DNA of 64,000 bases from Closterium sp. NIES-65 (Eukaryota > Streptophyta > Zygnematophyceae > Desmidiales > Closteriaceae): contig CANXME010000774.1 of the NCBI GenBank assembly GCA_948144175.1, forward strand, positions 372,001 to 436,000. Direction: 5' to 3'. Of this stretch, positions 1 to 64,000 are shown piece after piece (the first letter of the stretch is position 1; every line of letters begins with the position of its first letter). A program made the position numbers and the translations under genes. The notes under the pieces were generated by a model. That model was not told where the DNA came from, made no database searches, and saw only the letters and a list, made by a program, of their open reading frames with translations.

Positions 1-157
1 CTTCCCAAAGTAGCTGCAACCAAAATATATAAGCATACGAACTCCAATGTTCGTAACTTTCTTGGTTGTGCTCCAATCGCGACGATTCTTGGTTCGTCGG
101 AAAGCTCTTGAGTAGAGGAATCACTTCAGATATCTGCTCAAGCCAAATAACATACAC
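1..157 (-). CDS. Possible partial exon running off the left edge (unrecognised)
   Basis: Reading the minus strand from 157 to 1 gives 52 codons without a stop, beginning VYVIWLEQISEV and ending FWLQLLWE at the edge. The composition is normal for a protein, with no repeat and mixed polar and hydrophobic residues, unlike anything in the array. An in-frame TGA lies just upstream at 160-158, so the frame would have to start at an internal site or by splicing. TTTTTCAG at 170-163 resembles an acceptor, but using it directly would include that TGA. An AG a few bases further in, ending at 157, would avoid it and split a codon. There is no ATG in this frame. I do not recognise a family. A frame this long can arise by chance in AT-rich DNA, so this is only a candidate. 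Confidence 0.15.
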   Translation of the reverse strand, partial: MYVIWLEQISEVIPLLKSFPTNQESSRLEHNQESYEHWSSYAYIFWLQLLWE

Positions 158-280
158 TCACTCTGAAAAACCAAATCACATCAAACACAAATTCTTGCAC
201 ACGCTCACACCACGCATGCAACGCACCAACACATGATGGGAGGCAGACAGACGTGAATGCATATGGTTGCATCAAACAAC
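1..280. other. Unique (non-repeat) left flank of the array
   Basis: This is the only sizeable stretch without the 15-bp unit. It is of mixed composition, about 45% GC by eye, with AT-rich patches such as AAAATATATAAG near 21-32. A 6-bp inverted repeat (CGACGA at 80-85, TCGTCG at 94-99, 8-nt loop) is visible, and CTTGGTT occurs directly repeated at 61-67 and 88-94. On the minus strand a TTTTTCAG tract lies at 170-163. The array begins abruptly after CAAACAACAAGAGGAGCCC, so this is a true array boundary within the window. I recognise no gene or transposon end here. Confidence 0.9.
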
Positions 281-1024
281 AAGAGGAGCCCAAGCAGAGG
301 AAGCGCAAGTAGAGGAAGCGCAAGCACAGGAAGCGCAAGAAGAGGAAGCGCAAGTAGAGGAAGCGCAAGCAGAGGAAGCGCAAGCAGAGGAAGCGCAAGC
401 AGAGGAAGCGCAAGCAGAGGAAGCACAAGCAGAGGAAGCGCAAGCAGAGGAAGCACAAGCAGAGGAAGCATAAGCAGAGGAAGCAAAAGCAGAGGAAGCG
501 CATGCAGAGGAAGTGCAAGCAGAGGAAGGGCAAGCAGAGGAAGCACAAGCAGAGGAGGCGCAAGCACAGGAAGCACAAGCAGAGAAAGCGCAAGCAGAGG
601 AAGCACAAGCAGAGGAGCGCAAGCAGAGGAAGCGCAAGTAGAGGAAGCGCAAGGAGAGGAAGCGCAAGTAGAGGAAGCGCAAGTAGAGGAAGCACAACCA
701 GAGGAAGCGCAAGCAGAGGAGCACAAGCAGAGGAAGCGCAAGCAGAGGAAGCGCAAGCAGAGGAAGCGCAAGCAGAGGAAGCGCAAGCAGAGGAAGCACA
801 AGCAGAGGAAGCGCAAGCAGAGGAAGCACAAGCAGAGGAGCGCAAGCAAAGGAAGCTCAAGAAGAGGAAGCGCAAGCAGAGGAATCGCAAGCAGAGGAAT
901 CACAAGCAGAGAAGTGCAAGTAGAGGAAGCACAAGAGGAGGAAGCACAAGCAGAGGAAGTGCAAGTAGAGGAAGCACAAGCAGAGGAAGCGCAAGCAGAG
1001 GAAGCACAAGCAGAGGTAGCATAA
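257..1024 (+). CDS. ATG-initiated frame leading from the flank into the array (doubtful)
   Basis: ATG at 257, with a second in-frame ATG at 263, opens a 255-codon frame. The first dozen residues (MHMVASNNKRSP) come from the unique flank and the rest from the array. The frame passes through SASRG-type repeats, then AQVEE, then KRKQR, then SASRG and AQVEE again, because 14-bp units shift the phase. It stops at a TAA-type variant unit. If translated it would alternate Ser/Arg/Gly, acidic Ala/Gln/Glu and strongly basic blocks with no globular domain. The start is the only one in the window with unique sequence upstream, which is its one merit. Similar cycling frames occur throughout the array by chance, so I give it little weight as a gene. 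Confidence 0.12.
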   Translation: MHMVASNNKRSPSRGSASRGSASTGSARRGSASRGSASRGSASRGSASRGSASRGSTSRGSASRGSTSRGSISRGSKSRGSACRGSASRGRASRGSTSRGGASTGSTSRESASRGSTSRGAQAEEAQVEEAQGEEAQVEEAQVEEAQPEEAQAEEHKQRKRKQRKRKQRKRKQRKRKQRKHKQRKRKQRKHKQRSASKGSSRRGSASRGIASRGITSREVQVEEAQEEEAQAEEVQVEEAQAEEAQAEEAQAEVA

Positions 1025-4000
1025 GCAGAGGAGCGCAGGCGGAGGAAGCGTAAGCAAAGGAAGAGCGAGCAGAGGAAGCACAAGCAGAGGAAGCACAAGC
1101 AGAGGAGCGCAATTAGAGGAAGCAAAAGCAGAGGAAGCGCAAGCAGAGGAATCGCAAGCAGAGGAAGCACAAGCAGAGGAGCGCAAGCAAAGGAAGCATA
1201 AGCAGAGGAAGCACAACCAGAAGAAGCCCAAGTAGAGGAAGCACAAGCAGAGGAAGCGCAAGTAGAGGACGCACAAGCAGAGGAAGCACAAGCAGAGGAG
1301 CGCAGGCTGAGGAAGCGTAAGCAAAGGAAGAGCAAGCAGAGGAAGCACAAGCAGAGGAAGCGTAAGCAGAGGAAGCGCAAGAGGAGGAAGCGCAAGCAAA
1401 AGAAGCGCAAGCAGAGGAAGCGCAAGTAGAGGAAGCACAAGCAGAGGAAGCACAAGCAGAGGAAGCACAAGCAAAGGAAGCACAAGTAGAGGAGCGCAAG
1501 CAGAGGAAGCGCAAGCAGAGGAAGCACAAGCAGAGGAATTGCAAGGAAAGAAAGCACAAGCAGAGGAAGCACAAGCAGAGGAGCGCAAGCAGAGGAAGCG
1601 TAAGCAAAGGAAGAGCAAGATGAGGAAGCATAATCAGAGGAAGCATAAGCTGAGGAAGCGTAAGAAGAGGAAGCGCAAGCGGAGGAAGTGCAAGTAGAGG
1701 AAGCGCAAGCAGAGGAAGCGTAAGCAGAGGAAGCGCAAGCAGAGGAAGCACAAGCAGGAAGCACAAGCAGAGGAAGCAGGAGCAGAGGAGCGCAAGCAAA
1801 GGAAGCGCAAGCAGAGGAAGCACAAGCAGAGGAAGCGCAAGCAGAGGAAGCACAAGCAGAGGAAGCACAAGCAGAGGAAGCACAAGTAGAGGAAGCACAA
1901 GCAAAGGAAGCACAAGCAAAGGAAGCACAAGCAGAGGAAGCACAAACAAAGGAGCCCAAGTAGAGGAAGCGCAAGCATAGGAAGCGCAAGCAGAGGAAGC
2001 GCAAGCAGAGGAAGCACAAGCAGAGGAAGAACAAGCAAAGGAAGCGGAAGCTGAAGAAGCACAAGCAGAGGAAACGCAAGCAAAGGAAGCACAAGTAGAG
2101 GAAGCACAAGCAGAGGAGCGCAAGCAGAGGAAGCGCAAACAGAGGAAGCGCAAGAAGAGGAAGCACAAGTAGAGGAAATGCAAGCAGAGGAAGCGGGAGC
2201 TGAAAAGTCACAACCAGAGGAAGCGCAAGCAGAGGAAGCGCAAGTTGAGGAAGCACAAGCAGAGGAAGCACAAGCAGAGGAAGCACAAGCAGAGGAAGCG
2301 TGAGCAGAGGAAGCGCAAGCAGAGGAAGCGTAAGCAGAGGAAGCACAAGAAGAGGAAGCGCAAGCAGAGGAAGCACAAGCAGAGGAAGCACAAGCAGAGG
2401 AGCGCAAGAAGAGGAAGCGCAAGCAGAGGAAGTGCAAGCAGAGGAAGCGCAAGCAGAGGATGCCCAAGCAGAGGAAGCGCAAGTAGAGGAAGCGCAAGTA
2501 GAGGAAGCACAAGCAGAGGAGTCACAACCAGAGGAAGCGAAAGCAGAGGAAGCGCAAGCAGAGGAAGCACAAGAAGAGGAAGCACAAGCAGAGGAAGCAC
2601 AAGTAGAGGAAGCACAAGCAGAGGAGCGCAAGTAGAGGAAGCACAAGAAGAGGAAGCACAAGCAGAGGAAGTGCAAGTAGAGGAAGCACAAGCAGAGGAA
2701 GCGCAAGCAGAGGAAGCACAAGCAGAGGAAGCATAAGCAGAGGAGCGCAGGCAGAGGAAGCGTAAGCAAAGGAAGAGCAAGCAGAGGAAGCACAAGCAGA
2801 GGAAGCACAAGCAGAGGAGTGCAAGTAGAGGAAGCGAAAGCAAAGGAAGCGCAAGCAGAGGAATCGCAAGCAGAGGAAGCACAAGCAGAGGAGCGCAAGC
2901 AGAGGAAGCACAAGCAGAGGAAGCACAAGCAGAAGAAGCGCAAGTAGAGGAAGCACAAGCAGAGGAAGCGCAAGTAGAGGACGCACAAGCAGAGGAAGCA
3001 CAAGCAGAGGAAGCCTAAGCAGAGGAAGCGCAAGAGGAGGAAGCGCAAGCAAAGGAAGCGCAAGCAGAGGAAGCGCAAGTAGAGGAAGCGCAAGTAGAGG
3101 AAGCACAACCAGAGGAAGCGCAAGCAGAGGAGCACAAGCAGAGGAAGCGCAAGCAGAGGAAGCGCAAGCAGAGGAAGCGCAAGCAGAGGAAGCGCAAGCA
3201 GAGGAAGCACAAGCAGAGGAAGCGCAAGCAGAGGAAGCACAAGCAGAGGAGCGCAAGCAAAGGAAGCTCAAGAAGAGGAAGCGCAAGCAGAGGAAGCGCA
3301 AGCAGAGGAAGCACAAGCAGAGGAAGAACAAGCAAAGGAAGCGGAAGCTGAAGAAGCACAAGCAGAGGAAACGCAAGCAAAGGAAGCACAAGTAGAGGAA
3401 GCACAAGCAGAGGAGCGCAAGCAGAGGAAGCGTAAACAGAGGAAGCGCAAGAAGAGGAAGCACAAGCAGAGGAAATGCAAGCAGAGGAAGCGGGAGCTGA
3501 AAAGTCACAACCAAAGGAAGCGCAAGCAGAGGAAGCGCAAGTTGAGGAAGCACAAGCAGAGGAAGCACAAGCAGAGGAAGCACAAGCAGAGGAAGCGTGA
3601 GCAGAGGAAGCGCAAGCAGAGGAAGCACAAGCAGAGGAAGAACAAGCAAAGGAAGCGGAAGCTGAAGAAGCACAAGCAGAGGAAACGCAAGCAAAGGAAG
3701 CACAAGTAGAGGAAGCACAAGCAGAGGAGCGCAAGCAGAGGAAGCGCAAACAGAGGAAGCGCAAGAAGAGGAAGCACAAGCAGAGGAAATGCAAGCAGAG
3801 GAAGCGGGAGCTGAAAAGTCACAACCAGAGGAAGCGCAAGCAGAGGAAGCGCAAGTTGAGGAAGCACAAGCAGAGGAAGCACAAGCAGAGGAAGCACAAG
3901 CAGAGGAAGCGTGAGCAGAGGAAGCGCAAGCAGAGGAAGCGTAAGCAGAGGAAGCACAAGCAGAGGAAGCGCAAGCAGAGGAAGCACAAGCAGAGGAAGC

Positions 4001-7000
4001 ACAAGCAGAGGAGCGCAAGAAGAGGAAGCGCAAGCAGAGGAAGTGCAAGCAGAGGAAGCGCAAGCAGAGGATGCCCAAGCAGAGGAAGCGCAAGTAGAGG
4101 AAGCGCAAGTAGAGGAAGCACAAGCAGAGGAGTCACAACCAGAGGAAGCGAAAGCAGAGGAAGCGCAAGCAGAGGAAGCACAAGAAGAGGAAGCACAAGC
4201 AGAGGAAGCACAAGTAGAGGAAGCACAAGCAGAGGAGCGCAAGTAGAGGAAGCACAAGAAGAGGAAGCACAAGCAGAGGAAGTGCAAGTAGAGGAAGCAC
4301 AAGCAGAGGAAGCGCAAGCAGAGGAAGCACAAGCAGAGGAAGCATAAGCAGAGGAGCGCAGGCAGAGGAAGCGTAAGCAAAGGAAGAGCAAGCAGAGGAA
4401 GCACAAGCAGAGGAAGCACAAGCAGAGGAGTGCAAGTAGAGGAAGCGAAAGCAAAGGAAGCGCAAGCAGAGGAATCGCAAGCAGAGGAAGCACAAGCAGA
4501 GGAGCGCAAGCAGAGGAAGCACAAGCAGAGGAAGCACAAGCAGAAGAAGCGCAAGTAGAGGAAGCACAAGCAGAGGAAGCGCAAGTAGAGGACGCACAAG
4601 CAGAGGAAGCACAAGCAGAGGAAGCCTAAGTAGAGGAAGCGCAAGAGGAGGAAGCGCAAGCAAAGGAAGCGCAAGCAGAGGAAGCGCAAGTAGAGGAAGC
4701 GCAAGTAGAGGAAGCACAACCAGAGGAAGCGCAAGCAGAGGAGCACAAGCAGAGGAAGCGCAAGCAGAGGAAGCGCAAGCAGAGGAAGCGCAAGCAGAGG
4801 AAGCGCAAGCAGAGGAAGCACAAGCAGAGGAAGCGCAAGCAGAGGAAGCACAAGCAGAGGAGCGCAAGCAAAGGAAGCTCAAGAAGAGGAAGCGCAAGCA
4901 GAGGAATCGCAAGCAGAGGAATCACAAGCAGAGAAGTGCAAGTAGAGGAAGCACAAGAGGAGGAAGCACAAGCAGAGGAATTGCAAGTAGAGGAAGCACA
5001 AGCAGAGGAAGCGCAAGCAGAGGAAGCACAAGCAGAGGTAGCAAAAGCAGAGGAGCGCAGGCAGAGGAAGCGTAAGCAAAGGAAGAGCGAGCAGAGGAAG
5101 CACAAGCAGAGGAAGCACAAGCAGAGGAGCGCAAGTAGAGGAAGCAAAAGCAGAGGAAGCGCAAGCAGAGGAATCGCAAGCAGAGGAAGCACAAGCAGAG
5201 GAGCGCAAGCAAAGGAAGCACAAGCAGAGGAAGCACAACCAGAAGAAGCCCAAGTAGAGGAAGCACAAGCAGAGGAAGCGCAAGTAGAGGACGCACAAGC
5301 AGAGGAAGCACAAGCAGAGGAGCGCAGGCTGAGGAAGCGTAAGCAAAGGAAGAGCAAGCAGAGGAAGCACAAGCAGAGGAAGCGTAAGCAGAGGAAGCGC
5401 AAGAGGAGGAAGCGCAAGCAAAGGAAGCGCAAGCAGAGGAAGCGCAAGTAGAGGAAGCACAAGCAGAGGAAGCACAAGCAGAGGAAGCACAAGCAAAGGA
5501 AGCACAAGTAGAGGAGCGCAAGCAGAGGAAGCGCAAGCAGAGGAAGCACAAGCAGAGGAATTGCAAGGAAAGGAAGCACAAGCAGAGGAAGCACAAGCAG
5601 AGGAGCGCAAGCAGAGGAAGCATAAGCAAAGGAAGAGCAAGATGAGGAAGCACAATCAGAGGAAGCATAAGCTGAGGAAGCGTAAGAAGAGGAAGCGCAA
5701 GCGGAGGAAGTGCAAGCAGAGGAAGCGCAAGCAGAGGAAGCGTAAGCAGAGGAAGCGCAAGCAGAGGAAGCACAAGCAGGAAGCACAAGCAGAGGAAGCA
5801 GGAGCAGAGGAGCGCAAGCAAAGGAAGTGCAAGCAGAGGAAGCACAAGCAGAGGAAGCGCAAGCAGAGGAAGCACAAGCAGAGGAAGCACAAGCAGAGGA
5901 AGCACAAGTAGAGGAAGCACAAGCAGAGGAAGCACAAGCAAAGGAAGCACAAGCAGAGGAAGCACAAACAAAGGAGCCCAAGCAGAGGAAGCGCAAGCAT
6001 AGGAAGCGCAAGCAGAGGAAGCGCAAGCAGAGGAAGCACAAGCAGAGGAAGAACAAGCAAAGGAAGCGGAAGCTGAAGAAGCACAAGCAGAGGAAACGCA
6101 AGCAAAGGAAGCACAAGTAGAGGAAGCACAAGCAGAGGAGCGCAAGCAGAGGAAGCGCAAACAGAGGAAGCGCAAGAAGAGGAAGCACAAGCAGAGGAAA
6201 TGCAAGCAGAGGAAGCGGGAGCTGAGAAGTCACAACCAGAGGAAGCGCAAGCAGAGGAAGCGCAAGTTGAGGAAGCACAAGCAGAGGAAGCACAAGCAGA
6301 GGAAGCACAAGCAGAGGAAGCGTGAGCAGAGGAAGCGCAAGCAGAGGAAGCGTAAGCAGAAGAAGCACAAGCAGAGGAAGCGCAAGCAGAGGAAGCACAA
6401 GCAGAGGAAGCACAAGCAGAGGAGCGCAAGAAGAGGAAGCGCAAGCAGAGGAAGTGCAAGCAGAGGAAGCGCAAGCAGAGGATGCCCAAGCAGAGGAAGC
6501 GCAAGTAGAGGAAGCGCAAGTAGAGGAAGCACAAGCAGAGGAGTCACAACCAGAGGAAGCGAAAGCAGAGGAAGCGCAAGCAGAGGAAGCACAAGAAGAG
6601 GAAGCACAAGCAGAGGAAGCACAAGTAGAGGAAGCACAAGCAGAGGAGCGCAAGTAGAGGAAGCACAAGAAGAGGAAGCACAAGCAGAGGAAGTGCAAGT
6701 AGAGGAAGCACAAGCAGAGGAAGCGCAAGCAGAGGAAGCACAAGCAGAGGAAGCATAAGCAGAGGAGCGCAGGCAGAGGAAGCGTAAGCAAAGGAAGAGC
6801 AAGCGGAGGAAGCACAAGCAGAGGAAGCACAAGCAGAGGAGCGCAAGTTGAGGAAGCGAAAGCAGAGGAAGCGCAAGCAGAGGAATCGCAAGCAGAGGAA
6901 GCACAAGCAGAGGAGCGCAAGCAGAGGAAGCACAAGCAGAGGAAGCACAAGCAGAAGAAGTGCAAGTAGAGAAAGCACAAGCAGAGGAAGCGCAGGCTGA
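281..7000 (+). repeat. Array family I, first block set (offsets 1,611 / 2,411 / 4,022)
   Basis: Rare variants act as landmarks and show nested copies. GAAATGCAAGCAGAGGAAGCG has its AAATG at 2176, 3787 and 6198, giving offsets of 1,611, 2,411 and 4,022 bp. AATTGCAAGG occurs at 1537 and 5559, again 4,022 apart. About 890-2,640 is copied at 4,912-6,660, and about 2,200-3,240 at 3,811-4,851. Copies differ by scattered substitutions only. No gene is seen within this stretch apart from the doubtful frame at 257. Confidence 0.85.
3300..3927 (+). repeat. Local 314-bp tandem duplication within family I
   Basis: The landmark GGAAGAACAAGCAAAGG occurs at 3322 and 3636, and AAATGCAAGC at 3473 and 3787, both 314 bp apart. 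314 is 21 units of 15 bp minus 1, so the copies lie in different reading phases. Block boundaries are approximate because the flanking sequence is itself repetitive. Confidence 0.8.
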
Positions 7001-10000
7001 GGAGCGCAGGCTGAGGAAGCGTAAGCAAAGGAAGAGCAAGCAGAGGAAGCACAAGCAGAGGAAGCGTAAGCAGGGGAAGCGCAAGAGGAGGAAGCGCAAG
7101 CAAAGGAAGCGCAAGCAGAGGAAGCGCAAGTAGAGGAAGCACAAGCAGAGGAAGCACAAGTAGAGGAAGCACAAGCAGGAAGCACAAGCAGAGGAAGCAC
7201 AAGCAGAGGAAGAACAAGCAAAGGAAGCGGAAGCTGAAGAAGAAATGCAAGCAGAGGAAGCGCAAGCAGAGGAAATGCAAGCAGAGGAAGCACAAGCAGA
7301 GGAAGCACAAGCAGAGGAGCGCAAGCAGAGGAAGCGCAAACAGAGGAAGCGCAAGAAGAGGAAGCACAAGCAGAGGAAATGCAAGCAGAGGAAGCGGGAG
7401 CTGAGGAGTCACAACCAGAGGAAGCGCAAGCAGAGGAAGCGCAAGTTGAGGAAGCACAAGCAGAGGAAGCACAAGCAGAGGAAGCACAAGCAGAGGAAGC
7501 GTGAGCAGAGGAAGCGCAAGCAAAGGAAGCGTAAGTAGAGGAAGCACAAGCAGAGGAAGCGCAAGCAGAGGAAGCACAAGCAGAGGAAGCACAAGCAGAG
7601 GAGCACAAGCAGAGGAAGGGCAAGCAGAGGAAGGGCAAGAAGAGGAAGCACAAGCAGAGAAAGCGCAAGCAGAGGAAGCGGAACGTGAGGAGTCACAACC
7701 AGAGGAAGCGCAAGCAGAGAAAGCACAAGTTGAGGAAGCACAAGCAGAAGAAGCACAAGCAAAGGAAGCACAAGCAGAGGAAGCGCGAGAAGAGGAAGCG
7801 CAAGCAGAGGAAGTGTAAGCAGAGGAAGCACTAGCAGAGGAAGCGCAAGAAGAGGAAGCACAAGAAGAGGAAGAACAAGCAAAGGAAGCGCAAGCACAGG
7901 AAGCACAAGTAGAGGAAGCGGAAGCAGAAGAAGCACAAGCAGAGGAAGCGCAAGCAGAGGAAGCACAAGCAGAGGAAGCACAAGCAGAGGAGCGCAAGAA
8001 GAGGAAGCGCAAGCAGAGGAAGTGCAAGCAGAGGAAGTGCAAGCAGAGGATGCCCAAGCAAAGGAAGCGCAAGTAGAGGAAGCGCAAGTAGAGGAAGCGC
8101 AAGCAGAGGAGTCACAACCAGAGGAAGCGATAGCAGAGGAAGCGCAAGCAGAGGAAGCACAAGAAGAGGAAGCACAAGCAGAGGAAGCACAAGCAGAGGA
8201 ACCACAAGCAGAGGAGCGCAAGTAGAGGAAGCACAAGAAGAGGAAGCACAAGCAGAGGAAGTGCAAGTAGAGGAAGCACAAGCAGAGGAAGCGCAAGCAG
8301 AGGAAGCACAAGCAGAGGAAGCATAAGCAGAGGAGCGCAGGCAGAGGAAGCGTAAGCAAAAGAAGAGCAAGCAGAGGAAGCACAAGCAGAGGAAGCACAA
8401 GCAGAGGAGCGCAAGTAGAGGAAGCGAAAGCAGAGGAAGCGCAAGCAGAGGAATCGCAAGCAGAGGAAGCACAAGCAGAGGAGCGCAAGCACAGGAAGCA
8501 CAAGCAGAGGAAGCACAAGCAGAAGAAGCGCAAGTAGAGGAAGCACAAGCAGAGGAAGCGCAAGTAGAGGAAGCACAAGCAGAGGAAGCACAAGCAGAGG
8601 AGCGCAGGCTGAGGAAGCGTAAGCAAAGGAAGAGCAAGCAGAGGAAGCACAAGCAGAGGAAGCATAAGCAGAGGAAGCGCAAGAGGAGGAAGCGCAAGCA
8701 AAGGAAGCGCAAGCAGAGGAAGCGCAAGTAGAGGAAGCACAAGCAGAGGAAGCACAAGTAGAGGAAGCACAAGCAGGAAGCACAAGCAGAGGAAGCACAA
8801 GTAGAGGAGCGCAAGCAGAAGAAGCGCAAGCAGAGGAAGCAAAAACAGAGGAATTGCAACGAAAGGAAGCACAAGCAGAGGAAGAACAAGCAAAGGAAGC
8901 GGAAGCTGAAGAAGCACAAGCAGAGGAAACGCAAGCAAAGGAAGCACAAGCAGAGGAAGCACAAGCAGAGGAGCGCAAGCAGAGGAAGCGCAAACAGAGG
9001 AAGCGCAAGAAGAGGAAGCACAAGCAGAGGAAATGCAAGCAGAGGAAGCGGGAGCTGAGAAGTCACAACCAGAGGAAGCGCAAGCAGAGGAAGCGCAAGC
9101 AGAGGAAGCACAAGCAGAGGAAGCGTGAGCAGAGGAAGCGCAAGCAGAGGAAGCGTAAGCAGAGGAAGCACAAGTAGAGGAGCGCAAGAAGAGGAAGCGC
9201 AAGCAGAGGAAGTGCAAGCAGAGGAAGCGCAAGCAGAGGATGCACAAGCAGAGGAAGCACAGGCACAGGAAGCGTGAGCAGAGGAAGCGCAAGCAGAGGA
9301 AGCGTAAGCAGAGGAAGCACAAGCAGAGAAAGCGCAAGCAGAGGAAGCACAAGCAGAGGAAGCACAAGCAGAGGAGCGCAAGAAGAGGAAGCGCAAGCAG
9401 AGGAAGTGCAAGCCGAGGAAGCGCAAGCAGAGGATGCCCAAGCAGAGGAAGCGCAAGTAGAGGAAGCGCAAGTAGAGGAAGCACAAGCAGAGGAGTCACA
9501 ACCAGAGGAAGCGAAAGCAAAGGAAGCGCAAGCAGAGGAAGCACAAGAAGAGGAAGCACAAGCAGAGGAAGCACAAGTAGAGAAAGCACAAGCAGAGGAG
9601 CGCAAGTAGAGGAAGCACAAGAAGAGGAAGCACAAGCAGAGGAAGTGCAAGTAGAGGAAGCACAAGCAGAGGAAGCGCAAGCAGAGGAAGCACAAGCAGA
9701 GGAAGCATAAGAAGAGTAGCGCAGGCAGAGGAAGCGTAAGCAAAGGAAGAGCAAGTAGAGGAAGCACAAGCAGAGGAAGCACAAGCAGAGGAGCGCAAGT
9801 AGAGGAAGCAAAAGCAAAGGAAGCGCAAGCAGAGGAATCGCAAGCAGAGGAAGCACAAGCAGAGGAGCGCAAGCAGAGGAAGCACAAGCAGAGGAAGCAC
9901 AAGCAGAAGAAGCGCAAGTAAAGGAAGCACAAGCAGAGGAAGCGCAAGTAGAGGACGCACAAGCAGAGGAAGCACAAGCAGAGGAGCGCAAGAAGAGGAA

Positions 10001-12400
10001 GCGCAAGCAGAGGAAGTGCAAGCAGAGGAAGCGCAAGCAGAGGATGCCCAAGCAGAGGAAGCGCAAGTAGAGGAAGCGCAAGTAGAGGAAGCACAAGCAG
10101 AGGAGTCACAACTAGAGGAAGCGAAAGCAGAGGAAGCGCAAGCAGAGGAAGCACAAGAAGAGGAAGCACAAGCAGAGGAAGCACAAGTAGAGAAAGCACA
10201 AGCAGAGGAGCGCAAGTAGAGGAAGCACAAGAAGAGGAAGCACAAGCAGAGGAAGTGCAAGTAGAGGAAGCACAAGCAGAGGAAGCGCAAGCAGAGGAAG
10301 CACAAGCAGAGGAAGCATAAGCAGAGGAGCACAGGCAGAGGAAGCGTAAGCAAAGGAAGAGCAAGCAGAGGAAGCACAAGCAGAGGAAGCACAAGCAGAG
10401 GAGCGCAAGTAGAGGAAGCGAAAGCAGAGGAAGCGCAAGCAGAGGAATCGCAAGCAGAGGAAGCACAAGCAGAGGAGCGCAAGCAGAGGAAGCACAAGCA
10501 GAGGAAGCACAAGCAGAAGAAGCGCAAGTAGAGGAAGCACAAGCAGAGGAAGCGCAAGTAGAGGACGCACAAGCAGAGGAAGCACAAGCATAGGAGCGCA
10601 GGCTGAGGAAGCGTAAGCAAAGGAAGAGCAAGCAGAGGAAGCACAAGCAGAGGAAGCGTAAGCAGAGGAAGCGCAAGAGGAGGAAGCGCAAGCAAAGGAA
10701 GCGCAAGCAGAGGAAGCGCAAGTAGAGGAAGCACAAGCAGAGGAAGCACAAGTAGAGGAAGCACAAGCAGGAAGCACAAGCAGAGGAAGCACAAGCAGAG
10801 GAAGAACAAGCAAAGGAAGCGGAAGCTGAAGAAGCACAAGCAGAGGAAACGCAAGCAGAGGAAGCATAAGCAGAGGAAGCACAAGGAGAGGAGCGCAAGC
10901 AGAGGAAGCGCAAACAGAGGAAGTGCAAGAAGAGGAAGCACAAGCAGAGGAAATGCAAGCAGAGGAAGCGGGAGCTAAGGAGTCACAACCAGAGGAAGCG
11001 CAAGCAGAGGAAGCGCAAGTTGAGGAAGCACAAGCAGAGGAAGCACAAGCAGAGGAAGCACAATCAGAGGAAGCGTGAGCAGAGGAAGCGCAAGCAGAGT
11101 AAGCGTAAGAAGAGGAAGCACAAGCAGAGGAAGGGCAAGCAGAGGAAGGGCAAGAAGAGGAAGCACAAGCAGAGAAAGCGCAAGCAGAGGAAGCGGAACA
11201 TGAGGAGTCACAACCAGAGGAAGCGCAAGCAAAGGAAGCACAAGTTGAGGAAGCACAAGCAGAGGAAGCGCGAGAAGAGGAAGCGCAAGCAGAGGAAGTG
11301 TAAGCAGAGGAAGCACTAGCAGAGGAAGCGCAAGAAGAGGAAGCAAAAGAAGAGGAAGAACAAGCAAAGGAAGCGCAAGTAGAGGAAGCACAAGTAGAGG
11401 AAGCGGAAGCAGAAGAAGCACAAGCAGAGGAAGCGCAAGCAGAGGAAGCACAAGCAGAGGAAGCACAAGCAGAGGAGCGCAAGAAGAGGAAGCGCAAGCA
11501 GAGGAAGTGCAAGCAGAGGAAGCGCAAGCAGAGGATGCCCAAGCAGAGGAAGCTCAAGTAGAGGAAGCGCAAGTAGAGGAAGCGCAAGCAGAGGAGTCAC
11601 AACCAGAGGAAGCGATAGCAGAGGAAGCGCAAGCAGAGGAAGCACAAGAAGAGGAAGCACAAGCAGAGGAAGCACAAGCAGAGGAAGCACAAGCAGAGGA
11701 GCGCAAGTAGAGGAAGCACAAGAAGAGGAAGCACAAGCAGAGGAAGTGCAAGTAGAGGAAGCACAAGAAGAGGAAGCGCAAGCAGAGGAAGCACAAGCAG
11801 AGGAAGCATAAGCAGAGGAGCGCAGGCAGAGGAAGCGTAAGCAAAAGAAGAGCAAGCAGAGGAAGCACAAGCAGACGAAGCACAAGCAGAGGAGCGCAAG
11901 TAGAGGAAGCGAAAGCAGAGGAAGCGCAAGCAGAGGAATCGCAAGCAGAGGAAGCACAAGCAGAGGAGCGCAAGCACAGGAAGCACAAGCAGAGGAAGCA
12001 CAAGCAGAAGAAGCGCAAGTAGAGGAAGCACAAGCAGAGGAAGCGCAAGTAGAGGACGCACAAGCAGAGGAAGCACAAGCAGAGGAGCGCAGGCTGAGGA
12101 AGCGTAAGCAAAGGAAGAGCAAGCAGAGGAAGCACAAGCAGAGGAAGCATAAGCAGAGGAAGCGCAAGAGGAGGAAGCGCAAGCAAAGGAAGCGCAAGCA
12201 GAGGAAGCGCAAGTAGAGGAAGCACAAGCAGAGGAAGCACAAGTAGAGGAAGCACAAGCAGGAAGCACAAGCAGAGGAAGCACAAGTAGAGGAGCGCAAG
12301 CAGAGGAAGCGCAAGCAGAGGAAGCAAAAACAGAGGAATTGCAACGAAAGGAAGCACAAGCAGATGAAGCCCAAGCAGAGGAGCGCAAGCAGAGGAAGCG
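7000..12400 (+). repeat. Array family I, second block set (offset 3,485)
   Basis: The landmark AAGTGTAAGCAGAGG occurs at 7811 and 11296, followed in both by GCACTAGCAGAGG. The composite landmark CGCAGGCAGAGG with a following AAAAGAAG occurs at 8336 and 11821. All are 3,485 bp apart, so about 7.8-8.9 kb and 11.3-12.3 kb are copies. GGAGTCACAACCAGAGG variants recur near 8.1, 9.5, 10.1 and 11.6 kb. No gene is seen. Confidence 0.85.
11296..12361 (+). repeat. Segment duplicated again 19,561 bp downstream (copy A)
   Basis: Three landmarks agree on an offset of 19,561 to the block at 30,857: AAGTGTAAGC (11296/30857), CGCAGGCAG (11821/31382) and CAGATGAAGCCC (12361/31922). The two copies match except for scattered substitutions, for example GACGAAG here against GAGGAAG there at about 11,875. 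A third relative lies at 7,811. This shows block transfer over a distance much larger than the local tandem offsets. Confidence 0.85.
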
Positions 12401-15400
12401 TAAGCAAAGGAAGAGCAAGATGAGGAAGCACAATCAGAGGAAGCATAAGCTGAGGAAGCGCAAGAAGAGGAAGCGCAAGCAGAGGAAGTGCAAGCAGAGG
12501 AAGCGCAAGCAGAGGAAGCGTAAGCAGAGGAAGCGCAAGCAGAGGAAGCACAAGCAGGAAGCACAAGCAGAGGAAGCAGGAGCAGAGGAGCGCAAGCAAA
12601 GGAAGTGCAAGCAGAGGAAGCACAAGCAGAGGAAGCGCAAGCAGAGGAAGCACAAGCAGAGGAAGCACAAGCAGAGGAAGCACAAGCAGAGGAAGCACAA
12701 GCAGAGGAAGCACAATCAAAGGAAGCACAAGCAGAGGAAGCACAAGCAAAGGAGCCCAAGCAGAGGAAGCGCAAGCATAGGAAGCGCAAGCAAAGGAAGC
12801 ACAAGCAGAGGAGCGCAAGTAGAGGAAGCACAAGCAGAGGAAGTGCAAGCAGAGGAAGGCCAAGCAGAGGAAGTGCAAGCAGAGGAGCGCAGGCAGAGGA
12901 AGCGTAAGCAAAGGAAGAGCAAGCAGAGGAAGCACAAGCAGAGGAAGCACAAGCAGAGGAGCGCAAGTAGAGGAAGCGAAGGCAGAGGAAGCGCAAGCAG
13001 AGGAATCGCAAGCAGAGGAAGCACAAGTAGAGGAGCGCAAGAAGAGGAAGCACAAGCAGAGGAAGCACAAGCAGAAGAAGCGCAAGTAGAGGAAGCACAA
13101 GCAGAGGAAGCACAAGTAGAGGACGCACAAGCAGAGGAAGCACAAGAAGAGGAGCGCAAACTGAGGAAGCGCAAGCAGAGGAAGCGCAAGCAGAGGAAGC
13201 GCAAGCAGAGGAAGCGCAAGCAGAGGAAGCGCAAGCAGAGGAATCGCAAGCAGAGGAAGCACAAGCAGAGGAGCGCAAGCAGAGGAAGCGCAAGCAGAGG
13301 AAGCACAAGCAGAGGAAGCGCAAGTAGAGGAAGCACAAGCAGAGGAAACGCAAGCAAAGGAAGCACAAGCAGAGGAAGCACAAGCAGAGGAGCGCAGGCA
13401 GAGGAAGCGTAAGCAAAGGATGAGCAAGCCGAGGAAGCACAAGCAGAGGAAGCGTAAGCACAGGAAGCGCAAGAAGAGGAAGCGCAAGCACAGGAAGCGC
13501 AAGCAGAGGAAGTGCAAGTAGAGAAAGCACAAGCAGAGGAAGCGCAAGTAGAGGAAGCACAAGCAGGAAGCACAAGCAGAGGAAGCACAAGCAGAGGAGC
13601 GCAAGCAGAGGAAGCGCAAGCAGAGGAAGCACAAGCAGAGGAAGCGCAAGTAGAGGATGCACAAGCAAAGGAAGCGCAAGCAGAGGAAGCACAAGCAGAG
13701 GAAGCACAAGCAGAGGAGCGCAAGCTGAGGAAGCGTAAGCAAAGGAAGCACAAGCAGAGGAAGCACAAGCAAAGGAAGCAAAAGCAGAGGAAGCACAAGC
13801 AGAGAAGCGCAGGCAGAGGAAGCGTAAGCAAAGGAAGAGCAAGCAGAGGAAGCACAAGCAGAAGAAGCGTAAGTACAGGAAGCGCAAGAAGAGGAAGCGC
13901 AAGTAGAGGAAGCACAAGCAGACGAAGCGCAAGTAGAGGAAGCACAAGCAGGAAGCACAAGCAGAGGAAGCACAAGCACAGGAGCGCAAGCAGAGGAAGC
14001 GCAAGCAGAGGAAGCACAAGCAGAGGAAGCGCAAGTAGAGGATGCACAAGCGGAGGAAGCGCAAGCAGAGGAAGCACAAGCAGAGAACGCACAAGCAGAG
14101 GAGCGCAAGAAGAGGAAGCGTAAGCAAAGGAAGAGCAAGCAGAGGAAGCACAAGCAGAGGTAGCGTAAGCAGAGGAAGCGCAAGAAGAGGAAGCGCAAGC
14201 AGAGGAAGCGCAAGCAGAGGAAGCGCAAGTAGAGGAAGCACAAGCATAGGAAGCGCAAGCAGAGGAAGCACAAGCAGGAAGCACAAGCAGAGGAAGCACA
14301 AGCAGAGGAGCGCAAGCAGAGGAAGCACAAGCAGAGGAAGCACAAGCAGAAGAAGCGAAAGCAGAGGAAGCACAAGCAGAGGAAGCGCAAGCAGAGGAAG
14401 CACAAGCAGAGGAGGCACAACCAGAGGAGCGCAAGCAGAGGAAGCGCAAGCAGAGGAAGCTTAAGCAGAGGAAACGCAAGCAGAGGAAGCACAAGCAGAG
14501 GAAGCACAAGCAGAGGAAGCACAAGCAGCGGAAGCGCAAGCAGAGGAAGCGCAAGCAGAGGAAGCACAAGCAGGGGAAGCGCAAGGAGAGGAAGCACAAG
14601 CAGAAGAAGCACAAGCAGAGGAAGCGCAAGCAGAGGAAGCACAAGCAGAGGAAGCACAAGCAGAGGAGCCCAAGCAGAGGAAGCGCAAGCAGAGGAAGCG
14701 CAAGCAGAGGAAGCGCAAGCAGAGGAAGCACAAGCAGAGGAAGCACAAGCAGCGGAAGCACAACTAGAAGAAGCGCAAGCAGAGGAACCACAAGCAGAGG
14801 AAGCACAAGCAGAGGAGCGCAAGCAGAGGAAGCGCAAGTAGAGGAAGTTCAAGCAGAGGAAGCACAAGAAGAGGAAGCGCAAGTAGAGGAAGCACAAGCA
14901 GAGGAAGCGCAGGCAGAGGAAGCGCAAGCAGAGGAAGCACAAGCAGAGGAAGCGCAAGCAGAGGAAGCACAAGCAGAGGAAGCACAAGCAGAGGAGCGCA
15001 GGCAGAGGAAGCGTAAGCAAAGGAAGAGCAAGCAGAGGAAGCACAAGCAGAGGAAGCGTAAGCAATGGAAGCGCAAGAAGAGGAAGCGCAAATAGAGGAA
15101 GCGCAAGCAGAGGAAGCGCAAATAGAGGAAGCACAAGCAGAGGAAGCGCAAGCAGAGGAAGCACAAGCAGAGGAAGTGGAAGCAGAGGAAGCGCAAGCAG
15201 AGGAAGCGCAAGCAGAGGAAGCACAAGCAGAGGAAGCACAAGTAGAGGAAGCGCAAGCAGAGGAAGCACAAGCAGAGGACGCACAAGCAGAGGAGCCCAA
15301 GCAAAGGAAGCACATGTAGAGGAAGCGCAAGCAGAGGAAGCGCAAGCAGAGGAAGCGCAAGCAGAGGAAGCACAAGCAGAGGAAGCACAAGCAGCGGAAG

Positions 15401-18400
15401 CACAACTAGAAGAAGCGCAAGCAGAGGAAGCACAAGCAGAGGAAGCACAAGCAGAGGAGCGCAAGCAGAGGAAGCGCAAGTAGAGGAAGTTCAAGCAGAG
15501 GAAGCACAAGAAGAGGAAGCGCAAGTAGAGGAAGCACAAGCAGAGGAAGCACAAGCACAGGAAGCGCAAGAAGAGGACGTGCAAGTAGAGGGAGTGCAAG
15601 CACAGGAGCCCAAGCAAAGGAAGCCCAAGCTGAGGAAGCGCAAGCAGAGGGATCACAAGCAGAGGAAGCGCAAGCAGAGGCAGCACAAGCAGAGGAAGCA
15701 CAAGCAGAGGAAGCACAAGGAGAGGAAGCACAAGCAGAGGAGCGCAAGCAGAGGAAGCGCAAGCAGAGGAAGCGCAAGGAGAGGAAGCGCAAGCAGAGGA
15801 AGCGCAAGCAGAGGAAGCACAAGCAGAGGAAGCGCAAGCAGAGGAGCACAAGCAGAGGAAGCGCAAGCAGAGGAAGCGCAAGCAGAGGAAGCGCAATTAG
15901 AGGAAGCGCAAGCAGAGGAAGCACAAGCCGAGGAGCGCAAGTAGAGGAAGCACAAGAAGAGGAAGCACAAGCAGAGGAAGTGCAAGTAGAGGAAGCACAA
16001 GCAGAGGAAGCGCAAGCAGAGGAAGCACAAGCAGAGGAAGCATAAGCAGAGGAGCGCAGGCAGAGGAAGCGTAAGCAAAGGAAGAGCAAGCAGAGGAAGC
16101 ACAAGCAGAGGAAGCACAAGCAGAGGAGCGCAAGTAGAGGAAGCGAAGGCAGAGGAAGCGCAAGCAGAGGAATCGCAAGCAGAGGAAGCACAAGTAGAGG
16201 AGCGCAAGAAGAGGAAGCACAAGCAGAGGAAGCACAAGCAGAAGAAGCGCAAGTAGAGGAAGCACAAGCAGAGGAAGCACAAGTAGAGGACGCACAAGCA
16301 GAGGAAGCACAAGAAGAGGAGCGCAAACTGAGGAAGCGTAAGCAAAGGAAGAGCAAGCAGAGGAAGCACAAGCAGAGGAAGCGTAAGAGGAGGAAGCGCA
16401 AGCAAAGGAAGCGCAAGAAGAGGAAGCGCAAGTAGAGGAAGCACAAGCAGAGGAAGCACAAGCAGAGGAAGCACAAGCAGGAAGCACAAGCAGAGGAAGC
16501 ACAAGTAGAGGAGCGCAAGCAGAGGAAGCGCAAGCAGAGGAAGCACAAGCAGAGGAATTGCAAGGAAAGGAAGCACAAGCAGAGGAAGCACAAGCAGAGG
16601 AGCGCAAGCAGAGGAAGCGTAAGCAAAGGAAGAGCAAGATGAGGAAGCAGAATCAGAGGAAGCATAAGCTGAGGAAGCGCAAGAAGAGGAAGCGCAAGCA
16701 GAGGAAGTGCAAGCAGAGGAAGCGCAAGCAGAGGAAGCGCAGAGGAAGCGCAAGCAGAGGAAGCACAAGCAGGAAGCACAAGTAGAGGAAGCAGGAGCAC
16801 AGGAGCGCAAGCAAAGGAAGCGCAAGCAGAGGAAGCACAAGAAGAGGAAGCACAAGCAGAGGAAGCACAAGCAGAGGAAGCACAAGAAGAGGAAGCACAA
16901 GCAGAGGAAGCACAAGCAGAGGAAGCACAAGCAGAGGAAGCAGAAGCAGAGGAAGCACAAGCAAAGGAAGCACAAGTAGAGGAAGCACAAGCAAAGGAGC
17001 CCAAGCAGAGGAAGCGCAAGCATAGGAAGCGCAAGCAGAGGAAGCGCAAGCAAAGGAAGCGCAAGCAGAGGAAGCGCAAGCAGAGGAAGCGCAAGCAGGG
17101 GAAGCGCAAGCACAGGAAGCGCAAGCAGAGGAAGCGCAAGCAGAGGCAGCGGAAGCAGAGGAAGCGCAAGCAGAGGAAGCGCAAGCAGAGGAAGCGCAAG
17201 CAGAGGAATCGCAAGCAGAGGAAGCACAAGCAGAGGAGCGCAAGCAGAGGAAGCGCAAGCAGAGGAAGCACAAGCAGAGGAAGCGCAAGTAGAGGAAGCA
17301 CAAGCAGAGGAAACGCAAGCAAAGGAAGCACAAGCAGAGGAAGCACAAGCAGAGGAGCGCAGGCAGAGGAAGCGTAAGCAAAGGATGAGCAAGCCGAGGA
17401 AGCACAAGCACAGGAAGCGTAAGCACAGGAAGCGCAAGAAGAGGAAGCGCAAGCACAGGAAGCGCAAGCAGAGGAAGTGCAAGTAGAGAAAGCACAAGCA
17501 GAGGAAACGCAAGTAGAGGAAGCACAAGCAGGAAGCACAAGCAGAGGAAGCACAAGCAGAGGAGCGCAAGCAGAGGAAGCGCAAGCAGAGGAAGCACAAG
17601 CAGAGGAAGCGCAAGTAGAGGATGCACAAGCAAAGGAAGCGCAAGCAGAGGAAGCACAAGCAGAGGAAGCACAAGCAGAGGAGCGCAAGCTGAGGAAGCG
17701 TAAGCAAAGGAAGCACAAGCAGAGGAAGCACAAGCAAAGGAAGCAAAAGCAGAGGAAGCACAAGCAGAGAAGCGCAGGCAGAGGAAGCGTAAGCAAAGGA
17801 AGAGCAAGCAGAGGAAGCACAAGCAGAAGAAGCGTAAGCACAGAAAGCGCAAGAAGAGGAAGCGCAAGTAGAGGAAGCACAAGCAGAGGAAGCGCAAGTA
17901 GAGGAAGCACAAGCAGGAAGCACAAGCACAGGAAGCACAAGCAGAGGAGCGCAAGCAGAGGAAGCGCAAGCAGAGGAAGCACAAGCAGAGGAAGCGCAAG
18001 TAGAGGATGCACAAGCGGAGGAAGCGCAAGCAGAGGAAGCACAAGCAGAGAACGCACAAGCAGAGGAGCGCAAGAAGAGGAAGCGTAAGCAAAGGAAGAG
18101 CAAGCAGAGGAAGCACAAGCAGAGGTAGCGTAAGCAGAGGAAGCGCAAGAAGAGGAAGCGCAAGCAGAGGAAGCGCAAGCAGAGGAAGCGCAAGTAGAGG
18201 AAGCACAAGCATAGGAAGCGCAAGCAGAGGAAGCACAAGCAGGAAGCACAAGCAGAGGAAGCACAAGCAGAGGAGCGCAAGCAGAGGAAGCACGAGCAGA
18301 GGAAGCACAAGCAGAAGAAGCGAAAGCAGAGGAAGCACAAGCAGAGGAAGCGCAAGCAGAGGAAGCACAAGCAGAGGAAGCACAACCAGAGGAGCGCAAG

Positions 18401-19535
18401 CAGAGGAAGCGCAAGCAGAGGAAGCTTAAGCAGAGGAAACGCAAGCAGAGGAAGAACAAGCAGAGGAAGCACAAGCAGAGGAAGCACAAGCAGCGGAAGC
18501 GCAAGCAGAGGAAGCGCAAGCAGAGGAAGCACAAGCAGGGGAAGCGCAAGGAGAGGAAGCACAAGCAGAAGAAGCACAAGCAGAGGAAGCGCAAGCAGAG
18601 GAAGCACAAGCAGAGGAAGCACAAGCAGAGGAGCCCAAGCAGAGGAAGCGCAAGCAGAGGAAGCGCAAGCAGAGGAAGCGCAAGCAGAGGAAGCACAAGC
18701 AGAGGAAGCACAAGCAGCGGAAGCACAACTAGAAGAAGCGCATGCAGAGGAAGCACAAGCAGAGGAAGCACAAGCAGAGGAGCGCAAGCAGAGGAAGCGC
18801 AAGTAGAGGAAGTTCAAGCAGAGGAAGCACAAGAAGAGGAAGCGCAAGTAGAGGAAGCACAAGTAGAGGAAGCACAAGCACAGGAAGCACAAGAAGAGGA
18901 AGTGCAAGTAGAGGGAGTGCAAGCACAGGAGCCCAAGCAAAGGAAGCCCAAGCTGAGGAAGCGCAAGCAGAGGGATCACAAGCAGAGAAAGCGCAAGCAG
19001 AGGCAGCACATGCAGAGGAAGCACAAGCAGAGGAAGCACAAGGAGAGGAAGCACAAGCAGAGGAGCGCAAGCAGAGGAAGCGCAAGCAGAGGAAGCGCAA
19101 GGAGAGGAAGCGCAAGCAGAGGAAGCGCAAGCAGAGGAAGCACAAGCAGAGGAAGCGCAAGCAGAGGAGCACAAGCAGAGGAAGCGCAAGCAGAGGAAGC
19201 GCAAGCAGAGGAAGCGCAATTAGAGGAAGCGCAAGCAGAGGAAGCACAAGCAGAGGAAGCGCAAGCAGAGGAAGCACAAGCAGAGGAAGCACAAGCAGAG
19301 GAAGCGCAAGTAGAGGAAGCACAAGCAGAGGAAGCGCAAGCAGGAAGCACAAGCAGGAAGCACAAGCAGAAGAAGCACAAGCAGAGGAGCGCAAGTAGAG
19401 GAAGCGCAAGCAGAGGAAGCGCAAGGAGAGGAAGCGCAAGCAGAGGAAGCGCAAGCAGAGGAAGCACAAGCAGAGGAAGTGCAAGCAGAGGAGCACAAGC
19501 AGAGGAAGCGCAAGCAGAGGAAGCGCAAGCAGAGG
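12400..19535 (+). repeat. Array family II block (offset 3,965)
   Basis: TGAGCAAGCC, preceded by AAGGA, occurs at 13421 and 17386, 3,965 bp apart. Other relatives are at 34816 and 39254. Family II also carries GTAGAGGGAGTGCAAGCAC followed by GGAGCCC, with copies near 15.6, 18.9, 26.1, 36.7, 40.8, 53.0 and 54.1 kb. An 11-bp unit (AGCGCAGAGG) lies at 16736. The segment ends at the first island. No gene is seen. Confidence 0.85.
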
Positions 19536-19664
19536 ATGTCAAAATTAGAAGAAAGAAAGAGGATTGAACTAGCAAGAATGAGGATACAAATAGCAAACCC
19601 TAGAAGGGTTGTACTCGCTATAGAGCACCCCACTACAGGCTAGAACAATAAGATAATATTCTGA
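19536..19664 (+). repeat. Non-repeat island, copy 1 of 6
   Basis: A 129-bp sequence unrelated to the 15-bp unit replaces the array after CAGAGG and returns to it at CAGAGGAAGCGC. It holds a 36-codon frame (ATG 19536, TAG 19641-19643) whose product starts MSKLEERKRI and ends AIEHPTTG, is very basic in its first half, and continues the KRKQR repeat frame in phase. That frame is open upstream only to a TAG at 19311, about 110 codons in all. A second frame, continuing AQAEE, ends in VKIRRKKED. A 6-bp inverted repeat, AACCCT (19596-19601) and AGGGTT (19605-19610) with loop AGA, lies inside. The last 21 bp are AT-rich. It is followed by AATCGC and CACCAGC variant units. I do not recognise the sequence or the peptide. 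Confidence 0.95.
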
Positions 19665-22600
19665 CAGAGGAAGCGCAAGTAGAGGAAGCGCAAGCAGAGG
19701 AAGCACAAGCAGAGGAAGCACAAGTAGAGGAAGCGCAAGAAGAGGAAGCGCAAGCAGAGGAATCGCAAGCAGAGGAAGCACCAGCAGAGGAGCGCAAGTA
19801 GAGGAAGCACAAGCAGAGGAAGCGCAAGCAGAGGAAGTGCAAGTAGAGGAAGCACAAGCAGAGGAAGCGCAGGCAGAGGAAGCGTAAGCAAAGGAAGAGC
19901 AAGCAGAGGAAGCGCAAGCAGAGGAAGCGCAAGCAGAGGAAGCGCAAGCAGAGGAAGCACAAGCAGGAAGCACAAGTAGAGGAAGCAGAAGCAGAGAAGC
20001 GCAAGCAGAGGAAGCCCAAGCAGAGAAAGCACAAGCAGAGGAAGCGCAAGCAGAGGAAGCGCAAGCAGAGAAAGCGTAAGCAGAGGAAGCGCAAGCAGAG
20101 GAAGCACAAGCAGGAAGCACAAGTGGAGGAAGCAGAAGCAGAGAAGCGCAAGCAGAGGAAGCCCAAGCAGAGAAAGCACAAGCAGAGGAAGCGCAAGTAG
20201 AGGAAGCGCAAGCAGTGGAAGCGCAAGTAGAGGAAGCACAAGTAGAGGAAGCGCAAGCAGAGGAAGCACAAGCAGGAAGCAGAGGCAGAAGAAGCACAAG
20301 CAGAGGAGCGCAAGCATAGGAAGCGCAAGCAGAGGAAGCACAAGCAGAGGAAGCGCAAGGAGAGGAAGCATAAGCAAAGGAAGCGCAAGCAGAGGAAGCA
20401 CAAGCAGAGGAAGCGCAAGCAAAGGAGCGCAAGCAGAGGAAGCGTAAGCAAAGGAAGAGCAAGCAGAGGAAGCACAAGCAGAGGAAGCGTAAGCAGAGGA
20501 AGCGCAAGAAGAGGAAGCGCAAGCAGAGGAAGCGCAAGCAGAGGAAGCGCAAGCAGAGAAAGCGTAAGCAGAGGAAGCGCAAGCAGAGGAAGCACAAGCA
20601 GGAAGCACAAGTAGAGGAAGCCGAAGCAGAGAAGCGCAAGCAGAGGAAGCCCAAGCAGAGAAAGCACAAGCAGAGGAAGCGCAAGTAGAGGAAGCACAAG
20701 CAGAGGAAGCGCAAGCAGAGGAAGCACAAGCAGAGGAAGCACAAGCAGAGGAGCGCAGGCAGAGGAAGCGTAAGCAAAGGAAGAGCAAGCAGAGGAAGCA
20801 CAAGCAGAAGAAGCGTAAGCAGTGGAAGCGCAAGAAGAGGAAGCGCAAGCAGTGGAAGCGCAAGTAGAGGAAGCACAAGCAGAGGAAGCGCAAGCAGAGG
20901 AAGCACAAGCAGGAAGCACAAGCAGAGGAAGCACAAGCAGAGGAGCGCAAGCAGAGGAAGCACAAGCAGAGGAAGCACAATCAGAGGAAGCGCAAGGAGA
21001 GGAAGCACAAGCAGAGGAAGCGCAAGCAGAGGAAGCACAAGCAGAGGAAGCGCAAGCAGAGGAGCGCAAGCAGAGGAAGCGTAAGCAAAGGAAGAGCAAG
21101 CAGGGGAAGCACAAGCAGAGGAAGCGTAAGCAGAGGAAGTGCAAGAAGAGGAAGCGCAAGTAGAGGAAGCGCAAGCAGAGGAAGCGCAAGCAGAGGAAGC
21201 GTAAGCAGAGGAAGCGCAAGCGGAGGAAGCACATGCAGGAAGCACAAGCAGAGAAAGCAGAAGCAGAGGAGCGCAAGCAGAGGAAGCGGGAGCAGAGGAA
21301 GCACAAGAAGAGGAAGCGCAAGTAGAGGAAGCACAAGCAGAGGAAGCACAAGCAGAGGAGCACAAGTAGAGGAAGCGCAAGCAGAGGAAGCGTAAGTAGA
21401 GGAAGCACAAGCAGAGGAAGCACAAGCAGACGAAGCACAAGCAAAGGAAGCGCAAGTATAGGAAGCGTAAGCAGAGGAAGCGCAAGCAGAGGAGCGCAAG
21501 CATAGGAAGCGCAAGCAGAGGAGCACAAGCAGAGGAAGTGCAAGCAGAGGAAGCGCAAGCAGAGGAAGAACAAGCAGAGGAAGCGCAAGCAGAGGAAGCG
21601 CAAGCAGAGGAAGCGTAAGCAGAGGAAGCACAAGTAGAGGAAGCGCAAGCAGAGGAAGCACAAGCAGAGGAAGCATAAGCAGAGGAAGCACAAGCAGAAA
21701 AAGCGCAAGCAGAGGAAGCGCAAGCAGAGGAAGCGCAAGAAGAGGAAGCACAAGCAGAGGAAGCGCAAGCAGAGGAAGCACAAGCAGAGGAAGCGCAAGC
21801 AGAGGAAGCACAAGCAGAGGAGCGCAAGTAGAGGAAGCGCAAGCAGAGGAAGCGCAAATAGAGGAAGAGCAAGCACAGGAAGTGCAAGCAGAGGAATTGT
21901 TAGAAGAGGAAGCACAAGCAGAGGAGCGCAAGCAGAGGAAGCACAAGCAGAGGAAGCACTAGCAAAGGTAGCGCAAGTAGAGGAAGCACAAGCACAGGAA
22001 GCACAAGCAGAGGAAGCACAAGCAGAGGCAGCACAAGCAGAGGAGCGCAGGCAAAGGAAGCGTAAGCAAAGGAGGAGCAAGCAGAGGAAGCACAAGCAGA
22101 GGAAGCGTAAGTAGTGGAAGCGCAAGCAGAGGAAGCACAAGCAGAGGAAGCGCCAGGAGAGGAAGCACAAGCAGAGGAAGCGCAAGTAGAGGAAGCACAA
22201 GCAAAGGAAGCGCAAGTAGAGGAGCGTAAGCAGAGGAAGAGCAAGCAGAGGAAGCACAAGAAGAGGAAGCACAAGCAGAGGAAGCAGAAGCAGAGGAGCG
22301 CAAGTAGAGGAAGCGCAAGCAGAGGAAGCATAAGCAGCGGAAGCGCAAGCAGAGGAAGCAGAAGCAGAGGAAGCGCAAGCAGAGGAAGCACAAGCAGAGG
22401 AAGGACAACCAAAGAGCACAAGCAGAAGAAGCGCAAACAAAGGAAGCGCAAGTGGAGAAAGCACAAGCAGAGGAAGCACAAGCAGAGGAACCAGAAGCAG
22501 AAGAAGCGCAAGCAGAGGAAGCGCAAGCAGAGGAAGCACAAGCAGAGGAAGCGGAAGTAGAGGAAGCACAAGAAGAGGAAGCACAAGCAGAGGAAGCGCA

Positions 22601-25600
22601 AGCAGAGGAAGCACAAGCAGAGGAAGCACAAGCAAAGGAGCCCAAGCAGAGAAAGCGCAAGCAGAGGAAGCGCAAGCAGAGGAAGCGCAAGTAGAGGAAG
22701 CGCAAGCAGAGGAAGCGCAAGCAGAGGAAGCGCAAGCAGAGGAAGCGCAAGTAAAGGAAGCGCAAGCAGAGGAAGCGTAAGCAGAGGAAGCACAAGCAGA
22801 GGAAGCGCAAGCAGAGGAAGCACAAGCTCAGGAAGCATAAGCAGAGGAGGCATAAGCAGAGAAAGCGCAAGGAGAGGAAGCGCAAGCAGAGGAAGCGCAA
22901 GTAGAGGAAGCGCAAGCAGAGGAAGCGCAAGCAGAGGAAGCACAAGCAGAGGAAGCGCAAGCAGAGGAAGCACAAGCAGAGGAAGCGCAAGCAGAGGAAG
23001 CACAAGCAGAGGAGCGCAAGCAGAGGAAGCGCAAGCAGAGGAAGCACAAGCAGAGGAGCGCAAGCAGAGGAAGCGCAAGCAAAGGATGCACAAGCAGAGG
23101 AAGCACAAGCAGAGGAAGCACAAGCAGAGGAAGAGCAAGCAGAGGAAGCACAAGCAGAGGAAGCACAAGCAGAGGAGCGCAAGCAGAGGAAGCGTAAGCA
23201 AAGGAAGAGCAAGCAGAGGAAGCACAAGCAGAGGAAGCGTACGCAGAGGAAGCGCAAGAAGAGGAAGCGCAAGCATAGGAAGCGCAGGCAGAGGAAGCGC
23301 AAGTAGAGGAAGCACAAGCAGAGGAAGCGCAGGCAGAGGAAGCGTAAGCAAAGGAAGAGCAAGCAGAGGAAGCGCAAGCAGAGGAAGCGCAAGCAGAGGA
23401 AGCGCAAGCAGAGGAAGCACAAGCAGGAAGCACAAGTAGAGGAAGCAGAAGCAGAGAAGCCCAAGCAGAGGAAGCCCAAGCAGAGAAAGCACAAGCAGAG
23501 GAAGCGCAAGCAGAGGAAGCGCAAGCAGAGAAAGCGTAAGCAGAGGAAGCGCAAGCAGAGGAAGCACAAGCAGGAAGCACAAGTGGAGGAAGCAGAAGCT
23601 GAGAAGCGCAAGCAGAGGAAGCCCAAGCAGAGAAAGCACAAACAGAGGAAGCGCAAGTAGAGGAAGCGCAAGCAGTGGAAGCGCAAGTAGAGGAAGCACA
23701 AGTAGAGGAAGCGCAAGCAGAGGAAGCACAAGCAGGAAGCAAAGGCAGAAGAAGCACAAGCAGAGGAGCGCAAGCATAGGAAGCGCAAGCAGAGGAAGCA
23801 CAAGCAGAGGAAGCGCAAGGAGAGGAAGCACAAGCGGAGGAAGCGCAAGCAGAGGAAGCACAAGCAGAGGAAGCGCAAGCAGAGGAGCGCAAGCATAGGA
23901 AGCGCAAGCAGAGGAAGCACAAGCAGAGGAAGCACAAGCAGAGGAAGCATAAGCAGAGGAAGCGCAAGAAGAGGAAGCGCAAGCAGAGGAAGCGCAAGCA
24001 GAGGAAGCGCAAGCAGAGAAAGCGTAAGCAGAGGAAGCGCAAGCAGAGGAAGCACAAGCAGGAAGCACAAGTAGAGGAAGCAGAAGCTGAGAAGCGCAAG
24101 CAGAGGAAGCCCAAGCAGAGAAAGCACAAGCAGAGGAAGCGCAAGTAGAGGAAGCACAAGCAGAGGAAGCGCAAGCAGAGGAAGCACAAGCAGAGGAAGC
24201 ACAAGCAGAGGAGCGCAGGCAGAGGAAGCGTAAGCAAAGGAAGAGCAAGCAGAGGAAGCACAAGCAAAAGAAGCGTAAGCAGTGGAAGCGCAAGAAGAGG
24301 AAGCGCAAGCAGTGGAAGCGCAAGTAGAGGAAGCACAAGCAGAGGAAGCGCAAGCAAAGGAAGCACAAGCAGGAAGCACAAGCAGAGGAAGCACAAGCAG
24401 AGGAGCGCAAGCAGAGGAAGCACAAGCAGAGGAAGCACAAGCAGAGGAAGCGCAAGGAGAGGAAGCACAAGTAGAGGAAGCGCAAGCAGAGGAAGCACAA
24501 GCAGAGGAAGCGCAAGCAGAGGAGCGCAAGCAGAGGAAGCGTAAGCAAAGGAAGAGCAAGCAGGGGAAGCACAAGCAGAGGAAGCGTAAGCAGAGGAAGT
24601 GCAAGAAGAGGAAGCGCAAGCAGAGGAGCGCAAGAAGAGGAAGCGTAAGCAAAGGAAGAGCAAGCAGAGGAAGCACAAGCAGAGATAGCGTAAGCAGAGG
24701 AAGCACAAGCAGAGGAAGCACAAGCAGAGGAAGTACAAGCAGCGGAAGCGCAAGCAGAGGGAGCGCAAGCAGAGGAAGCACAAGCAGGGGAAGCGCAAGG
24801 AGAGGAAGCACAAGCAGAAGAAGCACAAGCAGAGGAAGCGCAAGCAGAGGAAGCACAAGCAGAGGAAGCACAAGCAGAGGAGCCCAAGCAGAGGAAGCGC
24901 AAGCAGAGGAGCGCAAGAAGAGGAAGCGTAAGCAAAGGAAGAGCAAGCAGAGGAAGCACAAGCAGAGATAGCGTAAGCAGAGGAAGCGCAAGAAGAGGAA
25001 GCGCAAGCAGAGGAAGCGCAAGCAGAGGAAGCGCAAGCAGAGGAAGCACAAGCAGAAGAAGCGAAAGCAGAGGAAGCATAAGCAGAGGAAGCGCAAGCAG
25101 AAGAAGCACAAGCAGAGGAAGCACAACCAGAGGAGCGCAAGCAGAGAAAGCGCAAGCAGAGGAAGCTTAAGCAGAGGAAACGCAAGCAGAGGAAGCACAA
25201 GCAGAGGAAGCACAAGCAGAGGAAGTACAAGCAGCGGAAGCGCAAGCAGAGGGAGCGCAAGCAGAGGAAGCACAAGCAGGGGAAGCGCAAGGAGAGGAAG
25301 CACAAGCAGAAGAAGCACAAGCAGAGGAAGCGCAAGCAGAGGAAGCACAAGCAGAGGAAGCACAAGCAGAGGAGCCCAAGCAGAGGAAGCGCAAGCAGAG
25401 GAAGCGCAAGCAGAGGAAGCGCAAGCAGAGGAAGCGCAAGCAGTGGAAGCGCAGGCAGAGGGAGCGCAAGCAGAGGAAGCACAAGCAGAGGAAGCGCAAG
25501 CAGAGGAAGCACAAGCAGAGGAAGCACAAGCAGAGGAGCGCAGGCAGAGGAAGCGTAAGCAAAGGAAGAGCAAGCAGAGGAAGCACAAGCAGAGGAAGCG

Positions 25601-26739
25601 TAAGCAATGGAAGCGCAAGAAGAGGAAGCGCAAATAGAGGAAGCGCAAGCAGAGGAAGCGCAAATAGAGGAAGCACAAGCAGAGGAAGCGCAAGCAGAGG
25701 AAGCACAAGCAGAGGAAGTGCAAGCAGAGGAAGCGCAAGCAGAGGAAGCACAAGCAGAGGAAGCACAAGTAGAGGAAGCGCAAGAAGAGGAAGCACAAGC
25801 AGAGGACGCACAAGCAGAGGAGCCCAAGCAGAGGAAGCGCATGTAGAGGAAGCGCAAGCAGAGGAAGCGCAAGCAGAGGAAGCGCAAGCAGAGGAAGCAC
25901 AAGCAGAGGAAGCACAAGCAGCGGAAGCACAACTAGAAGTAGCGCAAGCAGAGGAAGCACAAGCAGAGGAAGCACAAGCAGAGGAGCGCAAGCAGAGGAA
26001 GCGCAAGTAGAGGAAGTTCAAGCAGAGGAAGCACAAGAAGAGGAAGCGCAAGTAGAGGAAGCACAAGCAGAGGAAGCACAAGCACAGGAAGCGCAAGAAG
26101 AGGAAGTGCAAGTAGAGGGAGTGCAAGCACAGGAGCCCAAGCAAAGGAAGCCCAAGCTGAGGAAGCGCAAGCAGAGGGATCACAAGCAGAGGAAGCGCAA
26201 GCAGAGGCAGCACAAGCAGAGGAAGCACAAGCAGAGGAAGCACAAGGAGAGGAAGCACAAGCAGAGGAGCGCAAGAAGAGGAAGCGCAAGCAGAGGAAGC
26301 GCAAGGAGAGGAAGCGCAAGCAGAGGAAGCGCAAGCAGAGGAAGCACAAGCAGAGGAAGCGCAAGCAGAGGAGCACAAGCAGAGGAAGCGCAAGCAGAGG
26401 AAGCGCAAGCAGAGGAAGCACAATTAGAGGAAGCGCAAGCAGAGGAAGCACAAGCAGAGGAAGCGCAAGCAGAGGAAGCACAAGCAGAGGAAGCACAAGC
26501 AGAGGAAGCGCAAGTAGAGGAAGCACAAGCAGAGGAAGCGCAAGCAGGAAGCACAAGCAGGAAGCACAAGCAGAAGAAGCACAAGCAGAGGAGCGCAAGT
26601 AGAGGAAGCGCAAGCAGAGGAAGCGCAAGGAGAGGAAGCGCAAGCAGAGGAAGCGCAAGCAGAGGAAGCACAAGCAGAGGAAGCGCAAGCAGAGGAGCAC
26701 AAGCAGAGGAAGCGCAAGCAGAGGAAGCGCAAGCAGAGG
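19665..26739 (+). repeat. Array family III block between islands 1 and 2
   Basis: This block introduces landmarks absent from the first 19 kb: GCAGTGGAAGCGC near 20,821 and 24,281, CACATGCAGG near 21,229, GCGCCAGGAG at 22,150, and many 13-bp units (CAAGCAGGAAGC) followed by GTAGAGGAAGCAGAAGC. Family II landmarks return from about 25.2 kb up to island 2. No gene is seen. Confidence 0.85.
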
Positions 26740-26868
26740 ATGTCAAAATTAGAAGAAAGAAAGAGGATTGAACTAGCAAGAATGAGGATACAAATAGCAA
26801 ACCCTAGAAGGGTTGTACTCGCTATAGAGCACCCCACTACAGGCTAGAACAATAAGATAATATTCTGA
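26740..26868 (+). repeat. Non-repeat island, copy 2 of 6
   Basis: Identical by eye to copy 1 over 129 bp, with the 36-codon frame at 26740-26847. Its left flank is shared with copy 1 except for GCGC in place of GTGC. Its right flank keeps the first five units but lacks the AATCGC and CACCAGC variants, so the downstream side has recombined or been deleted. Confidence 0.95.
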
Positions 26869-27797
26869 CAGAGGAAGCGCAAGTAGAGGAAGCGCAAGCA
26901 GAGGAAGCACAAGCAGAGGAAGCACAAGTAGAGGAAGCGCAAGCAGAGGAAGCGCAAGCAGAGGAAGCGCAAGCAGAGGAAGCGCAAGCAGAGGAAGCAC
27001 AAGCAGGAAGCACAAGTAGAGGAAGCAGAAGCAGAGAAGCGCAAGCAGAGGAAGCCCAAGCAGAGAAAGCACAAGCAGAGGAAGCGCAAGCAGAGGAAGC
27101 ACAAGCAGAGGAAGCGCAAGCAGAGGAAGCACAAGCAGAGGAAGCACAAGCAGAGGAGCGCAGGCAGAGGAAGCGTAAGCAAAGGAAGAGCAAGCAGAGG
27201 AAGCACAAGCAGAGGAAGCGTAAGCAATGGAAGCGCAAGAAGAGGAAGCGCAAATAGAGGAAGCGCAAGCAGAGGAAGCGCAAATAGAGGAAGCACAAGC
27301 AGAGGAAGCGCAAGCAGAGGAAGCACAAGCAGAGGAAGTGCAAGTAGAGGAAGCGCAAGCAGAGGAAGCGCAAGCAGAGGAAGCACAAGCAGAGGAAGCA
27401 CAAGTAGAGGAAGCGCAAGCAGAGGAAGCACAAGCAGAGGACGCACAAGCAGAGGAGCCCAAGCAGAGGAAGCGCATGTAGAGGAAGCGCAAGCAGAGGA
27501 AGCGCAAGCAGAGGAAGCGCAAGCAGAGGAAGCACAAGCAGAGAAAGCACAAGCAGCGGAAGCACAACTAGAAGAAGCGCAAGCAGAGGAAGCACAAGCA
27601 GAGGAAGCACAAGCAGAGGAGCGCAAGCAGAGGAAGCGCAAGTAGAGGAAGTTCAAGCAGAGGAAGCACAAGAAGAGGAAGCGCAAGTAGAGGAAGCACA
27701 AGCAGAGGAAGCACAAGCACAGGAAGCGCAAGAAGAGGAAGTGCAAGTAGAGGGAGTGCAAGCAGAGGAGCACAAGCAGAGGAAGCGCAAGCAGAGG
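26869..27797 (+). repeat. Short 929-bp array segment between islands 2 and 3
   Basis: This is the shortest inter-island interval; the island-to-island offset is 1,058 bp. It contains a copy of the family II CAAATAGAGG pair (near 27,250 and 27,280) also found 1,620 bp upstream, near 25,630 and 25,660. The two offsets differ, so this interval is not a simple tandem copy of its left neighbour. No gene is seen. Confidence 0.85.
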
Positions 27798-27926
27798 ATG
27801 TCAAAATTAGAAGAAAGAAAGAGGATTGAACTAGCAAGAATGAGGATACAAATAGCAAACCCTAGAAGGGTTGTACTCGCTATAGAGCACCCCACTACAG
27901 GCTAGAACAATAAGATAATATTCTGA
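27798..27926 (+). repeat. Non-repeat island, copy 3 of 6
   Basis: Identical by eye to copy 1, with the 36-codon frame at 27798-27905. On its left one 15-bp unit is missing compared with copies 1 and 2, and the GAGGGAGTGC landmark abuts the GGAGCAC unit. Its right flank has the AATCGC and CACCAGC variants as in copy 1. Confidence 0.95.
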
Positions 27927-30856
27927 CAGAGGAAGCGCAAGTAGAGGAAGCGCAAGCAGAGGAAGCACAAGCAGAGGAAGCACAAGTAGAGGAAGCGCAA
28001 GCAGAGGAAGCGCAAGCAGAGGAATCGCAAGCAGAGGAAGCACCAGCAGAGGAGCGCAAGTAGAGGAAGCACAAGCAGAGGAAGCGCAAGCAGAGGAAGC
28101 GCAAGTAGAGGAAGCACAAGCATAGGAAGCGCAGGCAGAGGAAGCGTAAGCAAAGGAAGAGGAAGCAGAGGAAGCGCAAGCAGAGGAAGCGCAAGCAGAG
28201 GAAGCGCAAGCAGAGGAAGCACAAGCAGGAAGCACAAGTAGAGGAAGCAGAAGCAGAGAAGCGCAAGCAGAGGAAGCCCAAGCAGAGAAAGCACAAACAG
28301 AGGAAGCGCAAGCAGAGGAAGCGCAAGCAGAGAAAGCGTAAGCAGAGGAAGCGCAAGCAGAGGAAGCACAAGCAGGAAGCACAAGTGGAGGAAGTAGAAG
28401 CAGAGAAGTGCAAGCAGAGGAAGCCCAAGCAGAGAAAGCACAAGCAGAGGAAGCGCAAGTAGAGGAAGCGCAAGCAGTGGAAGCGCAAGTAGAGGAAGCA
28501 CAAGTAGAGGAAGCGCAAGCAGAGGAAGCACAAGCAGGAAGCACAGGCAGAAGAAGCACAAGCAGAGGAGCGCAAGCATAGGAAGCGCAAGCAGAGGAAG
28601 CACAAGCAGATGAAGCGCAAGGAGAGGAAGCATAAGCAGAGGAAGCGCAAGCAGAGGAAGCACAAGCAGAGGAAGCCCAAGCAAAGGAGCGCAAGCAGAG
28701 GAAGCGTAAGCAAAGGAAGAGCAAGCAGAGGAAGCACAAGCAGAGGAAGCGTTAGCAGAGGAAGCGCAAGAAGAGGAAGCGCAAGCAGAGGAAGCGCAAG
28801 CAGAGGAAGCGCAAGCAGAAAGGCGTAAGCAGAGGAAGCGCAAGCAGAGGAAGCACAAGCAGGAAGCACAAGTGGAGGAAGTAGAAGCAGAGAAGCGCAA
28901 GCAGAGGAAGCCCAAGCAGAGAAAGCACAAGTAGAGGAAGCGCAAGTAGAGGAAGCACAAGCAGAGGAAGCGCAAGCAGAGGAAGCACAAGCAGAGGAAG
29001 CACAAGCAGAGGAGCGCAGGCAGAGGAAGCGTAAGCAAAGGAAGAGCAAGCAGAGGAAGCACAAGCAGAAGAAGCGTAAGCAGTGGAAGCGCAAGAAGAG
29101 GAAGCGCAAGCAGTGGAAGCGCAAGTAGAGGAAGCACAAGCAGAGGAAGCGCAAGCAGAGGAAGCACAAGCAGGAAGCACAAGCAGAGGAAGCACAAGCA
29201 GAGGAGCGCAAGCAGAGAAAGCACAAGCAGAGGAAGCACAAGCAGAGGAAGCGCAAGGAGAGGAAGCACAAGCAGAGGAAGCGCAAGCAGAGGAAGCACA
29301 AGCAGAGGAAGCGCAAGCAGAGGAGCGCAATCAGAGGAAGCGTAAGCAAAGGAAGAGCAAGCAGGGGAAGCACAAGCAGAGGAAGCGTAAGCAGAGGAAG
29401 CGCAAGAAGAGGAAGCGCAAGAAGAGGAAGCGCAAGCAGAGGAAGCGCAAGCAGAGGAAGCGTAAGCAGAGGAAGCGCAAGCGGAGGAAGCACATGCAGG
29501 AAGCACAAGCAGAGAAAGCAGAAGCAGAGGAGCGCAAGCAGAGGAAGCGGGAGCAGAGGAAGCACAAGAAGAGGAAGCGCAAGCAGAGGAAGCACAAGCA
29601 GAGGAAGCACAAGCAGAGGAGCACAAGTAGAGGAAGCGCAAGCAGAGGAAGCGTAAGTAGCGGAAGCACAAGCAGAGGAAGCACAAGCAGACGAAGCACA
29701 AGCAAAGGAAGCGCATGTATAGGAAGCGTAAGCAGAGGAAGCGCAAGCAGAGGAGCGCAAGCATAGGAAGCGCAAGCAGAGGAGCACAAGGAGAGGAAGT
29801 GCAAGCAGAGGAAGCGCAAGCAGAGGAAGAACAAGCAGAGGAAGCGCAAGCAGAGGAAGCGCAAGCAGAGGAAGCGCAAGCAGAGGAAGCGTAAGCAGAG
29901 GAAGCACAAGTAGAGGAAGCGCAAGCAGAGGAAGCACAAGCAGAGGAAGCATAAGCAGAGGAAGCACAAGCAGAAAAAGCGCAAGCAGAGGAAGCGCAAG
30001 CAGAGGAAGCGCAAGAAGAGGAAGCACAAGCAGAGGAAGCGCAAGCAGAGGAAGCACAAGCAGAGGAAGCGCAAGCAGAGGAAGCGCAAGTAGAGGAAGC
30101 ACAAGCAGAGGAAGCACAAGTAGAGGAAGCACAAGCAGAGGAAGCACAAGTAGAGGAGCGCAAGCAGAAGATGCGCAAGCAGAGGAAGCAAAAACAGAGG
30201 AATTGCAACGAAAGGAAGCACAAGCAGAGGAAGAACAAGCAAAGGAAGCGGAAGCTGAAGAAGCACAAGCAGAGGAAACGCAAGCAAAGGAAGCACAAGC
30301 AGAGGAAGCACAAGCAAAGGAGCGCAAGCAGAGGAAGCGCAAACAGAGGAAGCGCAAGAAGAGGAAGCACAAGCAGAGGAAATGCAAGCAGAGGAAGCGC
30401 AAGTAGAGGAAGCACAAGCAGAGGAAGCGCAAGTAGAGGACGCACAAGCAGAGGAAGCACAAGCAGAGGAGCGCAGGCTGAGGAAGCGTAAGCAAAGGAA
30501 GAGCAAGCAGAGGAAGCACAAGCAGGGAAAGCGTAAGCAGAGGAAGCGCAAGAGGAGGAAGCGCAAGCAAAGGAAGCGCAAGCAGAGGAAGCGCAAGTAG
30601 AGGAAGCACAAGCAGAGGAAGCACAAGTAGAGGAAGCACAAGCAGGAAGCACAAGCAGAGGAAGCACAAGCAGAGGAAGCAAAAATAGAGGAATTGCAAC
30701 GAAAGGAAGCACAATCAGAGGAAGAACAAGCAAAGGAAGCGGAAGCTGAAGAAGCACAAGCAGAGGAAACGCAAGCAGAGGAAGCACAAGCAGAGGAAGC
30801 ACAAGCAAAGGAAGCACAAGCAGAGGAAGCGCGAGAAGAGGAAGCGCAAGCAGAGG

Positions 30857-31922
30857 AAGTGTAAGCAGAGGAAGCACTAGCAGAGGAAGCGCAAGAAGAG
30901 GAAGCACAAGAAGAGGAAGAACAAGCAAAGGAAGCGCAAGCAGAGGAAGCACAAGTAGAGGAAGCGGAAGCAGAAGAAGCACAAGCAGAGGAAGCGCAAG
31001 CAGAGGAAGCACAAGCAGAGGAAGCACAAGCAGAGGAGCGCAAGAAGAGGAAGCGCAAGCAGAGGAAGTGCAAGCAGAGGAAGCGCAAGCAGAGGATGCC
31101 CAAGCAGAGGAAGCGCAAGTAGAGGAAGCGCAAGTAGAGGAAGCGCAAGCAGAGGAGTCACAACCAGAGGAAGCGATAGAAGAGGAAGCGCAAGCAGAGG
31201 AAGCACAAGAAGAGGAAGCACAAGCAGAGGAAGCACAAGCAGAGGAAGCACAAGCAGAGGAGCGCAAGTAGAGGAAGCACAAGAAGAGGAAGCACAAGCA
31301 GAGGAAGTGCAAGTAGAGGAAGCACAAGCAGAGGAAGCGCAAGCAGAGGAAGCACAAGCAGAGGAAGCATAAGCAGAGGAGCGCAGGCAGAGGAAGCGTA
31401 AGCAAAAGAAGAGCAAGCAGAGGAAGCACAAGCAGAGGAAGCACAAGCAGAGGAGCGCAAGTAGAGGAAGCGAAAGCAGAGGAAGCGCAAGCAGAGGAAT
31501 CGCAAGCAGAGGAAGCACAAGCAGAGGAGCGCAAGCACAGGAAGCACAAGCAGAGGAAGCACAAGCAGAAGAAGCGCAAGTAGAGGAAGCACAAGCAGAG
31601 GAAGCGCAAGTAGAGGACGCACAAGCAGAGGAAGCACAAGCAGAGGAGCGCAGGCTGAGGAAGCGTAAGCAAAGGAAGAGCATGCAGAGGAAGCACAAGC
31701 AGAGGAAGCATAAGCAGAGGAAGCGCAAGAGGAGGAAGCGCAAGCAAAGGAAGCGCAAGCAGAGGAAGCGCAATTCGAGGAAGCACAAGCAGAGGAAGCA
31801 CAAGTAGAGGAAGCACAAGCAGGAAGCACAAGCAGAGGAAGCACAAGTAGAGGAGCGCAAGCAGAGGAAGCGCAAGCAGAGGAAGCAAAAACAGAGGAAT
31901 TGCAACGAAAGGAAGCACAAGC
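30857..31922 (+). repeat. Segment duplicated from family I (copy B, offset 19,561)
   Basis: This is the partner of 11,296-12,361, defined by the same three landmarks, and it brings a GGAGTCACAACC variant into a region otherwise of families II and III. I saw no GGAGTCACAACC variant beyond this block, which supports a single transfer event. Confidence 0.85.
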
Positions 31923-32469
31923 AGATGAAGCCCAAGCAGAGGAAGCGTAAGCAAAGGAAGAGCAAGATGAGGAAGCACAATCAGAGGAAGCATAAGCTGA
32001 GGAAGCGCAAGAAGAGGAAGCGCAAGCAGAGGAAGTGCAAGCAGAGGAAGCGCAAGCAGAGGAAGCGTAAGCAGAGGAAGCGCAAGCAGAGGAAGCACAA
32101 GCAGGAAGCACAAGCAGAGGAAGCAGGAGCAGAGGAGCGCAAGCAAAGGAAGCGCAAGCAGAGGAAGCACAAGCAGAGGAAGCGCAAGCAGAGGAAGCAC
32201 AAGCAGAGGAAGCACAAGCAGAGGAAGCACAAGCAGAGGAAGCACAAGCAGAGGAAGCACAAGCAAAGGAAGCACAAGCAGAGGAAGCACAAGCAAAGGA
32301 GCCCAAGCAGAGGAAGCGCAAGCATAGGAAGCGCAAGCAGAGGAAGCGAAAGCAAAGGAAGCACAAGCAGAGGAGCGCAAGTAGAGGAAGCACAAGAAGA
32401 GGAAGCACAAGCAGAGGAAGTGCAAGCAGAGGAAGCGCAAGCAGAGGAAGCGCAGAGGAAGCGCAAGCA

Positions 32470-32800
32470 GAGGAGGCACAAGCAGGAAGCACAAGCAGAG
32501 GAAGCACGAGCAGAGGAGTGCAAGCAAAGGAAGCGCAAGCAGAGGAAGCACAAGCAGAGGAAGCACAAGCAGAGGAAGCACAAGCAGAGGAAGCACAAGC
32601 AAAGGAAGCACAAGCAGAGGAAGCACAAGCAACTAAGCCCAAGCAGAGAAAGCGCAAGCATAGGAAGCGCAAGCAGAGGAAGCGCAAGCAAAGGAAGCGC
32701 AAGCAGAGGAAGCACAAGCAGAGGAAGCACAAGCAGAGGAAGCACAAGCAGAGGAAGCACAAGCAAAGGAAGCACAAGCAGAGGAAGCACAAGCAACTAA
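32470..32800 (+). repeat. Local 164-bp tandem duplication with a CAACTAAGCCC marker
   Basis: AACTAAGCCC, followed by CAAGCAGAGAAAGCGC and a CATAGG unit, occurs at 32631 and 32795. This variant was not seen elsewhere in the window, so the duplication is young and local. 164 is 11 units of 15 bp minus 1. Boundaries are approximate. Confidence 0.75.
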
Positions 32801-35800
32801 GCCCAAGCAGAGAAAGCGCAAGCATAGGAAGCGCAAGCAGAGGAAGCGCAAGCAAAGGAAGCGCAAGAAGAGGAAGCGCAAGCAGAGGAAGCGCAAGCAG
32901 AGGAAGCGCAAGCAGAGGAAGCGGAAGCAGAGGAAGCGCAAGCAGAGGAAGCGCAAGCAGAGGAAGCGCAAGCAGAGGAATCGCAAGCAGAGGAAGCACA
33001 AGCAGAGGAGCGCAAGCAGAGGAAGCGCAAGCAGAGGAAGCACAAGCAGAGGAAGCACAAGCAGAGGAAGCGTAAGCAGAGGAAGCGCAAGCAGAGGAAG
33101 CACAAGCAGGAAGCACAAGCAGAGGAAGCAGGAGCAGAGGAGCGCAAGCAAAGGAAACGCAAGCAGAGGAAGCACAAGCAGAGGAAGCGCAAGCAGAGGA
33201 AGCACAAGCAGAGGAAGCACAAGCAGAGGAAGCACAAGCAGAGGAAGCACAAGCAGAGGAAGCACAAGCAAAGGAAGCACAAGCAGAGGAAGCACAAGCA
33301 AAGGAGCCCAAGCAGAAGAAGCGCAATCATAGGAAGCGCAAGCAGAGGAAGCGCAAGCAAAGGAAGCACAAGCAGAGGAGCGCAAGTAGAGGAAGCACAA
33401 GAAGAGGAAGCACAAGCAGAGGAAGTGCAAGTAGAGGAAGCACAAGCAGAGGAAGCGCAAGCAGAGGAAGCACAAGCAGAGGAAGCATAAGCAGAGGAGC
33501 GCAGGCAGAGGAAGCGTAAGCAAAGGAAGAGCAAGCAGAGGAAGCACAAGCAGAGGAAGCACAAGCAGAGGAGCGCAAGTAGAGGAAGCGAAGGCAGAGG
33601 AAGCCCAAGCAGAGGAATCGCAAGCAGAGGAAGCACAAGTAGAGGAGCGCAAGAAGAGGAAGCACAAGCAGACGAAGCACAAGCAGAAGAAGCGCAAGTA
33701 GAGGAAGCACAAGCAGAGGAAGCACAAGTAGAGGACGCACAAGCAGAGGAAGCACAAGAAGAGGAGCGCAAACTGAGGAAGCGTAAGCAAAGGAAGAGCA
33801 AGCAGAGGAAGCACAAGCAGAGGAAGCGTAAGAGGAGGAAGCGCAAGCAAAGGAAGCGCAAGAAGAGGAAGCGCAAGTAGAGGAAGCACAAGCAGAGGAA
33901 GCACAAGGAGAGGAAGCACAAGCAGGAAGCACAAGCAGAGGAAGCACAAGTAGAGGAGCGCAAGCAGAGGAAGCGCAAGCAGAGGAAGCACAAGCAGAGG
34001 AATTGCAAGGAAAGGAAGCACAAGCAGAGGAAGCACAAGCAGAGGAGCGCAAGCAGAGGAAGCGTAAGCAAAGGAAGAGCAAGATGAGGAAGCAGAATCA
34101 GAGGAAGCATAAGCTGAGGAAGCGCAAGAAGAGGAAGCGCAAGCAGAGGAAGTGCAAGCAGAGGAAGCGCAAGCAGAGGAAGCGCAGAGGAAGCGCAAGC
34201 AGAGGAAGCACAAGCAGGAAGCACAAGCAGAGGAAGCAGGAGCACAGAAGCGCAAGCAAAGGAAGCGCAAGCAGAGGAAGCACAAGAAGAGGAAGCACAA
34301 GCAGAGGAAGCACAAGCAGAGGAAGCACAAGCAGAGGAAGCACAAGCAGAGGAAGCACAAGCAGAGGAAGCACTAGCAGAGGAAGCAGAAGCAGAGGAAG
34401 CACAAGCAAAGGAATCACAAGTAGAGGAAGCACAAGCAAAGGAGCCCAAGCAGAGGAAGCGCAAGCATAGGAAGCGCAAGCAGAGGAAGCGCAAGCAAAG
34501 GAAGCACAAGCAGAGGAAGCGCAAGCAGAGGAAGCGCAAGCAGGGGAAGCGCAAGCAGAGGAAGCGCAAGCAGAGGAAGCGCAAGCAGAGGAAGCGCAAG
34601 CAGAGGAAGCGCAAGCAGAGGAAGCGCAAGCAGAGGAAGCGCAAGCAGAGGAATCGCAAGCAGAGGAAGCACAAGCAGAGGAGCGCAAGCAGAGGAAGCG
34701 CAAGCAGAGGAAGCGCAAGTAGAGGAAGCACAAGCAGAGGAAACGCAAGCAAAGGAAGCACAAGCAGAGGAAGCACAAGCAGAGGAGCGCAGGCAGAGGA
34801 AGCGTAAGCAAAGGATGAGCAAGCCGAGGAAGCACAAGCAGAGGAAGCGTAAGCACAGGAAGCGCAAGAAGAGGAAGCGCAAGCACAGGAAGCGCAAGCA
34901 GAGGAAGTGCAAGTAGAGAAAGCACAAGCAGAGGAAGCGCAAGTAGAGGAAGCACAAGCAGGAAGCACAAGCTGAGGAAGCACAAGCAGAGGAGCGCAAG
35001 CAGAGGAAGCGCAAGCAGAGGAAGCACAAGCAGAGGAAGCGCAAGTAGAGGATGCACAAGCAAAGGAAGCGCAAGCAGAGGAAGCACAAGCAGAGGAAGC
35101 ACAAGCAGAGGAGCGCAAGCTGAGGAAGCACAAGCAAAGGAAGCAAAAGCAGAGGAAGCACAAGCAGAGAAGCGCAGGCAGAGGAAGCGTAAGCAAAGGA
35201 AGAGCGAGCAGAGGAAGCACAAGCAGAAGAAGCGTAAGCACAGGAAGCGCAAGAAGAGGAAGCGCAAGTAGAGGAAGCACAAGCAGAGGAAGCGCAAGTA
35301 GAGGAAGCACAAGCAGGAAGCACAAGCAGAGGAAGCACAAGCAGAGGAGCGCAAGCAGAGGAAGCGCAAGCAGAGGAAGCACAAGCAGAGGAAGCGCAAG
35401 TAGAGGATGCACAAGCGGAGGAAGCGCAAGCAGAGGAAGCACAAGCAGAGAACGCACAAGCAGAGGAGCGCAAGAAGAGGAAGCGTAAGCAAAGGAAGAG
35501 CAAGCAGAGGAAGCACAAGCAGAGGTAGCGTAAGCAGAGGAAGCGCAAGAAGAGGAAGCGCAAGCAGAGGAAGCGCAAGCAGAGGAAGCGCAAGTAGAGG
35601 AAGCACAAGCATAGGAAGCGCAAGCAGAGGAAGCACAAGCAGGAAGCACAAGCAGAGGAAGCACAAGCAGAGGAGCGCAAGCAGAGGAAGCACAAGCAGA
35701 GGAAGCACAAGCAGAAGAAGCAAAAGCAGAGGAAGCACAAGCAGAGGAAGCGCAAGCAGAGGAAGCACAAGCAGAGGAAGCACAACCAGAGGAGCGCAAG

Positions 35801-37353
35801 CAGAGGAGGCGCAAGCAGAGGAAGCTTAAGCAGAGGAAACGCAAGCAGAGGAAGCACAAGCAGAGGAAGCACAAGCAGAGGAAGCACAAGCAGCGGAAGC
35901 GCAAGCAGAGGAAGCGCAAGCAGAGGAAGCACAAGCAGGGGAAGCGCAAGGAGAGGAAGCACAAGCAGAAGAAGCACAAGCAGAGGAAGCGCAAGCAGAG
36001 GAAGCACAAGCAGAGGAAGCACAAGCAGAGGAGCCCAAGCAGAGGAAGCGCAAGCAGAGGAAGCGCAAGCAGAGGAAGCGCAGGCAGAGGAAGCGCAGGC
36101 AGAGGAAGCACAAGCAGAGGAAGCACAAGCAGAGGAAGCGCAAGCAGAGGAAGCACAAGTAGAGGAAGCACAAGCAGAGGAGCGCAGGCAGAGGAAGCGT
36201 AAGTAATGGAAGCGCAAGAAGAGGAAGCGCAAATAGAGGAAGCGCAAGCAGAGGAAGCGCAAATAGAGGAAGCACAATCAGAGGAAGCGCAAGCAGAGGA
36301 AGCACAAGCAGAGGAAGTGCAAGCAGAGGAAGCGCAAGCAGAGGAAGCGCAAGCAGAGGAAGCACAAGCAGAGGAAGCACAAGTAGAGGAAGCGCAAGCA
36401 GAGGAAGCACAAGCAGAGGACGCACAAGCAGAGGAGCCCAAGCAGAGGAAGCGCATGTAGAGAAAGCGCAAGCAGAGGAAGCGCAAGCAGAGGAAGCGCA
36501 AGCAGAGGAAGCACAAGCAGAGGAAGCACAAGCAGCGGAAGCACAACTAGAAGAAGCGCAAGCAGAGGAAGCACAAGCAGAGGAAGCACAAGCAGAGGAG
36601 CGCAAGCAGAGGAAGCGCAAGTAGAGGAAGTTCAAGCAGAGGAAGCACAAGAAGAGGAAGCGCAAGTAGAGGAAGCACAAGCAGAGGAAGCACAAGCACA
36701 GGAAGCGCAAGAAGAGGAAGTGCAAGTAGAGGGAGTGCAAGCACAGGAGCCCAAGCAAAGGGAGCCCAAGCTGAGGAAGCGCAAGCAGAGGGATCACAAG
36801 CAGAGGAAGCGCAAGCAGAGGCAGCACAAGCAGAGGAAGCACAAGCAGAGGAAGCACAAGGAGAGGAAGCACAAGCAGAGGAGCGCAAGCAGAGGAAGCG
36901 CAAGCAGAGGAAGCGCAAGGAGAGGAAGCGCAAGTAGAGGAAGCGCAAGCAGAGGAAGCACAAGCAGAGGAAGCGCAAGCAGAGGAGCACAAGCAGAGGA
37001 AGCGCAAGCAGAGGAAGCGCAAGCAGAGGAAGCGCAATTAGAGGAAGCGCAAGCAGAGGAAGCACAAGCAGAGGAAGCGCAAGCAGAAGAAGCACAAGCA
37101 GAGGAAGCACAAGCAGAGGAAGCGCAAGTAGAGGAAGCACAAGCAGAGGAAGCGCAAGCAGGAAGCACAAGCAGGAAGCACAAGCAGAAGAAGCACAAGC
37201 AGAGGAGCGCAAGTAGAGGAAGCGCAAGCAGAGGAAGCGCAAGGAGAGGAAGCGCAAGCAGAGGAAGCGCAAGCAGAGGAAGCACAAGCAGAGGAAGCGC
37301 AAAAAGAGGAGCACAAGCAGAGGAAGCGCAAGCAGAGGAAGCGCAAGCAGAGG

Positions 37354-37482
37354 ATGTCAAAATTAGAAGAAAGAAAGAGGATTGAACTAGCAAGAATGAG
37401 GATACAAATAGCAAACCCTAGAAGGGTTGTACTCGCTATAGAGCACCCCACTACAGGCTAGAACAATAAGATAATATTCTGA
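37354..37482 (+). repeat. Non-repeat island, copy 4 of 6
   Basis: Identical by eye to copy 1, with the 36-codon frame at 37354-37461. Its left flank has the private variant GCGCAAAAAGAGGAGCAC, shared only with copy 5, so these two descend from one duplication. Its right flank has the AATCGC and CACCAGC variants. Confidence 0.95.
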
Positions 37483-40400
37483 CAGAGGAAGCGCAAGTAG
37501 AGGAAGCGCAAGCAGAGGAAGCACAAGCAGAGGAAGCACAAGTAGAGGAAGCGCAAGCAGAGGAAGCGCAAGCAGAGGAATCGCAAGCAGAGGAAGCACC
37601 AGCAGAGGAGCGCAAGTAGAGGAAGCACAAGCAGAGGAAGCGCAAGCAGAGGAAGCGCAAGTAGAGGAAGCACAAGCAGAGGAAGCGCAGGCAGAGGAAG
37701 CGTAAGCAAAGGAAGAGCAAGCAGAGGAAGCGCAAGCAGAGGAAGCGCAAGCAGAGGAAGCGCAAGCAGAGGAAGCACAAGCAGGAAGCACAAGTAGAGG
37801 AAGCAGAAGCAGAGAAGCGCAAGCAGAGGAAGCCCAAGCAGAGAAAGCAAAAGCAGAGGAAGCGCAAGCAGAGGAAGCGCAAGCAGAGGAAGCACAAGCA
37901 GGAAGCACAAGTGGAGGAAGCAGAAGCAGAGAAGCGCAAGCAGAGGAAGCCCAAGCAGAGAAAGCACAAGCAGAGGAAGCGCAAGTAGAGGAAGTGCAAG
38001 CAGTGGAAGCGCAAGTAGAGGAAGCACAAGTAGAGGAAGCGTAAGCAGAGGAAGCACAAGCAGGAAGCAGAGGCAGAAGAAGCACAAGCAGAGGAGCGCA
38101 AGCATAGGAAGCGCAAGCAAAGGAAGCACAAGCAGAGGAAGCGCAACGAGAGGAAGCATAAGCAGAGGAAGCGCAAGCAGAGGAAGCACAAGCAGAGGAA
38201 GCGCAAGCAAAGGAGCGCAAGCAGAGGAAGCGTAAGCAAAGGAAGAGCAAGCAGAGGAAGCACAAGCAGAGGAAGCGTAAGCAGAGGAAGCGCAAGAAGA
38301 GGAAGCGCAAGCAGAGGAAGCGCAAGCAGAGGAAGCGCAAGCAGAGAAAGCGTAAGCAGAGGAAGCGCAAGCAGAGGAAGCACAAGCAGGAAGCACAAGT
38401 AGAGGAAGCAGAAGCAGAGAAGCGCAAGCAGAGGAAGCCCAAGCAGAGAAAGCACAAGCAGAGGAAGTGCAAGTAGAGGAAGCACAAGCAGAGGAAGCGC
38501 AAGCAGAGGAAGCACAAGCAGAGGAAGCACAAGCAGAGGAGCGCAGGCAGAGGAAGCGTAAGCAAAGGAAGAGCAAGCAGAGGAAGCACAAGCAGAAGAA
38601 GCGTAAGCAGTGGAAGCGCAAGAAGAGGAAGCGCAAGCAGTGGAAGCGCAAGTAGAGGAAGCACAAGCAGAGGAAGCGCAAGCAGAGGAAGCACAAGCAG
38701 GAAGCACAAGCAGAGGAAGCACAAGCAGAGGAGCGCAAGCAGAGGAAGCACAAGCAGAGGAAGCACAAGCAGAGGAAGCGCAAGGAGAGGAAGCACAAGC
38801 AGAGGAAGCGCAAGCAGAGGAAGCACAAGCAGAGGAAGCACAAGTAGAGGAAGCACAAGCAAAGGAGCCCAAGCAGAGGAAGCGCAAGCATAGGAAGCGC
38901 AAGCACAGGAAGCGCAAGCAAAGGAAGCGCAAGGAGAGGAAGCGCAAGCAGAGGAAGCGCAAGCAGGGGAAGCGCAAGCAGAGGAAGCGCAAGCAGAGGA
39001 AGCGAAAGCAGAGGAAGCGGAAGCAGAGGAAGCGCAAGCAGAGGAAGCGCAAGCAGAGGAAGCGCAAGCAGAGGAATCGCAAGCAGAGGAAGCACAAGCA
39101 GAGGAGCGCAAGCAGAGGAAGCGCAAGCAGAGGAAGCACAAGCAGAGGAAGCGCAAGTAGAGGAAGCACAAGCAGAGGAAACGCAAGCAAAGGAAGCACA
39201 AGCAGAGGAAGCACAAGCAGAGGAGCGCAGGCGGAGGAAGCATAAGCAAAGGATGAGCAAGCCGAGGAAGCACAAGCAGAAGAAGCGTAAGCACAGGAAG
39301 CGCAAGAAGAGGAAGCGCAAGTAGAGGAAGCACAAGCAGAGGAAGCGCAAGTAGAGGAAGCACAAGCAGGAAGCACAAGCAGAGGAAGCACAAGCAGAGG
39401 AGCGCAAGCAGAGGAAGCGCAAGCAGAGGAAGCACAAGCAGAGGAAGCGCAAGTAGAGGATGCACAAGCGGAGGAAGCGCAAGCAGAGGAAGCACAAGCA
39501 GAGAACGCACAAGCAGAGGAGCGCAAGAAGAGGAAGCGTAAGCAAAGGAAGAGCAAGCAGAGGAAGCACAAGCAGAGGTAGCGTAAGCAGAGGAAGCGCA
39601 AGAAGAGGAAGCGCAAGCAGAGGAAGCGCAAGCAGAGGAAGCGCAAGTAGAGGAAGCACAAGCATAGGAAGCGCAAGCAGAGGAAGCACAAGCAGGAAGC
39701 ACAAGCAGAGGAAGCACAAGCAGAGGAGCGCAAGCAGAGGAAGCACAAGCAGAGGAAGCACAAGCAGAAGAAGCGAAAGCAGAGGAAGCACAAGCAGAGG
39801 AAGCGCAAGCAGAGGAAGCACAAGCAGAGGAAGCACAACCAGAGGAGCGCAAGCAGAGGAAGCGCAAGCAGAGGAAGCTTAAGCAGAGGAAACGCAAGGA
39901 GAGGAAGCACAAGCAGAGGAAGCACAAGCAGAGGAAGCACAAGCAGCGGAAGCGCAAGCAGAGGAAGCGCAAGCAGAGGAAGCACAAGCAGGGGAAGCGC
40001 AAGGAGAGGAAGCACAAGCAGAAGAAGCACAAGCAGAGGAAGCGCAAGCAGAGGAAGCACAAGCAGAGGAAGCACAAGCAGAGGAGCCCAAGCAGAGGAA
40101 GCGCAAGCAGAGGAAGCGCAAGCAAAGGAAGCGCAAGCAGAGGAAGCGCAAGCAGAGGAAGCGCAGGCAGAGGAAGCGCAAGCAGAGGAAGCACAAGCAG
40201 AGGAAGCGCAAGCAGAGGAAGCACAAGTAGAGGAAGCACAAGCAGAGGAGCGCAGGCAGAGGAAGCGTAAGCAAAGGAAGAGCAAGCAGAGGAAGCACAA
40301 GCAGAGGAAGCGTAAGCAATGGAAGCGCAAGAAGAGGAAGCGCAAATAGAGGAAGCGCAAGCAGAGGAAGCACAAGCAGAGGAAGTGCAAGCAGAGGAAG

Positions 40401-42565
40401 CGCAAGCAGAGGAAGCGCAAGCAGAGGAAGCACAAGCAGAGGAAGCACAAGTAGAGGAAGCGCAAGCAGAGGAAGCACAAGCAGAGGACGCACAAGCAGA
40501 GGAGCCCAAGCAGAGGAAGCGCATGTAGAGGAAGCGCAAGCAGAGGAAGCGCAAGCAGAGGAAGCGCAAGCAGAGGAAGCACAAGCAGAGGAAGCACAAG
40601 CAGCGGAAGCACAACTAGAAGAAGCATAAGCAGAGGAAGCACAAGCAGAGGAAGCACAAGCAGAGGAGCGCAAGCAGAGGAAGCGCAAGTAGAGGAAGTT
40701 CAAGCAGAGGAAGCACAAGAAGAGGAAGCGCAAGTAGAGGAAGCACAAGCAGAGGAAGCACAAGCACAGGAAGCGCAAGAAGAGGAAGTGCAAGTAGAGG
40801 GAGTGCAAGCACAGGAGCCCAAGCAAAGGAAGCCCAAGCTGAGGAAGCGCAAGCAGAGGGATCACAAGCAGAGGAAGCGCAAGCAGAGGCAGCACAAGCA
40901 GAGGAAGCACAAGCAGAGGAAGCACAAGGAGAGGAAGCACAAGCAGAGGAGCGCAAGCAGAGGAAGCGCAAGCAGAGGAAGCGCAAGGAGAGGAAGCGCA
41001 AGTAGAGGAAGCGCAAGCAGAGGAAGCACAAGCAGAGGAAGCGCAAGCAGAGGAGCACAAGCAGAGGAAGCGCAAGCAGAGGAAGCGCAAGCAGAGGAAG
41101 CGCAATTAGAGGAAGCGCAAGCAGAGGAAGCACAAGCAGAGGAAGCGCAAGCAGAAGAAGCACAAGCAGAGAAGCACAAGCAGAGGAAGCGCAAGGAGAG
41201 GAAGCATAAGCAGAGGAAGCGCAAGCAGAGGAAGCACAAGCAGAGGAAGCGCAAGCAAAGGAGCGCAAGCAGAGGAAGCGTAAGCAAAGGAAGAGCAAGC
41301 AGGGGAAGCACAAGCAGAGGAAGCGTAAGCAGAGGAAGCGCAAGAAGAGGAAGCGCAAGCAAAGGAAGCGCAAGCAGAGGAAGCGCAAGCAGAGGAAGCG
41401 TAAGCAGAGGAAGCGCAAGCGGAGGAAGCACATGCAGGAAGCACAAGCAGAGAAAGCAGAAGCAGAGGAGCGCAAGCAGAGGAAGCGGGAGCAGAGGAAG
41501 CACAAGAAGAGGAAGCGCAAGCAGAGGAAGCACAAGCAGAGGAAGCACAAGCAGAGGAGCACAAGTAGAGGAAGCGCAAGCAGAGGAAGCGTAAGTAGAG
41601 GAAGCATAAGCAGAGGAAGCACAAGCAGACGAAGCACAAGCAAAGGAAGCGCAAGTATAGAAAGCGTAAGCAGAGGAAGCGCAAGCAGAGGAGCGCAAGC
41701 ATAGGAAGCGCAAGCAGAGGAGCACAAGCAGAGGAAGTGCAAGCAGAGGAAGCGCAAGCAGAGGAAGAACAAGCAGAGGAAGCGCAAGCAGAGGAAGCGC
41801 AAGCAGAGGAAGCGCAAGCAGAGGAAGCGTAAGCAGAGGAAGCACAAGTAGAGGAAGCGCAAGCAGAGGAAGCACAAGCAGAGGAAGCATAAGCAGAGGA
41901 AGCACAAGCAGAAAAAGCGCAAGCAGAGGAAGCGCAAGCAGAGGAAGCGCAAGCAGAGGAAGCGCAAGTAGAGGAAGCACAAGCAGAGGAAGCGCAGGCA
42001 GAGGAAGCGTAAGCAAAGGAAGAGCAAGCAGAGGAAGCGCAAGCAGAGGAAGCGCAAGCAGAGGAAGCACAAGCAGGAAGCAGAGGCAGAAGAAGCACAA
42101 GCAGAGGAGCGCAAGCATAGGAAGCGCAAGCAGAGGAAGCACAAGGAGAGGAAGCACAAGGAGAGGAAGCGCAAGGAGAGGAAGCATAAGCAGAGGAAGC
42201 GCAAGCAGAGGAAGCACAAGCAGAGGAAGCACAAGCAGAGGAAGCGCAAGCAGAAGAAGCACAAGCAGAGGAAGCACAAGCAGAGGAAGCGCAAGCAGAA
42301 GAAGCACAAGCAGAGGAAGCACAAGCAGAGGAAGCGCAAGTAGAGGAAGCACAAGCAGAGGAAGCGCAAGCAAGAAGCACAAGCAGGAAGCACAAGCAGA
42401 AGAAGCACAAGCAGAGGAGCGCAAGTAGAGGAAGCGCAAGCAGAAGAAGCGCAAGGAGAGGAAGCGCAAGCAGAGGAAGCGCAAGCAGAGGAAGCACAAG
42501 CAGAGGAAGCGCAAAAAGAGGAGCACAAGCAGAGGAAGCGCAAGCAGAGGAAGCGCAAGCAGAGG
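37483..42565 (+). repeat. Array block between islands 4 and 5
   Basis: Family III to about 38.8 kb (GCAGTGGAAGCGC near 38,609), family II at about 38.9-41.1 kb (TGAGCAAGCC at 39254), then family III landmarks again (CACATGCAGG near 41,429). The island-to-island offset is 5,212 bp. No gene is seen. Confidence 0.85.
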
Positions 42566-42694
42566 ATGTCAAAATTAGAAGAAAGAAAGAGGATTGAACT
42601 AGCAAGAATGAGGATACAAATAGCAAACCCTAGAAGGGTTGTACTCGCTATAGAGCACCCCACTACAGGCTAGAACAATAAGATAATATTCTGA
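42566..42694 (+). repeat. Non-repeat island, copy 5 of 6
   Basis: Identical by eye to copy 1, with the 36-codon frame at 42566-42673. It shares the CAAAAAGAGG left-flank variant with copy 4. On the right the AATCGC unit is followed by GTAGAGG rather than GCAGAGG, a private change. Confidence 0.95.
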
Positions 42695-43599
42695 CAGAGG
42701 AAGCGCAAGTAGAGGAAGCGCAAGCAGAGGAAGCACAAGCAGAGGAAGCACAAGTAGAGGAAGCGCAAGCAGAGGAAGCGCAAGCAGAGGAATCGCAAGT
42801 AGAGGAAGCACCAGCAGAGGAGCGCAAGTAGAGGAAGCACAAGCAGAGGAAGCGCAAGCAGAGGAAGCGCAAGTAGAGGAAGCACAAGCAGAGGAAGCGC
42901 AGGCAGAGGAAGCGTAAGCAAAGGAAGAGCAAGCAGAGGAAGCGCAAGCAGAGGAAGCGCAAGCAGAGGAAGCGCAAGCAGAGGAAGCACAAGCAGGAAG
43001 CACAAGTAGAGGAAGCAGAAGCAGAGAAGCGCAAGCAGAGGAAGCCCAAGCAGAGAAAGCAAAAGCAGAGGAAGCGCAAGCAGAGGAAGCGCAAGCAGAG
43101 AAAGCGTAAGCAGAGGAAGCGCAAGCAGAGGAAGCACAAGCAGGAAGCACAAGTGGAGGAAGCAGAAGCAGAGAAGCGCAAGCAGAGGAAGCCCAAGCAG
43201 AGAAAGCACAAGCAAAGGAAGCGCAAGTAGAGGAAGCGCAAGCAGTGGAAGCGCAAGTAGAGGAAGCACAAGTAGAGGAAGCGCAAGCAGAGGAAGCACA
43301 AGCAGGAAGCAGAGGCAGAAGAAGCACAAGCAGAGGAGCGCAAGCATAGGAAGCGCAAGCAGAGGAAGCACAAGCAGAGGAAGCGCAAGGAGAGGAAGCA
43401 TAAGCAGAGGAAGCGCAAGCAGAGGAAGCACAAGCAGAGGAAGCGCAAGCAAAGGAGCGCAAGCAGAGGAAGCGTAAGCAAAGGAAGAGCAAGCAGAGGA
43501 AGCACAAGCAGAGGAAGCGTAAGCAGAGGAAGCGCAAGAAGAGGAAGCGCAAGCAGAGGAAGCGCAAGCAGAGGAAGCGCAAGCAGAGAAAGCGTAAGC

Positions 43600-46500
43600 A
43601 GAGGAAGCGCAAGCAAAGGAAGCACAAGCAGGAAGCACAAGTAGAGGAAGCAGAAGGAGAGAAGCGCAAGCAGAGAAAGCCCAAGCAGAGAAAGCACAAG
43701 CAGAGGAAGTGCAAGTAGAGGAAGCACAAGCAGAGGAAGCGCAAGCAGAGGAAGCACAAGCAGAGGAAGCACAAGCAGAGGAGCGCAGGCAGAGGACGCG
43801 TAAGCAAAGGAAGAGCAAGCAGAGGAAGCACAAGCAGAAGAAGCGTAAGCAGTGGAAGCGCAAGAAGAGGAAGCGCAAGCAGTGGAAGCGCAAGTAGAGG
43901 AAGCACAAGCAGAGGAAGCGCAAGCAGAGGAAGCACAAGCAGGAAGCACAAGCAGAGGAAGCACAAGCAGAGGAGCGCAAGCAGAGGAAGCACAAGCAGA
44001 GGAAGCACAAGCAGAGGAAGCGCAAGGAGAGGAAGCACAAGCAGAGGAAGCGCAAGCAGAGGAAGCACAAGCAGAGGAAGCGCAAGCAGAGGAGCGCAAG
44101 CAGAGGAAGCGTAAGCAAAGGAAGAGCAAGCAGGGGAAGCACAAGCAGAGGAAGCGTAAGCAGAGGAAGCGCAAGAAGAGGAAGCGCAAGCAGAGGAAGC
44201 GCAAGCAGAGGAAGCGCAAGCAGAGGAAGCGTAAGCAGAGGAAGCGCAAGCGGAGGAAGCACATGCAGGAAGCACAAGCAGAGAAAGCAGAAGCAGAGGA
44301 GCGCAAGCAGAGGAAGCGGGAGCAGAGGAAGCACAAGAAGAGGAAGCGCAAGCAGAGGAAGCACAAGCAGAGGAAGCACAAGCAGAGGAGCACAAGTAGA
44401 GGAAGCGCAAGCAGAGGAAGCGTAAGTAGAGGAAGCACAAGCAGAGAAAGCACATGCAGACGAAGCACAAGCAAAGGAAGCGCAAGTATAGGAAGCGTAA
44501 GCAGAGGAAGCGCAAGCAGAGGAGCGCAAGCATAGGAAGCGCAAGCAGAGGAGCACAAGCAGAGGAAGTGCAAGCAAAGGAAGCGCAAGCAGAGGAAGAA
44601 CAAGAAGAGGAAGCGCAAGCAGAGGAAGCGCAAGCAGAGGAAGCGCAAGCAGAGGAAGCGTAAGCAGAGGAAGCACAAGTAGAGGAAGCGCAAGCAGAGG
44701 AAGCACAAGCAGAGGAAGCATAAGCAGAGGAAGCACAAGCAGAAAAAGCGCAAGCAGAGGAAGCGCAAGCAGAGGAAGCGCAAGCAGAGGAAGCGCAAGT
44801 AGAGGAAGCACAAGCAGAGGAAGCACAGGCAGAGGAAGCGTAAGCAAAGGAAGAGCAAGCAGAGGAAGCGCAAGGAGAGGAAGCGCAAGCAGAGGAAGCG
44901 CAAGCAGAGGAAGCACAAGCAGGAAGCACAAGTAGAGGAAGCAGAAGCAGAGAAGCGCAAGCAGAGGAAGCCCAAGCAGAGAAAGCACAAGCAGAGGAAG
45001 CGCAAGCAGAGGAAGCGCAAGCAGAGAAAGCGTAAGCAGAGGAAGCGCAAGCAGAGGAAGCACAAGCAGGAAGCACAAGTGGAGGAAGCAGAAGCAGAGA
45101 AGCGCAAGCAGAGGAAGCCCAAGCAGAGAAAGCACAAGCAGAGGAAGCGCAAGTAGAGGAAGCGCAAGCAGTGGAAGCGCAAGTAGAGGAAGCACAAGTA
45201 GAGGAAGCGCAAGCAGAGGAAGCACAAGCAGGAAGCACAAGCAGAGGAGCGCAAGCATAGGAAGCGCAAGCAGAGGAAGCACAAGCAGAGGAAGCGCAAG
45301 GAGAGGAAGCATAAGCAGAGGAAGCGCAAGCAGAGGAAGCACAAGCAGAGGAAGCGCAAGCAAAGGAGCGCAAGCAGAGGAAGCGTAAGCAAAGGAAGAG
45401 CAAGCAGAGGAAGCACAAGCAGAGGAAGCGTAAGCAGAGGAAGCGCAAGAGGAGGAAGCGCAAGCAGAGGAAGCGCAAGCAGAGGAAGCGCAAGCAGAGA
45501 AAGCGTAAGCAGAGGAAGCGCAAGCAGAGGAAGCACAAGCAGGAAGCACAAGTAGAGGAAGCAGAAGGAGAGAAGCGCAAGCAGAGAAAGCCCAAGCAGA
45601 GAAAGCACAAGCAGAGGAAGTGCAAGTAGAGGAAGCACAAGCAGAGGAAGCACAAGCAGAGGAAGCACAAGCAGAGGAGCGCAGGCAGAGGAAGCGTAAG
45701 CAAAGGAAGAGCAAGCAGAGGAAGCACAAGCAGAAGAAGCGTAAGCAGTGGAAGCGCAAGAAGAGGAAGCGCAAGCAGTGGAAGCGCAAGTAGAGGAAGC
45801 ACAAGCAGAGGAAGCGCAAGCAGAGGAAGCACAAGCAGGAAGCACAAGCAGAGGAAGCACAAGCAGAGGAGCGCAAGCAGAGGAAGCACAAGCAGAGGAA
45901 GCACAAGCAGAGGAAGCGCAAGGAGAGGAAGCACAAGCAGAGGAAGCGCAAGCAGAGGAAGCACAAGCAGAGGAAGCGCAAGCAGAGGAGCGCAAGCAGA
46001 GGAAGCGTAAGCAAAGGAAGAGCAAGCAGGGGAAGCACAAGCAGAGGAAGCGTAAGCAGAGGAAGCGCAAGAAGAGGAAGCGTAAGCAGAGGAAGCGCAA
46101 GCAGAGGAAGTGCAAGCAGAGGAAGCGTAAGCAGAGGAAGCGCAAGCGGAGGAAGCACATGCAGGAAGCACAAGCAGAGAAAGCAGAAGCAGAGGAGCGC
46201 AAGCAGAGGAAGCGGGAGCAGAGGAAGCACAAGAAGAGGAAGCGCAAGCAGAGGAAGCACAAGCAGAGGAAGCACAAGCAGAGGAGCACAAGTAGAGGAA
46301 GCGCAAGCAGAGGAAGCGTAAGTAGAGGAAGCACAAGCAGAGGAAGCACAAGCAGACGAAGCACAAGCAAAGGAAGCGCAAGTATAGGAAGCGTAAGCAG
46401 AGGAAGCGCAAGCAGAGGAGCGCAAGCATAGGAAGCGCAAGCAGAGGAGCACAAGCAGAGGAAGTGCAAGCAGAGGAAGCGCAAGCAAAGGAAGAAGAAG
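43600..46500 (+). repeat. 1,896-bp tandem duplication
   Basis: ACATGCAGG occurs at 44261 and 46157, and GCAGTGGAAGCGC near 43,851 and 45,747, all 1,896 bp apart. The two plus-strand 227-codon frames at 43852-44535 and 45748-46431 are near-identical as a result. 1,896 is divisible by 3, so phase is kept here, unlike most other duplications. Confidence 0.85.
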
Positions 46501-46900
46501 CAGAGGAAGCGCAAGCAGAGGAAGCGCAAGCAGAGGAAGCGCAAGCAGAGGAAGCGTAAGCAGAGGAAGCACAAGTAGAGGAAGCGCAAGCAGAGGAAGC
46601 ACAAGCAGAGGAAGCATAAGCAGAGGAAGCACAAGCAGAAAAAGCGCAAGCAGAGGAAGCGCAAGCAGAGGAAGCGCAAGAAGAGGAAGCACAAGCAGAG
46701 GAAGCGGAAGCAGAGGAAGCACAAGCAGAGGAAGCGCAAGCAGAGGAAGCACAAGCAGAGGAGCGCAAGTAGAGGAAGCGCAAGCAGAGGAAGCGCAAAT
46801 AGAGGAAGAGCAAGCAGAGGAAGTGCAAGCAGAGGAATTGCAAGAAGAGGAAGCACAAGCAGAGGAGCGCAAGCAGAGGAAGCACAAGCAGAGGAAGCAC

Positions 46901-49550
46901 TAGCAAAGGTAGCGCAAGTAGAGGAAGCACAAGCACAGGAAGCACAAGCAGAGGAAGCACAAGCAAAGGCAGCACAAGCAGAGGAGCGCAGGCAAAGGAA
47001 GCGTAAGCAAAGGAAGAGCAAGCAGAGGAAGCACAAGCAGAGGAAGCGTAAGTAGTGGAAGCGCAAGCAGAGGAAGCACAAGTAGAGGAAGCGCCAGGAG
47101 AGGAAGCACAAGCAGAGGAAGCGCAAGTAGAGGAAGCACAAGCAAAGGAAGCGCAAGTAGAGGAGCGTAAGCAGAGGAAGAGCAAGCAGAGGAAGCACAA
47201 GCAGAGGAAGCACAAGCAGAGGAAGCAGAAGCAGAGGAGCGCAAGTAGAGGAAGCGCAAGCAGAGGAAGCATAAGCAGAGGAAGCGCAAGCACAGGAAGC
47301 ACAAGCAGAGGAAGCGCAAGCAGAGGAAGCACAAGCAGAGGAAGCACAACCAAAGAGCACAAGCAGAGGAAGCGCAAGCAGAGGAAGCGCAAGTAGAGGA
47401 AGCACAAGCAGAGGAAGCACAAGCAGAGGAACCAGAAGCAGAAGAAGCGCAAGCAGAGGAAGCGCAAGCAGAGGAAGCACAAGTAGAGGAAGCGGAAGTA
47501 GAGGAAGCACAAGCAGAGGAAGCACAAGCAGAGGAAGCGGAGGCAGAGGAAGCACAAGCAGAGGAAGCACAAGCAAAGGAGCCCAAGCAGAGAAAGCGCA
47601 AGCAGAGGAAGCGCAAGCAGAGGAAGCGCAAGTAGAGGAAGCGCAAGCAGAGGAAGCGCAAGCAGAGGAAGCGCAAGCAGAGGAAGCACAAGCAGAGGAA
47701 GCGCAAGCAGAGGAAGCACAAGCAGAGAAAGCGCAAGCAGAGGAAGCACAAGCAGAGGAGCGCAAGCAGAGGAAGCGCAAGTAGAGGAAGCACAAGCAGA
47801 GGAGCGCAAGCAGAGGAAGCGCAAGCAAAGGATGCACAAGCAGAGGAAGCACAAGCAGAGGAAGCACAAGCAGAGGAAGCGCATGCAGAGGAAGCACAAG
47901 CAGAGGAAGCACAAGCAGAGGAGCGCAAGCAGAGGAAGCACAAGCAGAGGAAGCATAAGCAGAGGAAGCACAAGCAGAAAAAGCGCAAGCAGAGGAAGTG
48001 CAAGCAGAGGAAGCGCAAGAAGAGGAAGCACAAGCAAAGGAAGCGCAAGCAGAGGAAGCACAAGCAGAGGAAGCGCAAGCAGAGGAAGCACAAGCAGAGG
48101 AGCGCAAGTAGAGGAAGCGCAAGCAGAGGAAGCGCAAATAGAGGAAGAGCAAGCAGAGGAAGTGCAAGCAGAGGAATTGCAAGAAGAGGAAGCACAAGCA
48201 GAGGAGCGCAAGCAGAGGAAGCACAAGCAGAGGAAGCACTAGCAAAGGTAGCGCAAGTAGAGGAAGCACAAGCACAGGAAGCACAAGCAGAGGAAGCACA
48301 AGCAGAGGCAGCACAAGCAGAGGAGCGCAGGCAAAGGAAGCGAAAGCAAAGGAAGAGCAAGCAGAGGAAGCACAAGCAGAGGAAGCGTAAGTAGTGGAAG
48401 CGCAAGCAGAGGAAGCACAAGCAGAGGAAGCGCCAGGAGAGGAAGCACAAGCAGAGGAAGCGCAAGTAGAGAAAGCACAAGCAAAGGAAGCACAAGCAGA
48501 GGAAGCAGAAGCAGAGGAGCGCAAGTAGAGGAAGCGCAAGCAGAGGAAGCATAAGCAGAGGAAGCGCAAGCAGAGGAAGCACAAGCAGAGGAAGCGCAAG
48601 CAGAGGAAGCACAAGCAGAGGAAGCACAACCAAAGAGCACAAGCAGAGGAAGCGCAAGCAGAGGAAGCGCAAGTAGAGGAAGCACAAGCAGAGGAAGCAC
48701 AAGCAGAGGAACCAGAAGCAGAAGAAGCGCAAGCAGAGGAAGCGCAAGCAGAGGAAGCACAAGTAGAGGAAGCGGAAGTAGAGGAAGCACAAGCAGAGGA
48801 AGCACAAGCAGAGGAAGCGGAGGCAGAGGAAGCACAAGCAGAGGAAGCACAAGCAAAGGAGCCCAAGCAGAGAAAGCGCAAGCAGAGGAAGCGCAAGCAG
48901 AGGAAGCGCAAGTAGAGGAAGCGCAAGCAGAGGAAGCGCAAGCAGAGGAAGCGCAAGCAGAGGAAGCACAAGCAGAGGAAGCGCAAGCAGAGGAAGCACA
49001 AGCAGAGAAAGCGCAAGCAGAGGAAGCACAAGCAGAGGAGCGCAAGCAGAGGAAGCGCAAGTAGAGGAAGCACAAGCAGAGGAGCGCAAGCAGAGGAAGC
49101 GCAAGCAAAGGATGCACAAGCAGAGGAAGCACAAGCAGAGGAAGCACAAGCAGAGGAAGCGCAAGCAGAGGAAGCACAAGCAGAGGAAGCACAAGCAGAG
49201 GAGCGCAAGCAGAGGAAGCGTAAGCAAAGGAAGAGCAAGCAGAGGAAGCACAAGCAGAGGAAGCGTACACAGAGGAAGCGCAAGAAGAGGAAGCGCAAGC
49301 ATAGGAAGCGCAAGCAGAGGAAGCGCAAGTAGAGGAAGCACAAGCAGAGGAAGCCCAGGCAGAGGAAGCGTAAGCAAAGGAAGAGCAAGCAGAGGAAGCG
49401 CAAGCAGAGGAAGCGCAAGCCGAGGAAGCGCAAGCAGAGGAAGCACAAGCAGGAAGCACAAGTAGAGGAAGCTGAAGCAGAGAAGCCCAAGCAGAGGAAG
49501 CCCAAGCAGAGAAAGCACAAGCAGAGGAAGCGCAAGCAGAGGAAGCGCAA
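46901..49550 (+). repeat. 1,339-bp tandem duplication
   Basis: TAGCAAAGGT occurs at 46901 and 48240, and GCGCCAGGAG at 47091 and 48430, both 1,339 bp apart. Further right the offset falls to 1,280 (GGATGCACAAGC near 47,830 and 49,110), which indicates a 59-bp deletion in the second copy near 48.49 kb. Confidence 0.85.
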
Positions 49551-52399
49551 GCAGAGAAAGCGTAAGCAGAGGAAGCGCAAGCAGAGGAAGCACAAGCAGG
49601 AAGCACAAGTGGAGGAAGCAGAAGCAGAGAAGCGCAAGCAGAGGAAGCCCAAGCAGAGAAAGCACAAGCAGAGGAAGCGCAAGTAGAGGAAGCGCAAGCA
49701 GTGGAAGCGCAAGTAGAGGAAGCACAAGTAGAGGAAGCGCAAGCAGAGGAAGCACAAGCAGGAAGCAAAGGCAGAAGAAGCACAAGCAGAGGGCGCAAGC
49801 ATAGGAAGCGCAAGCAGAGGAAGCACAAGCAGAGGAAGCGCAAGGAGAGGAAGCACAAGCGGAGGAAGCGCAAGCAGAGGAAGCACAAGCAGAGGAAGCG
49901 CAAGCAGAGGAGCGCAAGCATAGGAAGCGCAAGCAGAGGAAGCACAAGCAGAGGAAGCACAAGCAGAGGAAGCGTAAGCAGAGGAAGCGCAAGAAGAGGA
50001 AGCGCAAGCAGAGGAAGCGCAAGTAGAGGAAGCGCAAGCAGAGAAAGCGTAAGCAGAGGAAGCGCAAGCACAGGAAGCACAAGCAGGAAGCACAAGTAGA
50101 GGAAGCAGAAGCAGAGAAGCGCAAGCAGAGAAAGCCCAAGCAGAGAAAGCACAAGCAGAGGAAGCGCAAGTAGAGGAAGCACAAGCAGAGAAAGCGCAAG
50201 CAGAGGAAGCACAAGCAGAGGAAGCACAAGCAGAGGAGCGCAGGCAGAGGAAGCGTAAGCAAAGGAAGAGCAAGCAGAGGAAGCACAAGCAGAAGAAGCG
50301 TAAGCAGTGGAAGCGCAAGAAGAGGAAGCGCAAGCAGTGGAAGCGCAAGTAGAGGAAGCACAAGCAGAGGAAGCTCAAGCAGAGGAAGCACAAGCAGGAA
50401 GCACAAGCAGAGGAAGCACAAGCAGAGGAGCGCAAGCAGAGGAAGCACAAGCAGAGGAAGCACAAGCAGAGGAAGCGCAAGGAGAGGAAGCACAAGCAGA
50501 GGAAGCGCAAGCAGAGGAAGCACAAGCAGAGGAAGCGCAAGCAGAGGAGCGCAAGCAGAGGAAGCATAAGTAAAGGAAGAGCAAGCAGGGGAAGCACAAG
50601 CAGAGGAAGCGTAAGCAGAGGAAGCGCAAGAAGAGGAAGCGCAAGCAGAGGAGCGCAAGAAGAGGAAGCGTAAGCAAAGGAAGAGCAAGCAGAGGAAGCA
50701 CAAGCAGAGGTAGCGTAAGCAGAGGAAGCGCAAGAAGAGGAAGCGCAAGCAGAGGAAGCGCAAGCAGAGGAAGCGCAAGTAGAGGAAGCACAAGCAGAGG
50801 AAGCGCAAGCAGAGGAAGCACAAGCAAGAAGCACAAGCAGAAGAAGCACAAGCAGAGGAGCGCAAGCAGAGGAAGCGCAAGCAGAGGAAGCACAAGCAGA
50901 AGAAGCGAAAGCAGAGGAAGCACAAGCAGAGGAAGCGCAAGCAGAGGAAGCACAAGCAGAGGAAGCACAACCAGAGGAGCGCAAGCAGAGGAAGCGCAAG
51001 CAGAGGAAGCTTAAGCAGAGGAAACGCAAGCAGAGGAAGCACAAGTAGAGGAAGCACAAGCAGAGGAAGCACAAGCAGCGGAAGCGCAAGCAGAGGAAGC
51101 GCAAGCAGAGGAAGCACAAGCAGGGGAAGCGCAAGGAGAGGAAGCACAAGCAGAAGAAGCACAAGCAGAGGAAGCGCAAGCAGAGGAAGCACAAGCAGAG
51201 GAAGCACAAGCAGAGGAGCCTAAGCAGAGGAAGCGCAAGCAGAGGAAGCGCAAGCAGAGGAAGCGCAAGCAGAGGAAGCGCAAGCAGAGGAAGCGCAGGC
51301 AGAGGAAGCGCAAGCAGAGGAAGCACAAGCAGAGGAAGCGCAAGCAAAGGAAGCACAAGCAGAGGAAGCACAAGCAGAGGAGCGCAGGCAGAGGAAGCGT
51401 AAGCAAAGGAAGAGCAAGCAGAGGAAGCACAAGTAGAGGAAGCGTAAGCAATGGAAGCGCAAGAAGAGGAAGCGCAAATAGAGGAAGCGCAAGCAGAGGA
51501 AGCGCAAATAGAGGAAGCACAAGCAGAGGAAGCGCAAGCAGAGGAAGCACAAGCAGAGGAAGTGCAAGCAAAGGAAGCGCAAGCAGAGGAAGCGCAAGCA
51601 GAGGAAGCACAAGCAGAGGAAGCACAAGCAGAGGAAGCGTAAGCAGAGGAAGCGCAAGAAGAGGAAGCGCAAGCAGAGGAGCGCAAGAAGAGGAAGCGTA
51701 AGCAAAGGAAGAGCAAGCAGAGGAAGCACAAGCAGAGGTAGCGTAAGCAGAGGAAGCGCAAGAAGAGGAAGCGCAAGCAGAGGAAGCGCAAGCAGAGGAA
51801 GCGCAAGTAGAGGAAGCACAAGCAGAGGAAGCGCAAGCAGAGGAAGCACAAGCAGGAAGCACAAGCAGAAGAAGCATAAGCAGAGGAGCGCAAGCAGAGG
51901 AAGCGCAAGCAGAGGAAGCACAAGCAGAAGAAGCGAAAGCAGAGGAAGCACAAGCAGAGGAAGCGCAAGCAGAGGAAGCACAAGCGGAGGAAGCACAACC
52001 AGAGGAGCGCAAGCAGAGGAAGCGCAAGCAGAGGAAGCACAAGCAGAGGAAACGCAAGCAGAGGAAGCACAAGTAGAGGAAGCACAAGCAGAGGAAGCAC
52101 AAGCAGCGGATGCGCAAGCAGAGGAAGCGCAAGCAGAGGAAGCACAAGCAGGGGAAGCGCAAGGAGAGGAAGCACAAGCAGAAGAAGCACAAGCAGAGGA
52201 AGCGCAAGCAGAGGAAGCACAAGCAGAGGAAGCACAAGCAGAGGAGCCTAAGCAGAGGAAGCGCAAGCAGAGGAAGCGCAAGCAGAGGAAGCGCAAGCAG
52301 AGGAAGCGCAAGCAGAGGAAGCGCAAGCAGAGGAAGCACAAGCAGAGGAAGCGCAAGCAGAGGAAGCACAAGCAGAGGAAGCACAAGCAGAGGAGCGCA

Positions 52400-54560
52400 G
52401 GCAGAGGAAGCTTAAGCAAAGGAAGAGCAAGCAGAGGAAGCACAAGCAGAGGAAGCGTAAGCAATGGAAGCGCAAGAAGAGGAAGCGCAAATAGAGGAAG
52501 CGCAAGCAGAGGAAGCGCAAATAGAGGAAGCACAAGCAGAGGAAGCGCAAGCAGAGGAAGCACAAGCAGAGGAAGTGCAAGCAGAGGAAGCGCAAGCAGA
52601 GGAAGCGCAAGCAGAGGAAGCACAAGCAGAGGAAGCACAAGTAGAGGAAGCGCAAGCAGAGGAAGCACAAGCAGAGGACGCACAAGCAGAGGAGCCCAAG
52701 CAGAGGAAGCGCATGTAGAGGAAGCGCAAGCAGAGGAAGCGCAAGCAGAGGAAGCGCAAGCAGAGGAAGCACAAGCAGAGGAAGCACAAGCAGCGGAAGC
52801 ACAACTAGAAGAAGCGCAAGCAGAGGAAGCACAAGCAGAGGAAGCACAAGCAGAGGAGCGCAAGCAGAGGAAGCGCAAGTAGAGGAAGTTCAAGCAGAGG
52901 AAGCACAAGAAGAGGAAGCGCAAGTAGAGGAAGCACAAGTAGAGGAAGCACAAGCACAGGAAGCGCAAGAAGAGGAAGTGCAAGTAGAGGGAGTGCAAGC
53001 ACAGGAGCCCAAGCAAAGGAAGCCCAAGCTGAGGAAGCGCAAGCAGAGGGATCACAAGCAGAGGAAGCGCAAGCAGAGGCAGCACAAGCAGAGGAAGCAC
53101 AAGCAGAGGAAGCACAAGGAGAGGAAGCACAAGCAGAGGAGCGCAAGCAGAGGAAGCGCAAGCAGAGGAAGCGCAAGGAGAGGAAGCGCAAGCAGAGGAA
53201 GCGCAAGCAGAGGAAGCACAAGCAGAGGAAGCGCAAGCAGAGGAAGCACAAGCAGAGGAAGCACAAGCAGAGGAAGCGCAAGTAGAGGAAGCACAAGCAG
53301 AGGAAGCGCAAGCAGGAAGCACAAGCAGGAAGCACAAGCAGAAGAAGCACAAGCAGAGGAGCGCAAGTAGAGGAAGCGCAAGAAGAGGAAGCGCAAGCAG
53401 AGGAAGCGCAAGCAGAGGAAGCACAAGCAGAGGAAGCGCAAGCAGAGGAAGCACAAGCAGAGGAAGCACAAGCAGAGGAGCGCAGGCAGAGGAAGCGTAA
53501 GCAAAGGAAGAGCAAGCAGAGGAAGCACAAGCAGAGGAAGCGTAAGCAATGGAAGCGCAAGAAGAGGAAGCGCAAATAGAGGAAGCGCAAGCAGAGGAAG
53601 CGCAAATAGAGGAAGCACAAGCAGAGGAAGCGCAAGCAGAGGAAGCACAAGCAGAGGAAGTGCAAGCAGAGGAAGCGCAAGCAGAGGAAGCGCAAGCAGA
53701 GGAAGCACAAGCAGAGGAAGCACAAGTAGAGGAAGCGCAAGCAGAGGAAGCACAAGCAGAGGACGCACAAGCAGAGGAGCCCAAGCAGAGGAAGCGCATG
53801 TAGAGGAAGCGCAAGCAGAGGAAGCGCAAGCAGAGGAAGCGCAAGCAGAGGAAGCACAAGCAGAGGAAGCACAAGCAGCGGAAGCACAACTAGAAGAAGC
53901 GCAAGCAGAGGAAGCACAAGCAGAGGAAGCACAAGCAGAGGAGCGCAAGCAGAGGAAGCGCAAGTAGAGGAAGTTCAAGCAGAGGAAGCACAAGAAGAGG
54001 AAGCGCAAGTAGAGGAAGCACAAGTAGAGGAAGCACAAGCACAGGAAGCGCAAGAAGAGGAAGTGCAAGTAGAGGGAGTGCAAGCACAGGAGCCCAAGCA
54101 AAGGAAGCCCAAGCTGAGGAAGCGCAAGCAGAGGGATCACAAGCAGAGGAAGCGCAAGCAGAGGCAGCACAAGCAGAGGAAGCACAAGCAGAGGAAGCAC
54201 AAGGAGAGGAAGCACAAGCAGAGGAGCGCAAGCAGAGGAAGCGCAAGCAGAGGAAGCGCAAGGAGAGGAAGCGCGAGCAGAGGAAGCGCAAGCAGAGGAA
54301 GCACAAGCAGAGGAAGCGCAAGCAGAGGAAGCACAAGCAGAGGAAGCACAAGCAGAGGAAGCGCAAGTAGAGGAAGCACAAGCAGAGGAAGCGCAAGCAG
54401 GAAGCACAAGCAGGAAGCACAAGCAGAAGAAGCACAAGCAGAGGAGCGCAAGTAGAGGAAGCGCAAGCAGAGGAAGCGCAAGGAGAGGAAGCGCAAGCAG
54501 AGGAAGCGCAAGCAGAGGAAGCACAAGCAGAGGAAGCGCAAGCAGAGGAGCACAAGCAGA
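52400..54560 (+). repeat. 1,085-bp tandem duplication of family II
   Basis: GCATGTAGAGG occurs at 52711 and 53796, and the GTAGAGGGAGTGC landmark near 52,985 and 54,070, both 1,085 bp apart. A more distant relative lies 12,190 bp upstream at 40521. Confidence 0.85.
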
Positions 54561-54667
54561 GGAAGCGCAAGCAGAGGAAGCGCAAGTAGAGGAAGCACAA
54601 GCAGAGGAAGCGCAGGCAGAGGAAGCGTAAGCAAAGGAAGAGCAAGCAGAGGAAGCGCAAGCAGAGG

Positions 54668-54796
54668 ATGTCAAAATTAGAAGAAAGAAAGAGGATTGAA
54701 CTAGCAAGAATGAGGATACAAATAGCAAACCCTAGAAGGGTTGTACTCGCTATAGAGCACCCCACTACAGGCTAGAACAATAAGATAATATTCTGA
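54668..54796 (+). repeat. Non-repeat island, copy 6 of 6
   Basis: Identical by eye to copy 1, with the 36-codon frame at 54668-54775. Its left flank is different from all others: the CGTAAGCAAAGG composite motif lies about two units away and the GGAGCAC unit is absent. On the right the AATCGC variant is AATTGC and CACCAGC is kept. Confidence 0.95.
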
Positions 54797-57700
54797 CAGA
54801 GGAAGCGCAAGTAGAGGAAGCGCAAGCAGAGGAAGCACAAGCAGAGGAAGCACAAGTAGAGGAAGCGCAAGCAGAGGAAGCGCAAGCAGAGGAATTGCAA
54901 GCAGAGGAAGCACCAGCAGAGGAGCGCAAGTAGAGGAAGCACAAGCAGAGGAAGCGCAAGCAGAGGAAGCGCAAGTAGAGGAAGCACAAGCAGAGGAAGC
55001 GCAGGCAGAGGAAGCGTAAGCAAAGGAAGAGCAAGCAGAGGAAGCGCAAGCAGAGGAAGCGCAAGCAGAGGAAGCGCAAGCAGAGGAAGCACAAGCAGGA
55101 AGCACAAGTAGAGGAAGCAGAAGCAGAGAAGCGCAAGCAGAGGAAGCCCAAGCAGAGAAAGCACAAGCAGAGGAAGCGCAAGTAGAGGAAGCACAAGCAA
55201 AGGAAGCGCAAGCAGAGGAAGCACAAGCAGAGGAAGCACAAGCAGAGGAAGCGCAAGGAGAGGAAGCACAAGCAGAGGAAGCGCAAGCAGAGGAAGCACA
55301 AGCAGAGGAAGCGCAAGCAGAGGAGCGCAAGCAGAGGAAGCGTAAGCAAAGGAAGAGCAAGCAGGGGAAGCACAAGCAGAGGAAGCGTAAGCAGAGGAAG
55401 CGCAAGAAGAGGAAGCGCAAGCAGAGGAAGCGCAAGCAGAGGAAGCGCAAGCAGAGGAAGCGTAAGCAGAGGAAGCGCAAGCGGAGGAAGCACATGCAGG
55501 AAGCACAAGCAGAGAAAGCAGAAGCAGAGGAGCGCAAGCAGAGGAAGCGGGAGCAGAGGAAGCACAAGAAGAGGAAGCGCAAGCAGAGGAAGCACAAGCA
55601 GAGGAAGCATAAGCAGAGGAGCACAAGTAGAGGAAGCGCAAGCAGAGGAAGCGTAAGTAGAGGAAGCACAAGCAGAGGAAGCACAAGCAGACGAAGCACA
55701 AGCAAAGGAAGCGCAAGTATAGGAAGCGTAAGCAGAGGAAGCGCAAGCAGAGGAGCCAGGGAATTGGAAGCGCAAGCAGAGGAGCACAAGCAGAGGAAGT
55801 GCAAGCAGAGGAAGCGCAAGCAGAGGAAGAACAAGCAGAGGAAGCGCAAGCAGAGGAAGCGCAAGCAGAGGAAGCGCAAGCAGAGGAAGCGTAAGCAGAG
55901 GAAGCACAAGTAGAGGAAGCGCAAGCAGAGGAAGCACAAGCAGAGGAAGCATAAGCAGAGGAAGCACAAGCAGAAAAAGCGCAAGCAGAGGAAGCGCAAG
56001 CAGAGGAAGCGCAAGAAGAGGAAGCACAAGCAGAGGAAGCGCAAGCAGAGGAAGCACAAGCAGAGGAAGCGCAAGCAGAGAAAGCACAAGCAGAGGAGCG
56101 CAAGTAGAGGAAGCGCAAGCAGAGGAAGCGCAAATAGAGGAAGAGCAAGCAGAGGAAGTGCAAGCAGAGGAATTGCAAGAAGAGGAAGCACAAGCAGAGG
56201 AGCGCAAGCAGAGGAAGCACAAGCAGAGGAAGCACTAGCAAAGGTAGCGCAAGTAGAGGAAGCACAAGCAGAGGAAGCACAAGCAGAGGAAGCACAAGCA
56301 GAGGCAGCACAAGGAGAGGAGCGCAGGCAAAGGAAGCGTAAGCAAAGGAAGAGCAAGCAAAGGAAGCACAAGCAGAGGAAGCGTAAGTAGTGGAAGCGCA
56401 AGCAGAGGAAGCACAAGCAGAGGAAGCGCCAGGAGAGGAAGCACAAGCAGAGGAAGCGCAAGTAGAGGAAGCACAAGCAAAGGAAGCGCAAGTAGAGGAA
56501 TCACAAGCAGAGGAAGCACAAGCAGAGGAAGCAGAAGCAGAGGAGCGCAAGTAGAGGAAGCGCAAGCAGAGGAAGCATAAGAAGAGGAAGCGCAAGCAGA
56601 GGAAGCACAAGCAGAGGAAGCGCAAGCAGAGGAAGCACAAGCAGAGGAAGCACAACCAAAGAGCACAAGCAGAGGAAGCGCAAGCAGAGGAAGCGCAAGT
56701 AGAGGAAGCACAAGCAGAGGAAGCACAAGCAGAGGAACCAGAAGCAGAAGAAGCGCAAGCAGAGAAAGCGCAAGCAGAGGAAGCACAAGCAGAGGAAGCG
56801 GAAGTAGAGGAAGCACAAGCAGAGGAAGCACAAGCAGAGGAAGCGCAAGCAGAGGAAGCACAAGCAGAGGAAGCACAAGCAAAGGAGCCCAAGCAGAGAA
56901 AGCGCAAGCAGAGGAAGCGCAAGCAGAGGAAGCGCAAGTAGAGGAAGCGCAGCAGAGGAAGCGCAAGCAGAGGAAGCGCAAGCAGAGGAAGCGTAAGTAA
57001 AGGAAGCGCAAGCAGAGGAAGCGTAAGCAGAGGAAGCACAAGCAGAGGAAGCGCAAGCAGAGGAAGCACAAGCTAAGGAAGCATAAGCAGAGGAGGCATA
57101 AGCAGAGAAAGCGCAAGCAGAGGAAGCGCAAGCAGAGGAAGCGCAAGTAGAGGAAGCGCAAGCAGAGGAAGCGCAAGCAGAGGAAGCACAAGCAGAGGAA
57201 GCGCAAGCAGAGGAAGCACAAGCAGAGGAAGCGCAAGCAGAGGAAGCACAAGCAGAGGAGCGCAAGCAGAGGAAGCGCAAGCAGAGGAAGCACAAGCAGA
57301 GGAGCGCAAGCAGAGGAAGCGCAAGCAAAGGATGCACAAGCAGAGGAAGCACAAGCAGAGGAAGCACAAGCAGAGGAAGCGCAAGCAGAGGAAGCACAAG
57401 CAGAGGAAGCACAAGCAGAGGAGCGCAAGCAGAGGAAGCGTAAGCAAAGGAAGAGCAAGCAGAGGAAGCACAAGCAGAGGAAGCGTACGCAGAGGAAGCG
57501 CAAGAAGAGGAAGCGCAAGCATAGGAAGCGCAAGCAGAGGAAGCGCAAGTAGAGGAAGCACAAGCAGAGGAAGCGCAGGCAGAGGAAGCGTAAGCAAAGG
57601 AAGAGCAAGCAGAGGAAGCGTAAGCAGAGGAAGCGCAAGCAGAGGAAGCGCAAGCTGAGGAAGCACAAGCAAGAAGCACAAGTAGAGGAAGCAGAAGCAG

Positions 57701-60700
57701 AGAAGCCCAAGCAGAGGAAGCCCAAGCAGAGAAAGCACAAGCAGAGGAAGCGCAAGCAGAGGAAGCGCAAGCAGAGAAAGCGTAAGCAGAGGAAGCGCAA
57801 GCAGAGGAAGCACAAGCAGGAAGCACAAGTGGAGGAAGCAGAAGCAGAGAAGCGCAAGCAGAGGAAGCCCAAGCAGAGAAAGCACAAGCAGAGGAAGCGC
57901 AAGTAGAGGAAGCGCAAGCAGTGGAAGCGCAAGTAGAGGAAGCACAAGTAGAGGAAGCGCAAGCAGAGGAAGCAGAAGCAGGAAGCAAAGGCAGAAGAAG
58001 CACAAGCAGAGGAGCGCAAGCATAGGAAGCGCAAGCAGAGGAAGCACAAGCAGAGGAAGCGCAAGGAGAGGAAGCACAAGCGGAGGAAGCGCAAGCAGAG
58101 GAAGCACAAGCAGAGGAAGCGCAAGCAGAGGAGCGCAAGCATAGGAAGCACAAGCAGAGGAAGCACAAGCAGAGGAAGCACAAGCAGAGGAAGCGTAAGC
58201 AGAGGAAGCGCAAGAAGAGGAAGCGCAAGCAGAGGAAGCGCAAGCAGAGGAAGCGCAAGCAGAGAAAGCGTAAGCAGAGGAAGGGCAAGCAGAGGAAGCA
58301 CAAGCAGGAAGCACAAGTAGAGGAAGCAGAAGCAGAGAAGCGCAAGCAGAGGAAGCCCAAGCAGAGAAAGCACAAGCAGAGGAAGCGCAAGTAGAGGAAG
58401 CACAAGCAGAGGAAGCGCAAGCAGAGGAAGCACAAGCAGAGGAAGCACAAGCAGAGGAGCGCAGGCAGAGGAAGCGTAAGCAAAGGAAGAGCAAGAAGAG
58501 GAAGCACAAGCAGAGGAAGCGTAAGCAGAGGAAGCGCAAGAAGAGGAAGCGCAAGCAGAGGAAGCGCAAGCAGAGGAAGCGCAAGCAGAGAAAGCGTAAG
58601 CAGAGGAAGCGCAAGCAGAGGAAGCACAAGCAGGAAGCACAAGTAGAGGAAGCAGAAGCAGAGAAGCGCAAGCAGAGGAAGCCCAAGCAGAGAAAGCACA
58701 AGCAGAGGAAGCGCAAGTAGAGGAAGCACAAGCAGAGGAAGCGCAAGCAGAGGAAGCACAAGCAGAGGAAGCACAAGCAGAGGAGCAGAGGCAGAGGAAG
58801 CGTAAGCAAAGGAAGTGCAAGCAGAGGAAGCACAAGTAGAAGAAGCGTAAGCAGTGGAAGCGCAAGAAGACGAAGAGCAAGCAGTGGAAGCGCAAGTAGA
58901 GGAAGCACAAGCAGAGGAAGCGCAAGCAGAGGAAGCACAAGCAGGAAGCACAAGCAGAGGAAGCACAAGCAGAGGAGCGCAAGCAGAGGAAGCACAAGCA
59001 GAGGAAGCACAAGCAGAGGAAGCGCAAGCAGAGGAAGCACAAGCAGAGGAAGCGCAAGCAGAGGAAGCACAAGCAGAGGAAGCGCAAGCAGAGGAGCGCA
59101 AGCAGAGGAAGCGTAAGCAAAGGAAGAGCAAGCAGAGGAAGCACAAGCAGAGGAAGCGTAAGCAGAGGAAGCTCAAGAAGAGGAAGCGCAAGCAGAGGAA
59201 GCGCAAGCAGAGGAAGCGCAAGCAGAGGAAGCGTAAGCAGAGGAAGCGCAAGCGGAGGAAGCACATGCAGGAAGCACAAGCAGAGGAAGCAGAAGCAGAG
59301 GAGCGCAAGCAGAGGAAGCGGGAGCAGAGGAAGCACAAGAAGAGGAAGCGCAAGCAGAGGAAGCACAAGCAGAGGAAGCACAAGCAGAGGAGCACAAGTA
59401 GAGGAAGCGCAAGCAGAGGAAGCGTAAGTAGAGGAAGCACAAGCAGAGGAAGCACAAGCAGACGAAGCACAAGCAAAGGAAGCGCAAGTATAGGAAGCGT
59501 AAGCAGAGGAAGCGCAAGCAGAGGAGCGCAAGCATAGGAAGCGCAAGCAGAGGAGCACAAGCAGAGGAAGTGCAAGCAGAGGAAGCGCAAGCAGAGGAAG
59601 AACAAGCAGAGGAAGCGCAAGCAGAGGAAGCGCAAGCAGAGGAAGCGCAAGCAGAGGAAGCGTAAGCAGAGGAAGCACAAGTAGAGGAAGCGCAAGCAGA
59701 GGAAGCACAAGCAGAGGAAGCATAAGAAGAGGAAGCACAAGCAGAAAAAGCGCAAGCAGAGGAAGCGCAAGCAGAGGAAGCACAAGAAGAGGAAGCACAA
59801 GCAGAGGAAGCGCAAGCAGAGGAAGCACAAGCAGAGGATGCGCAAGCAGAGGAGCACAAGCAGAGGAGCGCAAGTAGAGGAAGCGCAAGCAGAGGAAGCG
59901 CAAATAGAGGAAGAGCAAGAAGAGGAAGTGCAAGCAGAGGAATCGCAAGAAGAGGAAGCACAAGCAGAGGAGCGCACGCAGAGGAAGCGTAAGTAGTGGA
60001 AGCGCAAGCAGAGGAAGCACAAGCAGAGGAAGCGCAAGGAGAGGAAGCACAAGCAGAGGAAGCGCAAGTAGAGGAAGCACAAGCAAAGGAAGCGCAAGTA
60101 GAGGAGCGTAAGCAGAGGAAGAGCAAGCAGAGGAAGCACAAGCAGAGGAAGCACAAGCAGAGGAAGCAGAAGCAGAGGAGCGCAAGTAGAGGAAGCGCAA
60201 GCAGAGGAAGCATAAGCAGAGGAAGCGCAAACAGAGGAAGCACAAGCAGAGAAAGCGCAAGCAGAGGAAGCACAAGCAGAGGAAGCACAACCAAAGAGCA
60301 CAAGCAGAGGAAGCGCAAGCAGAGGAAGCGCAAGAAGAGGAAGCACAAGCAGAGGAAGCACAAGCAGAGGAACCAGAAGCAGAAGAAGCGCAAGCAGAGG
60401 AAGCGCAAGCAGAGGAAGCACAAGCAGAGGAAGCGGAAGTAGAGGAAGCACAAGCAGAGGAAGCACAAGCAGAGGAAGCGCAAGCAAAGGAAGCACAAGC
60501 AGAGGAAGCACAAGCAAAGGAGCCCAAGCAGAGAAAGCGCAAGCAGAGGAAGCGCAAGCAGAGGAAGCGCAAGCAGAGGAAGCGCAAGCAGAGGAAGCGC
60601 AAGCAGAGGAAGCGCAAGTAAAGGAAGCGCAAGCAGAGGAAGCGTAAGCAGAGGAAGCACAAGCAGAGGAAGCGCAAGCAGAGGAAGCACAAGCTGAGGA

Positions 60701-63060
60701 AGCATAAGCAGAGGAGGCATAAGCAGAGAAAGCGCAAGCAGAGGAAGCGCAAGCAGAGGAAGCGCAAGTAGAGGAAGCGCAAGCAGAGGAAGCGCAAGCA
60801 GAGGAAGCACAAGCAGAGAAAGCGCAAGCAGAGGAAGCACAAGCAGAGGAAGCGCAAGCAGAGGAAGCACAAGCAGAGGAGTGCAAGCAGAGGAAGCGCA
60901 AGGAGAGGAAGCACAAGCAGAGGAGCGCAAGCAGAGGAAGCGCAAGCAAAGGATGCACAAGCAGAGGAAGCACAAGCAGAGGAAGCACAAGCAGAGGAAG
61001 CGCAAGCAGAGGAAGCATAAGCAGAGGAAGCACAAGCAGAGGAGCGCAAGCAGAGGAAGCGTAAGCAAAGGAAGAGCAAGCAGAGGAAGCACAAGCAGAG
61101 GAAGCGTAAGCAGAGGAAGCGCAAGAAGAGGAAGCGCAAGCATAGGAAGCGCAAGCAGAGGAAGCGCAAGAAGAGGAGCACAAGCAGATGAAGTGCAAGC
61201 AGAGGAAGCGCAGGCAGAGGAAGAACAAGCAGAGGAAGCGCAAGCAGAGGAAGCGCAAGCAGAGGAAGCGCAAGCAGAGGAAGCGCAAGTAGAGGAAGCA
61301 CAAGCAGAGGAAGCACAAGCAGAGGAAGCGCAAGCAGAGGAAGCACAAGCAGAGGAAGCACAAGCAGAGGAGCCCAAGCAGAGGAAGCGTAAGCAAAGGA
61401 AGAGCAAGCAGACGAAGCACAAGCAGAGGAAGCGTAAGCAGAGGAAGCGCAAGAAGAGGAAGCGCAAGTATAGGAAGCGCAAGCAGAAGAAGCGCAAGCA
61501 GAGGAGCACAAGCAGAGGAAGTGCAAGCAGAGGAAGCGCAAGCAGAGGAAGAACAAGCAGAGGAAGCGCAAGCAGAGGAAGCGCAAGCAGAGGAAGCGCA
61601 AGCAGAGGAAGCGCAAGCAGAGGAAGCACAAGCAGAGGAAGCACAAGCAGAGGAAGCGCAAGCAGAGGAACCACAAGCACAGGAAGCACAAGCAGAGGAG
61701 CCCAAGTAGAGGAAGCGCCTGCAGAGGAAACGCAAGCAGAGGAAGAGCAAGCAGAGAAAGCACAAGCAGAGGAAGCACAAGCAGAGGAAGCTCAAGCAGA
61801 GGAAGCACAAGCAGATCAAGCACAAGCAGAGGAGCGCAAGCAGAGGAAGCGTAAGTAGAGGAAGCGCAAAAAGAGGAAGCGCAAGCATAGGAAGCGCAAG
61901 CAGAGGAGCACAAGCAAAGGAAGCACAAGCAGAGGAAGCGCAAGCAGAGAAAGCACAAGCAGAGAAAGCACAAGCAGAGGAGCGCAAGCAGAGGAAGCGT
62001 AAGCAAAGGAAGAGCAAGCGGAGGAAGCACAAGCAGAGGAAGCGTAAGCAGAGGAAGCGCAAGAAGAGGAAGTGCAAGCATAGGAAGCGCAAGCAGAGGA
62101 AGCGCAAGCAGAGGAGCACAAGCAGAGGAAGTGCAAGCAGAGGAAGCGCAAGCAGAGGAAGAATAAGCAGAGGAAGCGCAAGCAGAGGAAGCGCAAGCAG
62201 AGGAAGCGCAAGCAGAGGAAGCGCAAGCAGAGGAAGCACAAGCAGAGGAAGCACAAGCAGAGGAAGCGCAAGCAGAGGAAGCACAAGCAGAGGAAGCACA
62301 AGCAGAGGAGCCCAAGCAGAGGAAGCGCAAGCAGAGGAAGCGCAAGCAGAGGAAGAGCAAGCAGAGAAAGCACAAGCAGAGGAAGCACAAGCAGCGGAGG
62401 CACAACTAGAGGAAGCGCAAACAGAGGAAGCAGAAGCAGAGGAAGCGCAAGCAGAGGAGCGCAAGCAGAGGTAGCGCAAGCAGAGGAAGTGCAAGCAGAG
62501 GAAGCAGAAGCAGAGGAAGCACAAGCACAGGAAGCGCAAGCAAAGGAAGCACAAGCAGTGGAAGCACAAGCACAAGAGCCCAAGCAGAGGAAGCACAAGC
62601 AGAGGAAGCACAAGCAGAGGAAGCACAAGCAGAGGAAGCGCAAGCAGAGGAAGCACAAGCAGAGGAAGTGCAAGCAGAGGAAGCGCAAGCAGAGGAAGCA
62701 CAAGTAGAGAAAGCGCAAGCAGAGGAAGCGCAAGCAGAGGAAGCACAAGCAAACGAATCGCAAGCAGAGGAAGCACAAGCAGAGGAAGCACAGGCAGAGG
62801 AAGCACAAGCACAGGAAGCACAAGCGGAAGAAGCACAAGCCGAGGAAGCGCAAGCAGAGGAAGCACAGCAGAGGAAGCACAAGCAGAAGAAGCGCAAGAA
62901 GAGGAAGCACATGCAGAGGAAGCACAAGCAGAGGAAGCACAATTAGAGGAAGCACAAGCAAAGGAAGCACAAGCAGAGGAAGCGCAAGCAGAGAAAACAT
63001 AAGGAGAGGAAGCACAAGCAGAGGAAGCGTAAGTAGAGGAAGCGCAAGAAGAGGAAGCAC
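54797..63060 (+). repeat. Array block to the right of island 6
   Basis: Mainly family III, with landmarks CACATGCAGG near 55,493 and 59,263, GCGCCAGGAG near 56,428 and GCAGTGGAAGCGC near 58,853. It contains the odd 12-bp block at 55,756. No island is seen after 54,796. Variants GGAGGCATAAGC near 57,086 and 60,711 link two copies about 3.6 kb apart. No gene is seen. Confidence 0.8.
55756..55767 (+). other. 12-bp aberrant block inside the array
   Basis: Between GCAGAGGAG and AAGCGCAAGC, where sister copies (for example near 21,498, 44,525 and 59,527) have CGCAAGCATAGG, this copy has CCAGGGAATTGG. The length is the same, but several clustered bases differ, which is unlike the single-base changes elsewhere. 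It may be a small templated replacement or a sequencing or assembly error. Confidence 0.7.
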
Positions 63061-64000
63061 AAGCAGAGGAAGCCTAAGCAGAGGAAGCGCAAGCACAGGA
63101 AGCACAAGCAGAGGAAGCACAAGCAGAGAAGCGCAAGCAGAGGAAGCGCAAGCAGAGGAAACGCAAGCAGAGGAAGCACAAGAAGAGGAAGCGCAAGTAG
63201 AGGAAGCACAAGCAGAAGAAGCACAAGAAGAGGAAGCGCATGCGGAGGAAGCATAAGCAATGAAAGCACAAGCAGAAGAAGCGCAAGCAGAGGAAGCACA
63301 AGAAAAGGAAGCGCACTCAGAGGAAGCACAATCAGAGGAAGCGCAAGCAGAGGAAGGGCAAGCAGAGGAAGCACAAGCAGAGGAAGCACAAGCAGAGGAA
63401 GCGCAAGCAGAGGAAGCACAAGTAGAGGAAGCGCAAGCAGAGGAAGCGCAAGCAGAGGAAGCACAAGCAGAGGATGCGCAAGTAGAGGAAGCACAAGCAG
63501 AGGAAGCACAAGTAGAGGAAGCACAAGCAGAGGAAGCATAAGCAGAGGAACCACAAGCAGAGAAGCCTAAGCAGAGGAAGCGCAAGCAGAGGAAGCGCAA
63601 GCAGAGGAAGTGCAATCTGGGAAGCCTAAGCAGAAGAAGCGCAAGCACAGGAAGCACAAGCAGAGGAAGCACAAGCAGAGAAGCGCAAGCAGAGGAAGGG
63701 CAAGCAGAGAAAACGCAAGCAGAGGAAGCACAAGGAGAGGAAGCGCAAGTAGAGGAAGCACAAGCAGAAGAAGCACAAGAAGAGGAAGCGCAAGCGGAGA
63801 AAGCACAAGCAATCAAAGCACAAGCAGAAGAAGCGCAAGCAGAGGAAGCACAAGAAGAGGAAGCGCACTCAGAGGAAGCACAATCAGAGGAAGCGCAAGC
63901 AGAGGAAGCGCAAGCAGAGGAACCACAAGCAGAGGAAGCACAAGCAAAGGAAGCGCAAGCAGAGGAAGCACAGGCAGAGGAAGCGCAAGCAGAGGAAGCG
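63060..64000 (+). repeat. 552-bp tandem duplication at the right edge
   Basis: GCCTAAGCAG occurs at 63072 and 63624, and GCGCACTCAG at 63311 and 63863, both 552 bp apart. The second copy runs off the window. The GCACTCAGAGG and CACAATCAGAGG variants are not seen in the islands' neighbourhood, so this is another array sub-family. No gene is seen. Confidence 0.8.

Follow-up and report, generated by a model that had tools for sequence, protein, structure and literature searches.

The six identical islands that interrupt a 15-bp satellite of Closterium sp. NIES-65 are copies of a 130-bp solo LTR, running TG...CA on the minus strand, of a small and recently active retrotransposon. Very probably, a single insertion was followed by recombination between its two LTRs and then by block duplication within the satellite, with the six copies carried along as passengers. 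The window, i.e., the whole stretch of 64,000 nucleotides that was analysed, covers positions 372001-436000 of a contig of 1.23 Mb (C773), and the genome assembly searched comprises 874 Mb in 2400 contigs.

Six base-for-base identical islands of 129 bp at irregular spacings had been described in an earlier note on this DNA, and both observations are borne out: the 129-bp string is found exactly at 19536, 26740, 27798, 37354, 42566 and 54668, and an exact search of the whole window gave no further occurrence on the plus strand. That the islands are LTRs is absent from this earlier reading. Their natural unit is 130 bp, offset by one base from the 129-bp call (19537-19666 and so on); the first base of the 129-bp string is part of a target-site duplication (TSD), while the final two bases of the LTR, CA, had been omitted. 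All six window copies possess the TG...CA ends of one LTR and are bordered on both sides by the same 5-bp TSD, GAGGA, an anatomy that is directly observed:

19537..19666, minus strand: solo LTR copy 1, TG...CA, 130 bp, TSD GAGGA at 19532-19536 and 19667-19671
26741..26870, minus strand: solo LTR copy 2, TSD GAGGA, left flank shared, right flank breaking 75-98 bp from the LTR
27799..27928, minus strand: solo LTR copy 3, TSD GAGGA, right flank shared, left flank breaking 25 bp from the LTR
37355..37484, minus strand: solo LTR copy 4, TSD GAGGA
42567..42696, minus strand: solo LTR copy 5, TSD GAGGA, some flank variants in common with copy 4
54669..54798, minus strand: solo LTR copy 6, TSD GAGGA

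A flanking 5-bp repeat in a tandem array could by itself be a phase effect. That GAGGA is a true TSD is supported by the family elsewhere in the genome, since seven complete elements and one solo LTR found there have 5-bp TSDs as well. The surrounding satellite is the following:

282..64000, plus strand: 15-bp satellite, unit AGAGGAAGCGCAAGC (TRF)

According to TRF, it starts at about 282 and runs through the end of the window, with the islands interrupting it. Beyond the window it continues in the same orientation up to contig position 445.7 kb, which makes 73 kb in total, and is then inverted. Plus-strand frames of at least 300 aa number only two (357 and 325 aa), and a coding reading was rejected, the long minus-strand frames being read as an effect of stop scarcity in the repeat. 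No tRNA was found across the window, and a search for an RNA gene in 19300-19900, on both strands and at E up to 1, gave no Rfam match. A plasmid search returned four short matches (E=4), and neither the bacterial and archaeal contigs nor the viral contigs, searched with one pattern each, contained an exact match.

The edge of the array (1-281) looks unique but is a high-copy repeat, the best 40 of 2409 first-look candidates scoring 97-100 %, and copies of it also adjoin satellite elsewhere on C773 and on a second contig, C1652. Over its initial 11 kb, the array contains nine occurrences of a variant motif of 19 bp, either GGAGCTGARRAGTCACAAC or a form close to it:

2196, 3493, 3807, 6218, 7397, 7681, 9051, 10971 and 11196 (span 2196-11214): 19-bp motif of the GGAGCTGARRAGTCACAAC type, from a rare-word screen

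The same screen listed none past the first 11 kb, and the motif may mark a separate block layer.

A search of the rest of the genome for the island, as suggested in the earlier note, did find identical LTRs outside the window, and these lie in complete elements. It produced 1057 first-look candidates in the 874 Mb, and the best 40, which were scored, are all 100 % identical to the island; six of these places are in the window and 34 outside. Nine of the 34 listed outside loci with an exact copy were read (L001-L008 and L017), together with one divergent locus (L041). Satellite was absent around the eight outside loci that were fetched (satellite words at most 0.9 %). At seven of the nine exact-copy loci the element is complete, measures 1469-1588 bp and sits between perfect 5-bp TSDs, no two elements having the same one. 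L004 is, like the islands, a solo LTR, but flanked by a different TSD, TTGCT, and at L003 the fetched stretch showed no second LTR. The divergent tenth locus is complete as well (1450 bp), its LTRs being 93.9 % alike and its TSD having one mismatch.

In each of the seven complete elements with perfect TSDs, one LTR matches the island in every base and its partner is 96.9-100 % alike (identical in three elements, with one substitution in three and at 96.9 % in one). All seven carry TGCTATCAGAGC as primer-binding site (PBS) immediately after the 5' LTR and the purine-rich tract (PPT) GGCTATGGGGGTG directly before the 3' LTR. Copia elements carry an initiator-methionine PBS from which the former differs by one base. 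The internal regions are 1.2-1.3 kb long with a G+C content of 0.68-0.69 (four elements measured), and the longest stop-to-stop frame of each of three internal regions matched no Pfam family at E up to 1. The family is a small, recently active and apparently non-autonomous LTR retrotransposon.

Retrozymes are characterized by a hammerhead ribozyme in the LTR. No Rfam match to a hammerhead was found in 19300-19900 on either strand at E up to 1. TRIMs (terminal-repeat retrotransposons in miniature; Genome Biol 2016, PMC4717578) are similar in being small LTR elements in which no retrotransposon protein is found, with a TSD that is different for each copy and with solo LTRs. However, the strict size limit given there is under 1500 bp, and only two of the seven complete elements (1469 and 1492 bp) are below it while five measure 1522-1588 bp; the G+C-rich internal region is a further difference. 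The family is not filed here as a strict TRIM. The SMART element FRetro129 of grasses (PLoS One 2012, PMC3281118), compared by description, likewise combines short LTRs, a 5-bp TSD, a PBS and a PPT with the absence of a protein, and has solo LTRs with 5-bp TSDs. It is 292 bp long with LTRs of 85 bp, in comparison with about 1.5 kb and 130 bp here.

The 15-bp units next to the islands had been thought to vary freely. This does not hold: on nine of the twelve island sides, neighbouring units agree in order and in particular variants, and flank divergence stays at about 0.7-2.3 % for a distance of 0.3 to at least 1.5 kb. The comparison of divergence inside and outside the islands, run with the flanks aligned outward in island-anchored register and gaps counted as differences, thus confirmed the absence of changes inside but not the supposed contrast with a variable outside, which is near-identical too. 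At sharp breaks, flank divergence leaps from this level to roughly 8-18 %, and roughly 8-18 differences per 100 bp is also the level between unrelated parts of the array.

Designating the islands by the starts of their 129-bp strings, the right flanks of 37354 and 42566 show 11 differences over 1300 bp and those of 19536 and 27798 show 23 over 1500 bp, while the left flanks of 19536 and 42566 show seven over 300 bp. A right flank of at least 1.25 kb is common to 19536, 27798, 37354 and 42566, and a left flank of about 0.85 kb to 19536, 26740 and 37354. Near breakpoints are found on three of the twelve sides, to the right of 26740 (at 75-98 bp), to the left of 27798 (at 25 bp) and to the left of 54668. 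In this last case the shared block resumes to the left of a 75-bp stretch of which the window holds six further exact copies, seven in total. This stretch and an example of an island-carrying block are:

54594..54668, plus strand: extra 75 bp of satellite between LTR copy 6 and its shared left flank
19271..20585, plus strand: duplicated block that carries an island and matches 42301-43615 with an exact-match cover of 0.96

In all, 78 % of the array lies in chained blocks of at least 500 bp that closely match another place in the window, so the blocks that carry islands are typical of it. There are 96 such block pairs, the longest of 1.8 kb, and the exact-match cover is 0.82-0.99 in the longest 45. 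The changes in the flanks look like plain point mutations, 22 of the 40 private ones being C>T or G>A. Conversion by neighbouring units is unsupported as their source, derived flank words matching other units 18 times compared with 16.1 expected by chance. CpG decay was rejected as the main cause of flank divergence, only 4 of 29 and 3 of 14 substitutions being CpG transitions.

The proposed history would begin with a small non-autonomous LTR retrotransposon that entered one 15-bp satellite array once, duplicating GAGGA, and that was reduced to a solo LTR of 130 bp by LTR-LTR recombination. Blocks of about 0.5-2 kb would later have been duplicated within the array, by unequal exchange or replication slippage, and the LTR copied along with the surrounding units, the outcome being six irregularly spaced LTR copies in the C773 array. 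The order of these events and the exact recombination pathway are what we infer; the common TSD and the common flanks are observed. A single insertion with subsequent block duplication would account at once for the irregular spacing and for what the copies have in common, namely TSD, orientation and flanks. With duplications this recent and a target this short, the islands would have remained identical. If plants accumulate about 1.3e-8 substitutions per site per year, the flank divergence of 0.7-2.3 % would correspond to roughly 0.3-0.9 million years, a figure to be taken as an order of magnitude only. The LTR is best explained as a passenger with no demonstrated function, and the islands as ordinary repeat turnover and not as a specially conserved element. 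Of the alternatives offered in the earlier note, a recent spread together with the blocks is favoured, given that the copies have flanks and TSD in common and that a sister array contains a single copy; selection or gene conversion is not needed.

It counts against this history that no island changes were found where 3.4 were expected and that two sets of flanks lack any unchanged window of 130 bp, as do four divergent copies on two short contigs, described below. The expectation is based on the flanks, where 7550 copy-bases contain 40 private substitutions, with a correction for G+C content (0.38 in the island, 0.55 in the flanks). If a star tree is assumed, the absence of private changes from the 780 copy-bases of the six islands has P=0.033; adding the copy on C1652 gives one change against 4.0 expected (P=0.093). 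The expected number is probably overstated, since a star tree was assumed though two copies share some flank changes; in addition, the island was selected for testing on account of its identity. Unchanged 130-bp windows amount to 22 of 1151 in the right flanks of four copies and 80 of 721 in the left flanks of three, and to 0 of 221 in the right flanks of five copies and 0 of 151 in the left flanks of four. The evidence for special conservation of the islands is weak at most.

A lack of changes would also arise if gene conversion among LTR copies, exchanging solely with other LTRs, outpaced the divergence of the satellite flanks, and the 34 other identical LTRs listed could act as donors. We consider this unlikely, given that the deficit is borderline in a region picked for its identity, that flank windows in two sets are unchanged likewise, and that the C1652 copy does have a substitution. 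It is also improbable that the LTR acts as an anchor of unique sequence within a simple satellite, its copies recombining with or converting each other, staying identical and starting or ending block duplications. What may bear on this idea is that three of the twelve island flanks break within about 100 bp of the LTR.

The array on C1652 matches that of the window and has the left edge in common with it. The two are colinear at both ends, the C1652 stretch 1-2880 with window 1-2895 and 17368-18234 with 72465-73346 in the frame of the window. From the left edge to the inversion joint, the array measures 73 kb on C773 versus 18 kb on C1652, and it contains six islands on the former versus one on the latter, this one with one substitution; genome-wide junction searches listed no second island on C1652. 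Chains of at least 500 bp match 96 % of the C1652 stretch versus 53 % of the C773 stretch. The inversion joint is nearly the same sequence at 445.7 kb on C773 (L010) and at 881.2 kb on C1652 (L038), with differences at about 3 of 260 bases as counted by eye. Such similarity of the joints makes it probable that the satellite was inverted before the two arrays came to differ in length. Array-edge pieces of the two contigs, which are partly satellite, are 97.5 % alike over 1074 columns (an alignment that leaves outside 430-445 bases at the outer end) and 98.9 % alike over 3282 columns. Whether C1652 represents the other haplotype or a duplicated copy, the island number differs along with array length. 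We infer expansion on C773 rather than contraction on C1652, two arrays being unable to tell growth on the one from loss on the other.

Four more copies (L035, L036, L039 and L040) lie on C1564 (19 kb) and C1524 (25 kb), short contigs in which the same satellite abounds. These copies differ from the island by anything from two gaps to 11 mismatches plus 4 gap openings, with indels and with substitutions towards satellite words. This suggests consensus error or poor consensus quality, and because of their many indels these copies were excluded from the rate test. Searches for the left and for the right junction, each allowing up to 3 mismatches, together with reading of the contigs, yield 11 satellite-embedded LTR copies in the assembly, six here, one on C1652, two on C1564 and two on C1524, a total that misses more diverged junctions. 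An rbcL protein encoded in the assembly aligns along all of its 475 residues with rubisco large chains of the PDB, best with 9chz and 4hhh, which points to a plant. Elsewhere in the assembly, RuBisCO_large has 20 whole-domain matches on nine contigs, with up to four per contig:

C75, C97, C162, C265, C824, C1848, C1961, C2174 and C40: contigs with RuBisCO_large, probably plastid contigs or plastid DNA transfers

Tandem arrays are difficult to assemble, and the two short satellite contigs do look error-prone. That the assembler repeated one stretch several times is nevertheless very unlikely for the six copies on C773, which differ in flank substitutions and breakpoints and lie on a contig of 1.23 Mb. 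Six separate insertions of the same element into the same satellite motif would be favoured by the youth of the family and by the very many similar targets in the satellite, but are highly improbable and largely refuted by the shared flanks: on one side or both, specific flank unit variants of each copy recur beside other copies for hundreds of bases, and the six agree in orientation and in TSD. Selection for an array function, as promoter of satellite transcripts, protein-binding site or replication origin, would suit six identical copies but is hardly credible for the LTR of a dispersed family that has no Rfam match (19300-19900, E up to 1), non-identical copies on other contigs of the satellite and just one copy in the sister array stretch.

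In the centromeres of Arabidopsis, LTR retrotransposons inside satellite arrays were copied by satellite recombination, as Wlodzimierz and colleagues reportedly described in 2023. The elements there are Gypsy-type ATHILA and the satellites of 178 bp, whereas here a short non-autonomous LTR is found in a 15-bp satellite. In rye (BMC Genomics 2016, PMC4857426), solo LTRs are enriched beside tandem arrays, and co-amplification appears in the title; the elements flank arrays of the satellites pSc200 and pSc250, while in Closterium one LTR lies within the 15-bp array. It is already known that solo LTRs occur near or within satellites and are co-amplified with them, and the present array is a clean example of a known principle. 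A single insertion would have tagged the satellite, and the tag indicates that change in the array proceeds by duplicating blocks about one kilobase long. How much such arrays may differ is illustrated by the two versions present in a single assembly, one with six tags in 73 kb and the other with one tag in 18 kb.
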